From the IMG/VR virus record IMGVR_UViG_3300045303_000212, positions 1-45,759 of that record: a stretch of 45,759 nucleotides of DNA; one strand, 5' to 3'. The stretch comes from a virus. The notes beneath the pieces were generated by a model. The model had not been told where the DNA came from, searched no databases, and was given only the letters and a program-made list of their open reading frames with translations. This document shows, in pieces, positions 1 through 45,759 of the stretch. A program made the translations under genes and the position numbers. Within the stretch, counting starts at the first letter, position 1, and each line of letters opens with the position of its first letter.

Positions 1-179
1 GGTGGCCCGGATGTTGTTGCCCTCACTCACGTACAGCCGCCCCTGCGCCACAGCCAGGAACAGGTTGGAGCCGGCGAACGTGGAGTTGCGGGTGGTGTCG
101 GACAGCAGGGACAGGGCGTACTTGGTCCACGGGTTCACCCCCTTGGACTGATGGAACCGGAACGGGGAGCTGTCGGGCT
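1..179. repeat. Left copy of terminal overlap
   Basis: These 179 bases recur at 45581-45759 with one difference (A at 52, G at 45632), which is silent in the overlapping gene (GCT versus GCC, Ala). The repeat lies inside an open reading frame that continues through the junction, so it is best read as overlap of a circular assembly rather than a physical terminal repeat. Confidence 0.93.
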
Positions 180-438
180 TGTCGTGCCACTCCTGCCCCG
201 CGCCCAGGTGCCAGGACTCGGTGGTCCGCCGCCACACCCCGGCCGGGTTCAGGGAGGACTCGTCGGGGCGGTTGGAGGTGTCGGCCTGCTGCCGGATCAT
301 CTCCACCGTCTGCCGGGACCACTGCTGCCTGCGGTCCACCGCGTACCCGTGACCGCCCAGGGAAATATCCCACCAGTCCTCGGAGGAGGTGGCGGACCCG
401 GTGAAGTACGGGGTGGCGAGAACCGTCCCGAAACTCAT
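1..438 (-). CDS. Beta-propeller-like tail protein, N-terminal part (gene continues at 45580-44219)
   Basis: This is the true 5' end of the gene cut by the window ends. The ATG at 438 overlaps the stop of the upstream gene as ATGA, and the frame runs without a stop to base 1 and on into 45580-44219, giving 599 residues in the circle. The N-terminal section (MSFGTVLATPYFTG, then a Trp-, Arg- and Gln-rich stretch) is not reached by any reading that starts at the GTG near 45718 or 138. Joining the ends is needed to annotate the protein correctly. Function is discussed under the right-hand part. Confidence 0.9.
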   Translation of the reverse strand, partial: MSFGTVLATPYFTGSATSSEDWWDISLGGHGYAVDRRQQWSRQTVEMIRQQADTSNRPDESSLNPAGVWRRTTESWHLGAGQEWHDKPDSSPFRFHQSKGVNPWTKYALSLLSDTTRNSTFAGSNLFLAVAQGRLYVSEGNNIRAT

Positions 439-1316
439 CGGGTGACCGGATACCTCTGGGTCAGCACCGCGGCCTCTTCACCCACGCGCTGCGCCCACAG
501 CTGCTGCAACGGACGCAGGGATGCGGACAGCGCACCGGGCGGCACCTCGGAGGCGTCCCGGGAGTCCCCTTGCCCGGCCTGGAGATTCCTCGAGGCTTCC
601 TTGCCGGACATGAGTCTGATCGCGGCACCCAGCGGCACGATGTCGGCCTGGTCGTCGGTGATGCCGGAGCTGGTGGTGTCGTCCGCAGGGTTCGAGAGCC
701 GGTCGAACCGGGTGGCGTACAGCACTTGGATGTCCCGGCCCGACTCGCCCTCCAGCACCCTGATCGCAAGCCCGGTCGGGAAGTCTGACGAAGGGGCGGT
801 CTCCAGCAGGTCGTACTGGCCGGTCATGACTCTGGGCCAGGCCAGCGACGGCCCGTTGACCTGCCTTCTGACCTCCAGGACTCTGAGGATGGAGGAGGCG
901 TCCAGCGGGTAGCCCTGGATCTGCGGCTGGTAGGTGAAGGTCTGCGACTTGACCTGGTACAGACCATTCCGTGGGCTTGACAGCGAGGCCAGGTGGGCGT
1001 TGATCGCCCGGAAGATTTTGTAGTCCGTAAAGCGCGGGTTCACCAAGGCCATCGTCCCCGCGGGTACGTCCACGTCGGTCGATCCCTGCTGCCCACCGAC
1101 GACGGTGGCCTGCTTCGAGAGGGCATTGACGGCCCACACCCGCAGCACGTTCTGCCCCACCGTCAGCCACGCGCCGGGGGACACGTTCTGCAAAGCAAAT
1201 CTGAGGGTGAGGGTGCCGGAGCCGGCCGTGTAGTCGGCGTCCAGGATGTTCGCCTCGTCAGCCCGGCCCGCGTCGAGATACGTCCGGGCCTCCTCGACCC
1301 AACTGAGGCCGGTCAC
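435..1316 (-). CDS. Putative head-to-tail adaptor (virion protein)
   Basis: 293 residues starting at GTG 1316, chosen because it overlaps the previous stop as GTGA; longer readings have an unnatural Gly/Arg-rich leader. The start (SWVEEARTYLDAG) looks helical, followed by a beta-rich middle and a mixed C-terminus. It sits directly before the 599-residue propeller-like protein and overlaps it by 4 bases. That order and size resemble adaptor-then-nozzle gene pairs of short-tailed phages. I recognise no family motif, so the adaptor role rests on position only. Confidence 0.55.
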   Translation of the reverse strand: MTGLSWVEEARTYLDAGRADEANILDADYTAGSGTLTLRFALQNVSPGAWLTVGQNVLRVWAVNALSKQATVVGGQQGSTDVDVPAGTMALVNPRFTDYKIFRAINAHLASLSSPRNGLYQVKSQTFTYQPQIQGYPLDASSILRVLEVRRQVNGPSLAWPRVMTGQYDLLETAPSSDFPTGLAIRVLEGESGRDIQVLYATRFDRLSNPADDTTSSGITDDQADIVPLGAAIRLMSGKEASRNLQAGQGDSRDASEVPPGALSASLRPLQQLWAQRVGEEAAVLTQRYPVTR

Positions 1317-1660
1317 TTCCCCGCCACCTTGAGCCCTTGCGGGGCCTCCCGGGCCAGGGTCATGGCCTCGTCGACGTGGGCCCTGCCCTCGGTGTCCAGG
1401 GACGCCCACAGCTTGGGGTGGTCCACGGCGAGGGGGTGGTCTGCCTTGGCCTCGAGGGCGGCGGAGCCGAGCAGGTGCTCCGGCTGCCGCCCGTCCAAGC
1501 GCAATCGTTTGTACGCATCCAAGTCACGTCGCAGGCTGCGTTCGGAGGCGTCGATGGCCTTCACCCCGGCCGAGATGCCGACGCCCACCGTGGAGATGCG
1601 GCACGCCCAGCACGACTCGACGAACTCGGGGTGCTTCCTGCGCTGGTGAAGGGTCCGCAT
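1313..1660 (-). CDS. Conserved small phage protein with CxxC knuckle
   Basis: 115 residues from ATG 1660. The N-terminus carries HPEFVESCWACRISTVGVG, a short Cys-x-x-Cys turn of a kind seen in many small actinophage proteins. The rest is a charged helix (residues 35-55, ERSLRRDLDAYKRLRLDG) and an acidic tail. It overlaps the adaptor-like gene by 4 bases, so it probably belongs to the late operon. Function unknown. A plus-strand HNH gene lies immediately upstream of its start. Confidence 0.7.
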   Translation of the reverse strand: MRTLHQRRKHPEFVESCWACRISTVGVGISAGVKAIDASERSLRRDLDAYKRLRLDGRQPEHLLGSAALEAKADHPLAVDHPKLWASLDTEGRAHVDEAMTLAREAPQGLKVAGK

Positions 1661-1762
1661 GGCGACCCAAGCGTCTCACGTACAGCGGGACACTAGACTG
1701 AGCGACAGACCCCCGCACCTGCGGATACAGGCCGGGGGGATGGCCGACATGGAGGTGTCGAC

Positions 1763-2281
1763 GTGGACAAGAGTACGACGGCGGTCGATCGGTTCCTGGC
1801 GAAGATCCGGTACGACCCCGCCACGGGGTGCGTGCTGTGGACCGCGGGGCTGGACGGCGACGGCTACGGCTCGTTCAAGGTCACGGGACGGCAGGCGCGC
1901 CGGGCCCATATCTTCGCCTACGAGACGTGGGTTGGCCCAGTCCCGCCGGGTCGCCAACTTGATCATCGCTGCCACAACGAGGCCGCTGCGCGCGGCGAGT
2001 GTGCGGGGGGCCCGAACTGCGCGCATCGTCGCTGCGTCAACCCCGCACACCTGGAGGCGGTGACGCCACGGGAGAACAGTCACCGGTCCCCTTTCACAGT
2101 GCAGAGCATCCACGCAGCCAAGACGCACTGCCCGTACGGCCACCCCTACGACGAGGCGAACACCTACGTCTCGCCTGCGGGAGGCCGCAGTTGCCGAACC
2201 TGCAACCGGGCGAAGATGGAGCGCTGGCAGGCCGAACATCACGGGATGGCGCGCGCGGCAGCGTCAACCCCTAAACCCTGA
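1763..2281 (+). CDS. HNH homing endonuclease with C-terminal zinc-finger module
   Basis: 172 residues from GTG 1763, preceded by a strong ribosome site GGAGGT at 1751. The HNH core reads LDHRCHN, then CAHRRCVNPAHLEAVTPREN (catalytic His in LDH, Asn/His in CVNPAHL). The C-terminus holds a second Cys/His module, CPYGHPYDEANTY then CRTCNR, shared with the HNH genes at 14143 and 36207. It is transcribed against the surrounding late operon, and its last 43 bases overlap the 3' end of the opposing capsid-region gene. A CACTAGAC motif lies 70 bases upstream. Probably a selfish free-standing nuclease. Confidence 0.92.
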   Translation: MDKSTTAVDRFLAKIRYDPATGCVLWTAGLDGDGYGSFKVTGRQARRAHIFAYETWVGPVPPGRQLDHRCHNEAAARGECAGGPNCAHRRCVNPAHLEAVTPRENSHRSPFTVQSIHAAKTHCPYGHPYDEANTYVSPAGGRSCRTCNRAKMERWQAEHHGMARAAASTPKP

Positions 2282-2472
2282 GTGCCACTCAACTGATTCA
2301 GAACCCCCTGGAGGGCCTTCCATGAACCGACTGGATTGCCAGCTTTTAGATTGAGGGCACCTACGAGATCGTGGCCCGACACGCCGGCCCAGATATTGGC
2401 CGCGCCGCAGGCGTCCAGACCGACCGTGCCGGCCACCCGGTTCACCGAAAAGACGAGCGCTTCCTGGGCCAT
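2239..2472 (-). CDS. Small late-operon protein, possible head completion protein
   Basis: 77 residues from ATG 2472 with GAGGT three bases upstream. It lies between a 92-residue gene downstream of the capsid gene and the 115-residue gene, where head-completion proteins are common. Composition is Ala/Gly/Leu-rich with a single Cys; no motif is recognised. Its last 43 bases overlap the opposing HNH gene, so the C-terminus may have been rewritten by the HNH insertion. Confidence 0.6.
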   Translation of the reverse strand: MAQEALVFSVNRVAGTVGLDACGAANIWAGVSGHDLVGALNLKAGNPVGSWKALQGVLNQLSGTQGLGVDAAARAIP

Positions 2473-2486
2473 CAGACCTCAGCCTC

Positions 2487-2765
2487 TCAAATGTCGATGA
2501 GGGTGTAGCCGGCCGCGGTCAGCAGCACGGCCTGCACGTCGGTGACCGGCGTGTCGTGGCCGCCCTGGAAGAACGCGTCGCAGCCGCGGATGTCGTCCAC
2601 CGACACCTGCTGCTTCTCGACGACAACCCCTGACGTGATGAGCACGTTGGTGGCCTGCCCGTCGTGGTGGAAGTGCCGGTACAGGGCCTTCTCCGGGTCC
2701 TTGGCGTCGGCTGTGTGCCGGGCCCCTTCGGGCTGCCGGACGGGGGGTCGGAAGATCAGCGCCAT
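2487..2765 (-). CDS. Small virion-region protein downstream of capsid
   Basis: 92 residues from ATG 2765. Starts MALIFRPPVRQPEGARHTADAKD, then a mixed alpha/beta body ending GYTLIDI. It lies 70 bases after the major capsid gene and 14 before the next gene. Position suggests a decoration, head-closure or capsid-associated protein, but no family is recognised. Confidence 0.65.
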   Translation of the reverse strand: MALIFRPPVRQPEGARHTADAKDPEKALYRHFHHDGQATNVLITSGVVVEKQQVSVDDIRGCDAFFQGGHDTPVTDVQAVLLTAAGYTLIDI

Positions 2766-2835
2766 GACGCCTCCCAGACAGGTTCCGGTCCCGGCCCCCC
2801 ACGTCGCGGAGGAGGGCCGGGTGTCCGGAATGTGG

Positions 2836-3789
2836 CTATACGTTCACTCCGATGCTCGAGCTGGACTCCAGCCGGCGGATCGCCGCCTGCCTATAGATTG
2901 CATACCCGCCGAACCAGTACCAGCCCGCGGGGCCTTCGCGCCACAGGTTATCTACGACGTTGCCCCTGACCATGATGGGCGAGGAACCCATGGACTGGCC
3001 GTCCATGTGGGTGCCGGTCGAAAAGCCCTTTGCGAGTGCTTCTGCCCCGATAAAGTACGAGTCATAGACATCCACGGTGGCGACCCCGGAGTCCGGGCGC
3101 AAGGTCGTCCGGGGGGTGTCGATGAAGTCGAAGCCCTCGTACCGGCCGATGGTGCCGTCCAGGATGTTCTGCGGCACGGACTGGTTGTGCACCATCCGCC
3201 AGCCGATGTCCCCGGTCTCCGCCTTCAGGTCGTAGGCCACGTCGGGGTGGATGTAGGCCCGGTAGGAGCCGTTGATCCGCTGCACGTTCGCCCCGCGAAG
3301 ACGGGCGTAGGCGAGGCGCACGTCCTGCGAGTCGATCACGTGACCCGCGGCGACCGTGAGTCTCGTTGTCGCGGCACCGCCGTACGCCACGTTCGACCCG
3401 GCGGCCAGCACACCGAGGGCGACCGTGTCGATGCTGATGCCGGCGTTGAACCCCAACAGGTTGGCCAGGGGTGGGATGAGCGGCAGGTAGGAGGTGGCCA
3501 GCCACTTGGAGGTGTACTGCACCACGTTGCCGTACTCGACCAGGGTCAGCGGGATGTTGGAGTCCGCCAGGGCCACCGGGGTCCACTCGGTGCCCTCCGT
3601 GAGAGGCGTGGCCTGGGCGGCCATCTCGGTCAGGAACGGGAACTGCACCGACGACCCGTTGTGGGTGGTCGGTGTGGACTTGACGCTGGCGATGTCGTCG
3701 AAGTACAGCTCGGGCCGCAGCGCGAAGCCCATGTGCAGGTTGTAGGCGACGGTGTCGAAGCCGGTTGAAGCAGTTGTGGTGTCAACCAT
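2836..3789 (-). CDS. Major capsid protein, N4 gp56-like family
   Basis: 317 residues from ATG 3789 (AAGGGG 8 bases upstream). The N-terminus (LRPELYFDDIASVKST), the central block with YRAYIHPDVAYDLKAETG, and the later GRYEGFDFIDTPRTTL match my memory of the N4 gp56-like branch of HK97-fold shell proteins; the length also fits. It follows the scaffold gene, the usual order. It would assemble as the icosahedral shell. No decoration domain or leader protease site is visible, consistent with a separate scaffold. Confidence 0.9.
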   Translation of the reverse strand: MVDTTTASTGFDTVAYNLHMGFALRPELYFDDIASVKSTPTTHNGSSVQFPFLTEMAAQATPLTEGTEWTPVALADSNIPLTLVEYGNVVQYTSKWLATSYLPLIPPLANLLGFNAGISIDTVALGVLAAGSNVAYGGAATTRLTVAAGHVIDSQDVRLAYARLRGANVQRINGSYRAYIHPDVAYDLKAETGDIGWRMVHNQSVPQNILDGTIGRYEGFDFIDTPRTTLRPDSGVATVDVYDSYFIGAEALAKGFSTGTHMDGQSMGSSPIMVRGNVVDNLWREGPAGWYWFGGYAIYRQAAIRRLESSSSIGVNV

Positions 3790-3836
3790 GACGGGGCCCC
3801 TTCAGAGCCTCAGAGGGATGTGTGGTTGACCACGTC

Positions 3837-4325
3837 TCAGTCGTTGACGACCTGCCCGCCCTTGGCCTGGTAGATGGCCTCGAGCTGTTGCGGCGTTGTG
3901 GCGGCGCGCATCTCCGCGTCGAAGTCCCGACCTCCCGGTGTTCCCGCGCCAGCGTTGGCGGCGGCCATCCGGGCGTGCGCATCCTTCTCTGCTGAGGGGA
4001 CGACATCCGTTTCGGGCGCTTTGACGAGGTTCAGCTTGGCCGCCTCGGCCTTGATGGCATCCGTCGTCAGCTCCCCCTGGTAGCCCCCGATGAAGTACGG
4101 GGACATGGGGTTGTCCAACGGGATGCCGGCCTGGGCGAACGCGAGCTGACGCTCCGCCTTCTCGGCCCTGGTCTCCGCATCCTGCGCCTTCTTCTCCGCC
4201 TTGGAAGCACGGTTCTCGAGGGTGCGCCGGAAGTTGGGGGCCGGGTCGTCCTGCGGCTCGTCGTCGACCGCGAACGGGTCGACCTCACGGCCTTGGTCGT
4301 CGTAGAAAACTTGGTTCTGGGACAT
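3837..4325 (-). CDS. Capsid scaffold protein
   Basis: 162 residues from ATG 4325, preferred to the upstream in-frame ATG at 4352 because GGAG lies 8 bases before it. The N-terminus is acidic (DDEPQDDPAP); residues about 40-70 form a charged Ala/Glu/Lys/Arg coiled coil (SKAEKKAQDAETRAEKAERQ); a short conserved-looking turn follows and an Ala/Gly linker precedes the C-terminal helix. This composition, and its place just before the capsid gene, is typical of scaffolds that organise shell assembly and are then lost. Confidence 0.85.
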   Translation of the reverse strand: MSQNQVFYDDQGREVDPFAVDDEPQDDPAPNFRRTLENRASKAEKKAQDAETRAEKAERQLAFAQAGIPLDNPMSPYFIGGYQGELTTDAIKAEAAKLNLVKAPETDVVPSAEKDAHARMAAANAGAGTPGGRDFDAEMRAATTPQQLEAIYQAKGGQVVND

Positions 4326-5037
4326 GGCTTCGCTCCGGGGTTCCGTGTGCACGCCGACGTGGAGGACGCCTGCGGCGGGGCCGACAATGGGTGCGGCTCG
4401 GACTTCCCTGGCCTAGGGGTCCGCCTCGCTGCGGGAAGGGGCCGGGCCCTGTGGGCTCACCGACCGCGCTGTCTCGCACGCCGAGTGTCGCACAAAGCCG
4501 TCCAACGTCTAGCGCGACACGGTCAAGACATACCTCTTGCCCACTCCCCAATGCCCTCCGATACCAGAACCGCTGTCGGCGCAGCACTTCGGGATCGTCG
4601 GCGCTTGGGCCGACGACCTCTCCGTATGACGCTGGGACTGATCAATCCCGCGCGAGCCGCGGGTTCGGCTCAGGCTCAACCCGGCCGCTCTGTTTGCCCG
4701 GGGCGACCGGGCTCGGACGGGCGGCTTTGAGGTCCGAGAATCGAACGGCAAAGCGGTCGTGCACTCAGCCCATCCCTGGCGTAACCGAGCACCCCAAACC
4801 TAGTCCTGACCCGTCCGGGTGTACAGCGTTCAGCGCGATCCCGGTGGCCGGGTGCACGCCGCTATGGTGGAGGCGCGGGTCGGCTTCTGAACGGGCGGCC
4901 GTCCGCTTGCCACCATCCCTGGCAAAGACGGACCCCGCCATGACGGACCGCGGCTGGAACCGCGAGCCGGGAGGCGGGGTTTGTCGCGTCCAGTCTGAGA
5001 GCATGAACGCTAGACACCCCCAGCCGAGGAGACACCC
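4326..5037. promoter_or_regulatory. 712-base gene-poor region between late genes
   Basis: The longest gap inside the late region. It holds a CGTCTAG motif at 4506-4512 (minus reading CGCTAGACG), CGCTAGAC at 5008-5015 just before the plus-strand gene at 5038, and two minus-strand CCAGGGATG elements ending near 4770 and 4909. One of these fits the initiation signal of other leading genes and precedes a 40-codon minus ORF. No tRNA fold was found. It may hold a late promoter reading left and a separate promoter reading right. Confidence 0.5.
4642..4764 (-). CDS. Candidate 40-residue peptide
   Basis: A short minus-strand frame from GTG 4764 to a TGA at 4642, starting MHDRFAVRFSDLKAARPSP and basic overall. 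The only argument for it is that its start stands 9 bases after AGGG in an AGGGATGG context, as at the starts near 29600, 31235 and 38867. No homology is recognised and it may be chance. Confidence 0.3.
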   Translation of the reverse strand: MHDRFAVRFSDLKAARPSPVAPGKQSGRVEPEPNPRLARD

Positions 5038-5268
5038 GTGGCGACCACCAAGAGCAAGGCAGCCGACAGCAAGCCGAAGAAGGACGGCGACAAGGAGCCG
5101 ACCGCGGAGGAGCGGGACGGGGTCGAGACCCGCACCCTGACCGGCGGGAAGACCGAGACGGTGGCGGTCAACGACGACCCGAACCTGTCGATCGACACCT
5201 CCCCGGAGCGGAAGCAGGCGTCGGTCACCAAGACCGGCTCCAAGACCGAGGCCGTGCTGGAGGACTGA
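5038..5268 (+). CDS. Small Lys/Glu/Thr-rich protein, candidate moron
   Basis: 76 residues from GTG 5038 with GAGGAG 7 bases upstream. It is strongly charged and low in complexity (starts MATTKSKAADSKPKKDGDKE) and has no Cys or hydrophobic segment, so it is probably soluble and partly disordered. It is read against the late operon and followed by another plus-strand gene. A CGCTAGAC motif 23-30 bases upstream may be its operator or part of its promoter. Orientation and isolation suggest a cargo gene that could be expressed from the prophage. Function unknown. Confidence 0.6.
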   Translation: MATTKSKAADSKPKKDGDKEPTAEERDGVETRTLTGGKTETVAVNDDPNLSIDTSPERKQASVTKTGSKTEAVLED

Positions 5269-5327
5269 ACGGTCACACTCCGGCCGTTCGGTGCACACCG
5301 CTCGGTGATGTGTGCCACCGTGCGGTC

Positions 5328-5498
5328 ATGGGATGGCGTGGATACCTGTCAGCGTTCTTCGGGATCTGCTTCGGCCTGGAGGCGGCCAACATGGGCTGGA
5401 CGACGGTGACCGGGCAGGCTGATGCTGCGATCCCGGCAGTGGTGACCGCCGTGGTGGCGGCGGTGCTGCTCCGCTACGCCCTGTCCTTCGAGGACTAG
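5328..5498 (+). CDS. Small two-segment membrane protein, candidate moron
   Basis: 56 residues from ATG 5328; a GTG at 5310 is possible. Two hydrophobic stretches (YLSAFFGICFGLEAANMGW and AAIPAVVTAVVAAVLL) predict a hairpin in the membrane, with a short acidic tail. Its TAG stop is interlocked with that of the opposing LysM-like gene through a shared CTAG. It follows the charged 76-residue gene on the same strand. Superinfection exclusion or a holin accessory are possible roles but unproven. Confidence 0.55.
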   Translation: MGWRGYLSAFFGICFGLEAANMGWTTVTGQADAAIPAVVTAVVAAVLLRYALSFED

Positions 5499-6619
5499 GC
5501 CCCGCTGGTCCCCAGGCCTGAGACGCCCCCCGAGGTGGTGGCGTAGGAGCCGCCGCCGCGGAACGCTGCGGTGCGGTTCTCCCCGGTGCGGGCGATCCGC
5601 TTCTTCGCCTCCGCGTCCGCGTCGAACCCGGCCGCCAGCAGGTCGGAGCGGGACGATGCGGTGCCGGCGACCTCGCCGACCAGGGCCTCCGAGAGCGGCT
5701 TGAGCGCCGCCAGCCCGGACAGGGTCTCGGTGGTGGCCTGGTTGGCCGCCTCCGGGGTGGCCGAGGCGTACTGGTTGGCGATCTTCGCGGCCTCCGCGGT
5801 GGACAGCTGCCCGAACCCGGTGGTCAGTGAGTTGGCTCCGGTCTGCGCGGCCACGAATTGGTTCTTGATCGTGAGCTGCGCCTTGTCCGGGTCGATCCAG
5901 AACGCCACTGTCGCGCCCAGCGCGTCCCCGTCGTAGCCCATCCGCACCAGCTCGGACCTGAGCAAAGCACCTCTGGGGTCGGTCAGGGCCACCTGCTGGT
6001 GCATGGCGAGGCGGTCGTCGAACTCCTTGGCGGACACGCCTCCCGCGATGGCCTTGGTGAAGTCGGTGTGCTGGTCGTAGAAGGTGGCCGGCAGGCCGAA
6101 CGCCTTCAGCGAGGCGGTGAACGAGTCCTCCAGGTCCCGGTACTGGGACTCGGTGATGGCGTGCCCGGCCTTCGCGAGGGCGTCCATTGCCGGGTAGCGG
6201 TCGATGTAGAACTGCTGGGCCGGCAGCTCCAGCATGATCGTGTTCACGTCGCCGGTCTGCAGCCAGCGCTGCCACGCCCAGGTGCCGGCGGACGGGCCCA
6301 GCTGGTAGGGGGCCAGCGCCGCGTTCAGCAGGCCCTGCGCCGACGTGTCCCCCGACGTGTCCCGGCCGGGTGCCGCAGGGGCGGGGGCAGCCGGAGCCGC
6401 AGGTGCCGCCGCTGGTGCCGCGGCGGGTGTGGCGGGTTTGGCGTTGGTGGCGGCCTGCCGGCCGGCTGCGGCCCGCATCCCCGGCTCGTCCGGGATGTAC
6501 AGGCCCTGCCCGGTCTTCCAGGCGAACGGGTTGACCGCCTTGATGTACTCGATCGGCATCTTGAACCGGGCGGCCAGCGACTCCTCCGACCAGCCCTTCG
6601 GCAGCGTCCAGACGCTCAT
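5495..6619 (-). CDS. Virion protein with N-terminal LysM-like domain
   Basis: 374 residues from ATG 6619, overlapping the upstream gene by 4 bases. Residues 1-45 look like a LysM peptidoglycan-binding fold (WTLPKGWSEESLAARF ... VNPFAWKTGQGLYIPD). A long Ala/Pro linker (about 55-85) follows, then a helical body and a Gly/Ser/Thr tail. With the peptidase-bearing protein encoded just upstream it is probably part of a cell-wall-engaging assembly in the tail or ejected with the DNA. Exact placement in the particle is inferred. Confidence 0.7.
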   Translation of the reverse strand: MSVWTLPKGWSEESLAARFKMPIEYIKAVNPFAWKTGQGLYIPDEPGMRAAAGRQAATNAKPATPAAAPAAAPAAPAAPAPAAPGRDTSGDTSAQGLLNAALAPYQLGPSAGTWAWQRWLQTGDVNTIMLELPAQQFYIDRYPAMDALAKAGHAITESQYRDLEDSFTASLKAFGLPATFYDQHTDFTKAIAGGVSAKEFDDRLAMHQQVALTDPRGALLRSELVRMGYDGDALGATVAFWIDPDKAQLTIKNQFVAAQTGANSLTTGFGQLSTAEAAKIANQYASATPEAANQATTETLSGLAALKPLSEALVGEVAGTASSRSDLLAAGFDADAEAKKRIARTGENRTAAFRGGGSYATTSGGVSGLGTSGA

Positions 6620-8160
6620 CCCCTGGCCCCCATCAGCTGGGTGAGTTGCAGCCCGAGGCTGGCGGCCTGCGACTGCGCGCCGGCCGACTTGTCGTAGCCG
6701 AACGTGGTGTCCGTCCGCAGCGTCCGGGTGGCATCAGCCAGCGACTGCACCCCGCGGGTGCCGGTGGCCGGGTCGGTCTTGAACACCAGCCCGGACCATT
6801 TCGGGTCCAGCCAGTTGACCTCGTCCGGGTTGATCCCCAGGGTCTGCGCGGCGGTCTGCGCGTAGGGGTCCAGGTACTGCACGGTGGTGACCCCGGAGTC
6901 CAGGGCGGCGGACAGCTCGGGGAACATCGACTTGGCCTGGGTCTTCAGGTAGGAGGTGAACGAGTCGGGGGTGGCCTCCCCCCGCAGCACGTGGGTGGTC
7001 CAGGCGTCCATCGTCTTGTCGGAGATGGGCACCACGTAATCCGCGGCCAGCTTCTTGAGCTGGTCCACGGTCTGCCCGACCGCGCCGCCGTAGGTCTTGC
7101 CGGCCTTGTAGTCGAACTCGGAGGCCACCGCGTCCTGGATCTGGTCGTCGTTCCAGCCGAACCGCAGGCTGTCGGTGACCAGCGAGTCCAGCCGCTTCGG
7201 CGGGATCGCCACCCCCATCGACCGGTAGGTCTGCACCACCTGGTTGCGCCGCTCGTCCATCTGCCGTTTGGCCTCGGCCGGGTCGGCGGTGGTCAGCTGG
7301 ATCCAGGAGCGCTCCTTGGAGGTGTGCTCCTTGTACCAGGTGGTGTTCATCAGCCGGCCGGTGAACTTGGCCGCGTCCCACTGCCCTTTCACGGCCATGT
7401 CCAGCAGCCGCCGCAGCTCCGGGGAGGAGTTGAAGAACGCCGCCGCGTACCCGTAGTCCGCCGCCAGCGCCTTCTTGTCCAGGTGGGTGGACACCCCGCC
7501 CCCGGCGGTGGTCGAGGAGCCGGGGGCCGCACCGGCCCCGGCCTCACTGGACCCGGCCGGGTTCCCCTTCCCCGCCTTCGCCAGCGACGGGTCGACGGGG
7601 GTCGCGTTGAACTTGGTGATCTTCTTCTCGTTGGTGGACTCCGACCAGCCCAGGTACGGCTTGCCCCAGTGACTGTTCAGCCAGTCGATGGACACCAGGT
7701 CGACCTTGCCGGGCCGGATGGCGTCGGTGGAGTACACCATGCCGTTGCCGGCGGAGATGGCGGCGTGCCCGGCCCCGCCGGACCAGTACACGGCGGCCCC
7801 CGCGGGCGGGTTCCCGTCGCCCCGGTGCTGGGTGCCCGAGGCGTTCCAGGCGGCCACGGCGGTCAAGGCTCCCCCGGCGGAGCCGAACGCGGACCGGACG
7901 AACTTCTGGCACTTGCCGACGCTCCAGTTGAACCCGGACTGCGAGGAGCGCTGCGCGTAGGCGAGGACCGACGCGGCGGTGGTCTCCCCCATGTTGACGC
8001 CCTGGTTGGTGGCGGCCGGGCGGGTGGTTCCGGGGGCCCTGGTGGTGGACGTCCTCGAGCGGGACGCCCCCGAGGTGCGGTTGGTGGCGGCCCGCGTGGT
8101 GGCGGTCCTCGAGGGCGCGCTTCGGGTGACAACCCGGCTGCCGGTGTCGGGGGCGGCCAT
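6616..8160 (-). CDS. Virion protein with CHAP/NlpC-like peptidase domain
   Basis: 514 residues from ATG 8160. Residues 1-55 are Ser/Thr/Arg-rich and probably disordered. Residues about 60-165 look like a Cys/His peptidase: Cys84 in GKCQKFVRSAFG and His132 in GGAGHAAISAGNGMVY, the spacing expected of CHAP or NlpC/P60 folds. A linker and a long helical C-terminus follow. The likely role is local cutting of peptidoglycan during DNA entry. It sits between two other virion genes with 1- and 4-base overlaps. A lysis role is less likely because the amidase is elsewhere. Confidence 0.75.
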   Translation of the reverse strand: MAAPDTGSRVVTRSAPSRTATTRAATNRTSGASRSRTSTTRAPGTTRPAATNQGVNMGETTAASVLAYAQRSSQSGFNWSVGKCQKFVRSAFGSAGGALTAVAAWNASGTQHRGDGNPPAGAAVYWSGGAGHAAISAGNGMVYSTDAIRPGKVDLVSIDWLNSHWGKPYLGWSESTNEKKITKFNATPVDPSLAKAGKGNPAGSSEAGAGAAPGSSTTAGGGVSTHLDKKALAADYGYAAAFFNSSPELRRLLDMAVKGQWDAAKFTGRLMNTTWYKEHTSKERSWIQLTTADPAEAKRQMDERRNQVVQTYRSMGVAIPPKRLDSLVTDSLRFGWNDDQIQDAVASEFDYKAGKTYGGAVGQTVDQLKKLAADYVVPISDKTMDAWTTHVLRGEATPDSFTSYLKTQAKSMFPELSAALDSGVTTVQYLDPYAQTAAQTLGINPDEVNWLDPKWSGLVFKTDPATGTRGVQSLADATRTLRTDTTFGYDKSAGAQSQAASLGLQLTQLMGARG

Positions 8161-9059
8161 CAGCCGAACCCTCCGCCCGCGCCCAGGGCCTTCATCGCGG
8201 CCCCGTACAGGTCGGTGGCCGCGTGGAACGTGTTGGCCTCCGTGCCGATCGTGCCCTGCCGACTGAACTCGTCCGCCACGTCGGAGGCGGACGGGTCGAC
8301 GGTGTCGTCCTGCCTCGTGACGGTGGAGGTGTCGGCCCCGGTGGTGCTGGTGGTCGAGTTCTCCTGCGTGCCGGTGGTGGTGGTCGTCGTGCCGTGCTTG
8401 GTGGTGCGGGTCTGCACGTCCGGCCCGGCCTCCTTGCCGTGCAGCAGCTTCTGGAACCGGGCGTACTCGTGGTCGGTCGGGTCCCTCCCCAGCCGCTGCG
8501 ACATGGCGGACCGGACGGTGGCCCGGGCGGTGACCGGATCGGTGAACAGCGCCTCGGTAGTGGTGGTGTCGGTGGTGGTGCCGGTCGACTTGTTGGTGCC
8601 GCCGTAGGTGGAGACCGGGGTGGTGCGTTTCTTGCCGGTGACCGGGTCGGTGGTCAGCTCACCCAGCGCGGTCTGCCAGTCCACCGCGTACCGGTTGGCG
8701 TAGCCGAGCAGGTCGTTCCAGCCGGCCTGGGTGGCGTTGTCCACCCCGCCGCGGGTGAGCACCGCGGAGTCCGGGATGAGGCCGCCGATCCTTAAGCCCG
8801 CCTGGATCTTCGCCACGACCTCCGCCGGGTAGTCCTGGATTCTGGGGTCGGACACGGCGTCCTGGGTGGCGGTCGCGGGTGCCTGAGGCCCGTACTTGGG
8901 CTGGAAGTCCTGGTAGGCCGGCGGGTGCGGGTCCCCGTACTTGGCGGTCCCGTAGCGCATGGTCGGGGACTGGGCGGAGGACCCGCCGTAGTAGCGGTCC
9001 TCCTGGGTGCCGTTGCCGCCCGCGGCGGGCGGCGGGCCGATCCCGAGCGGGTCAACCAT
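8160..9059 (-). CDS. Thr-rich virion protein of unknown role
   Basis: 299 residues from ATG 9059, overlapping the 1524-residue gene by 8 bases and the next gene by 1. N-terminal third is Pro/Gly/Tyr-rich; two Thr-rich low-complexity tracts (about 150-170 and 220-250) flank a helix, RLGRDPTDHEYARFQKLLHG. It is one of four consecutive large genes between portal and scaffold and is probably a minor virion or ejection protein. No family recognised. Confidence 0.65.
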   Translation of the reverse strand: MVDPLGIGPPPAAGGNGTQEDRYYGGSSAQSPTMRYGTAKYGDPHPPAYQDFQPKYGPQAPATATQDAVSDPRIQDYPAEVVAKIQAGLRIGGLIPDSAVLTRGGVDNATQAGWNDLLGYANRYAVDWQTALGELTTDPVTGKKRTTPVSTYGGTNKSTGTTTDTTTTEALFTDPVTARATVRSAMSQRLGRDPTDHEYARFQKLLHGKEAGPDVQTRTTKHGTTTTTTGTQENSTTSTTGADTSTVTRQDDTVDPSASDVADEFSRQGTIGTEANTFHAATDLYGAAMKALGAGGGFG

Positions 9060-12000
9060 CAGCGGGCTCCGTCACTGGTTCGGTGTCGTCGATCATCTCG
9101 CGGGCGAACACCTTCTCGAAGATCGGCGCGAACCCGGGGTGCTGCTTGGTGACCGCGTCGGCGACCTGCCGCAGCCAGACCCGTTGGGCGGCAGCGTCCT
9201 TCGCCCGGAACGGCGTCTTGTAGGAGGACGCCCCGGCCTCGTGCGCCTTCAGGTCGGCGGCCACCAGCTGGTCCCGGTAGGTCAGGTAGATGGCCGCCCC
9301 CTTGGCGGCGTCGGTGTCCCGCAGGGCGGGGCTTTGCACGGCGGCCCGGACCTGGGTGACGGCGCGCTTGGCCTTCTGCGCGTCGAACGAGTCGTCCCAC
9401 AGCGGGAACTCGCCGCGGATCTTCTCCTTCACCGTGGCCAGCCAGTCCTTCTGCCCCTGGTCCGGGAACGGGTCGACCTGCTCCTTGTACTGCCGGTAGG
9501 TGGCCCAGGCCAGCCCGGTCTGCGCCTTCACCTGCACCTTCTCCGGGCTGATCTTGCCGCCGCCCGCGGCGTTGAGCTGCCGGTTGTACTCGTCGAAGGA
9601 GAACGGCGAGTCGGGGTCGGTGAACAGCGCCCACACGTCCGGGTAGGAGCGGGCCACCTCCGGGTGGGCGACCACCAGCGCGCGGCCCGCCTCGGTGGCC
9701 CCGGTGACGCCCTCGGTGTTGCCGGTGAACGCGTAGAAGGAGGCCTCCCCGTAGGTGGACAGCATCTTGTAGTCGGCGGTGTCCTTGTCCTCGGCCAGGA
9801 ACTTGCGGTACTTGCCGGCCAGCCACAGCGCGGAGGTGAGCTTCCCGTCCTTGTCCTTGACCGCCACCTCGTAGGTGGGGGAGGCGGGGGCGTTGGCCTG
9901 CACCAGGGCCCGCAGCAGCAGCATCTGCGCGCCCTTGCTGCGGGCGTCCTTGGCGAGGCGTTCCATGTCGGCCGGGTCGGACTGGTCGTAGTTCCCGGTG
10001 GACGCCAGGTACTTCTGCGCGTCCGCCACCGAGTTGAGCAGCATCCGGCGCTGCTTGGGGGTGACCACCCCCTCCCGGCCGGTCATGGCGGCGGTCGCGG
10101 TCCACGCCTTGTCCAGCCAGGACGGCCCGAGTCTGCCGACCAGGCCGCCGTCTTCTGGGCCGTACGGGGTCAGCAGCTGCCGGACCGGGTCCCAGTCGGG
10201 GTCCTTCGGGATCAGCATGGAGGCGGGCTGGGTGATGGCCGGGCCGAACCCGGGGACCAGCCCGGAGGTGATCAGGTTGGCCTGGGTGGTGGACCCGGAC
10301 ATGGCGTCCTCGGGCAGCCCCAGCAGCCCGGCGAACGCCCGGGAGCCGGGCATCGCGAACCTTTCCTGCCCGGTCGCCGGGTCGGCGTACAGGAACCCGG
10401 ACTGGTGCCCGGCGTGCCAGCCCTGCTCCACCCGGTGCAGCACCATCGGGTTCTGCTTCAGCAGCCGGCCCCACACCCGGTACTGGTCCTGCATGGCGGC
10501 GGCGAACGGCTGCACCATCCGCAGGGTGTTCGTCCAGTTCTGCTGGTCGTGGGAGTCGTACAGCAGCTTCAGGGTGTCCCGGCGGGCCCGGACCGACGCC
10601 AGCTCGTTGACCTCCTTGCGGGTCAGGGTGCCGCGGAACTCGGTCTGCTCGAGCTTCTTCACGAACGCGGTGGGCAGGTGGTTGGACCGGGCCCGGGCGA
10701 CGATCCCGGCCTTCTCCGCCGGGTCGGCGAGGGCGGAGGTCCGCAGGATGTTGTTCCACAGGATCTGCCGGAAGACGGGGGACCGGTCGAAGAAGTTGTC
10801 CGGCTTGGTGCCGGAGAACTCCATCACCCGCTCCAGCAGCCGCTCCATCCCGACCGCCCCGCGCACCAGCTGCCCCTGGCCCCGGGAGGCGTCCATGGTC
10901 TGCGCCGAGACGGCGAACTCCGGCAGGTCGGCCTCCATACCGCGCAGCGCCTTGATCACGCCCTTGCCGGGCTTCAGTCTTCCGGTGGCCGGGTCCCGCA
11001 CGTTCAGCGGGATGTCGTCCAGGGTGTTGTGCGCGATGGCCTGGATCAGCTTCGGGTTCTTCCCGTAGTCGGTCATCAGGTCGGCCTGGATGCCGTCCAG
11101 GTACTTGTCCGCGCCCTGCCGGTCGAGTAGCTCCGGGCGGCGGGTGGCCATCTTCTGCCGCAGCCCGGTCTCCCAGAACCACTGCTTGGTGGCCGGGGTG
11201 GCCCCGTCCCTCGCGACCATCCTGACCTCCGGGGAGGACGCCAGCTTCGCCAGCTGGAACCGGTGCGCCTCCAGCCACACGTCCCCGGCGGAGCGGCGGA
11301 CCACGGTGTGGTTGCCGGTCAGCACCGCCTTCGGGTCGGCGTACGGTCCGGCCCCGGACTCCAGGGTGCGGCCGAACACGGTGGCGTCGGCGGCCTCGGT
11401 GGCGGCCTTCAGCAGGTCGTCGTCGACCAGGTCCCCCGCGCCCCTCGCGGGCACCCCGGCCTTGGCGACGGCGCGGGAGAACTTGGAGGTCCGGTCGTGC
11501 CCGGCCAGCCACGCGGTCAGGGACGCCGGGGAGTTGTAGATGCCGTCCAGCCCGTCGGTGGCGATCCGGGCCTGCGCCTCCATCACGTTGCGCAGCGCGA
11601 ACGCGACCGGCCGGAACCCGAGCGCGCCGGTCTTGAATGCCATGTTGAACATGTCGCCGAACGCGACCACGTCCTCCCAGCCGGCGGTGGCCGTGACCTT
11701 CCGGGCCACCGACAGGGCCCGCAGGATGGGGGCGGGGGCGGGCAGGGTGAACGACTCGTCGAACATCTCGGCGGACAGGTGCGGGGACGGGGCCTGGGTC
11801 TCCAGCCCGTCGATCACCACCGTCTTCAGGTGCCGGTCGGTGCCGGTGGCCCCGTCGATCGCGAAGTGCCGTTCGGCGGTGGCGGCGTTGGTGAAGATTT
11901 CCAGCACCTGGTTGGCCTTGCCGGGCTCGATGCCGTGCGCCACCAGGGTGGCCTTCAGGGTCTGGGTGACCGCCACCGGCACCGCGGCAGGGTTGCCCAC

Positions 12001-13626
12001 CGCGGAGACCAGCTCGCGGGCCATCGCCTCGTTGTTGGCGGACATCACGCCCTGGGTGAAGACGTCCTTGCCCGCGCCCTTGCGCAGCACGTTCTGCCAC
12101 CGGTCGAACTGGTCCAACGACCCGTTGGGGTCCTGCCGGGACAGGGTGGGCTCGGACACCCGGTTGTGCAGCATCCGCGGCTTCAGGTAGGTGTAGCGGG
12201 CCGAGTTGGGGTTGGCCACCTTCCCGAGGCCGGTGTCCATGAAGTCGCGGGCCATGCCCTGCCCGATGATGTTCTGCACGCCCTCGGCGGTGGGCTCGTC
12301 CAGGATGGCCAGCAGCGACTCGATCGGCATGTTCGGCTGGGAGCGGCGCAGCCGGTCGAAGTCCCCGCCGTAGCCGGTGGGGTCGTGGAACCCGACCACG
12401 TTGCCGGCCTCGTCGGTGACCGGGACGTGCCCGCCGCGGGTCTTGGCCATGCCCTCCCAGGTGGGCCGCATCTCGTCCGCCGCCAGCTGCCGGGCGGCGT
12501 CCTCGAAGATCACCGTCTTGCGGGGCGACTCCACCAGGAAGTCGTGCGCGACCGCCGCACCCCCCGACTTGGGCCGGACGCTGGCGGTCAGGTGCTGCAC
12601 GTCGGTGACGGTGTGCTCGACGACCTTGCCGTCCCCGCCGAGCACCCGGCGGGCCTTGCCGGCCTTGGCCGCGACCCCGCCGACGTACGCGGTGGGGTCG
12701 GCGGCGTAGATCGGGATGTCCAGCGGCCCGGACACCAGGTTGTAGGCCCGAGTGCCCGGCTCCAAACCGACGGCGGAGGCGGCGGCCCGGCCGAACGTGG
12801 TGACGTGCCCGCCGGTCATGGAGGCGTCCCGGGCGTTGGCGACCTGCCGCTTCTCGGCCAACGAGTTCAGGCCGGGGAACCAGGACTGCCCGGCCTGCTC
12901 CAGCACGGTCGCCGGGTCCCCGTCGGGCGGGGTCGGCGGCAAGTTGGTGGAGGAGTTGAAGAACATCTTGGTCTTGTCCCAGGCGGAGCCCTGGGTCTCG
13001 TCGGCGAGCTGGAACGACGCGCCCAGCCGGGTCTGCCCGGACAGCTGGGAGGGCAGCGACTGGTTGGGGTCCCCGGCCGGGGTGACCCCGGTGGCGGCGG
13101 TGGCGATCCCCGGCTTCCCGCCGGACAGCGCGGGGCGCAGCGCCGGGGTGGCGGAGGAGCCCAGCGAGGAGCCGGTCGGGTTGGCCGCCATCTCGGTGGC
13201 GAACCCGCCGGCCCGCCGGGCCGCCTCGATCACGTCCCGGGACCCGGCCTGCACGATCTCCACCGGGTAGTTGGCGGCGTTCATCAGGGTGCGCGCCTCG
13301 GCCTTGAAGAACCCGGGGGCGGGCACCCCGCGCTGCGCGCCCTCCAGCACCTTGGACAGGGCGTTGCCCCACCAGGTGCCGCCCTCGTCCCGGGCGTCCT
13401 TCTTCACCTGCAGCACGGCAGCCCGGTCCACCACGGCGGGCGGGGCCTTGTTCTCGGCGAGGCTCATCACCACGGGCGCGGCCAGGTGCGGGTGGGTCTG
13501 GTGGATCTCCGACACCCGGGCGGCGATCTGGTCGGTGTCCTGACGTTGCGCGTACAGGGCCGCGCGCTGGTTGGCGGCGTCGATCCCGGCCAGGTCCCGG
13601 GAGGTGAACGACAGGCCCCCGGTCAT
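9052..13626 (-). CDS. Giant virion protein (1524 residues), probable ejection or internal protein
   Basis: The largest gene, from ATG 13626 overlapping the previous stop as ATGA. The protein is largely helical with no run of transmembrane segments and no repeat pattern typical of tape measures. It has an Ala/Gly-rich region around 150-200, and a part near residues 1080-1190 (PFAAAMQDQYRVWGRLLKQN, then a Gly/Pro-rich hydrophobic stretch) that might touch membrane. Size and place after the portal recall internal or polyvalent virion proteins of short-tailed phages. Very long plus-strand frames inside it reflect GC bias only. Confidence 0.75.
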   Translation of the reverse strand: MTGGLSFTSRDLAGIDAANQRAALYAQRQDTDQIAARVSEIHQTHPHLAAPVVMSLAENKAPPAVVDRAAVLQVKKDARDEGGTWWGNALSKVLEGAQRGVPAPGFFKAEARTLMNAANYPVEIVQAGSRDVIEAARRAGGFATEMAANPTGSSLGSSATPALRPALSGGKPGIATAATGVTPAGDPNQSLPSQLSGQTRLGASFQLADETQGSAWDKTKMFFNSSTNLPPTPPDGDPATVLEQAGQSWFPGLNSLAEKRQVANARDASMTGGHVTTFGRAAASAVGLEPGTRAYNLVSGPLDIPIYAADPTAYVGGVAAKAGKARRVLGGDGKVVEHTVTDVQHLTASVRPKSGGAAVAHDFLVESPRKTVIFEDAARQLAADEMRPTWEGMAKTRGGHVPVTDEAGNVVGFHDPTGYGGDFDRLRRSQPNMPIESLLAILDEPTAEGVQNIIGQGMARDFMDTGLGKVANPNSARYTYLKPRMLHNRVSEPTLSRQDPNGSLDQFDRWQNVLRKGAGKDVFTQGVMSANNEAMARELVSAVGNPAAVPVAVTQTLKATLVAHGIEPGKANQVLEIFTNAATAERHFAIDGATGTDRHLKTVVIDGLETQAPSPHLSAEMFDESFTLPAPAPILRALSVARKVTATAGWEDVVAFGDMFNMAFKTGALGFRPVAFALRNVMEAQARIATDGLDGIYNSPASLTAWLAGHDRTSKFSRAVAKAGVPARGAGDLVDDDLLKAATEAADATVFGRTLESGAGPYADPKAVLTGNHTVVRRSAGDVWLEAHRFQLAKLASSPEVRMVARDGATPATKQWFWETGLRQKMATRRPELLDRQGADKYLDGIQADLMTDYGKNPKLIQAIAHNTLDDIPLNVRDPATGRLKPGKGVIKALRGMEADLPEFAVSAQTMDASRGQGQLVRGAVGMERLLERVMEFSGTKPDNFFDRSPVFRQILWNNILRTSALADPAEKAGIVARARSNHLPTAFVKKLEQTEFRGTLTRKEVNELASVRARRDTLKLLYDSHDQQNWTNTLRMVQPFAAAMQDQYRVWGRLLKQNPMVLHRVEQGWHAGHQSGFLYADPATGQERFAMPGSRAFAGLLGLPEDAMSGSTTQANLITSGLVPGFGPAITQPASMLIPKDPDWDPVRQLLTPYGPEDGGLVGRLGPSWLDKAWTATAAMTGREGVVTPKQRRMLLNSVADAQKYLASTGNYDQSDPADMERLAKDARSKGAQMLLLRALVQANAPASPTYEVAVKDKDGKLTSALWLAGKYRKFLAEDKDTADYKMLSTYGEASFYAFTGNTEGVTGATEAGRALVVAHPEVARSYPDVWALFTDPDSPFSFDEYNRQLNAAGGGKISPEKVQVKAQTGLAWATYRQYKEQVDPFPDQGQKDWLATVKEKIRGEFPLWDDSFDAQKAKRAVTQVRAAVQSPALRDTDAAKGAAIYLTYRDQLVAADLKAHEAGASSYKTPFRAKDAAAQRVWLRQVADAVTKQHPGFAPIFEKVFAREMIDDTEPVTEPADG

Positions 13627-14081
13627 GCGTCGGGCTCGTCCCAGGCCTCCAGCAGCCGGCGCAGCGCCGGGGACTGGGTCCGCTGGTACAGCACCCGCAG
13701 CCGGTCCACCGCGTCCGCGTCCGGGTCCTGCCCCTGCAACACCTCGGGACCGGGGCCGGCACCTGACGAGAGCCCGGCGGTGATCGGCTCGTCCGGCCGG
13801 GCGGTGGGGTCCAGCAGCCCGCCCAGGCTGCCCGGATCGGGCCCCAGCGGCCCTCCTGCCGGACCGGGGGAGGCTGCCCCGGCCGTGGGGGGCCCCGGGG
13901 GAGGGCCGACCGGGACAGCCGCCTGGGATGCGAGCTGAGCGGAGGCGGCACCGTACTGCTGCCCGACGTAGGCGGTGGGGGCGAGCGGCTTCGCGGCCCG
14001 CAGGTCGGACCGGTTGGGGTGCGGCACCCCCGGCTTGCCCTGCCGCGCCCCGCCGCGCTTTGACCTAGGCAACGGAACCAC
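13623..14081 (-). CDS. Pro/Gly-rich portal-proximal protein
   Basis: 152 residues if started at GTG 14081; a TTG three codons in (PRSKRGGARQGKPG) is also possible and neither has a convincing ribosome site. N-terminus basic, middle Pro/Gly/Ala-rich and probably disordered, C-terminus a charged helix (DAVDRLRVLYQRTQSPALRRLLEAW). It precedes the giant protein with a 4-base overlap. A tandem CTAGACG/CTAGAC motif lies just upstream at 14099. Function unknown. Confidence 0.6.
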   Translation of the reverse strand: MVPLPRSKRGGARQGKPGVPHPNRSDLRAAKPLAPTAYVGQQYGAASAQLASQAAVPVGPPPGPPTAGAASPGPAGGPLGPDPGSLGGLLDPTARPDEPITAGLSSGAGPGPEVLQGQDPDADAVDRLRVLYQRTQSPALRRLLEAWDEPDA

Positions 14082-14098
14082 CGCCGTATTTCGTCCTG

Positions 14099-14111
14099 CT
14101 AGACGCTAGAC
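14099..14111 (+). promoter_or_regulatory. Tandem CTAGAC operator-like motif
   Basis: CTAGACGCTAGAC: two CTAGAC units joined by one G, in the gap between the divergent 13623-14081 (minus) and HNH (plus) genes. One of the clearest copies of the dispersed motif described in the findings. Confidence 0.55.
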
Positions 14112-14142
14112 AACCACGCCACCTGCTCGGCACGATGGTCAT

Positions 14143-14517
14143 ATGGAGGTCGTCGGGGAGTGCGTCCTGTGGACCGGCGGTTACAACCACCTCGGCTACG
14201 GACAGAAGTGGCACCCGGTGCGGCGTTGCTCGACGATGGCCCATCGGGTCCTTTGGGAGTTGACGTACGGTGCGCTCCCGGACGAGATCCAACTCGACCA
14301 CCTGTGCCGGAACCGGGGATGCGTCAACCTGGATCACCTGGAACCGGTGACGGTGCGCGAGAACAGGCTGCGAAGCATCGCCGCCCAGACGACGTTTTTC
14401 TGCGGGCATCCGCGCACGCCAGAGAACACGTACAGCCACGGGCACCAGAGCCCGCGCTGCCGAGAGTGTCGTCTCCGCCAGAACCGGGAGTGGTGGCGGA
14501 GGGCGCACAGCGCGTAG
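14143..14517 (+). CDS. HNH homing endonuclease
   Basis: 124 residues from ATG 14143. HNH core: LDHLCRNRGCVNLDHLEPVTVREN, with the LDH catalytic His and CVNLDHL. The C-terminus has the same zinc module as two other HNH genes here (FCGHPRTPENTY then CRECR). It is read against the late operon, inserted between a 52-residue gene after the portal and the Pro/Gly-rich gene. Likely a selfish nuclease; no intron boundaries are visible. Confidence 0.9.
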   Translation: MEVVGECVLWTGGYNHLGYGQKWHPVRRCSTMAHRVLWELTYGALPDEIQLDHLCRNRGCVNLDHLEPVTVRENRLRSIAAQTTFFCGHPRTPENTYSHGHQSPRCRECRLRQNREWWRRAHSA

Positions 14518-14538
14518 CCCGCTACTCCTGGGCACGGG

Positions 14539-14697
14539 TCACTCCGGTTCCCGCCAGCCGGCCGGGCGGCAGAACCCGATCTCGTGCCCGGTGCTGACGT
14601 CGTGCACGTCGGAGGGCGGCCGTTGCTCGACGTCCTCGATCTCGAACAGGTTCACGTCGAAGATCACGAACCGTCCGGCGGCGAGGCGGATTCTCAT
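14539..14697 (-). CDS. 52-residue protein after portal
   Basis: Starts at ATG 14697, the base next to the portal stop at 14698, and ends with TGA at 14539. The peptide begins MRIRLAAGRFVIFDVNLFEI and continues as an acidic, beta-prone sequence with one Cys. The immediate abutment to the portal gene supports translation. Function unknown. Confidence 0.7.
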   Translation of the reverse strand: MRIRLAAGRFVIFDVNLFEIEDVEQRPPSDVHDVSTGHEIGFCRPAGWREPE

Positions 14698-16575
14698 TCA
14701 CGCCGTCGCCTTCATGCCGGTCCCGCGGAGGCTTTGGAGTAGTTGATCTAGGTTGCCCAGGCTGGTGGACGGCGGCGGCACCGCGACCCCGGCCTCCGCA
14801 CCCGCCCCGGGCACGGCGATGCCGGGCTGGGCCTCCGGTGAGTTGGGGTCGACCCCCGCCGCCGGGTCCACAGCACCAGCGGCGGGGTCCGGTGGCATCG
14901 CGGCCTGCCGTTGCTGCGCCTCCTCCTGCACCTTCAGGACGGCGTCGACCAGGTCCAGGTCGTCCCGGCGGACCAGCTGCATGATCCGGGCCAGATCGCT
15001 GGGGGGGAGTTGTCCTGCGGCGGCCTGGGTCTGCAGGCCTTGCAGCAGGGCGGTCTCCAGGCCTTCGGTGGTGACCAGGTCGCCCTCGAGGTCGGCGTCG
15101 GCGATCCACGGGTGCACCCGGCGGGCGGTCTCCTTCGATATCTGCTGGGTGCCCAGCAGCTGGCCGAGGCCGATGGTGAGGTTCTGGATGTCGGTGCCGG
15201 CCATCGGGTAGGAGACGGTGGTGTAGTCGGAGTCGAAGTCCTTGGACGGGGTGTAGTCCACACGCCCCGAGGACCCTTTCCACCTGACGTGGAAGGACTG
15301 CGGTCGGTCGCCGAAGTAGGCCTTGGCGATCTTGGTGGCCCGCCGGTTCTCCTCCTCGAGACTTGCCGCGAGCATCTGCTGGGCCTCGGCGACCTTCAGG
15401 TCCACGGTGGCGGACATGATCGAGTCGCCCCTGCGCCCGGTCCGGATGTTGGTGGAGGACTGGCCTCCGGTGTCCGGGGATATGCCGCCCTCCACCCGCT
15501 GTGCGTTCTCCAGCCGGTCGATGGTCTGGGTGGTCATGAAGCCGGGGTTGGGGCTCTCGGAGCGGATGTCGCCGCCCTCGACGATGTTGACCTGCCCGGT
15601 GTAGCCGGGGTGGGGACCGCTGATGAACTTGGCGGTCTCGTTCATCCGACTCACCAGGTAGGTGTCCGGGAACACCCCTCGCTGCACGGCGTGCACGTTC
15701 AGGGCCATCAGCTTGGCCTGCATCTGGTACATGCCCAGGATGCCGTCGAACTGCCCTGCCACCCGGTCCAGGGTGATCCGCGGCGGGGTCACCGCCAGGC
15801 ACAGACCCGTTCTGTTCGGCACCTGCTCCAGCAGCATGTGCGGGGCCATCTGGTAGTTGGTCACCCACCACCCGTTGTTCAGCGCGAGGTAGCAGGTCTG
15901 CTCGTGGTCGTCGTACTCGAGGACGGTGAACAGCTCGTCGTCCTTGGCCTCACTGGGACACAGGGCCGCGGCCTGGGTCGGCCACACCCGGCGGAGGTAG
16001 CCGAGGGAGCGCTTGACAGCGTGCACGCAGTCGTCCGGGGTCAGCCCGTCCGGGTCGGCCATCGGCGCGGGGAAGGAGGTGAGCGGGTTGCGGGTCTCCC
16101 ACTTGGGGATGCCCCGGTCGAAGTCCGGCCGCAGGACGACGGGGCTCATTCCGTAGCCGACGAACAGCCTCGCTCGCCGGTACAGCTTGAGTTCGACCCG
16201 GTTGGCCTCCCACCAGCCCAGGGTGGCCTTGCGCCGGGTCTCGGCCTTCCGCCGGGAGCCGACCTGCCGTGGGTCGGTGGGCGGGCAGGTCACGTCCGGG
16301 GTGGTGCTGGCGATCCGCCGGCCGTAGTCGTCGAGGCCCTGGGCGAACAGGTTGGCGACCGCGGGGACCTCGTTCTTGTCCAGCTCGGGCAGCGGGACGA
16401 CGATCTCCCCCCGGTAGTGCGCCCGGGCCTTCTCCATCTGGGCGATCACCGGGTGCTGCGCCTGCTGCCGGTCACCATATATGCGCGCTATGTCGCAGCA
16501 GTCGCGTTCATAGGCGGTGCTGACCATCCCGTGCTTCATGCCCGGGGCCGGCATCTCCATCTCGCCGTACGCCAC
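14698..16575 (-). CDS. Portal protein
   Basis: 625 residues from GTG 16575, chosen because AGGAGG lies 5 bases upstream; an ATG at 16596 in frame lacks such a site. Portal-like features include the early AHYRGEIVVPLPELDK and VPAVANLFAQGLDDYGRRIAS region, the central stem-like part, a TKIAKAYFG segment, and an Ala/Gln-rich helical C-terminus (VLKVQEEAQQRQAAMPPDP). It lies downstream of TerL with an SGNH hydrolase and a nuclease between. It would form the dodecameric DNA channel at one vertex. Confidence 0.88.
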   Translation of the reverse strand: MAYGEMEMPAPGMKHGMVSTAYERDCCDIARIYGDRQQAQHPVIAQMEKARAHYRGEIVVPLPELDKNEVPAVANLFAQGLDDYGRRIASTTPDVTCPPTDPRQVGSRRKAETRRKATLGWWEANRVELKLYRRARLFVGYGMSPVVLRPDFDRGIPKWETRNPLTSFPAPMADPDGLTPDDCVHAVKRSLGYLRRVWPTQAAALCPSEAKDDELFTVLEYDDHEQTCYLALNNGWWVTNYQMAPHMLLEQVPNRTGLCLAVTPPRITLDRVAGQFDGILGMYQMQAKLMALNVHAVQRGVFPDTYLVSRMNETAKFISGPHPGYTGQVNIVEGGDIRSESPNPGFMTTQTIDRLENAQRVEGGISPDTGGQSSTNIRTGRRGDSIMSATVDLKVAEAQQMLAASLEEENRRATKIAKAYFGDRPQSFHVRWKGSSGRVDYTPSKDFDSDYTTVSYPMAGTDIQNLTIGLGQLLGTQQISKETARRVHPWIADADLEGDLVTTEGLETALLQGLQTQAAAGQLPPSDLARIMQLVRRDDLDLVDAVLKVQEEAQQRQAAMPPDPAAGAVDPAAGVDPNSPEAQPGIAVPGAGAEAGVAVPPPSTSLGNLDQLLQSLRGTGMKATA

Positions 16576-16617
16576 AGTGGCCTCCTGTGGGGGCATCGTC
16601 CCACGTACAGCAGGCCG

Positions 16618-16630
16618 CTAGACGCTAGGC
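16618..16630 (+). promoter_or_regulatory. Tandem CTAGAC-type motif upstream of portal
   Basis: CTAGACGCTAGGC, a near copy of the tandem at 14099, in the gap between the SGNH hydrolase stop (16681) and the portal start. On the minus strand it reads against the direction of transcription. Confidence 0.5.
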
Positions 16631-16680
16631 GCGTCCGGGGCGGGTCGGGACAGGCGGATAGCCGGCACCTACCGGTCGGG

Positions 16681-18297
16681 TCAGGTGCCGGTGAGCATCC
16701 GCTGCTCAGCCCAGGTGCCGGGGCGTCCCTCGACGGTGCAGACCCACTCGCGGGTGACGTACTGGGATGCGGCCGAGCCGAGCACGGCGGGTGCGGTGTT
16801 GACGATCCGGTCCCCGACGTAGGCGAACACCCGGGTGGTGGTGGGTGCGGCGGTGCCGTACTCGACCCGGGGCGCGCGCGGGTCGGGGACGCCGACGACC
16901 GCGTACCCGGCGGCCCGGACGGCGGCGACCACCTTGGTGGCGATCATGGCGTGGCCCTTGTCGGACGGGTGCAGCTTGTCGACGGCGGCGAACATCGCGG
17001 CGTCGTGGTTCATCACCGACAGGTCGACGGTGACCACCCGGGGGCCGAACTCTGCGGCGATGGCGTCGATGGCGGCGTTCAGCAGGTCGACCCCCGCGTC
17101 CGTTGGGGGGCCGGGCGCGACCACGCCGTACAGGCTGTAGTCGGTGGGGTAGGGCTGCTTGCACAGCACGACCAGCGGCCCGTCGTCGGCCGGGGCCTCC
17201 CACTGCCAGTAGTCGACCGCGGACAGGGTGACCAGGCTGGCCAGGGTGACGGTGATGGTCTGCGCCCCGGCCGCGACGTTGGGGATGCGAAGCATGAAGT
17301 GGGTGGCGGTACCCGAACGGGTGGCGTGCGCGTCGCACACGTAGGTCTGCCCGGCGTAGGTGGCGGTGTGGGTGGCCCCGCCGCCGGACGGGGACTGCGC
17401 GTGCAGCCCGATGGCGACGGTGCCGCCGGGGAAGTCGGCCGGGGTCAGGATCGAGTAGGTGGACGCGCCCGAGGTCGAGTAGCGGTATCCGGCACCGGAG
17501 TTGCGGGTCAGGTCGGCGTTGGTCGACCAGGCCCCGGTGAACGTGAACGTGGCGTCCGGGTCCTCGAAGATCGCCCCGGCCCGCCAGCGGGACAGCGCGG
17601 TGCGCAGCGCCTCGGTGATCGGCTTGACCGCGTTGGCGTCGTTGCCCAGCAGGTTCAGGTCGTTGATGCCGTACAAGGCGACAATCAGCCCCTCCGGGGA
17701 GGCGAACCCGCGTTTGGCGGTGGCGGTCACCCCGGACCCGGCGACCGCGCCGCGGGACGGGCGGGTCACGTACTGCAGCACCTTCGCCCACGAGGCCCCG
17801 GAGTTGTCGGAGCCGATGGCGGTCCCGGCGACGGCCTCGTTGCGCTCGGGCAGCCCGTACTCGTCGGCCAGGATCGCCCCGGTCCGTTTCGCCACGTCCG
17901 ACGCGCCGATCCCGAACGAGTACGAGTGGCCCCACACGTCCACCGACCGGGCCCGGATCACCTTGTCCTGCGACGCATAAGTCGCGCTGTAGGCCTGTGA
18001 GCCGAGCAGCGGGTTCGCCCCCACCGTGCCCAAACCCCCGTCGGACACCTGGACGGTGGTGGTGCCGCCCTCCCCGTTGGCGTTCTCCACCCCGTTGAGC
18101 ACCGTGGACACCGTGTACAGGCCGGGCACGGTGAACCAGAAGTCCGTCTGCGTGGTGATCACCGCGGGCAGGGCGAGGGGGGTGGTGACGTACGGGTCGG
18201 CGAAACAGGGCGGCGTCGTGCCGCCCCGGGTGAAGGTCACCGTCGCGCTCGAGCCCGGTTTGGGGACGATCCGGATGCCGCCGACAGCCGCGCTCAT
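16681..18297 (-). CDS. SGNH/GDSL-family hydrolase (virion-region esterase)
   Basis: 538 residues from ATG 18297. Residues 1-90 form a beta-rich N-terminal domain; the hydrolase follows with block I DVWGHSYSFG (Ser125 nucleophile in GHS), block III ALYGINDLN and block V DKLHPSDKGH (catalytic Asp and His), a complete SGNH set. A beta-sandwich-like insert separates blocks III and V. Such enzymes deacylate polysaccharides or lipids; on a phage this suggests a tail-associated esterase acting on the cell envelope. Its place between TerL and portal is unusual for a tail enzyme. Confidence 0.88.
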   Translation of the reverse strand: MSAAVGGIRIVPKPGSSATVTFTRGGTTPPCFADPYVTTPLALPAVITTQTDFWFTVPGLYTVSTVLNGVENANGEGGTTTVQVSDGGLGTVGANPLLGSQAYSATYASQDKVIRARSVDVWGHSYSFGIGASDVAKRTGAILADEYGLPERNEAVAGTAIGSDNSGASWAKVLQYVTRPSRGAVAGSGVTATAKRGFASPEGLIVALYGINDLNLLGNDANAVKPITEALRTALSRWRAGAIFEDPDATFTFTGAWSTNADLTRNSGAGYRYSTSGASTYSILTPADFPGGTVAIGLHAQSPSGGGATHTATYAGQTYVCDAHATRSGTATHFMLRIPNVAAGAQTITVTLASLVTLSAVDYWQWEAPADDGPLVVLCKQPYPTDYSLYGVVAPGPPTDAGVDLLNAAIDAIAAEFGPRVVTVDLSVMNHDAAMFAAVDKLHPSDKGHAMIATKVVAAVRAAGYAVVGVPDPRAPRVEYGTAAPTTTRVFAYVGDRIVNTAPAVLGSAASQYVTREWVCTVEGRPGTWAEQRMLTGT

Positions 18298-18341
18298 GCG
18301 AGTCCGCTCATGGGGCTCAGGGTCCCACGTTGAGGCGGACG

Positions 18342-18893
18342 CTAGACGTAAGGCGCGGCCCGCGCCCGCTCGATGTAGCGGGCCAGGGACCGCACGATGT
18401 GCGGATCTTCGCGGAGCATCCCCGCCGCGGCGTTGCAGCCGGTACAGAGCAGACCGCGGACCAAACCCGTCTCGTGGCAGTGGTCGACGCAGAGGAACTT
18501 GTTTCGACCTTCGGGCGTGGGCGGGTTGCCGCACACCGCACAGACCCCGCCCTGGTCCGCGACCATCCCCGCGTAGTCGGCCAGCGTGAGCCCGTGGCTT
18601 CTCAGCATCTTGATCCGGACGTAGTCGGGGTTCTTCGCCTTCCACGCGACGACGTACTTCTCGCGCCAACCCACGCATTCCTCGCAGCGGCACCCGTGGA
18701 ACCGGAAGCCCTGCGGGGTGCCATGCTGGAACTGCCCGGTCTCCGTCTTGGTCAGCCTCACCGGGAGGTCGGTCGCGCCGTAGAGCTTCCATCGCTGGTA
18801 GTGCTGGGTGCACATCGCGCGGGCCCGCGACAGATGCTCGCAGCCCTCGACAACGCAGGGCGGCCTGGGCTTGGGTTTCGGTCCGTACGGCAT
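18342..18893 (-). CDS. Endonuclease VII-type HNH nuclease
   Basis: 183 residues from ATG 18893. The C-terminal half matches the T4 endonuclease VII family: VCAVCG (Cys118, Cys121), VDHCHETGLVRGLLCTGCN (Asp137, His138, His140, Cys150, Cys153) then a helical end. The N-terminal half has two more Cys clusters (VVEGCEH ... CTQHYQRW, and CRCEECVGWREKY), a second zinc site. It may resolve branched DNA before packaging, which fits its place beside TerL, or act as a homing nuclease. Its TAG stop is formed by a CTAGACG motif. Confidence 0.9.
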   Translation of the reverse strand: MPYGPKPKPRPPCVVEGCEHLSRARAMCTQHYQRWKLYGATDLPVRLTKTETGQFQHGTPQGFRFHGCRCEECVGWREKYVVAWKAKNPDYVRIKMLRSHGLTLADYAGMVADQGGVCAVCGNPPTPEGRNKFLCVDHCHETGLVRGLLCTGCNAAAGMLREDPHIVRSLARYIERARAAPYV

Positions 18894-18932
18894 AACGTAA
18901 TCTTAATCTGCGGGGACTCGCCGGGCAGGTGT

Positions 18933-20873
18933 TCAGGCGACCCCGGAGCGAGACAGCCACCCTGGCCGGCTGAACCGGGGCGGGTTCGCAGGAGTGTCGA
19001 GCTGCTGGTAGAGCTTGCCGCTGACGAAGCACTGGAACCACTGCGCTAAAACGCAGTCGTCAGTCGCTGTCTCCGGGTAGCGACTCACCTCGTTCACGAG
19101 GGCCATCGACTTGCCTCTCGAGGCGTTGTCGCCCATCGGGAGGCGCACCCGGCCGAACCGGTAGAGCGACGGCAGCAGGGCCTGAATCCCGTACACCGGG
19201 TCGGTCTTGTTGCTGTAGGTCGCATGGGAAATGATCTGCACCTTGCGCCGGTTCGACCACTGCTTCACGTAGTCGTACTGGAGCAAGAAACGTTGGGCGG
19301 CGTTGTTCTCCACCACCACATGCGTGATGGGTGCGCCCTGCGCGACCGATACCTGGTGCCACTCCTCGAGCAGCCCGGAGAAGGTGCCGGTGGAGATGTC
19401 GAAGTCGAGGAAGTCGTTGGCCCCCATGGTCCGGCGGGCGTGGTCGATCAGCAGCTGTTGGTCGGTGTCCCGGTGGTGCAGCCACCACTGACAGCTCCAA
19501 TAGCGGCTTGGGCTCGGATCGGCGGACAGGATGGACAGCCACGGCTTGGTGCGGGTCAGGTTTTTGGGCACCACCCCCATGACGCGAGTCCGGTCCCAGC
19601 ACCCTGGAAACTCCTCTCCCGTGTCCGGGTCGCGGCCCCCATTTATGTGCAGGATCGGCACCAGCACGGAGGCCGGGTCCACGTCCTCCTGCTGGTAGGA
19701 CACCGCATAGAGCCTCGGGTCCTTGTCCCGGATCACCATCAGGTCCCGGAACAGCAGTCTGCGGGGATCCAGCAGGCAGCCGGAGGTCTTCTTGTCCGCC
19801 GGGTCGTACGGTCTGGCGGTGCCCGGGTGGTGGTCCCCGGTGCACAGATCGTCGTAGTGCGCCTGGTAGTTGATGTGGGTGTACTGCCGGCGGGTGCCGG
19901 TGGGCTCGTTCCACACGTCGGCGTCGTCGCCGTAGTTCGACACCGTGTAGTCCAGGACGGTCCGGTACAGGTCGTCGGCATGGAGTCGTTGGCCTTGCAG
20001 CACCATCAGCCCGCCGGGTTCGACGCGGGTCTCGGCGTACTTGGGCCAGAACGCGGCCAGGGCTTCCCGGGCTTCGGGGTTGCGGACGTTCTTCTCGTCC
20101 ACCACGTCGTCCCACACCGCCAGGTCCACCCGGTTGCCGAGGAACCTGGAGTCCCGGCCGAACGCCGAGACGGTGGGCTCCTTCTTGGTCTTCACCAGGT
20201 CCCCGGCCTGCACCACCACGAACTGCTCCGCGGTCCACGGCTCCCCCCGGGGCGGTTTGAAGTTGCCGTAGTCCTCCGCCAACGTGGCGACCGCGTCGAA
20301 GGCGAGGCCCTTCCGGCGTTCGTTGTCGGAGGCCTGCATCGGGGAGGTTCTTTCGAACTCTCTCCTGAGCTGCTGGGTGTACTGCTCGGCGGTGGACTTG
20401 GCGGCGGAGCACAGCATGATCCGGATGGAGCGGTCCCGGCAGATCATCCAGGCCGGCAGGTCCATGGTGAACAGGGTGGACTTGCCACTTCCCGGAGGAA
20501 GGGTGACGCAGGCGTACTCCTTGTGCGGACTTTCCAGCATCTTCGCGAGCACGTTGGCGGTGTGCACCGACCAGGGGGGTGCGACCCGGCCGAAGTAGCG
20601 GCGGCGGAACAGCCCGAAGTCCTCCAGCGCGGCCAGGGGCTCCCCGGTGAGGTCCTCCCGGGCCTGCGCCGATCTCGGGGTCAGCTTGAGGGCGTCCAAA
20701 GCTCTTTGGTAGCCGGGGTACTTGCCGCCATCGACGTGGTTGGATGCGCGGTTGGCGGTGGACCGGGACATGCCGGCGGCGGCGGCGGCATGCGCGATGG
20801 ACTTGCCCTCGCGGCGGGCGATCTCGAACACCAGCCACTGGGAGTCCTTCAGCGGTTTCCCGGGGTGCGGCAT
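18933..20873 (-). CDS. terL: Terminase large subunit
   Basis: 646 residues from ATG 20873, which overlaps the previous stop (TGATG). An N-terminal helix-turn-helix (about 12-45, GKSIAHAAAAAGMSRSTANR) precedes the ATPase: Walker A LPPGSGKST (about 125-133) and Walker B VDLAVWDD (about 249-256). The nuclease half includes ILSADPS and a late ATDDCVLAQW. No separate small subunit is recognisable, and the N-terminal HTH could supply DNA recognition. It drives packaging of DNA into the procapsid through the portal. Confidence 0.93.
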   Translation of the reverse strand: MPHPGKPLKDSQWLVFEIARREGKSIAHAAAAAGMSRSTANRASNHVDGGKYPGYQRALDALKLTPRSAQAREDLTGEPLAALEDFGLFRRRYFGRVAPPWSVHTANVLAKMLESPHKEYACVTLPPGSGKSTLFTMDLPAWMICRDRSIRIMLCSAAKSTAEQYTQQLRREFERTSPMQASDNERRKGLAFDAVATLAEDYGNFKPPRGEPWTAEQFVVVQAGDLVKTKKEPTVSAFGRDSRFLGNRVDLAVWDDVVDEKNVRNPEAREALAAFWPKYAETRVEPGGLMVLQGQRLHADDLYRTVLDYTVSNYGDDADVWNEPTGTRRQYTHINYQAHYDDLCTGDHHPGTARPYDPADKKTSGCLLDPRRLLFRDLMVIRDKDPRLYAVSYQQEDVDPASVLVPILHINGGRDPDTGEEFPGCWDRTRVMGVVPKNLTRTKPWLSILSADPSPSRYWSCQWWLHHRDTDQQLLIDHARRTMGANDFLDFDISTGTFSGLLEEWHQVSVAQGAPITHVVVENNAAQRFLLQYDYVKQWSNRRKVQIISHATYSNKTDPVYGIQALLPSLYRFGRVRLPMGDNASRGKSMALVNEVSRYPETATDDCVLAQWFQCFVSGKLYQQLDTPANPPRFSRPGWLSRSGVA

Positions 20874-21103
20874 CAGACCTCGCTGGCCCATTCGCGCAGC
20901 TGGTCAGCGGCGTTGGCCCGGGCCGGGTGGGCCTCCTCGTTGAACCGGTCGGCGGCGTGCCTCAGGGCCGCGGCGTACAGCCGGGGCCACGTCCGGTCGA
21001 TCGCGGCGAGCAGACCGTCCGAGAGGCCCTGCTCGGCGAGCAGCCCCTGGAACACGGCGTAGACGTAGGCGCGGTCCCGGTCCGGGATGGGCGGCAGGGT
21101 CAC
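20873..21103 (-). CDS. Small helical protein before TerL (ALRHAA family)
   Basis: 76 residues from ATG 21103, overlapping neighbours as ATGA and TGATG. It contains WPRLYAAALRHAADRF and ADQLREWA, a pattern repeated in the genes at 26570 and 40533. Position directly before TerL makes a small-terminase role conceivable, but the family also occurs far from TerL in this genome, so I would not assign it. Confidence 0.7.
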   Translation of the reverse strand: MTLPPIPDRDRAYVYAVFQGLLAEQGLSDGLLAAIDRTWPRLYAAALRHAADRFNEEAHPARANAADQLREWASEV

Positions 21104-21279
21104 AGCGTCAGCACCGTCCCGACGGACTCCTCACGCGGGCCGGTGCCGTCGACCAGGTGCGGCGGCACCGGCACCGGCTCCGCGTCGGCCCCGCACGCCC
21201 AGCAGGTGGGGTCGCCTTTCCAGGCGCAGCCGCACCGGCACATCCGGTTGCGGGCCACCGCGGCCGGGGTGATGATCAC
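21100..21279 (-). CDS. 59-residue zinc-ribbon protein
   Basis: Starts at GTG 21279 (GTGA overlap with the amidase stop) and ends overlapping the next start. Four Cys in CRCGC and CWACG around residues 14-29 suggest one zinc site; the C-terminal half is Pro/Gly-rich. Function unknown. Confidence 0.7.
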   Translation of the reverse strand: MIITPAAVARNRMCRCGCAWKGDPTCWACGADAEPVPVPPHLVDGTGPREESVGTVLTL

Positions 21280-21974
21280 TTCTTCTCGGGGTAGGCGGCC
21301 AGGTGGGTCCACTCGTAGATCCTTCGCAGCGCGGTCTCCACGCTGATGTGCTGCGGCTTGTTGGTGTCGTTGGACTTGTAGCCGGGCGGGATGGTGATGG
21401 TGTCGGTCAGCTTCATGGTCAGCAGCTCCGGGAGGGTGGGGGCGGGCTTGAGGTCGGCGACGAGGCGGCGCAGCTTGGCGACGTTCGCCGCCCCCGGGCA
21501 GTTGTGGGAGGCGGTGTTCCAGGTCCGGTACTTGGAGTGCCAGCCGATCCCGCCGGCGAGCAGGGAGGACGGGTTGGCGGAGGTGACCAGCACCAGCGGG
21601 ATCTTCAGCCGGGCGTGGGCGAAGCGCAGCAGCCGGGTGATCTCCGCCACCTGCTCCGGGGTCCACACGTCCGCGCCGGTGCCCTCGGTCTCCCAGGACA
21701 CGGACCCGAGCCGCCGGCCGCCGTGGGTCCAGGAGTTGCCCGCGCCCTGCGCGTCCGCTTCTCTGTCAAAGGCTCTGTACTGCTCGGACACCCCGGATCT
21801 TCGGGTGTAGCCGTGGGACTCGATGCCGCCGGAGCCGTGCGCGAACCAGTCGTGCAGCGAGTCCCCGCGGGACGCGGATCTGTGGAGGATGAACACCACC
21901 GGCAGGATCGTCGGGTCGTTGCTGCCCGGGGGGATGGGCTTCTTGATGGCCGACGGGAACCACAGGTCGCTCAC
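21276..21974 (-). CDS. Endolysin, N-acetylmuramoyl-L-alanine amidase
   Basis: 232 residues from GTG 21974 (GTGA overlap). Amidase-2 features: His31 in VVFILHRSAS, HGYTRRSG near 54, SWETEG (Glu95/Glu97) and TASHNCPG (His157, Cys159), which supply zinc ligands and the catalytic acid. The last 55 residues (PPGYKSNDTNKPQHISVETALRR) may be a short wall-binding part. It would cut the bond between glycan and peptide at lysis. Membrane protein genes for its release lie just upstream. Confidence 0.9.
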   Translation of the reverse strand: MSDLWFPSAIKKPIPPGSNDPTILPVVFILHRSASRGDSLHDWFAHGSGGIESHGYTRRSGVSEQYRAFDREADAQGAGNSWTHGGRRLGSVSWETEGTGADVWTPEQVAEITRLLRFAHARLKIPLVLVTSANPSSLLAGGIGWHSKYRTWNTASHNCPGAANVAKLRRLVADLKPAPTLPELLTMKLTDTITIPPGYKSNDTNKPQHISVETALRRIYEWTHLAAYPEKK

Positions 21975-22189
21975 GTGTGCTCCTTCACGAGGGTGTCCAG
22001 CCAGTCGGGGAACGGGGCCCGCAGGGTGAGGCTCATCTCGTCGCCGATCCGCGCCCCCTTGTAGGCCCGGGTCAAAGGCCCGTTGACGACGGCGACGACG
22101 GGGTGCACCACCCACACGGTCAAAGGTCGGATGGTCGCCCCGTCGGCGGTCACCTCGGGCAAACCGCTTTGGAGGACGTGGGTTTTCAC
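21971..22189 (-). CDS. 72-residue protein between collagen-like gene and endolysin
   Basis: From GTG 22189, with GTGA overlaps on both sides. It has a beta-prone middle (TVWVVHPVVAVVNGPLT) and an acidic C-terminus; no signal peptide or clear transmembrane span. Embedded in the lysis block, function unknown. Confidence 0.65.
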   Translation of the reverse strand: MKTHVLQSGLPEVTADGATIRPLTVWVVHPVVAVVNGPLTRAYKGARIGDEMSLTLRAPFPDWLDTLVKEHT

Positions 22190-22896
22190 GACGGCACGCA
22201 GGTCAGGGTGACGGCGGGCGGCGGGTCGGGGGTGCAAGTCAGGGACGCCGGGAAGACGGCCGGTGCCCCGTCCGCACCGGGCGGTCCCTCCGGCCCCACC
22301 GCGCCGTCGACACCCGGAGTCCCTTGCGGGCCGACCGGTCCGACGGCCCCGTCCACGCCCGGGTTCCCTTGCGCACCGACGGCACCGGGGGTTCCGTCGA
22401 CTCCGGCCGCACCGTCCTTGCCGTCGACCCCACCCGGGCCGGTGACGGTGGCACCGGGCGGACCGGCAGGTCCGGTGACCCCGGGGTCGCCTTTGGGTCC
22501 GACCAGCCCTTGGATGCTTCGCCCGGCCCGCCCGGGGGTGCCGGGCACGCCGACCGTGCCGGGTTGGCCGGGGGCCCCGGGCTGCGCGCCCAGGCAGCGG
22601 TTCACCGCCCGGCGGGTGGGCCGGGTCAGGCACTTGACCAGCACCACGGCCCGCACGCTGTTGCGCCGGGCCCGGGTGTTGGCCGCGACCGCCCGCCGCA
22701 GCGCGGCGTCGGCGGTCCGGGACACCTTGCGGGTGTCGGCGACCTGGGCGCGGACGGTGGCGATGTCGGCCTGGTTGCGGTCCTCGATGCCGCCCGCGGT
22801 GATGATCTGGGCGACCCCGCCGCCGACCGTGACCAGCCCGACTACCAGCCACAGGCACATGACCTGCGCGCCGAGGGACACCGCCCGCGCCTCCAT
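22186..22896 (-). CDS. Membrane-anchored collagen-like protein
   Basis: 236 residues from ATG 22896. A transmembrane helix at about residues 10-33 (VMCLWLVVGLVTVGGGVAQI) is followed by a helical or coiled-coil segment (to about 75), then about 100 residues of Gly-x-y collagen repeats (from GAQPGAPGQPGTVGVPG), and a C-terminal tail with two Cys. The topology suggests a membrane-anchored rod reaching into the wall. It sits between the holin-like gene and the endolysin. A spanin-like or host-surface role is possible but speculative. Confidence 0.8.
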   Translation of the reverse strand: MEARAVSLGAQVMCLWLVVGLVTVGGGVAQIITAGGIEDRNQADIATVRAQVADTRKVSRTADAALRRAVAANTRARRNSVRAVVLVKCLTRPTRRAVNRCLGAQPGAPGQPGTVGVPGTPGRAGRSIQGLVGPKGDPGVTGPAGPPGATVTGPGGVDGKDGAAGVDGTPGAVGAQGNPGVDGAVGPVGPQGTPGVDGAVGPEGPPGADGAPAVFPASLTCTPDPPPAVTLTCVPS

Positions 22897-23222
22897 CAGC
22901 CGGTGGGCTGGCCGGGTTGGGCGTCGGGCTCGCCGATCACCGGCAGTGACTGGTCGATCGGCACCTCGATGCCGTGCTTGAGCAGCAGCTGGGTGAGCGC
23001 GATGTTGTACCGCTGCGCGTCGGTCCGCTGCTGGTTGACGATGGTGTGCACGACCGCGACCTGCTTCTCGGTGGAGCGGGTCGATTTCAGGATCGGCAGC
23101 AGCACCCCGACCGCGAGGGTGAGCCCGCCGAGCGCGGTGATGATGGTGGCGATGGCGGTGGCCACCTGCGCGGTGGAGGACGACGAGCCGGTCACCCCTG
23201 CCGCGAGCACCACCACGTCCAC
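22896..23222 (-). CDS. Putative holin or lysis membrane protein
   Basis: 108 residues from GTG 23222, whose first base is the last base of the preceding TAG. One long hydrophobic span (ATAIATIITALGGLTLAVGV, continuing LLPIL) is followed by a charged helix with VHTIVNQQRTDAQRYN and a Pro/Gly tail. The pattern of one membrane span plus that helix recurs in lysis blocks of actinophages in my experience. Position two genes before the collagen-like and amidase genes supports lysis. A second holin candidate lies at 42820. Confidence 0.65.
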   Translation of the reverse strand: MDVVVLAAGVTGSSSSTAQVATAIATIITALGGLTLAVGVLLPILKSTRSTEKQVAVVHTIVNQQRTDAQRYNIALTQLLLKHGIEVPIDQSLPVIGEPDAQPGQPTG

Positions 23223-23803
23223 TACAGGTCGTCCGGGGCGATCGCGGCGACCTTCTTGACGGAGCCGACCGGGCCCTTCACGAACGGCTTCGGGGCCTCC
23301 AGGGCGGCCAGTCTCTCCTCCAGCTCGGCGGCCCGGGCGATGGCGGCCTCCGCCGCTTGCAGCTTCTCGTCGCGGGCGGCCACCTCGGGGTCGATGGAGG
23401 GCAGGGTGGCCTTCAGCGCGTTGTCCTCCTCGGCGATCTTGGCGAGGCGTTCCGCTTCGGCGGCCTCCGCGGCCAGGCGGGCCTTGGTCTGCTCGGGGAC
23501 CTCGGTGGGGATCTCCCACACCGGGGTCGGGGTCTCGTTGCAGACCGCGCAGGCCTGCTGGATCTTCGGCCCGTCATGCGTGCCGTCGAACCCGGGCAGG
23601 GCGTGCTCCTGGGCGGCGATCCGCCCGTAGTCCAGGGCACCCCGGTCGATCGCGGCCCAGTCCCGGGTGTCCGGGCCCCGCACCAGCATCAGGTCCCCGG
23701 TGGTGGCGGACAGCTGGTAGTGCCAGCAGTTCTTGGCCGGGTCCTTGCCGCCGATCAGCAGGGTTCCCCGCGCCTGCGGGGGGACCTCCGCGTAGTGGGC
23801 CAT
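23222..23803 (-). CDS. Coiled-coil protein with CxxC, lysis-proximal
   Basis: 193 residues from ATG 23803 with AAGGAG 5 bases upstream. The N-terminal half is globular with ACAVCNETPTPVW near 85-98. The C-terminal half is a long Ala/Glu/Lys/Arg coiled coil (about 110-175) ending in a basic tail. It starts a run of genes leading to the holin. Could be a minor virion or lysis-associated protein; unassigned. Confidence 0.65.
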   Translation of the reverse strand: MAHYAEVPPQARGTLLIGGKDPAKNCWHYQLSATTGDLMLVRGPDTRDWAAIDRGALDYGRIAAQEHALPGFDGTHDGPKIQQACAVCNETPTPVWEIPTEVPEQTKARLAAEAAEAERLAKIAEEDNALKATLPSIDPEVAARDEKLQAAEAAIARAAELEERLAALEAPKPFVKGPVGSVKKVAAIAPDDL

Positions 23804-24165
23804 CAAATCTCCTTGGATGAAAGGTGTTGACCTTGGGTGCGGGCGTGCGGCTCCGCGGTGCCGTAGATGGTGGTGAGGGCTTCGCGCAGTTCGCCGAGGG
23901 TTGCCTTGAGCCGCCCGACCTCCTGGGCATGGCGGTGGGCCTCCGCGGCGTAGGAGCGGTGGACGTTCTCCACCCGGCGCGCCACCTCCCCGGCGATCTG
24001 GTCTTCCAGGCTGATCGAGAACTGGTTGACCGCCTCGCAGGCCAGGGCGGCGTCCTTCTTGTCGTGGAAGGTGGCGACCGGCCGGTCGTCCACCGTCACC
24101 CGCACCTCGTACACGTGGACGCCGTAGTGGGTTCCGACCCGCCAGATCGGGTGGTGGGTGCTCAC
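23803..24165 (-). CDS. Small alpha/beta protein with coiled-coil tail
   Basis: 120 residues from GTG 24165, GTGA overlap upstream and TGATG overlap downstream. First 50 residues are beta-prone (GTHYGVHVYEVRVTVDDRPVA); the rest is a long charged helix rich in Arg, Glu and His. Function unknown. Confidence 0.65.
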   Translation of the reverse strand: MSTHHPIWRVGTHYGVHVYEVRVTVDDRPVATFHDKKDAALACEAVNQFSISLEDQIAGEVARRVENVHRSYAAEAHRHAQEVGRLKATLGELREALTTIYGTAEPHARTQGQHLSSKEI

Positions 24166-24353
24166 AGCGGGCCGCCGTGCGGGCGGCAGGTGGGGCAGTT
24201 CAGCCTGCTCTCGGCGGCGTGGCGCAGCATGGCGTCCAGGTAGCGGTCGTCCCCAGTGCGCACGTACAGGTCGCGCCACCAGTCGTGCTCCGGGTGCTGG
24301 GACGGGCACGCCCTCGTCGGCGACTCTCGCCGCGTACTCATTTGTTGATTCAC
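24162..24353 (-). CDS. 63-residue protein with CPTC knuckle
   Basis: From GTG 24353 (GTGA overlap). Contains DDRYLDAMLRHAAES and ends with CPTCRPHGGPL, with another Cys near residue 16. The LRHAA helix resembles part of the family at 20873, 26570 and 40533. Function unknown. Confidence 0.65.
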   Translation of the reverse strand: MNQQMSTRRESPTRACPSQHPEHDWWRDLYVRTGDDRYLDAMLRHAAESRLNCPTCRPHGGPL

Positions 24354-24592
24354 GTCCCGTCCCCCCTCTGGTGGTGCTGCTCGTCCCGGTGCTGGTAGGG
24401 GCGGGGCATCTTCACGACGGTGGACGGCCTATACGGGACCGGCTCGTTGGCGCGCTGCTGGAAGGCGAGGGCGGCGGCCAGCTTGGAGTGGGCGTCGTGG
24501 GCGGCCTTGAGCAGGGTGGGCCCGTCGGCGTAGTTCTCCACCTCCCGCACCAGCTGCATGGCGGCGTGCAGGGCGTCGTCCACGCTGCTCAC
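24350..24592 (-). CDS. 80-residue helical protein
   Basis: From GTG 24592 (GTGA overlap with the HNH-RHH gene) to the next GTGA overlap. Two predicted helices (VDDALHAAMQLVREVENYA and LLKAAHDAHSKLAAALAFQQ) then a basic, His/Gln-rich tail. Function unknown. Confidence 0.65.
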   Translation of the reverse strand: MSSVDDALHAAMQLVREVENYADGPTLLKAAHDAHSKLAAALAFQQRANEPVPYRPSTVVKMPRPYQHRDEQHHQRGDGT

Positions 24593-25146
24593 GGCCTGAT
24601 CCATTCGCTCTGCTCGCCGATCGCGAGCAGGATGGCCCGGCGAGCGTAGCGGGAGATGGGGAGATCCTGCTGGTCGGCCTCCCGTGCGAGCAGGTCGTAC
24701 TCGTCGTCGGTCAGTCGCATGGCGATCATCCGGTTGCGGACCGGTTCGGTGCTCGGTCGCCGCGGGGTGCGGCGGGGCGGCGATGCCGGGGCGGCCTGCC
24801 GCCCGCGGCCGAGGCGGATCGTGTCCAGCTTGTTCTCCGAGCTGGTCCCGTAGGTCAGGTTCGACAGGGCGTTGTTGGTCTTGTCGCCGTCGAGGTGACG
24901 GGTCTCCTGGCCGGGCGGCAGGGGGCCGACGAAGGCAAGCAGCACGACCCGGTGCAGGGTGGCGGGGCTGGGAATCCCGGGGACCTTGAGCCCCGCCCGG
25001 GCGTAGCCGGTCGAGAGGGGGACGCACGGGAGGATGCGGTGGCCGTCCATCGTCAACTGCCGCAGCCGGCCCTGGTCGGATACCTCGTAGCGGCCCTCAA
25101 GCCCGGGGACCGGCAACCACTTCTCCGATAACGGAGGATTACTCAC
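24589..25146 (-). CDS. NUMOD4-HNH nuclease fused to a ribbon-helix-helix-like domain
   Basis: 185 residues from ATG 25146. Residues 8-35 fit NUMOD4 (EKWLPVPGLEGRYEVSDQGR); 65-105 fit HNH_3 (LHRVVLLAFVG, HLDGDKTNNALSNLTYG). After a Pro/Arg linker, residues 139-178 (MIAMRLTDDEYDLLAREADQ ... SRYARRAILLAI) look like a CopG/Arc-type DNA-binding fold. The gene is coupled by GTGA to the next gene, so it sits within the operon. Two CTAGACG motifs lie within 40 bases upstream. It could be a homing nuclease captured by a small DNA-binding protein gene. Confidence 0.85.
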   Translation of the reverse strand: MSNPPLSEKWLPVPGLEGRYEVSDQGRLRQLTMDGHRILPCVPLSTGYARAGLKVPGIPSPATLHRVVLLAFVGPLPPGQETRHLDGDKTNNALSNLTYGTSSENKLDTIRLGRGRQAAPASPPRRTPRRPSTEPVRNRMIAMRLTDDEYDLLAREADQQDLPISRYARRAILLAIGEQSEWIRP

Positions 25147-25147
25147 C

Positions 25148-25187
25148 CGTCTAGCCTATAGACAGGAACGGCTGGACGCTAGACGCC
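25148..25187. promoter_or_regulatory. Double CTAGACG operator-like site upstream of HNH-RHH gene
   Basis: Two copies in opposite orientation (25148-25154 and 25179-25185), with an inverted repeat GTCTA-5-TAGAC at 25149-25163. It lies in the 62-base gap between the methylase-containing chain and the HNH-RHH gene, just upstream of the latter's ATG. Likely control point for leftward transcription. Confidence 0.5.
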
Positions 25188-25208
25188 GCGCCCGACAGGC
25201 AAGGGCGC

Positions 25209-25406
25209 TTAGGACGAGGAGGGCTTCTCGGTGAGGCACGGGTCGCCAGCGGGAGCACCGCAGGTGGTGCAAAGCACGTGGTCGCAGCAACGCCCGCGGC
25301 AACGCCTGCTCGGCGGGGCGTCGGCGGGCGCATCGCCCATGTGGTGGGCCCAGGTGTCGGGCCGCGGCATCGGGCCCTTCTGCTCCTGGCGCTCTTGCTC
25401 GTTCAC
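25209..25406 (-). CDS. 65-residue Cys-rich zinc-finger protein
   Basis: From GTG 25406 with AAGGAGG 7 bases upstream. The C-terminal half carries CRGRCC, CTTCGAPAGDPC: a likely zinc ribbon. Last gene of the coupled chain starting at 28398. Function unknown. Confidence 0.7.
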   Translation of the reverse strand: MNEQERQEQKGPMPRPDTWAHHMGDAPADAPPSRRCRGRCCDHVLCTTCGAPAGDPCLTEKPSSS

Positions 25407-25471
25407 TGATCGTCCTCCTTGAGCAGGTCCCACCAGCGTCGCCACCACGGCTTGCGGTGCCGGCCGCTCAT
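25403..25471 (-). CDS. 22-residue Trp/Arg-rich peptide
   Basis: A very short frame (ATG 25471 to TGA 25403) locked between neighbours by ATGA at its start and GTGA at its end, so translation is likely by coupling. Sequence centre is RKPWWRRWWDLLKE: four Trp and several Arg, an amphipathic helix reminiscent of membrane-active peptides. It also carries the ribosome site of the next gene, so it could merely act as a coupling leader. Confidence 0.55.
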   Translation of the reverse strand: MSGRHRKPWWRRWWDLLKEDDQ

Positions 25472-25656
25472 GTGTCACCGCCGTCGAGGGCGCGGCGCAG
25501 GTCGTCGGCCAGGACGTAGCCGAGGTTGCCCATCTGCCAGACGTGCAGGTCGCGGACGCGGGTGAGCGCGGCGCGGGCGGCGGCCAGGTCGGCGAGGGCC
25601 TGGTCGCGCTCTTGCTGCGTCTGGGCCAGGACGCCACCCGGCCGGTACCCGCTCAC
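25468..25656 (-). CDS. 62-residue coiled-coil protein
   Basis: From GTG 25656 (GTGA overlap). Mostly one helix (QTQQERDQALADLAAARAAL) ending LADDLRRALDGGDT. Starts just after a repeated junction sequence. Function unknown. Confidence 0.65.
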   Translation of the reverse strand: MSGYRPGGVLAQTQQERDQALADLAAARAALTRVRDLHVWQMGNLGYVLADDLRRALDGGDT

Positions 25657-25868
25657 TGGTCGCCGCCGGGCTGGGCGGCTACAGCGCGGAGTTGTTCGAT
25701 CTGTGATAGCAGCCACAGGGTGTTCCCGATGCTGAGGTGCAGCAGCGCCAGCAGTTCGGGGTCGTGAACGTTCTTCTGCCACAGCCGGGCCGTGCCTTGT
25801 TCCGCGATGTCGGCGCTGAGCCGTAGCCGCTGCTGCACGTCGTCGGGCAGGTTGTCGAAGCCGCTCAT
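25653..25868 (-). CDS. 71-residue helical protein ending QPGGDQ
   Basis: From ATG 25868 (ATGA overlap). Starts MSGFDNLPDDVQQRLRLSAD; two helices, tail AVAAQPGGDQ. The tail is encoded by the repeated junction that also ends the next two upstream genes. Function unknown. Confidence 0.65.
   Translation of the reverse strand: MSGFDNLPDDVQQRLRLSADIAEQGTARLWQKNVHDPELLALLHLSIGNTLWLLSQIEQLRAVAAQPGGDQ
25659..25677. repeat. Gene-junction repeat, copy 1
   Basis: Nineteen bases, GTCGCCGCCGGGCTGGGCG, identical at 25659-25677, 25883-25901 and 26083-26101, each spanning the 3' end of one gene just before the next start. Here the segment between repeat and start codon is 12 bases shorter than in the other copies. 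Confidence 0.8.
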
Positions 25869-25901
25869 CGCGCACCGTCCGGGTCGCCGCCGGGCTGGGC
25901 G
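25863..25901. repeat. Gene-junction repeat, copy 2
   Basis: Thirty-nine bases that match copy 3 (26063-26101) with a few differences and contain the 19-base core. It covers the C-terminal codons of one gene and the start of the next, including the GGCGGCGAC upstream of the start. Confidence 0.8.
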
Positions 25902-26068
25902 AGAGCCTGGGCAGCAAGACCCGCAGGGCACACGCTCACGTCGTGGCCGCTCGCGGAGCAGGTGACGTGGCCGCCGCAGTAGCAGGCGGGGCGGCAGAGA
26001 CGGGCCCCGCAGGCGCAGCTGCCAGGCAGCCATTCCTCGGCCCAGTCCGGCAGGGTGTCGTCGCTCAC
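25865..26068 (-). CDS. 67-residue Cys-rich protein
   Basis: From GTG 26068 (GTGA overlap). Seven Cys and one His in CACGARLCRPACYCGGHVTC and CPAG, enough for a compact zinc- or disulfide-stabilised fold. Tail LAQPGGDPDGAR comes from the repeated junction. Function unknown. Confidence 0.65.
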   Translation of the reverse strand: MSDDTLPDWAEEWLPGSCACGARLCRPACYCGGHVTCSASGHDVSVCPAGLAAQALAQPGGDPDGAR

Positions 26069-26101
26069 CGCGCACCCCCGTAGTCGCCGCCGGGCTGGGC
26101 G
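26063..26101. repeat. Gene-junction repeat, copy 3
   Basis: Third copy, at the boundary of the 25865 and 26065 genes. It again encodes an AQPGGD tail and supplies the ribosome-site context for the next gene. Confidence 0.8.
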
Positions 26102-26304
26102 GGGGCGTCGTAGCACTCCTGGGAGCACCACCAGGCCATGTCGTTCCAGATGCCGCGTTCGCCGGTCGCGCCGGGGGCGTTCATCGCGAACGACGCGCCG
26201 CACCTGCGGCAGCCGCGGAAGGCGGGATGGGCGACGGGCGGCTGCCCGTTGGCGGACTTCTGCCGGATGGGGTAGTCGACGGGCAGGTCGGTGGGGTGGT
26301 TCAT
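26065..26304 (-). CDS. 79-residue zinc-finger protein
   Basis: From ATG 26304 (ATGA overlap). Cys pairs GCRRCGASF and WWCSQECYDAP form a treble-clef or MYM-like pattern. Tail APAQPGGDYGGAR is encoded by the repeated junction. Function unknown. Confidence 0.65.
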   Translation of the reverse strand: MNHPTDLPVDYPIRQKSANGQPPVAHPAFRGCRRCGASFAMNAPGATGERGIWNDMAWWCSQECYDAPAQPGGDYGGAR

Positions 26305-26573
26305 CGCCGGTCCGTTCGGGTGCGCAGTCGCGGCCCCAGGGCGTCGAGGTCGCGGATGGTCTGCTCGGACAGGCCGGTGCGCTCGCGGTGCCGGATCAGC
26401 GACAGCAGCGAGTCGCAGGCCATCAGCAGTTCGTCGTCGTTGTCCTCGGCGGGCTGGGCGTCCGCGCGGTCGAGCAGCCACGCGACGGCGCGGATCCGCC
26501 AGTGCAGCGGGTTGTCGCCCTGCTCGGTTTCGAGGGCCGCAGCAGCCCGGCGCAGCACGTCGTCGGCGCTCAC
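26301..26573 (-). CDS. 90-residue helical protein
   Basis: From GTG 26573 (GTGA overlap). All-helical composition: DDVLRRAAAALETEQ, then WRIRAVAWLLDRADAQ and LLMACDSLLSLIRHRERTGL. No motif recognised. Part of the coupled chain. Confidence 0.65.
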   Translation of the reverse strand: MSADDVLRRAAAALETEQGDNPLHWRIRAVAWLLDRADAQPAEDNDDELLMACDSLLSLIRHRERTGLSEQTIRDLDALGPRLRTRTDRR

Positions 26574-27133
26574 CGGTCGGGCCCGGGCTGGGGTGGCGCA
26601 TCAAGAGCGGCCTGGACCTGGGCCACCGTGACCGTCCAGACGACTTGGTTGTCCTCGCCCGCACGAAGGATCGGCGCGTCACTTCCGTCCGCGACGAGCG
26701 CCCGGACGGCCTTGAACTTCTCGGCGAGCGCCTCCAGCCCGATCTCCTTCGCCATCCGGGTGAGCGCCTGTTCCCGGGCCTCCTCCTCCGAAGCGCCTTG
26801 GACCGGCGCTGCTCGGTCGGGCCCGGGCCCGGGCCCGGGGTCGGGGGCGAGGGCGGCGCGGAGGTCGCGGATGAACGGGGCGGGTGTGTGGTTGCCATAG
26901 CGACGAGTCCAGTCGTCGCACAGCGTCTCGATGCGGGCCCGTAGCCCGTTGTCCCGCCCGGGGTCGGGGGCGTGCCGGAGTGCCGTGGCGTACAGGACCG
27001 GCCAGACGGCGTCGAGAATCTCCCCGGCGGCGACCCCCGCGCCCGCCCCCGGCCCGGTCCAGCGGCCCGCGATCTCGTGGGCGACGATGGCGACGGCCTC
27101 TCGCGGGACGAGCGGCAGGTCCCGGTCGCTCAC
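26570..27133 (-). CDS. 187-residue protein with ALRHA-family helix
   Basis: From GTG 27133 (GTGA overlap with the methylase). It includes DAVWPVLYATALRHAPDPGR, a helical DNGLRARIETL also found in the 27651 gene, a Pro/Gly tract near residue 100, and a C-terminal helix-strand region. It appears to be a mosaic of segments found in other small genes of this genome. Function unknown. Confidence 0.7.
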   Translation of the reverse strand: MSDRDLPLVPREAVAIVAHEIAGRWTGPGAGAGVAAGEILDAVWPVLYATALRHAPDPGRDNGLRARIETLCDDWTRRYGNHTPAPFIRDLRAALAPDPGPGPGPDRAAPVQGASEEEAREQALTRMAKEIGLEALAEKFKAVRALVADGSDAPILRAGEDNQVVWTVTVAQVQAALDAPPQPGPDR

Positions 27134-27654
27134 GCCAGCACCCCCTGAGCGAGCACACGGCCCATGACGCCGGACCCGGGGAACAGGTCGTCGATCTGGT
27201 CGCCGTCGCGGTAACCGAGGATGTCGAGGACCCACCGGCAGAACGTCTCCGGTTTGGCCCCGGTCAGCCCGCGGCGCAGGGTGATGTTGGCGCTGACCCA
27301 GTCGCGCGGGGTGGTCGCAACTCCGCCCTCCACGGGGGTGTCGGGGCCGGTGTTGCGGCCCCCGCGGAACAGCAACGGCTCCCAGGCGTAGGCGGGCCGG
27401 ACGCCTTTCTTGAAGACGTGGAACGGCTTGACCCAGGCCCCGATGCGCACGTCGTCGGGGCACAGCGGCAGCAGGTGCCGCAGGCTGGGTGTGGAGCAGC
27501 TGAGGGCCCACCCGTCGGGGTAGTCGCCGACGAGCTGGTCGATGAGGGCCTGGTGCCGGTCGATGCTGTCCCAGTCGGCGGCGGCAGGGTGCAGGTGGCC
27601 GTAGAACTTCGCGCCCTTGCCGAGGTAGGGCGGGTCGGCGTAGGCGAACCTCAC
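27130..27654 (-). CDS. DNA methyltransferase (DPPY type)
   Basis: 174 residues from GTG 27654 (GTGA overlap). Motif IV ADPPYLG is at residues 6-12, and the SAM-binding motif I appears late as DLFPGSGVMG (about 159-168), the permuted order of beta-type amino-methyltransferases. The space between is short, so target recognition must be compact or supplied elsewhere. It probably methylates adenine (N6) or cytosine (N4) in phage DNA, plausibly to evade host restriction; no partner endonuclease is nearby. Confidence 0.85.
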   Translation of the reverse strand: MRFAYADPPYLGKGAKFYGHLHPAAADWDSIDRHQALIDQLVGDYPDGWALSCSTPSLRHLLPLCPDDVRIGAWVKPFHVFKKGVRPAYAWEPLLFRGGRNTGPDTPVEGGVATTPRDWVSANITLRRGLTGAKPETFCRWVLDILGYRDGDQIDDLFPGSGVMGRVLAQGVLA

Positions 27655-27944
27655 GGCGAACCCTCCTCCTCCAAAGCGCTCTTGACCGGCGCTGCCGGGT
27701 CGGGCCCGGGGTCGGGGGCGGCGGCTGTCTCTCGGAGGGCGCGGCGCAGGTCGGCAACCTCAACGGCCGAGGCCCACGGGCTGGCTGAGGCTTTCGCCAT
27801 CAGCGCCTCGATGCGGGCCCGTAGCCCGTTGTCCCGCGCGGCTTGGTGGGCGCGCACCGCGTCGGCGGCCTTGCGGGCGACGATCAGCGCAGGCGAGTGA
27901 ACGTGGGGCCGCAGCACCCGGGCCAGCTCGTCGCGGTCGGTCAC
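27651..27944 (-). CDS. TDRDxLA-family small protein
   Basis: 97 residues from GTG 27944 (GTGA overlap). The N-terminus MTDRDELARVLRPH recurs in the rightward genes at 30236 and 31235, and DNGLRARIEAL is shared with the 26570 gene. Mostly helical with a Pro/Ala tail. Function unknown. Confidence 0.7.
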   Translation of the reverse strand: MTDRDELARVLRPHVHSPALIVARKAADAVRAHQAARDNGLRARIEALMAKASASPWASAVEVADLRRALRETAAAPDPGPDPAAPVKSALEEEGSP

Positions 27945-28063
27945 GGCCCCAGCTCCAGCTCGAGGTTGGCGAGCAGGTCCCGCAGGATCTTCTGCCAGCG
28001 CAGGGCCTCGTCCCGGCGGCCCTTCTCGTAGCCCTCCTCGAAGGCCACCGGGTCCTCGCTCAC
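27941..28063 (-). CDS. 40-residue charged peptide
   Basis: From GTG 28063, locked by GTGA overlaps on both sides. Sequence begins MSEDPVAFEEGYEKGRRDEA and continues as one amphipathic helix. Such short EEGYEKGRR-type helices often mediate protein contacts, but no role is known. Confidence 0.65.
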   Translation of the reverse strand: MSEDPVAFEEGYEKGRRDEALRWQKILRDLLANLELELGP

Positions 28064-28398
28064 GGCCTGCACCTCTCGCACGGTCGCAGGAGGGCCAGGG
28101 TGTCGTACTCGTCCTGTGAGCCGGTGCCCCGCCACCACTCCGGCCGGGACGCCAGGCCGCAATCGGTCTCCCGGGTGGTGCCGTCGAACAGGTTGACCGT
28201 GGTCAGGTGCCGCACCTTCCCGGAGGGGGTGTAGCGCCAGCCCGCGAGGGCGAGGTCGTCGCCGCCGACCGTCGGGCAGTCCTCGTCCTCGCGGTGCCAC
28301 CAGGTCAGGCCCTCGTAGGAGCCGGGGTGGCCCGGGCAGCCGATCGCCTTGCCCTCGCCTACGGTGCAGCCCGGGAAGTCGTCCGCCTCGCCGCTCAT
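28060..28398 (-). CDS. 112-residue protein with CERC terminus
   Basis: From ATG 28398 (ATGA overlap with the RHH gene). Beta-rich, with GCTVGEGKAIGCPGHPG-like Cys/His near the start and LRPCERCRP at the end, which may share one zinc. The middle (WRYTPSGKVRHLTTVNLFDG) resembles short proteins common in phage early regions. Function unknown. Confidence 0.65.
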   Translation of the reverse strand: MSGEADDFPGCTVGEGKAIGCPGHPGSYEGLTWWHREDEDCPTVGGDDLALAGWRYTPSGKVRHLTTVNLFDGTTRETDCGLASRPEWWRGTGSQDEYDTLALLRPCERCRP

Positions 28399-28772
28399 CG
28401 CAGCCACCCCATGTCGTGCCCGCAGGCGCAGGACCAGCGGGTGACCCGCCGGTTGCCCTCGACCTTGTCGCCGGTCTTGACCTTCGGCTGGTGCTTGTGC
28501 GGGACCGAAGGTGGCAGTGCCCCGCGGTCAACGCGCGGCTCGAGGACCGGTTCGGGCATGGGCAAGGGCGCTTTGACGGGCGGCGGCAACTCACGCGCGT
28601 CACTAGACGCGGCAGCCTTTCTCACCGACCGCGGGCTGAGCGCATCGACCCCGGCCGAGACGATCCGCCCCAGCACGTCGGAGTCCTTCTCGCCCACCTT
28701 GCGCAGCCGGCCGATCGTCTCCGGCTGCAGTCGCACGTAGAACGGTTTGCGCCCGGTCGACGGTCTCGGCAT
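28395..28772 (-). CDS. Ribbon-helix-helix-like regulator with Cys/His C-terminus
   Basis: 125 residues from ATG 28772, first gene of the leftward chain. Residues 8-45 (KPFYVRLQPETIGRLRKVGE ... LGRIVSAGVDAL) look like an RHH strand-helix-helix. A Pro-rich linker follows, then a C-terminal WSCACGHDMGW. A 14-base perfect palindrome lies 25 bases upstream, a good candidate for autoregulation. One CTAGACG copy falls inside this gene (28603). Confidence 0.7.
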   Translation of the reverse strand: MPRPSTGRKPFYVRLQPETIGRLRKVGEKDSDVLGRIVSAGVDALSPRSVRKAAASSDARELPPPVKAPLPMPEPVLEPRVDRGALPPSVPHKHQPKVKTGDKVEGNRRVTRWSCACGHDMGWLR

Positions 28773-28796
28773 AGCGCTGACACTACGACCGCCAGA

Positions 28797-28810
28797 CGTT
28801 GACGTCAACG
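28797..28810. promoter_or_regulatory. 14-base perfect palindrome upstream of RHH gene
   Basis: CGTTGACGTCAACG, centred 31 bases upstream of the RHH start. Its symmetry suits a dimeric RHH repressor. Further motif copies follow (TAGACG at 28830, CTAGACG at 28844). Confidence 0.55.
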
Positions 28811-29521
28811 CTACGAGGCGGGTTGTCGTAGACGAAAACCTGCCTAGACGCCGAACGCGCGGAAATGCCCGCGAAAACCGGCCTTCCAGGCCCCGATCCG
28901 CGGAAAAACCGGCCACGAGCGCAAGTCCCCGGCGTATTTGAGCGCTCAACCGCCGAACAGTTGGACAACTCCCGAACAACCCGCCGTCAAGGCCCGATCC
29001 GCGGCCAGAACCGCCCCCCGAGGCCAGCTACGGCCCAACCTCCCCAGCGCCGTGACCTGCGGTTATGACACAAACCCCAGCCAGGGGTACTTCCCTCCCC
29101 TCCCCTGCCCGGGCCGGGCACACCCCGGGTCAGCTCTCGCGCGCACGTCTGCCTGCAATCGTGTGCAGCCCTCGCGTGACCGGGGCGGCTGACTGTCCGG
29201 GTTCAGCGTGGCAGGGGGTGGGGGAGGGGGTGCGATGCACCCTCCTCCCCTGCTGTGCTGTGCGTGGTGTGTGGGTTGGTAGGTGCGAGCGTGGTGCGTG
29301 CACGTGAGTGGGGATGGTGAAGGGCAACAGCGCGATGAGGAGGAGTGCCTCGCACGGTCAGGTGAGCCAGCTCAAGGTGTGCCGTGGCGAAGGGCAGCGA
29401 CTGCCGTGCCGTGCCCCGGGATGGGTGAGCTGGGGCCTGGCCGAGGCTGCCGGCCTACGCCGATCGGGTGACCTAGGTCCCGACCCTGAGCGTGTCTGTC
29501 AAGGGGGTGTTGTCAAACCCC

Positions 29522-29550
29522 TTGTGCGGTGTGCTCCCACCGTCTAGTGT
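29522..29550 (+). promoter_or_regulatory. Putative rightward promoter overlapped by operator motif
   Basis: TTGTGC (29522-29527), a 17-base spacer and TAGTGT (29545-29550) resemble a vegetative -35/-10 pair. CGTCTAG (29541-29547, the CACTAGACG motif on the minus strand) overlaps the -10, as expected for repression. Confidence 0.4.
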
Positions 29551-29599
29551 TCGGGTTGTCGCCAAACGGGGCGGCAACCAGACACCAGGGATGGCAGTC

Positions 29600-29755
29600 A
29601 TGAACACCACCGAAGCCCGCGAGAGCGACAGTCAGCGCGCGGCCATCTGGATCGCCGAGATGGGAACAGCGACGGCACTGCGGGACTGGGCGCACGTCCA
29701 GGAGCTTGCACACGCTGTCTCGACCGTTGCTGCGCGACTTGAGATGTCGTCATGA
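29600..29755 (+). CDS. First gene of rightward operon, 51 residues
   Basis: ATG 29600 is chosen over the in-frame ATG 29591 because AGGG (29587) then stands at a normal distance, the same geometry as two other leading genes. Helical and acidic (ATEARESD-like start, WIAEMGTATALRDWAHVQEL). Overlaps the next gene as ATGA. Function unknown. Confidence 0.65.
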   Translation: MNTTEARESDSQRAAIWIAEMGTATALRDWAHVQELAHAVSTVAARLEMSS

Positions 29756-29931
29756 CCCGGGCGCAGGTCGCCTACGCGGCCCTCACCTCGCTGGCCGAGC
29801 GGGACCTGACCCTCATCACCTGCGCGCGGATCAAGTGCGGGCAGCGGTTCTACTACGTCGCGGCCCGCGGGGTGCGCGCCACCCTCTGTCTCGACTGCGC
29901 GGACGAGTTGCTGGGACGGGGGACCCTCTGA
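29752..29931 (+). CDS. 59-residue zinc-ribbon protein
   Basis: From ATG 29752 (ATGA overlap). A helix is followed by TCARIKCGQRFYY and LCLDCADEL, a CxxxxC...CxxC ribbon. Last base of its TGA starts the next ATG. Function unknown. Confidence 0.7.
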   Translation: MTRAQVAYAALTSLAERDLTLITCARIKCGQRFYYVAARGVRATLCLDCADELLGRGTL

Positions 29932-30239
29932 TGTCGCGCCGCGTGCACCTGTCGATGCGCCGCGACAACCTGGACGCGCTGCCGTTCGCCGACACGGCGG
30001 ACCAACCTGCGGGCGCGCTGCCCTACGGCGAGCAGGACGAGTACGGCATCAGGCACGGTGCCCCGCTCAGTGCCGACGAGTGCGCCCGGGCTGCGAAGCT
30101 CGAGCGTATGGCGGCGGAGATGCGAGCCGACGCGGGCCAGCCCGTCACCGGCTACAACGACGCCGCCTGGCTGCGCATCATCGCCCGCGCGGCGAGCGAC
30201 CTCGAGGCCCGGGCGCGCAAGATCCGGGTGGCGTCGTGA
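29931..30239 (+). CDS. 102-residue protein
   Basis: From ATG 29931 (TGATG overlap). Basic start MSRRVHLSMRRDNLDALPF, a middle with GIRHGAPLSADECARAAKLE and two C-terminal helices. DNA within it (29999-30010 and 30047-30067) is repeated in shortened form at 31527-31558. Function unknown. Confidence 0.65.
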   Translation: MSRRVHLSMRRDNLDALPFADTADQPAGALPYGEQDEYGIRHGAPLSADECARAAKLERMAAEMRADAGQPVTGYNDAAWLRIIARAASDLEARARKIRVAS

Positions 30240-30517
30240 GCACCGACCGGGACGCGCTCGCCCGGGTGCTGTACGACGCCTACGGTGCCGCCTGGGCGAC
30301 GGGCCGACTGACGTGGCCCGCCGTCGCCGACACGGTGATCGCCGCGGGCTGGAACAGGCACGACGCCCCGCTCGGTGCCGAGCGGGGATGCACAGAGTCG
30401 GGATGCGCACGTGTCCTAGCGCTCTGCGACGAAGCCGAAGCCGAAGGAAGCCTGCTCAACCCCCGATGGGTCCGCGCCGCCCTCGCCGACCAACCAGACG
30501 AGGATGGTGCGTCGTGA
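30236..30517 (+). CDS. TDRDxLA-family protein with AGWNRHD motif
   Basis: 93 residues from GTG 30236 (GTGA overlap). Starts MSTDRDALARVLYDAY, related to the genes at 27651 and 31235. Residues near 60 contain CTESGCARV. A strong hairpin (30366-30387, nine pairs) lies inside the frame. Function unknown. Confidence 0.7.
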   Translation: MSTDRDALARVLYDAYGAAWATGRLTWPAVADTVIAAGWNRHDAPLGAERGCTESGCARVLALCDEAEAEGSLLNPRWVRAALADQPDEDGAS

Positions 30518-30930
30518 GCGCCCGGGAGCTGCTGCTCGAGGAGTACCGGGTGGAGCGCCAGCGCGGGGAGCTGGTCCGGGACCTGGCCACCATGGGCTAC
30601 CCCACCGAACGCGCCATGCAGAAGGCCGAGGGATCAGCCCAGCCCGTCACGCTGAAGGACTGGATGCGCCAGACGCAGCAGCCGGCCCAACCCGACGACC
30701 TCGAGCGCGCCCGGGTGACCGCGATGCTGTGGGGCCAGGCGCAGGACGTGCACGAGGCCATGGCCCAGGCCCAGCGCGACTACCAGAGCGCCACCCTCGC
30801 GAGGGACGAGACGTTCACCCAGCTGGTGGAGTCCGGGGAGACGTTCCAGGCGGTGGCCACGATGATGCGGGTCACCCGGCAGGCCGTGCACGCCTCGGTC
30901 AAACGCCACCGGGAGCGGTGTGCGGCCTAG
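30514..30930 (+). CDS. Coiled-coil protein with C-terminal helix-turn-helix
   Basis: 138 residues from GTG 30514 (GTGA overlap). Long charged helices fill residues 1-100; the C-terminus (ETFQAVATMMRVTRQAVHAS) is a sigma-like HTH, similar in layout to the gene at 42500. Probably a DNA-binding regulator. Its stop codon lies in a GCCTAGAC motif copy. Confidence 0.65.
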   Translation: MSARELLLEEYRVERQRGELVRDLATMGYPTERAMQKAEGSAQPVTLKDWMRQTQQPAQPDDLERARVTAMLWGQAQDVHEAMAQAQRDYQSATLARDETFTQLVESGETFQAVATMMRVTRQAVHASVKRHRERCAA

Positions 30931-30938
30931 ACTTTCCA

Positions 30939-30970
30939 GCCCGGTGTGCGCTCACAGATCGGCACCGGGC
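30939..30970 (+). terminator. Hairpin between rightward genes
   Basis: Eight-pair stem GCCCGGTG/CACCGGGC with a 16-base loop in the 77-base gap after the HTH gene. No U-run follows, so it may attenuate rather than end transcription, or protect mRNA. Confidence 0.4.
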
Positions 30971-31007
30971 ACTCCGCAAGATCACCACTAGTCAGGGATG
31001 GCACCAG

Positions 31008-31223
31008 ATGATGAGCAAGCCCGAGTACGACGCGCTGCGACTGCTGTTCGTGCACAGCCCCCGGGAGGTCCGCAAGGTCAACGGCGCGGGGTCCGTAGCG
31101 GCCACCGAAAGCCTGCTGGAGCGCGGCCTGATCGCCCGGGACCCGGAGTGGACCGGGTGCTTCGTCCTCACCGACGAAGGCGACAAGCTCGCCCGCCGGG
31201 TCTTCTACTACGACGAGGGCTAG
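31008..31223 (+). CDS. 71-residue winged-helix-like protein
   Basis: From ATG 31008 (31011 also possible); AGGG lies at 30994-30997. Pattern EYDALRLLFVHSPREVRKVN then TESLLERGLIARDPEWTGCF and a strand-turn-strand suggests a small winged helix. Possibly regulatory. Confidence 0.6.
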   Translation: MMSKPEYDALRLLFVHSPREVRKVNGAGSVAATESLLERGLIARDPEWTGCFVLTDEGDKLARRVFYYDEG

Positions 31224-31234
31224 GGATGGACACC

Positions 31235-31522
31235 ATGACCGACCGCGACGAGCTGGCCCTGATCATCCACGACGCTCTGACGCACGGCCCTTCCGGCGAG
31301 GGCACGCTGTCGCAGCAGGCCGCCGACGCGGTGCTCGCCCACCAAGCCGGGCGGGCACCAGCAGACGGGCGGGAGGCAGCGCGGCAGGAGACGCTGCGCG
31401 AGATAGCCGCCGAGTGCACGCCCGGGGATGAGATGCACGAGACGCAGGGCTACGTCGTGGTGCAGATGCCGAGCGCGACCTGGGAGGCCCTGCGCGCAGC
31501 GCTTCCGTCCGAGCGCTCTTGA
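31235..31522 (+). CDS. TDRDxLA-family protein
   Basis: 95 residues from ATG 31235. An in-frame ATG at 31226 is close to the AGGG, while 31235 gives MTDRDELALIIHD, matching the start of the 27651 protein, and has the usual spacing. Helical, with QAADAVLAHQAG shared with that family (AADAVRAHQAA). Third member of the family in this genome. Function unknown. Confidence 0.7.
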   Translation: MTDRDELALIIHDALTHGPSGEGTLSQQAADAVLAHQAGRAPADGREAARQETLREIAAECTPGDEMHETQGYVVVQMPSATWEALRAALPSERS

Positions 31523-31526
31523 TCTA

Positions 31527-31558
31527 GGACCAACCTGCATCAGGCACGGTGCCCCGCT
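31527..31558. repeat. Shortened copy of a segment at 29999-30067
   Basis: GGACCAACCTGC (31527-31538) runs straight into ATCAGGCACGGTGCCCCGCT, which in the 29931 gene are separated by about 36 bases. This looks like a remnant of duplication with internal deletion. The right half can fold with AGCGG at 31564. Confidence 0.65.
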
Positions 31559-31609
31559 GAGTCCAGCGGTGTGCAACATTCAGAGAACATCCAGGGAGGG
31601 GAAGCGACC

Positions 31610-31783
31610 ATGAACTACTACGGCACCCTGCACGACGACAGTCCCGACGTCCCGGCGTTGCTGGCCCGGATGCCCGATCCCGACATGCGGGTGCTGCTCG
31701 GGTGGCTCGTCGCCCGCGTCGACCACCTCGAGGAGCGGCTGCAGGGCACGCTCGAGGTCAACGAATTGTGGGACGGCTCTTGA
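31610..31783 (+). CDS. 57-residue protein, last of rightward operon
   Basis: From ATG 31610 with GGGAGGGGAAG upstream, the best ribosome site of this block. Starts MNYYGTLHDDSPDVPALLAR, then one amphipathic helix (VLLGWLVARVDHLEERLQG). Acidic. Function unknown. It is followed by two hairpins. Confidence 0.7.
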   Translation: MNYYGTLHDDSPDVPALLARMPDPDMRVLLGWLVARVDHLEERLQGTLEVNELWDGS

Positions 31784-31800
31784 GGCACACAGGGTGGACC

Positions 31801-31878
31801 AACCTACAGGCGCGGCGGTAGGTTGTTGATCTGCGAGAAGGGCGTTCGGTGCCCCGCTGACTCCGGTCGGCGGGGCAC
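31801..31878 (+). terminator. Double hairpin ending the rightward operon
   Basis: First stem AACCTAC/GTAGGTT (31801-31807, 31818-31824); second, stronger stem GTGCCCCGC/GCGGGGCAC (31849-31857, 31870-31878), followed by TTTCGCGTTT. A plausible intrinsic terminator in a gap of about 220 bases that also has GATCAC...GTGATC (31895-31916) and CGTCTAG at 31971. Confidence 0.6.
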
Positions 31879-32003
31879 TTTCGCGTTTAGCCATGATCAC
31901 CAGTGGGAGCGTGATCCGGCCTAAGTAGCCCGGACGAGGGGGGTTCTCCCGTCCTGGGGCCCCTGTGGCGCGTCTAGCGGCCACTGTGACGCTGGCCGAC
32001 CCC

Positions 32004-32372
32004 CTAGGCGGCGCGGCGGCGGTTCGCGGCCTTCCGGTGCCGCTGGTACGCGCGCTCCAGCCGGCCGGTCGCCGGGTCCCGCTCGCCACGCGCCCACGCG
32101 GTGTGGCCGGCCCGCAGCTCGGCCGGCAGGTACACCGGCAGCCGGGGGGCCGGGATCTTCACCGGATGGCCGTTCACCCACCAGAAGCCCCCGGCGATGC
32201 CCTCGAACACCTTCTCGGACCTCGCCCAGGCCGCGCACGAGCCGCGGACCGGGCACGCCTCGCACAGCTGCACCGCCTGCCTCGCCACCCGGGGGTCGTC
32301 GGTGCCCATCCGCGGGTCCCCGACGCAGGCGGCCCGGGTGCGCCACTCGTCAAGGGCGCTTTGACGGGTCAC
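32004..32372 (-). CDS. WhiB-like iron-sulfur transcription factor
   Basis: 122 residues from GTG 32372 (GTGA overlap). Four cluster-binding Cys: Cys16 in AACVG, Cys37 and Cys40 in LCEAC, Cys46 in RGSC. The turn is GIAGGFWW (58-65), with Ala where host proteins usually have the Trp of GVWGG that contacts sigma A. A basic C-terminus (RAYQRHRKAANRRRAA) should bind DNA. Phage WhiB proteins can interfere with host WhiB control. Last gene of the leftward early operon. Confidence 0.9.
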   Translation of the reverse strand: MTRQSALDEWRTRAACVGDPRMGTDDPRVARQAVQLCEACPVRGSCAAWARSEKVFEGIAGGFWWVNGHPVKIPAPRLPVYLPAELRAGHTAWARGERDPATGRLERAYQRHRKAANRRRAA

Positions 32373-32512
32373 GGCCGCACCGGGACGCCTTCGCACAGGC
32401 ACGACGGCATCACGCACCGGCCCCGCCGCAGCAGGTGCGCGATCAGGTGATGCGAGCAGTTGCCGCACCGTCGCGGGTCCAGCGCGGGCAGGTCGGTGCG
32501 CTCCCGGCCCAT
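32369..32512 (-). CDS. 47-residue zinc-binding protein
   Basis: From ATG 32512 (TGATG overlap) to a GTGA overlap with whiB. Contains RRCGNCSHHLIAHLL and RCVMPSCLCEG: Cys/His set for one zinc. Function unknown. Confidence 0.65.
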   Translation of the reverse strand: MGRERTDLPALDPRRCGNCSHHLIAHLLRRGRCVMPSCLCEGVPVRP

Positions 32513-32748
32513 CACGGCGCGTCCAGGGCGGCCAGCCCCGCCTCGGTCGGCCAGTACCGGCGGGCCACGTCGCGCGGCCGGTCCCGCCGGTGGTCCGCCT
32601 GGTGCTGGGCCCGGTAGTGCTCGCCGTAGGTGACGCCCGGGGTCCGGCCGGGCGCGGCCGGCTGCGGGGTGCCCTCGAGCGGGCAGCCGGGCAGCAGGCA
32701 GGTCCAGGTGCCGGTGGTCACCGTCGCGTCGTGGCTCATCGCGGTCAC
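32512..32748 (-). CDS. 78-residue protein
   Basis: GTG 32748 overlaps the preceding stop as GTGA; an ATG three codons in (32739) is also possible. WTCLLPGCPLEGTPQ carries a Cys pair, later residues are basic (HRRDRPRDVARRYW) and the end WPTEAGLAALDAP is a helix. Function unknown. Confidence 0.6.
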   Translation of the reverse strand: MTAMSHDATVTTGTWTCLLPGCPLEGTPQPAAPGRTPGVTYGEHYRAQHQADHRRDRPRDVARRYWPTEAGLAALDAP

Positions 32749-33185
32749 CACGCCTTCCCGGTCTTGCCCTGGGACTGCAGCCGGCGGTGCATGTCCCACC
32801 GGTCGTGGGACTCCCGGACGGCCGCGGCAGCTTCCGGCTTGCACCGCTCGCACGGGGTGACCCGCCCGTCGCCGTCGACGTAGACGAACCCGCGGTCGCA
32901 CCGCGCGTGGTCGCACGGGCAGTTCGGGCGGCGGCAGTGGTTGTCGTTGGGCCCGGTGGTCGCCACGTCCCCAGCCGCCCTTGAGCGGATCTCCGCGCGG
33001 ATGTCGGCGGGGGCGATGTACCGGGCGGACCGGCGGACCAGGGCCACGATCGCCGCGCGGGCGTCCGTCGGGTCCAGGTCGGTCATGGCGTCCCGCCACA
33101 TCTGCGGCATGCCCTCGACGATCTCCATGCCGGGGCAGCCGGCCCGGGCGGCCTCGAGCAGGTCGATCGCGTCGTCGAGATTCAC
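32745..33185 (-). CDS. Possible helicase loader with zinc-finger tail
   Basis: 146 residues from GTG 33185 (GTGA overlap with the initiator). Residues 1-75 (LDDAIDLLEAARAGCPG, MWRDAMTDLDPTDARAAIVA, RYIAPADIRAEIRSR) follow a pattern I associate with small phage helicase loaders such as SPP1 G39P. Residues 85-120 hold a Cys/His cluster (CRRPNCPCDHARCDRGF then CERCKP). Location right after the replication initiator supports a replication role. No helicase is encoded here, so a host DnaB would be the partner. Confidence 0.5.
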   Translation of the reverse strand: MNLDDAIDLLEAARAGCPGMEIVEGMPQMWRDAMTDLDPTDARAAIVALVRRSARYIAPADIRAEIRSRAAGDVATTGPNDNHCRRPNCPCDHARCDRGFVYVDGDGRVTPCERCKPEAAAAVRESHDRWDMHRRLQSQGKTGKAW

Positions 33186-33931
33186 TGGCCCCTCGCCTCC
33201 CGCAGCACCCGGTCCCCGGCCTGTTTGCGGGCCGACCCGTTCAGCACCGGCTGGCCCTCGATCTCCACGCGCAGCGTCTCCACGGTCAGCGAGCGGCCCT
33301 CCTTTGCGAGCCGGCGCAGCGCGGCGGTGATCTCCTCGTCGCACTTGCCGGCCCGGACCGCCTGGGTCACCACGCCCAGCACCGCCGGGAACCGGGACAT
33401 CGGGACCAGATCGGTGTAGACCGCCGCAAGTCGCTGCCGGTGCTGGCCCTCGGTCTCTCCGTCACCAGCGGTTTTCGCGCCTTCCACTTCCACTTCCACT
33501 TCCACTTCCACTTCCGGCGCGCGCGCGCCCGCCCGCGCGAGGGTGAGCCCTCCATTCGGGCTCACTGAGCCCTCACTGAGCCCTCCGTGAGTGGTCCGTG
33601 GACACTCAGGCAGAGTTGACGGGGTGGGCCGGTTCACCCGCTGGTGGGCGGCGAACCCGGGGACGTGCAGGTAGTGCCGGCCGTCGTGCTCGTACCGGCA
33701 GACCGCGCCGATCGCCTCCAGCTGCGCCAGGTGGTCCCCCAGGTGCGCGACCGTGGTGAAGTCGTCCAGCGGGTACAGCGCGGCCTTCAGCAGCCGCCGG
33801 TCCGCCCGGCCCCGGCCCAGGTCGTCCACGTAGGTCCACAGGCCGGCGAACGTCCAGCGCACCGCCGGGGGCACCGTGGACAGGGTCTCGGAGGCGAACG
33901 CGTCCGGCTTGATGCTGCGGATGCGGGCCAT
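33182..33931 (-). CDS. Replication initiator (helix-turn-helix)
   Basis: 249 residues from ATG 33931, where the sequence begins MARIRSIKPDAFASETLSTV, the usual opening of phage replisome organisers. Residues 1-115 form the winged DNA-binding part (RWTFAGLWTYVDDLGRGRAD, LDDFTTVAHLGDHLAQLEAIG, YLHVPGFAAHQRVNRP). A linker of alternating Val-Glu encoded by a hexamer repeat precedes a C-terminal helical domain. As in lambda O, the origin may lie in the gene itself, near the repeats at 33481-33600. Confidence 0.8.
   Translation of the reverse strand: MARIRSIKPDAFASETLSTVPPAVRWTFAGLWTYVDDLGRGRADRRLLKAALYPLDDFTTVAHLGDHLAQLEAIGAVCRYEHDGRHYLHVPGFAAHQRVNRPTPSTLPECPRTTHGGLSEGSVSPNGGLTLARAGARAPEVEVEVEVEVEGAKTAGDGETEGQHRQRLAAVYTDLVPMSRFPAVLGVVTQAVRAGKCDEEITAALRRLAKEGRSLTVETLRVEIEGQPVLNGSARKQAGDRVLREARGQ
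33481..33515. repeat. Hexamer tandem repeat in the initiator gene
   Basis: CTTCCA repeated five times plus CTTCC (35 bases), encoding Val-Glu dipeptides. Whole units can be gained or lost without frameshift. Next to it (about 33541-33597) are three CCCTC/GAGGG-type repeats with CTCACTGAG. This is the most repeat-dense stretch of the window. Confidence 0.85.
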
Positions 33932-34023
33932 CACCGCGCGCCGGGAAACCGTTGCGGCGCGGAGGTTTCGGTAGTATTCATGACAGGCGTCCCGTCCGGG
34001 TCGATCGGATGGGTGCTCTGGCA

Positions 34024-34055
34024 GGGCCCGCGAAGACAGCCGTCTGAGCGGGCCC
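34024..34055. terminator. Strong hairpin upstream of the replication initiator
   Basis: GGGCCCGC/GCGGGCCC (34024-34031, 34048-34055) with an inner AGAC/GTCT stem. It sits in the 195-base gap between the HNH gene and the initiator start. No U-run on either side. It could end readthrough from the upstream genes or act in the initiator leader; a CTAGACG motif lies at 34127. Confidence 0.45.
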
Positions 34056-34126
34056 TTGTCCGTCACGTCACGAGGTCCGGATGGCGCAAGCTCAGCACTC
34101 AGGAGCCCTCACCGTACTCCGTTCAC

Positions 34127-34480
34127 CTAGACGTTGGACAGGGGCTCCGGGCGGACCTGCTCCAGGCGATAATCGGGGGTCAGAAAGACCGCTCCGAGGG
34201 CGAAGTGCTGTACCGGTACATCGGCCGGGTCGGCGTATCGGGACACGATCCAGCCGCCCGGCTCCCCCACGTCGTGCCGCCGGGAGTGGACCAGCGCGTG
34301 GCACAGCCCGCAGAGCAGCACGAGCAGCACCGCGTCGTCCAGGCGCTTTGTCCCGCCGCTGCCCTTCAGAACCCGATGGTGGACGTGGGGGTCGTAGCCC
34401 GGGTCGCGTCCGCAGCGGGCACAAACGCGGTCCCGCTCGAGCACCTGCCGGCGAACGTCCGGGGGGATCACGTCCGGCAC
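34127..34480 (-). CDS. HNH endonuclease (McrA-like)
   Basis: 117 residues from GTG 34480, overlapping the upstream HTH gene by 13 bases. Classic single-domain HNH: VCARCGRDPGYDPHVHHRVL (Cys pair, HH), KRLDDAVLLVLLCGLCHALVHSRR (second Cys pair and Asn/His-type His). The C-terminal 45 residues are extra. Its TAG stop is formed by a CTAGACG motif. Could be homing or serve recombination; it lies between recombination and replication genes. Confidence 0.9.
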   Translation of the reverse strand: MPDVIPPDVRRQVLERDRVCARCGRDPGYDPHVHHRVLKGSGGTKRLDDAVLLVLLCGLCHALVHSRRHDVGEPGGWIVSRYADPADVPVQHFALGAVFLTPDYRLEQVRPEPLSNV

Positions 34481-34806
34481 CAGGCGATGGACCGCCGCCC
34501 CGCCGCCGTCAACACCCGCTCACCCGAGTCCCGGACAGCGCCCTCGGTGACCAGCTCGTGACGGCGGGACCGGATGCCCGAGTCGGAGCAGGGCCAGCGC
34601 GCGCGATATGCCTTAATGATCTCCTCATCGGCCATCGCCCCGAACGTCTCCAATAGCGCCAGGATGCGGACCTGCGTCTGGGAGCGGTCCCCGATGGACT
34701 CGGCCGCCTCGTGGGAGGTCTCCGGGTCGGTCGCCCGCGCGAGGTAGACGACGGGCCGGCGGGGGATCGGCGGGACCTCAAAGAGCGGGGGCTGGTCGAG
34801 GCTCAC
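34468..34806 (-). CDS. Winged-helix DNA-binding protein
   Basis: 112 residues from GTG 34806 (GTGA overlap). It includes ARATDPETSHEAAES, a signature common in phage early HTH proteins, followed by QVRILALLETFGAMADEEII and SGIRSRRHELVTEGAV, the winged helix, then a hairpin. Likely an early regulator or replication accessory. Confidence 0.75.
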   Translation of the reverse strand: MSLDQPPLFEVPPIPRRPVVYLARATDPETSHEAAESIGDRSQTQVRILALLETFGAMADEEIIKAYRARWPCSDSGIRSRRHELVTEGAVRDSGERVLTAAGRRSIAWCRT

Positions 34807-35117
34807 GGCAGGCTCCTCGCGGCGGCGGTGCGACGGTTCTCGATCAGCGGACGCAAGGCCCGCACGATGCGGCGCTCGTACTCCTCGTCGATGGGCGTGT
34901 CGTAGCCGTCGGCCAGCTCCAGGACGCCGCTGCCGTTGTCGAGGCCAATCCGGTCGGCCGCTTTGGCGTCGTCGGGTTGCAGGGCGACGATCGCCAGGAC
35001 GGCGGCAACCTGCTCGTCCGGGGACGCGAACCCATAGCGGTCCCGCAGCGGCACCCCGGCCACCGCGGTCAACTCCCGGGCCAGCGCGATCCGGTGGTGC
35101 TGCTCCAGGTCGCTCAT
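34803..35117 (-). CDS. 104-residue helical protein
   Basis: From ATG 35117 (ATGA overlap). Starts MSDLEQHHRIALARELTAVA; three predicted helices with an acidic middle and a basic C-terminus. Function unknown; lies in the recombination/replication operon. Confidence 0.65.
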   Translation of the reverse strand: MSDLEQHHRIALARELTAVAGVPLRDRYGFASPDEQVAAVLAIVALQPDDAKAADRIGLDNGSGVLELADGYDTPIDEEYERRIVRALRPLIENRRTAAARSLP

Positions 35118-35284
35118 GGCATGACCACGATCACCCGGGCCGGCCAGAACTCGTCCACCAACCGGTCGTAGATCGGGGTCGGGTCGGACGGTGCGGCCCG
35201 GCGCTCGCCGAAGGCCGGGACGACCTCCATGTTCAGCAGCACCAGCGCCAGCTTGATGTTCTGGATCAGGTCGTGCTCGTGCAT
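35114..35284 (-). CDS. 56-residue protein
   Basis: From ATG 35284 with GGAGGGAC directly upstream. Helical start (HEHDLIQNIKLALVLLNMEV) and a strand-rich end (WPARVIVVMP). Encoded just after the YqaJ-type exonuclease. Function unknown. Confidence 0.65.
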   Translation of the reverse strand: MHEHDLIQNIKLALVLLNMEVVPAFGERRAAPSDPTPIYDRLVDEFWPARVIVVMP

Positions 35285-35292
35285 CGTCCCTC

Positions 35293-36210
35293 CTAGAACT
35301 TGTCGGTGAGGCCGCGCTCCGGCACCAAAGACGCCAGCGCACCCGACCGGCCGGGCTGACGTCTCGCCACCCGCGCCCCGGCCCACAGGGCCCGCCGGGC
35401 GGTGCCCATGGCATCGAGTACGAGGGAAGCCGCGTGTGTCTTCGCGGCCTCGGCTTCCTTGAACATCCTCAGCGCCTCGACGTAGCCGATGGCGACCTCG
35501 GGCTCCAAGGTGACCGCCACGTCCTCTATGCCGGGGGACAGCTGCCGGATGGCCTCATAGGTATGTTTCGAGTCATCGATGTCCGGCGGTTCGTCGTCTT
35601 GCAGGGAGGCTAGGAACTCGGCCGCCGAGTCGGCGAGCATTTCCTGCATCGCCGGGTTGGCGTGCACCACGTAGCGGCGGTAGTCGGTGCCCGCGACCAG
35701 CGCCGACACGTACCAGGTGTCCAACCCAAAGACCGCCAGCGCCCACTGAACCTGACAAAAATATGCGGGCGGGATCTCGTCGGTGCCCGGGGTGCCGAAC
35801 CCGTCACCGAAGCGATCACATTTCGCCTCGAAACCTGCGACGAGCACACCGTCGGCGTCGAAGCAGAGGGCATCGGGTGACGCGACCATGAAGTCCCGGT
35901 CGATGTGCTGGTAGACCGCGCCGGGCTCGTAGGTCACCTTGAACTCGGGGTGCTCCCGGGCGAAGAACTGGACGATCACCGGCTCGATCAGGGTCCCCCA
36001 GCTCATCTCCGGTCGCTCCGGTTGGTGGTCGATGCGGCCCCGGCGTTCCATCCACAGCGAGAACGCGGACGCCCACGGCGACACACCGACGATGGCCGCG
36101 ATATCCGATCCGCCGACGCGGTTCTCCCTCGCCGTATGCCACTCCGCGGAGCCGGCCGTCCACCTTCCCAGGTAGCGCGCGGGCCCGGGAGACACGTCGG
36201 TCGTCGTCAT
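35293..36210 (-). CDS. YqaJ-type (lambda exonuclease fold) recombination exonuclease
   Basis: 305 residues from ATG 36210 (ATGA overlap with the HNH gene; GAAGGTG upstream). Motifs: WHTARENRVGGSDIAAIVG, SAFSLWMERRG, MSWGTLIEPVI, ASPDALCFDADG (catalytic Asp) and GFEAKC (Glu-x-Lys), then YFCQVQWALAVFG. It would resect double-stranded ends 5' to 3' and hand single strands to the Rad52-like protein at 36925, a standard phage recombination pair. Confidence 0.9.
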   Translation of the reverse strand: MTTTDVSPGPARYLGRWTAGSAEWHTARENRVGGSDIAAIVGVSPWASAFSLWMERRGRIDHQPERPEMSWGTLIEPVIVQFFAREHPEFKVTYEPGAVYQHIDRDFMVASPDALCFDADGVLVAGFEAKCDRFGDGFGTPGTDEIPPAYFCQVQWALAVFGLDTWYVSALVAGTDYRRYVVHANPAMQEMLADSAAEFLASLQDDEPPDIDDSKHTYEAIRQLSPGIEDVAVTLEPEVAIGYVEALRMFKEAEAAKTHAASLVLDAMGTARRALWAGARVARRQPGRSGALASLVPERGLTDKF

Positions 36211-36701
36211 ACCAGCACCTTCTTTCGGTCTGCGCGTGGCACCCAGCGCGCACGGCGGCAGGTGTTGCACCAGCGCCAGCCAGTCACCGGATGCCGGTAT
36301 GTGTTCGCCTCGTCGTAGAGATGGCCGTGGACGCAGTGCGTTTTCTCGGCCCCGGAATTCGTGCCGTGGCGGATCTTGTCCTGCATGTTTTCCGTGTGCG
36401 TGCCGTAGGCCAGGTTGCTCAGGCTGTTGTTGCGGGGGTTCCCGTCGAGGTGCCGTGTCTCCATGCCTTCCGGTCGTGGGCCGACGAAAGCCAGCAGCAC
36501 GAGGTGATGCGCCTTGCGACGGACGTTGACCCCGTTCAGGCAGAGCGAGAACGAGTCATAGAGGTAGTTGTTGAGCTGTGGGGCGAGGATGCGCGGAACC
36601 GAGTTGCCCCGCCACGGATACCAGGACCGGACCCGACCCCGGTCGCTGACGTCGTACATGCCGTCGTACCCGGGCACCGGCAGCCACCGCTCGGGGGTCA
36701 T
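36207..36701 (-). CDS. NUMOD4-HNH homing endonuclease with zinc-finger module
   Basis: 164 residues from ATG 36701. NUMOD4: ERWLPVPGYDGMYDVSDRGR; HNH_3: HHLVLLAFVGPRPEGMETRH, LDGNPRNNSLSNLAYG; C-terminal zinc module CVHGHLYDEANTY then CNTCRRARW as in two other HNH genes. It is fitted between neighbours with ATGA overlaps on both sides, so it is co-translated with the recombination operon rather than standing alone, which is uncommon for homing nucleases. Confidence 0.92.
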   Translation of the reverse strand: MTPERWLPVPGYDGMYDVSDRGRVRSWYPWRGNSVPRILAPQLNNYLYDSFSLCLNGVNVRRKAHHLVLLAFVGPRPEGMETRHLDGNPRNNSLSNLAYGTHTENMQDKIRHGTNSGAEKTHCVHGHLYDEANTYRHPVTGWRWCNTCRRARWVPRADRKKVLV

Positions 36702-36928
36702 GACTCGGGGTCCAGGGCGAGGATGGTCGGGCAGGGCCAGGCGGCGTCGCACTCGACGCAGTGCGGCTCCCCCTCGGCCCGGTGCAGCGCGGCGGCGGCG
36801 GCCAGCTGCGACTCCAGGGCGATCGCCAGATCCCGGGCGAGGTCCCGCTGCGCGGTCAGCTCCTCGATCAGCCGGCCGTTGGGCTCCGGCAGCCAGCCCT
36901 TGATCACGCCCCACTCGGCGGCGCTCAC
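36698..36928 (-). CDS. 76-residue protein with HCxxC terminus
   Basis: From GTG 36928 (GTGA overlap). Long helix (NGRLIEELTAQRDLARDLAI ... AAALHRAEGE), then HCVECDAAWPCPTI, a Cys/His zinc knuckle. Function unknown; possible partner of the recombinases. Confidence 0.65.
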   Translation of the reverse strand: MSAAEWGVIKGWLPEPNGRLIEELTAQRDLARDLAIALESQLAAAAALHRAEGEPHCVECDAAWPCPTILALDPES

Positions 36929-37740
36929 GCCGGCACCTTCTTCGACTCCGCCGCGATGAACTGTTCGAGGGTTAGGCCATCGCGGGTGACGACGACGCCC
37001 GCGACGTGCTCCCGGTGCGCCCGAAGTAACGCCTTGGTGAGGGCGGGTTTCTCGCCGTGCGCCTCCCGGGCGGTGTTGGCGATCTCCCGCGCCAGGTCGT
37101 CGGCCCCCGCCCCCGGGTCCTGGCCGCGCACGTCCGGGGGCGGGGTGTCGGTGAGGCCCCCGGCGCGCAGCACGAGCACACCGTGGAACGCCTCCAGGTC
37201 GTCAACGGTGGCGGTGGAGATGTCCCCGCCCATCGCCGCCGTGTACTCCCCCGGCAACGTCTCCTTGGTCAGACCGGCAGCGAGGGCAGCGACCCAAACT
37301 TTGCGCTTCAGGGCGTCCTTCGCGGTGGCCTCGTCGGTGGGCCCGCCCACCGCCTGCGCCTGCCGCGGCGCGTCGTGGCCCGCGAGCCCGAAGGTTCTAT
37401 CCCCCTTGGCCCACAAGTCGAGGGCGACCCCGGCGCGCATCGCCCCGTTGCGGATGAGGTCGGAGATGCACTCCTTCATCGAGTTGCCGTCCCCGACCGC
37501 AGGCCTGGTGACCCCGCAGATGGTGATGTAGCCCCAGAGGTTGCCGAACCTGTCGAGGGCGGGCAGTTGCTCCGGGGTCAGCCCCATCGGCACCCAGGTC
37601 CACTCGGGGTCCACCTCGAGCAGCCGGTCGGTGACGTCGGCATGTCCAACGAAGTCGAGCTGTATCCCGCCCTTGGGCAGCTTGCCGATCTGCTCGGGCG
37701 GGAACGGCTTGCGCAGCGCGGCGTTCTGGTCGGCGTCCAT
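36925..37740 (-). CDS. Rad52-like single-strand annealing protein
   Basis: 271 residues from ATG 37740 (TGATG overlap). The N-terminal two-fifths (LRKPFPPEQIGKLPKGGIQL, FVGHADVTDRLLEVDPEWTW, GYITICGVTRPAVGDG, ECISDLIRNGAMRAGVALDL) match the Rad52-type annealing proteins of actinophages in my recollection. The C-terminus is a variable linker plus helices. It would coat and anneal single strands produced by the YqaJ exonuclease two genes later. Confidence 0.82.
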   Translation of the reverse strand: MDADQNAALRKPFPPEQIGKLPKGGIQLDFVGHADVTDRLLEVDPEWTWVPMGLTPEQLPALDRFGNLWGYITICGVTRPAVGDGNSMKECISDLIRNGAMRAGVALDLWAKGDRTFGLAGHDAPRQAQAVGGPTDEATAKDALKRKVWVAALAAGLTKETLPGEYTAAMGGDISTATVDDLEAFHGVLVLRAGGLTDTPPPDVRGQDPGAGADDLAREIANTAREAHGEKPALTKALLRAHREHVAGVVVTRDGLTLEQFIAAESKKVPA

Positions 37741-37910
37741 CAGGAGCCCTTCCCATCATCAGCGTTCGTGGTTTGTGCCAGCGGCTCGGCGCGCTCGGCC
37801 AGCTCCCGCTCGATCTCGCACGCGGGGCAGGCTGGCCCGCCGCACTCGTAGTGGGCGACCGGTCCGACCTTCGGCCAGTAGCCGGGCACGTGCCGGTAGT
37901 AGGTGGTCAC
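37740..37910 (-). CDS. 56-residue zinc-ribbon protein
   Basis: From GTG 37910 (GTGA overlap). HYECGGPACPACEIERELAE gives three Cys and a His; C-terminus polar. Function unknown. Confidence 0.65.
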   Translation of the reverse strand: MTTYYRHVPGYWPKVGPVAHYECGGPACPACEIERELAERAEPLAQTTNADDGKGS

Positions 37911-38140
37911 GACGACGCCTCCGGGTAGCACTCGTAGTCGGCGTCCATGCCGTCCCAGGAGTGGTCGACCGGGCCGTCGTAGTTGTCGTCGGCCTCGGGC
38001 GGTTCGAGCACACCGGTGCCGGAGCATGTCTCGCAGGGCGTCTGGTGGGCCTCGAGGCTGCCCTGGATGTACCGGTCGAACACGACCCCGCGTCCGCCGC
38101 AGTCCGGGCAGTCGACCTCGGTCCAACTCGCGCGCTTCAC
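37907..38140 (-). CDS. DnaJ-like zinc-finger protein
   Basis: 77 residues from GTG 38140 (GTGA overlap). Two CxxCxGxG units, CPDCGGRG and CETCSGTG, as in the central domain of DnaJ, followed by a strongly acidic tail. Small stand-alone proteins of this type are frequent in phage early regions and may bind unfolded protein or nucleic acid. Confidence 0.75.
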   Translation of the reverse strand: MKRASWTEVDCPDCGGRGVVFDRYIQGSLEAHQTPCETCSGTGVLEPPEADDNYDGPVDHSWDGMDADYECYPEASS

Positions 38141-38547
38141 GGGAGGTAACACCCCGCGGTGAGGCCGGGCGTGCAGATCGACGCGCGACACTCGTCGTGC
38201 AGCCAGTTGTGATGCGGGCAGTGGGTGATCTCGGCGGTGCTCTCGGTGAACAACCGACGTTCGCAGCTAGCGCACTCGACCGCGTCCGGGCGGCCCTCCG
38301 TCGCCAGCTTGAACCCGGCCAAGACGCCGGAGTGCCGCAGCATGTCGGCCCGCGGCCTGCCGGAGGTGGACCGGGTCGGCAGCATCGCCGCCCGGGCCTT
38401 GGCCTGCGCCAGGGTGTAGGGGGCGGCACTCCAACTCGCTTCGGCGTCGCGGAGGGCGTCGAGGTGCAGGCCGTCCGCGGCCAGCATCCCCAGGGCCCGG
38501 CCGGTCGCGTAGTTCTGCGCGTCGATGTCCGTGTCGGTGACGGTCAC
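38137..38547 (-). CDS. 136-residue protein with C-terminal Cys/His cluster
   Basis: From GTG 38547 (GTGA overlap). N-terminal helices (YATGRALGMLAADGLHLDAL), then a region with PRADMLRHSGVLAGFK, and a C-terminal zinc cluster ECASCERRLF, HCPHHNWLHDEC, with further Cys. Function unknown. Confidence 0.65.
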   Translation of the reverse strand: MTVTDTDIDAQNYATGRALGMLAADGLHLDALRDAEASWSAAPYTLAQAKARAAMLPTRSTSGRPRADMLRHSGVLAGFKLATEGRPDAVECASCERRLFTESTAEITHCPHHNWLHDECRASICTPGLTAGCYLP

Positions 38548-38867
38548 GACGACACCTGGACGACGTTGGCGACGGCGACGGCTTCCCAGGTGATCCCGTC
38601 CACGGTCCCGGTCCGGGAGTACTGCCGGGAGGTGCCGTTGTGGACGATGTCCCGGACCGGCCAGCCCCCGCCCAGGTGGGCGGCGAGGATGTCCACGGCG
38701 GAGGTCAGGTTCTCCCACTCGTCCTGGCCGAACTGGACGGTGACCTCGGGGCCGTAGTGGACGCGGAGCGTGACGCTGGCGGGCGGCAGGCCCTCCAAGA
38801 CGAGCAGCCTCGATGCCGCGTGGGTCAGCAGCTCGGTAGCGGTCGGGCGGGTCGGTGCGGTGGTCAT
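38544..38867 (-). CDS. 107-residue early protein
   Basis: ATG 38867 is preferred over the in-frame ATG 38876, which is adjacent to the AGGG; the spacing then matches the genes at 29600 and 31235. Alpha/beta with VTLRVHYGPEVTVQFGQDEW. First of the long leftward chain after the Cro-like gene. Function unknown. Confidence 0.65.
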   Translation of the reverse strand: MTTAPTRPTATELLTHAASRLLVLEGLPPASVTLRVHYGPEVTVQFGQDEWENLTSAVDILAAHLGGGWPVRDIVHNGTSRQYSRTGTVDGITWEAVAVANVVQVSS

Positions 38868-38913
38868 GTCAGCCATCCCTGGTGTTGTGAAGCGTTGATC
38901 GTGCGGTTGGACA

Positions 38914-39213
38914 CTAAGCAGATCGTGGGACAGAACCCCGGATGGTGATGGCGAACAGGGAGCCCGGTGCCGCCCCCAAAGCGTCCTCGACGGCGGCGGC
39001 CAGCGCCGGCTTGCAGCGGGGCATGGTGCCCGACACGAGGTGCCCGATGGCGGCCTTCGAGTAGGGCTTTCCGGTGGCCGGGTTGCGGGTTTTCGCTGCC
39101 ACGTCGGCCAAGGACATGCCCGTGTACGCGAGGTAGCGGGGCAGGATGTCCGGGGAGATCGGGGCCAGCCGGGCCTGCCTCGGGCGTGGTCTGCGGGTTG
39201 CCGTGGCGCTCAT
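38914..39213 (-). CDS. Cro-like helix-turn-helix protein
   Basis: 99 residues from ATG 39213 (AGGGGG upstream). HTH: MSLADVAAKTRNPATGKPYS with recognition helix SKAAIGHLVSG. Divergent from the repressor gene with the operator-rich gap between, so it occupies the Cro position and opens the leftward early operon. The terminal part overlaps a CACTAAGC variant of the motif. Binding specificity is unknown. Confidence 0.75.
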   Translation of the reverse strand: MSATATRRPRPRQARLAPISPDILPRYLAYTGMSLADVAAKTRNPATGKPYSKAAIGHLVSGTMPRCKPALAAAVEDALGAAPGSLFAITIRGSVPRSA

Positions 39214-39460
39214 GATGTCCCCCTGCCGCTCACCCGTCCGGGTGTTTCGCGTACAGGGGAAACCTACCAGCCGTTAGACGGTCGGGGAAGGGGCGGCTAG
39301 CGATTCACCCGTTCGGACGCCGGGAAACGCCGTCGACGGCTAGTGATCGGCGGGGGGCTGGGGATTTCGTCTAGGGTTTGGCTGCGTATCCTCCAGTGGA
39401 CGGGATACCCCCACTAGACGGATGATCGGCAGCCACGGGACAACGCGAGGGGTCGAGCGA
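39214..39460. promoter_or_regulatory. Immunity control region with four operator-like motifs
   Basis: Divergent gap with motif copies at 39274 (TTAGACG), 39334-39345 (GACGGCTAGTGA), 39368-39374 (CGTCTAG) and 39414-39420 (CTAGACG). TATCCT at 39388 is a possible -10 for the rightward repressor gene. This is the expected site for competition between repressor and Cro-like protein. Confidence 0.6.
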
Positions 39461-39814
39461 GTGGACGCGCTGCAGCAGCTGGTGCTGGACCGGATGGCCG
39501 AGCTGGACCTGTCCTTCCGGGTCGCGGCGGAGCGCTCCCGGATCGGGCACGGCAAGAACTCCCGGCTGCTGGTGTCCCCGGCCACCCTGAACAACATCGC
39601 CCTGGGCAAGCGAACGTTCCGGGCGAAGGACGAGACGCTGGACGGCATCGCGATGGCCCTGGACGTCGCGCCGTCGGTGGTCCGGGAGGCGGCGGACCGG
39701 CCGGTGGACAAGCCGGTCAAGTTCGACCTGGGCCCGAAGGGGGACCGGCTCAACGCCCGGCAAAGACGCGCGGTGATCGCCATGGTCAACGCGATGCTGG
39801 GTGACGACGACTGA
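39461..39814 (+). CDS. Putative immunity repressor (HTH)
   Basis: 117 residues from GTG 39461, with GAGGGG 8 bases upstream; the ATG at 39422 lacks a ribosome site and lies in an operator-like motif. HTH about 17-60 (LDLSFRVAAERSRIGHG, SPATLNNIALGKRTF, then DETLDGIAMALDV), the XRE-like layout. The rest is a helical C-terminus (RLNARQRRAVIAMVNAMLG). Location opposite the Cro-like gene and near the integrase supports repression of lytic genes. The CRCTAGACG sites are its best candidate targets. Confidence 0.7.
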   Translation: MDALQQLVLDRMAELDLSFRVAAERSRIGHGKNSRLLVSPATLNNIALGKRTFRAKDETLDGIAMALDVAPSVVREAADRPVDKPVKFDLGPKGDRLNARQRRAVIAMVNAMLGDDD

Positions 39815-39873
39815 TCCTGAGAGGTTGCCCAGGGCCACCGTCGGTGACCGACACGCCGCGCCTCGACCGGCCG

Positions 39874-39901
39874 TTGACGCAGCGTGATCACGCTCGGTCA
39901 A
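39874..39901. promoter_or_regulatory. Long near-perfect palindrome after the repressor gene
   Basis: A 14-base perfect palindrome AGCGTGATCACGCT (39881-39894) flanked symmetrically by TTGAC and GTCAA, with two unmatched bases on each side. The 225-base gap also has TTAGACGC (39947). It could be a second operator, a resolution site or part of attP; GATCAC...GTGATC recurs at 31895-31916. Confidence 0.5.
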
Positions 39902-40039
39902 TGGCCATTTCGGGGGGGTTGTAACGATCAGCGGACCGGACAAGTATTAGACGCGGGTCCCGACCGCGCGCCCCCAGACCCCGGACGCGACGACACACTG
40001 CCGGTACGGCCGACGGGCCCCGAGGCTCGGGGGTTCCAC

Positions 40040-40222
40040 ATGCCGGTCGACGTCCAGTTCAGCACCGATGAGGAGACGGCCCTCGCGCACGGCATCGTCG
40101 CGCGCACGCCGGACAAGGTGCTGGTGGTGCTGCCGGCCGGGGCCGATCGCGAGCAGGTCGACGCCATGCTCGGCTTCCTGCTCACCGACGACGAGCTGGC
40201 CGAGCTACGCGAGACGGTGTAA
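40040..40222 (+). CDS. 60-residue acidic protein
   Basis: From ATG 40040 with a GGGGG tract 8 bases upstream. PVDVQFSTDEETALAHGIVA, then KVLVVLPAGADREQVDAMLG: compact alpha/beta, acidic. It lies between repressor and the convergent 80-residue gene, so it may be expressed in lysogeny. Function unknown. Confidence 0.6.
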   Translation: MPVDVQFSTDEETALAHGIVARTPDKVLVVLPAGADREQVDAMLGFLLTDDELAELRETV

Positions 40223-40237
40223 GGGTTTCTAGCCCTT
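40221..40237. terminator. Short bidirectional hairpin between convergent genes
   Basis: AAGGG/CCCTT with loop TTTCTAG spans the stops of the 40040 (plus) and 40229 (minus) genes. Weak stem, but convergent position suits a shared terminator. Confidence 0.4.
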
Positions 40238-40471
40238 CCGGGTCCGCGACCTCGAGGACTTGAGCGCCAGCGCTCGCATGTAGGCGGTGACCGCCAGCTG
40301 CGCCCGGCGTTCCCGCTCGGCCGGCTCCAGGGTCTTGTCCGGGTCGACCTGGTCCTCGAACTTGGCGAACCAGGCTTCGCGGGCCGGTCGGGTGTTGGTC
40401 TTGCCCTGGGCGTGCATGGAGGTGGCCGCGACCCGGGCCCGCTGGGACCGTTGGCTGGCGGTGAGGACCAT
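40229..40471 (-). CDS. Conserved actinobacterial mobile-element protein
   Basis: 80 residues from ATG 40471 with AGGAGACACC upstream. The pattern VLTASQRSQRARVAATSMHA, TRPAREAWFAKFEDQVDP, ERERRAQLAVTAYMRALALK is familiar from small proteins in actinobacterial plasmids and phages. Basic and helical; function unknown. Confidence 0.75.
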   Translation of the reverse strand: MVLTASQRSQRARVAATSMHAQGKTNTRPAREAWFAKFEDQVDPDKTLEPAERERRAQLAVTAYMRALALKSSRSRTRKG

Positions 40472-40532
40472 GGTGTCTCCTGTCCGGTTGAACGCTGGCC
40501 GAACATAGCACACCGCTGCTACGTTGGACGGC

Positions 40533-40844
40533 ATGAACCTGCCCGAGATCCCCGCCCAGGCCCTCGAGATGGGTGCGCTGCCGATCGGCCTGGACAACTG
40601 GCCGCGCAGCGACGGGTGCCCGTTCTGCACACGCAACGTCGCCTCGCTGCCCTGCCCGGACCACCTCGCCAAGGCGGTGATCGACGCCGCCTGGCCGCTG
40701 CTGTACGCCGCCGCGCTGCGGCACCTCGCGGACACTGTCGAGTCGGACGACGACAACTACTACGACAGCATGGCGGGGTTCAACTCCATCACCCCCTACG
40801 GGCTCCGCGAGCTAGCCGACGAGGCGCTAAAGCCGGTCACCTAG
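40533..40844 (+). CDS. ALRHLA-family protein with CPFC knuckle
   Basis: 103 residues from ATG 40533. DGCPFCTRNVASLPCPDHLA (possible zinc site), then AAWPLLYAAALRHLADTVES and LRELADEAL, the same helix pair as in the genes at 20873 and 26570. Its last 18 bases overlap the integrase 3' end, and its TAG lies in a CACCTAGACG motif. Function unknown. Confidence 0.65.
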   Translation: MNLPEIPAQALEMGALPIGLDNWPRSDGCPFCTRNVASLPCPDHLAKAVIDAAWPLLYAAALRHLADTVESDDDNYYDSMAGFNSITPYGLRELADEALKPVT

Positions 40845-41717
40845 ACGCATCCGGCGGAACGCGGCAGCCGCCCGCTCGTCCGCCGCCGACGCCCCGTACC
40901 TCGAGAGCATGGACTCCGAGGACCAGCCGGCGAGGCGCATCAGGTCCCGCTCCTGCCCGCCGTCGGCCAGCCAGCGGTGCGCGAAGGTGTGCCGCAGCTG
41001 GTGGGCGTGCAGGCCGTCCAGCCCGGCCTTGACGGCCCGGCGGCGGATCATCGCGGAGACCCCGACCACCTTCAGCGGGCCCTTCCCGCCCAGCCACAGC
41101 GCCGGGGAGTCGACGAGCCGGTGCTTGGCCCGCATCCGCTTGTAGCGGTCCAGCGCCAGCCCGGTGTTGGACCCGAACGGCACCACCCGGGGCTTGCGAC
41201 CCTTGCCCAGGACTTCCATCTCGTCGTGTTTGAGGTCCACGTCGGTCACCTGAAGGTTGGTCAGCTCGGCGATCCGCAAGCCGCAGTCGAACAGCACCCG
41301 GAGCATCGCCAGGTCCCGGCGCTCCCGGAACGTGGGCCCCGCGCAGGTGGCGAACAGGGCGGCTAGGTCGTCGTCGGGCAGCACCGGGACCCGGGTGGGT
41401 CTCACCACGGGCTGCTTCATCCCGGCCATCGGGTCGGCGCTGATGATCCGCTCCCCTTCCAGCCAGCGGCAGAACAGGTGCAGGCCGGCGTGCCGGATCA
41501 GGTGGGTGGCCGGGGCCCGGGTGGCGGCGAGTCCAGCAAGCCAGTCCTGGATCAGCGGGCGGGTCAGGTTCTCGACGTCGTCGCCGTGCTCGCGGGCCTC
41601 GAGCCAGGCGACGTACTGGGCGACCGCCCGCCGGTAGATCACGACGGTGCCGGGGGCCTTGTCGGCGGCGCGCAGCGACCGCTCCCACGAATACGCGAGG
41701 TCGCTCAGTGACTCCAT
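40827..41717 (-). CDS. int: Tyrosine integrase
   Basis: 296 residues from ATG 41717. Full catalytic set: Arg148 (CGLRIAEL), Lys172 (GKGRKP), His239 and Arg242 (HQLRH), Trp265 (GW, in place of the common His) and Tyr274 (SRYG). An N-terminal core-binding SAM-like domain is present (YSWERSLRAADKAPGTVVIY), but no clear arm-binding extension. It would integrate the phage at an attB I cannot identify. It overlaps the upstream GIY-YIG gene by 13 bases, so the two are probably co-transcribed. Confidence 0.93.
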   Translation of the reverse strand: MESLSDLAYSWERSLRAADKAPGTVVIYRRAVAQYVAWLEAREHGDDVENLTRPLIQDWLAGLAATRAPATHLIRHAGLHLFCRWLEGERIISADPMAGMKQPVVRPTRVPVLPDDDLAALFATCAGPTFRERRDLAMLRVLFDCGLRIAELTNLQVTDVDLKHDEMEVLGKGRKPRVVPFGSNTGLALDRYKRMRAKHRLVDSPALWLGGKGPLKVVGVSAMIRRRAVKAGLDGLHAHQLRHTFAHRWLADGGQERDLMRLAGWSSESMLSRYGASAADERAAAAFRRMRLGDRL

Positions 41718-42217
41718 GACGCCACCGACCCGTCCGACCGCGACGCCGGTCCGCCCTCGCGGAACAGCCACTCGTGGAACGGCTGACGTCGGGCCCCCAT
41801 GTCGATGGCCCGCTGGTGCTCCTGTGCCTCGGTGAGGAAGAACGGGTCGGGCAGCGGGACCCACTGGTGCCGCGGCCAGGAGTAGGTGACGTTGTAGAGC
41901 GGGGTCAGGTCACGGATCAGCCGCTCCTCGACCGCGGCGGCTGTCGCCCGGTCCTTGTAGGCGTCCCACTCGACCCGCCCCCAGCGGTGCAGCGTCCACG
42001 AGGACCGGCCGCGGGTGTGCCCCGCAAGCCGGGAGATCGGGTCGCTGGTGAGCCCGACGTACAGCACCTCATCGCAGCGGCAGTAAACACGGTAGACGAA
42101 CTGCCGGTTGAGCTGCTGGTCGGGGTTCTCGATGACCCCGGAGGCGATCGGTTTGGGCAGCGCACGGCGAGCCAAGTTATCCACATCCCTGGACGATCTT
42201 GGAAATGTTTCCGTCAC
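41705..42217 (-). CDS. GIY-YIG nuclease
   Basis: 170 residues from GTG 42217; another GTG at 42184 would remove eleven residues. The GIY-YIG domain spans about 40-110: FVYRVYCRCDEVLYVGLTSD (variant of GIY/YIG), RLAGHTRGRSSW, VEERLIRDLTPLYN (catalytic Glu and Asn). The last 50 residues are an extra domain. Encoded upstream of, and overlapping, the integrase. It could be homing or act as a structure-specific nuclease. A TTATCCACA DnaA-box-like sequence lies near its start codon. Confidence 0.85.
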   Translation of the reverse strand: MTETFPRSSRDVDNLARRALPKPIASGVIENPDQQLNRQFVYRVYCRCDEVLYVGLTSDPISRLAGHTRGRSSWTLHRWGRVEWDAYKDRATAAAVEERLIRDLTPLYNVTYSWPRHQWVPLPDPFFLTEAQEHQRAIDMGARRQPFHEWLFREGGPASRSDGSVASWSH

Positions 42218-42499
42218 AACGAGCAGTGTGCCGGGCCACTGTCTAGCGGCGTAGTGGATACTTGCAGGTCACAGCCGTACAGGCAACCGCCGAACGGTGG
42301 ACAATGTAACGGAGAAGTAGGGGTTCTCGCTGCGTCTACTGTGTGCTAAGACGCTAGACCAGCGTGACGGTAGACGTGCAGCCCGAGCAGTTCTTCGTGC
42401 GTTTCTGTCCACAAGTGGATCACCGGCCGTGCTCCCGGGGCTCCGCCAGGCGGGGTGGCGAATAGACTGTCTACCCCCACCTACTATAACGTTCAGCGC
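42218..42499. promoter_or_regulatory. Divergent control region, possible attP
   Basis: Motif copies at 42241-42246, 42336, 42354-42359, 42371 and 42463-42473 (TAGACTGTCTA palindrome). It also has repeated GTGGAYA elements (42254, 42297, 42406-42412 inverted, 42415) and a DnaA-box-like TTATCCACA just inside the left gene. Such short repeats beside an integrase can be arm-type sites. TATAAC at 42485-42490 is a good -10 for the rightward gene. Confidence 0.5.
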
Positions 42500-42500
42500 G
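42485..42500 (+). promoter_or_regulatory. -10 element placing the start codon at the transcript end
   Basis: TATAAC (42485-42490) stands 9 bases before the GTG at 42500, about the distance from a -10 to the first transcribed base. No ribosome site lies between. Leaderless mRNAs are frequent in actinobacteria. Confidence 0.45.
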
Positions 42501-42730
42501 TGTCTAACGACGGGGCGGACCGGGACCGGCTGTACGCCGCGGCGGAGGCCGCGCACGTCGCGCTCGGGGAGGCCCAGCAGGCCTACCACGAGCGGGCCGC
42601 GGCCCGGGACGGGGCGTTCCACCGGCTGTGGACCGACGGCGGGGTCACCCAGCAGGAGATCGCCGACCACTTCGGCATCAGCAAGGGCCGGGTCGGTCAG
42701 ATGATCGCCCGGCACAAGGCCACCCTCTAG
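42500..42730 (+). CDS. HTH regulator with coiled coil
   Basis: 76 residues if started at GTG 42500; a GTG at 42455 would add 15 residues but lies upstream of the -10. A charged helix (DRDRLYAAAEAAHVALGEAQ) is followed by HTH TQQEIADHFGISKGRVGQMI. It resembles the 30514 protein in layout. Surrounded by operator-like motifs, it may be a second lysogeny regulator or excisionase-type protein. Its TAG interlocks with that of the opposing 29-residue gene through CTAG. Confidence 0.7.
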   Translation: MSNDGADRDRLYAAAEAAHVALGEAQQAYHERAAARDGAFHRLWTDGGVTQQEIADHFGISKGRVGQMIARHKATL

Positions 42731-42816
42731 GTGTTGATGTGCGGCACGATCCAGATCAGCAGGGCGATGATCGCCAGGATGCCGACGATGAGCCAGATGA
42801 TGTTGCCCTGCGGCAT
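42727..42816 (-). CDS. 29-residue membrane peptide
   Basis: ATG 42816 to TAG 42727. Essentially one transmembrane helix (NIIWLIVGILAIIALLIWIV) with a short polar tail. Directly after a holin-like gene on the same strand, so perhaps a lysis accessory. Confidence 0.6.
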   Translation of the reverse strand: MPQGNIIWLIVGILAIIALLIWIVPHINT

Positions 42817-42819
42817 GGC

Positions 42820-43005
42820 CTACTCCTCTGCTTGTCGATTGGGCGGGGTGTTGGCGGGTGAGCGCCAGACGAGCAGGACGGCGGCCAGGGCCCCGAGCAG
42901 TCCGAACCATTCGACCCCGCTGATGTGGCCGTCGGCGGCGGCGGTGATCCCCCACACCGAGACCGCGCCGAGAGCGGCAGCTATCGCCTTTGAGTAGGCC
43001 GCCAT
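42820..43005 (-). CDS. Holin-like membrane protein
   Basis: 61 residues from ATG 43005 (TGATG overlap). Two hydrophobic helices (KAIAAALGAVSVWGITAAAD and EWFGLLGALAAVLLVWRSP) separated by GHISGVEW, and a polar tail: the layout of the small two-span holins of actinophages. Competes with the 22896 gene for the holin role. Confidence 0.7.
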   Translation of the reverse strand: MAAYSKAIAAALGAVSVWGITAAADGHISGVEWFGLLGALAAVLLVWRSPANTPPNRQAEE

Positions 43006-43316
43006 CAGTCGGTGCCGTCCAGGTCGCCGACCAACAGCCGGATCAGCGCGTTGAGCTGCGCCTTGTTGGCCTGGTCGTGCTGGGCCATCACCTTGATGCC
43101 GGTGGCCAGGTCCTTCAGGGTGCTGATCAGCGCTGGCTGCGGGATGGTGGTGCCGCCGAACCCGAGCATGGTGTTGGCGGCGGCGATGATCGCGTCGTTC
43201 TGCGCGGACTGCTGCCGGTTGGACGCCAGCGCGGCCTCGGCCTGGTCGAGCACGGCGTTGAGGTTCGCCGCCTCGGTCTCGGTCCAGGGGTCTTCCGGGT
43301 CGCGACCTCGCGTCAC
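43005..43316 (-). CDS. 103-residue helical protein
   Basis: From GTG 43316 with GGGGAG 6 bases upstream. Long helix (EAANLNAVLDQAEAALASNR) and second helix (LKDLATGIKVMAQHDQANKA) around a Gly/Thr/Pro turn. Placed between the fiber and holin-like genes; could be a fiber chaperone or minor virion protein. Confidence 0.6.
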   Translation of the reverse strand: MTRGRDPEDPWTETEAANLNAVLDQAEAALASNRQQSAQNDAIIAAANTMLGFGGTTIPQPALISTLKDLATGIKVMAQHDQANKAQLNALIRLLVGDLDGTD

Positions 43317-43329
43317 TGTGGCTCCCCTG

Positions 43330-44208
43330 TCATGTCTTGACGATGTAGTTGACGGTCAGGGTGGGCTGCATGTTGTTGTGCGCCGAGCCGCCGCCCTGGC
43401 TGGCGACGACGATGCCGTTGTTGAAGGTGCTGCCCCCGGTCGACGTCCCGGCCACCCCACCCACCCCCGCGGAGGTGAACTGGTTGGCTCCCACGGTCGA
43501 CCCGGGGTGGGCGTGGGCGGGTGTCTCCGCGACGGTCAGCGTGTGCGACTCCTCGCCCACAGCGGTGCCGAGGGTGTTGGCGGAGGTGAGCCGGCCGGCG
43601 TCCGAGCCGCCCATGTTGTCGGCTCCGGCGGCCACCCGGCCGCGCAGGTCGGGCAGCACGAAGTGGGTGGCGTCCCCGGCCCCGTAGGTGGTGCCCAGGA
43701 CGGTGGACAGGGCCGGGTAGGTGGCCTTGAGTTGGGTGGAGCCGTCGCACAGCAGCCAGCCGGTCGGGGCGGCAGCCCCGGTATAGGGGGCGAGCAGCCC
43801 GGCGGGAAGGACCAGCGGAACGGGCAGGGCGGCGACGGCCGCGGCGATGGCGGCGTTGCGGGCGGCCACCTCCCCGGATGCGGTCAGCGCGGCCACGTTC
43901 GCCTCGTCGGCCTCCGTCGCGGAGAACGTGTGGGTGACCCGGGCCCCGGCCCCGTGGATGGACGCGGTCGTGCCGTCCCAGCCCCGGCCGATGGAGGGCA
44001 CGACGGTGACGGTGTTCCCGGTGCGGGCGCTGCACAGGATGCGCTCCTCCGCGGAGGTGGCCTCGTCCACGGTCAGCACGAACGGCCCCACCACCCCGGT
44101 GGGGTAACCGGTGCCGGCGGTCAGCGGCAGGGACAGCACGGAGGCGTCCACCCCGCCGGACAGGGTGGTCGGCGCGGCCCCCCCGACATGCTCGATGCGG
44201 AACGGCAC
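43330..44208 (-). CDS. Tail fiber with phage collar domain
   Basis: 292 residues from GTG 44208 with AGGAGG upstream. Residues 135-215 fit the tail collar fold (APTGWLLCDGSTQLKATYPA, YGAGDATHFVLPDLRGRVAA), followed by ADNMGGSDAGRLTS, ETPAHAH and a C-terminal NNMQPTLTVNYIVKT. Such domains cap fibers and bind receptors. N-terminal part would attach to the tail. It directly follows the propeller-like protein. Confidence 0.9.
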   Translation of the reverse strand: MPFRIEHVGGAAPTTLSGGVDASVLSLPLTAGTGYPTGVVGPFVLTVDEATSAEERILCSARTGNTVTVVPSIGRGWDGTTASIHGAGARVTHTFSATEADEANVAALTASGEVAARNAAIAAAVAALPVPLVLPAGLLAPYTGAAAPTGWLLCDGSTQLKATYPALSTVLGTTYGAGDATHFVLPDLRGRVAAGADNMGGSDAGRLTSANTLGTAVGEESHTLTVAETPAHAHPGSTVGANQFTSAGVGGVAGTSTGGSTFNNGIVVASQGGGSAHNNMQPTLTVNYIVKT

Positions 44209-44218
44209 GGTCGCCTCC

Positions 44219-45759
44219 TCAGACGCTCTTGGATCGGACGGTGAACGTGCCCTGGAACCAGCGGCCCTCCGCGGTGCGCTCCCGCGGGGCCCAGGTGAAG
44301 TCCTCCACGACCACGTTGGTGGACAGGTCGCGTTCCTGCTGGGTGACCACGCCCCGGCGGTGGCACAGCGAGCGCAGGAACGTCCACTCGGCCGCCACGT
44401 CCACCGGGTAGGACACCCCGTCCAGGATCACGGTGTCCTCCAGCAGCAGCGGGATCACCGACAGCTCAGTCCTGTCCGAGGACGGGTCGACCCGCAGCAC
44501 GATCCGCCGCACGCACACGGTGCCGAACAGGGTGGCGGTCCACTCGAAGAAGTCCCCCACCTTCTGGTGCAGCTCGAACGCGTCGAACGATGGACTGGTG
44601 GTGCCGTCCACCTCCGACCGTCCCGCGAACACCGGGGTCTCCCCGTTGGTGGACAGCGACAGCTGGACTTCAGCCCCCGAGGGCAGGGCGTCATGCCGCA
44701 GGCCCATCGTCAAAGCGCGTTTGGTGTCCGGGATGCCGTAGGCCACCCGGCCGGACGTCAAGGTCCCACTGACAACCCGGGACGAGGACTCCTGGATGAG
44801 CCCGTAGCCGGCCACGCAGTACCAGGTCAGCCCGGCGTAGGTGGCGACAGCGGTGACGGTGCCCTGGGTGGTGGACATCAGGTCCGACGCCCAGGCCGGG
44901 GTCAGCGGGCCGGTGAACGTGGACAGGTCGAGTCTGCCGAGCCCGGTCGAGACGGCGTCGTAGTTGGTGAGGCCGTACCAGACGAACCGGTCCTGCCCCT
45001 CACCACAGAGAACGGGGCTCGAGGTGGGTATGACGGAGCCCAACGTGAGGTTGCCGGCGTCGTCCGCCGCCGCGAACCGCACCCCGTGGTCGGTGCCGAT
45101 CACCAGGAACCCCAGATACCCGGTGATGCTTCGCGCGGTCTCCCCATCCGGCAGCTCCCCGGCGACCACCGGCACGTCGAGGTCGGTGCCGTCGGCCTTC
45201 ACCGCCGTGCGGTAGATCATCGACTTGTCCCCGGCGTACCCGCTCGCGTAGATGAACCCCTGTCCGGAGGTGGCGTCGGTCCACACCCAGGCCGGGTTGG
45301 GGTGGTCCAGCAGCAGCTTCGCCGCGCCGATCGCCGCACCGGAAGCGATCACGTTGTACAGCTTCTTGCCGGACGCCGCTATCAGGCGGCCCTTCTCGTA
45401 CCGGACCAGGTCCACCTGACCTGTCGTGTGACTCGTGAAGGCGTTGTAGGTCACCGGGTTCGTGAAGATCCCGGACGCCCCGTGCGCGGCGTAGGTCGTA
45501 GACCCGTCGGAGCACACCGACGTCACGGCGACCGCCGGGGTGCCGGTGCACAGCCCCATGACCGTCCCGCCCACTGCTGTGGTGGCCCGGATGTTGTTGC
45601 CCTCACTCACGTACAGCCGCCCCTGCGCCACGGCCAGGAACAGGTTGGAGCCGGCGAACGTGGAGTTGCGGGTGGTGTCGGACAGCAGGGACAGGGCGTA
45701 CTTGGTCCACGGGTTCACCCCCTTGGACTGATGGAACCGGAACGGGGAGCTGTCGGGCT
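44219..45759 (-). CDS. Beta-propeller-like tail protein, main part (start lies at 438 across the junction)
   Basis: This is the bulk of the 599-residue protein; the part from 45581 on duplicates 1-179. Repeated beta-strand blades with small-residue turns are visible (LFLAVAQGRLYVSEGNNIRA, VDLVRYEKGRLIAASGKKLY, SITGYLGFLVIGTDHGVRFA, VTAVATYAGLTWYCVAGYGL), then a C-terminal beta-sandwich-like region. Nozzle proteins of short-tailed phages (T7 gp12, P22 gp10) are propellers of similar size following an adaptor. I infer the same role, with fiber attachment by the next gene, but a minor tail protein is possible. Confidence 0.75.
   Translation of the reverse strand, partial: PDSSPFRFHQSKGVNPWTKYALSLLSDTTRNSTFAGSNLFLAVAQGRLYVSEGNNIRATTAVGGTVMGLCTGTPAVAVTSVCSDGSTTYAAHGASGIFTNPVTYNAFTSHTTGQVDLVRYEKGRLIAASGKKLYNVIASGAAIGAAKLLLDHPNPAWVWTDATSGQGFIYASGYAGDKSMIYRTAVKADGTDLDVPVVAGELPDGETARSITGYLGFLVIGTDHGVRFAAADDAGNLTLGSVIPTSSPVLCGEGQDRFVWYGLTNYDAVSTGLGRLDLSTFTGPLTPAWASDLMSTTQGTVTAVATYAGLTWYCVAGYGLIQESSSRVVSGTLTSGRVAYGIPDTKRALTMGLRHDALPSGAEVQLSLSTNGETPVFAGRSEVDGTTSPSFDAFELHQKVGDFFEWTATLFGTVCVRRIVLRVDPSSDRTELSVIPLLLEDTVILDGVSYPVDVAAEWTFLRSLCHRRGVVTQQERDLSTNVVVEDFTWAPRERTAEGRWFQGTFTVRSKSV
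45581..45759. repeat. Right copy of terminal overlap
   Basis: Duplicate of 1-179 with a single base difference at 45632, showing circular or circularly permuted DNA and possibly variation within the sampled population. Confidence 0.93.

Follow-up and report, generated by a model that had tools for sequence, protein, structure and literature searches.

The stoperators of cluster A phages, of a cluster CA Rhodococcus phage and of the MabJ prophage comprise 14-30 dispersed asymmetric sites, which lie mostly between genes or at gene ends and mostly in one orientation relative to transcription (PMC9283540, PMC13313380, PMC9934374). The R4/phiJoe phages of Streptomyces have a repressor-stoperator system with dispersed intergenic sites as well (PMC10276819), and in the cluster G phage BPs the repressor has five binding regions at different places in the genome (PMC4557955). 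The stoperator systems of L5, D29, TipsytheTRex, Rasputin and prophiT49-3 were used for comparison, with D29 recomputed by ourselves. The over-representation test applied below recovered the dispersed sites already known from D29 and phiC31, the latter being the CIR sites (CACGTGAGTAG, about 26-29 intergenic copies), together with a dispersed R4 motif, ACACTTGCACA, that is mostly opposed to transcription.

The window, meaning the whole stretch of 45,759 nucleotides analysed here, belongs to a GC-rich temperate actinophage, and it contains a motif word, CGCTAGACG, in about 20 nearly all intergenic copies with the best form (A/C)CG-CTAGAC-G. CTAGACG is present 14 times, each copy exactly where it had been placed by the original prediction, and CTAGAC 20 times in total. 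In dinucleotide-preserving shuffles CTAGACG gave a mean of 2.73 and a maximum of 9 copies, and 14 was reached in 0 of 100, so that the predicted excess was borne out. The earlier chance expectation of about five copies was too high, and therefore the real excess is larger than first stated. The reversed pattern occurs 9 times, which is a weaker control because it contains no CTAG. Since a generic gene caller under-called genes in this GC-rich genome, the intergenic statistics of the window rest on the first gene set. On that basis CTAGAC was the top over-represented 6-mer of intergenic DNA (18 observed, 1.6 expected), and CGCTAGAC was the top 8-mer, with 9 copies against 0.17 expected, or about 50-fold over the intergenic dinucleotide model. 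The log10 P of the best 8-mer was -12.5, stronger than the -9.1 of R4, with the proviso that the intergenic statistics of other GC-rich records may share the same under-calling.

Coding DNA should contain little CTAG, and enrichment was therefore also tested within intergenic CTAG only: AC came next in 19 of 70 cases, against 5.1 expected (P = 3.6e-7). This result bears on the reading that the excess is a by-product of CTAG/TAG avoidance in coding DNA, with leftovers in gaps and stop codons. CTAG as a whole is indeed concentrated in gaps (35/41), and several motif copies use TAG as a stop. However, avoidance would account neither for the preference for AC nor for the roughly 50-fold excess of the 8-mer, and other phages have no such excess, so this explanation is highly improbable and was largely refuted by the test on intergenic CTAG alone.

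By our own gene calls, 19 of the 20 CTAGAC copies fall in gaps or on stop codons, a class that makes up 15% of positions (P about 5e-15), in agreement with the predicted placement with few exceptions. The CTAGACG at 28603-28609 (plus strand) is within a weakly supported gene, 28395-28772. Twelve of the 25 gaps of at least 40 bp hold a site, and about half have none. The arrangement differs between lone and paired copies. All six lone copies in co-directional leftward gaps are opposed to transcription. Of the four divergent control regions three have outward-facing pairs, another such pair lies at 25.1-25.2 kb, and orientation in control regions is mixed. The claim that nearly all copies of the left arm oppose transcription is partly right: 4506 and 25148 face the same way as transcription, and both belong to outward-facing pairs.

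Several copies on the plus strand accompany leftward genes. A CTAGAC(T) at 1693-1698 lies in the gap upstream of the gene at 1313-1660 and opposes its transcription. Tandems occur at 14099-14111 (CTAGACG-CTAGAC, in a 7-bp register, upstream of the gene at 13623-14027/14081) and at 16618-16631 (CTAGACG-CTAGGCG, 43 bp upstream of the portal-position gene 14698-16575). At 18342-18348 the CTA of a CTAGACG is the stop codon of the leftward HNH/endonuclease VII gene 18342-18815, and the site lies upstream of 16681-18297. Similarly, the CTA of the copy at 34127-34133, which is followed by TTGGACA at +7, is the stop codon of the HNH gene 34127-34480, and this site is upstream of the replication-initiator gene 33182-33931. 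Stop codons are likewise overlapped or abutted at 30927-30932, where CTAGAC(T) (plus strand) sits on that of 30514-30930 and, as an exception, faces along transcription, and at 40841-40847 (CTAGACG, plus strand), at the overlapping ends of 40533-40844 (plus) and the integrase gene (minus). The convergent gap 31784-32003 holds a CTAGACG on the minus strand at 31971-31977.

These positions also bear on two other functions that the motif could have. That the motif marks targets or borders for the free-standing HNH/GIY-YIG endonucleases of the phage is suggested by the two HNH genes (18342-18815 and 34127-34480) that end within a copy and by copies upstream of HNH gene 24589 and endonuclease gene 41705. 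But most copies (1693, 4506, 5010, 14099, 28844, 29541, 39368 and 39414) adjoin no endonuclease gene, while the HNH gene 36207-36701 has no copy at all, so this function is hardly credible. A promoter-proximal activator box or promoter part, rather than a repressor site, would fit the many copies located 20-95 bp upstream of start codons. Yet the distances to start codons are not fixed, copies are also found in the convergent gap (31971), on a stop codon (30927) and at overlapping gene ends (40841), lone copies oppose transcription, and a search of 28.3-45.8 kb gave no sigma-70-like promoter. We therefore regard an activator or promoter element as improbable.

The divergent gap 4326-5037 holds CTAGACG at 4506-4512 (minus), with an imperfect copy, TTGGACG, at +7, and its outward partner CTAGAC(A) at 5010-5015 (plus), 22 bp before the start of the rightward gene 5038. 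In the gap 25117-25467 the left partner at 25148-25154 (CTAGACG, minus) is paired with CTAGACG at 25179-25185 (plus), which is directly preceded by CTGGACG in the 7-bp register. The divergent gap 28773-29599 has CTAGACG at 28844-28850 (plus), adjoining the leftward gene, with a GTAGACG variant at 28828, and another CTAGACG at 29541-29547 (minus), about 53 bp before the likely rightward start at 29600. The divergent repressor/Cro gap holds two exact CTAGACG and one variant: TTAGACG at 39274-39280 (plus), then the outward pair at 39368-39374 (minus) and 39414-39420 (plus), the latter 1 base before ATG 39422 and 41 bp before GTG 39461. Finally, the divergent gap 42185-42454 contains CTAGAC(A) at 42241-42246 (minus) and its right partner CTAGAC(C) at 42354-42359 (plus), with GTAGACG variants at 42333 (minus) and 42370 (plus). 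The previously listed variants at 28828, 39274, 39947 and 42370 are real, two of them having been placed one or two bases off, at 28830 and 42371.

Only about 7-9 positions of the motif carry information, apart from weak tandem copies in the 7-bp register, and the flanks vary. Second, imperfect copies at exactly -7 or +7 bp of the core matched on average at 2.95 of 7 positions, against 2.55 for the best null. The core is asymmetric, and TCTAGA does not occur in the window. We rejected a CGTA element that lies 14 bp to the 5' side of some sites, since 17 of 300 null sets did equally well and it lost significance on correction.

As for the protein that might read these sites, the candidate immunity repressor is encoded at 39461-39814 (plus; 117 aa, or 130 aa from ATG 39422) and belongs to the phrog_12831 family (E = 2.4e-9). 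Its gene adjoins the divergent gene of a Cro-like repressor at 38914-39213 (minus; 99 aa; phrog_14639, weak HTH_31). A phrog_12831 repressor beside a divergent Cro-like gene is the arrangement of BPs/cluster P-type immunity. Integration-dependent immunity of that type has attP within the repressor gene; in the window a tyrosine integrase gene, 40827-41717 (minus), lies about 1 kb from the repressor gene with other genes between. An AlphaFold single-sequence model of the repressor had a pLDDT of 44 and was too poor to use. We consider that the approximately 20 CTAGAC(G) copies are probably operator- or stoperator-like sites bound by a phage protein, with the 39461 repressor as the most likely binder; bound protein would presumably block initiation or elongation.

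The second candidate binder is a small HTH protein of 91 aa encoded at 42455-42730 (plus). If this protein or the Cro-like 38914 protein bound the sites, they would serve a lytic-phase switch instead of prophage silencing. On an IncP-1 plasmid, KorA represses globally through several operators, and the C-terminal HTH of the 42455 protein weakly matches KorA/TrfB (E = 0.0035). Moreover, the gap before 42455 carries two CTAGAC and the two GTAGACG variants, and GTCTAGC, as the motif reads on the transcribed strand, comes near to half of the KorA operator GTTTAGCTAAAC (half-site GTTTAGC; PMC2680271). However, the KorA operator is palindromic, the match is below the Pfam cut-off and is one among many HTH matches, and a PDB search returned no KorA entry. 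Exact CTAGACG is found in the repressor/Cro gap, whereas 42.2 kb has CTAGACA and CTAGACC. A role for either of these proteins thus appears rather unlikely.

The comparison with cluster A shows at least 10 dispersed copies of one site in both (here 20 CTAGAC and 14 CTAGACG), and gaps or gene ends hold 19 of the 20. Lone sites opposing transcription in leftward gaps follow the rule that our analysis also gave for D29 and for the majority of R4 sites. The stoperators of D29 (GGTGGCTGTCAAG), Rasputin (TGTCTATTGTCAAG) and MabJ (cTTgACATACGaCC) are 13-14 bp long, while the core in the window is 7-9 bp with 7-bp tandems. Among about 70 of 73 predicted proteins scanned, none matched an L5/R4-type repressor (phrog_357/phrog_3929); R4 gp29, the positive control, matched both families. 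The network would therefore be stoperator-like in its working but is not that of a cluster A member. What remains of the predicted analogy is a dispersed, intergenic and partly oriented network, with lone sites of leftward gaps all opposed and sites of control regions facing both ways; a 13-base site and the repressor family did not carry over.

R4 and the window are both actinophages with dispersed intergenic sites, yet the sequences differ and R4 gp29 belongs to phrog_3929/357, not phrog_12831. The Streptomyces phage phiC31 has dispersed intergenic repressor sites too, but as inverted repeats in place of the asymmetric sites here, and with a large repressor gene (19274-21325). BPs has few loci with 12-bp palindromic half sites (CGACATATGTCG), against about 20 asymmetric sites here. 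Tortellini (cluster P) shares the repressor family, its gp37 matching phrog_12831 with E = 1.8e-20, yet it has no comparable intergenic motif.

In the dormant state, the phage's own repressor probably silences the whole viral genome via the dispersed CGCTAGACG sites. The outward-facing pairs (39.2-39.46 kb, between the Cro and repressor genes, and 42.2-42.45, 4.3-5.0 and 25.1-25.2 kb) would be putative promoter operators. Lone and 7-bp tandem copies where leftward transcription units begin or end would be extra, stoperator-like silencing sites, which could stop residual transcription and read-through in the prophage. It is possible, although we propose it only tentatively, that such silencing arose independently of cluster A and R4, with a small repressor of XRE type, from the cluster P family, reading a short asymmetric word, often as a 7-bp head-to-tail tandem, and with paired sites serving as operators while single, oriented ones block elongation. 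Should the 39461 protein bind, whole-prophage silencing networks would be seen to rely on a repressor family that has no kinship with the families of cluster A, R4 and phiC31, and convergent evolution of dispersed repressor networks would be indicated. The short word, the 7-bp register and the paired/lone split offer a concrete basis for binding and reporter assays.

Relatives were searched at several levels. None was found by DNA in the phage collection, nor by search for the Cro-like 38914 and 42455 proteins, and among the titles covering part of the literature on CTAGACG and phages none evidently concerned such a site. Capsid, portal and terminase searches gave distant relatives only; none of their fetched loci had a CTAGAC enrichment comparable to the window, and the motif was absent from three Streptomyces prophages that share the structural module. 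Phages sharing the capsid gene without this immunity module showed no enrichment, as expected if the motif follows the repressor. An IMG/VR scan for the 14-mer motif tandem returned 56 loci, of which those inspected had copies in local arrays or scattered about, and no intergenic network. For the 39461 repressor itself, IMG/VR gave no relative, annotated phages gave no match with E under 0.5, and about 790 actinobacterial genomes yielded two weak matches of 29-31% identity.

Recounting in the window confirmed the coordinates of all 14 CTAGACG copies named in the original prediction, and the enrichment it had claimed was evident, as dinucleotide-keeping shuffles gave a mean of 2.73 copies and never reached 14. 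The shorter word CTAGAC occurs 20 times, while TCTAGA is absent from the window; the core is therefore truly asymmetric. Calling genes by codon usage left ~6.7 kb of intergenic and stop-codon DNA, where CTAGAC led all 6-mers in over-representation (18 vs 1.6, log10 P -12.7), and CGCTAGAC likewise led the 8-mers (9 vs 0.17, log10 P -12.5). The location between genes or at stop codons, also foreseen, held for 19 of the 20 CTAGAC copies (P ~5e-15). Coding DNA is naturally poor in CTAG and TAG, so a further test considered intergenic CTAG alone; of its 70 oriented occurrences, 19 continued with AC, where 5.1 were expected (P 3.6e-7). The motif is almost certainly a real, non-random, intergenic site network.

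The intergenic over-representation test was applied to D29, phiC31 and R4 as positive controls. It recovered the stoperator GGTGGCTGTCAAG in D29 (top 8-mer log10 P ~-23) and the inverted repeats CACGTGAGTAG in phiC31 (log10 P ~-53). A stoperator system has been reported for R4 (PMC10276819), and here the test yielded CACTTGCACA as the candidate word (best 8-mer log10 P -9.1). Judged by best-8-mer P values, the window signal thus ranks between R4 and D29.

Sites are present in 12 of the 25 gaps of at least 40 bp. The proposed orientation against transcription stood for the lone sites in leftward co-directional gaps (1693, 14099, 14106, 16618, 18342 and 34127), but not for the inverted pair 25148/25179, the sole exception in such gaps. 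Site 30927 has the same direction as transcription. Outward-facing pairs (CGTCTAG ... CTAGACG) occupy three of the four divergent regions (4.3-5.0, 39.2-39.46 and 42.2-42.45 kb); the sites of the remaining one (28.8-29.6 kb) each run against the neighbouring gene. Within the repressor/Cro gap, the site pair encloses an inverted GTATCC ... GGATAC, and one core copy stops one base short of the ATG at 39422. The genome has five endonuclease genes, four of them HNH-type (18342-18815, 24589-25116, 34127-34480, 36207-36701 and 41705-42217); two of the HNH genes terminate exactly within a CTAGACG copy.

Column information lies mostly in CTAGAC and the next G, with CG or CA preferred just before the core. 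An offset scan for a second, imperfect copy scored best at exactly -7 and +7, with mean matches of 3.0 and 2.9 out of 7 (expected 1.85). Even taking the best of 24 offsets, random intergenic flanks reached a maximum of 2.55 vs 2.95 observed. Clear 7-bp tandems are CTAGACG CTAGACA (14099), CTAGACG CTAGGCG (16618), CTGGACG CTAGACG (25179) and CTAGACG TTGGACG (4506).

The window (70% GC) represents a whole genome or nearly so. The ends (1-180 and ~45580-45759) share ~180 bp with one mismatch; hence the genome is circular or terminally redundant and the tail gene 44219-45718 spans the join. Capsid and terminase have distant relatives in Streptomyces phages of Beephvirinae, and prophages of three Streptomyces genomes keep the same structural gene order. 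By its gene content the phage is evidently temperate, with a Tyr integrase (40827-41717), a repressor-family protein (39461-39814) and a divergent Cro-like gene (38914-39213). Further genes encode a RecE-like exonuclease, an annealing protein and a replication initiator (33182-33931), within which a short tandem GGAAGT repeat (33475-33520) encodes (EV)n. A small early protein (37907-38140) resembles Q-like antitermination proteins (phrog_6060, E 1.3e-6), and a WhiB-like regulator lies at 32004-32309 (phrog_12112, E 5e-7).

The 39461 protein, the candidate repressor, and the immunity repressor of the cluster P mycobacteriophage Tortellini both match phrog_12831 (E 2.4e-9 and 1.8e-20, respectively). 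The predicted binder could instead be a second candidate, the small HTH protein 42455, and the gap upstream of its gene holds many sites and variants. The sites probably serve the phage repressor as putative operators and stoperator-like sites; a putative elongation block at them is plausible but less likely. The suggested analogy with cluster A stoperators would hold for the mode of working, in which the two networks would be alike, but does not hold for site length and repressor family, two defining features of that system. Neither 39461 nor any other scanned protein (~70 of 73 predicted) matched the cluster A/R4 families phrog_357 and phrog_3929.

CTAGAC enrichment was found in none of the IMG/VR capsid-gene relatives, Dennebes, R4, Tortellini or the three Streptomyces prophages, which fits, and does not prove, a motif linked to the immunity module of this phage itself. 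No close 39461 homologue was found in any phage (IMG/VR, annotated phages). In a Streptomyces prophage that shares the structural module (G491, L126-L129), a different word, GGTGATCA, is dispersed between genes (7 vs 0.28). An unrelated viral contig (L177, 3753-3856) carries a dense CTAGACG array, direct and inverted, beside terminase genes.

A second word, CAGGGATGG, recurs between genes (5 vs 0.09 expected), at 29586 (+), 30993 (+), 38874 (-), 4771 (-) and 4914 (-); it closely precedes the start codons at 29600, ~31008 and 38867 and is reminiscent of start-associated sequences. CGTACAG, over-represented in gaps (7 vs 0.73; for example at 1679, 14429, 16604, 39250 and 42276), may be a promoter element or the site of a second regulator. 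It is present in both main control regions and, at the 1693 and 16618 sites, precedes the core by exactly 14 bp.
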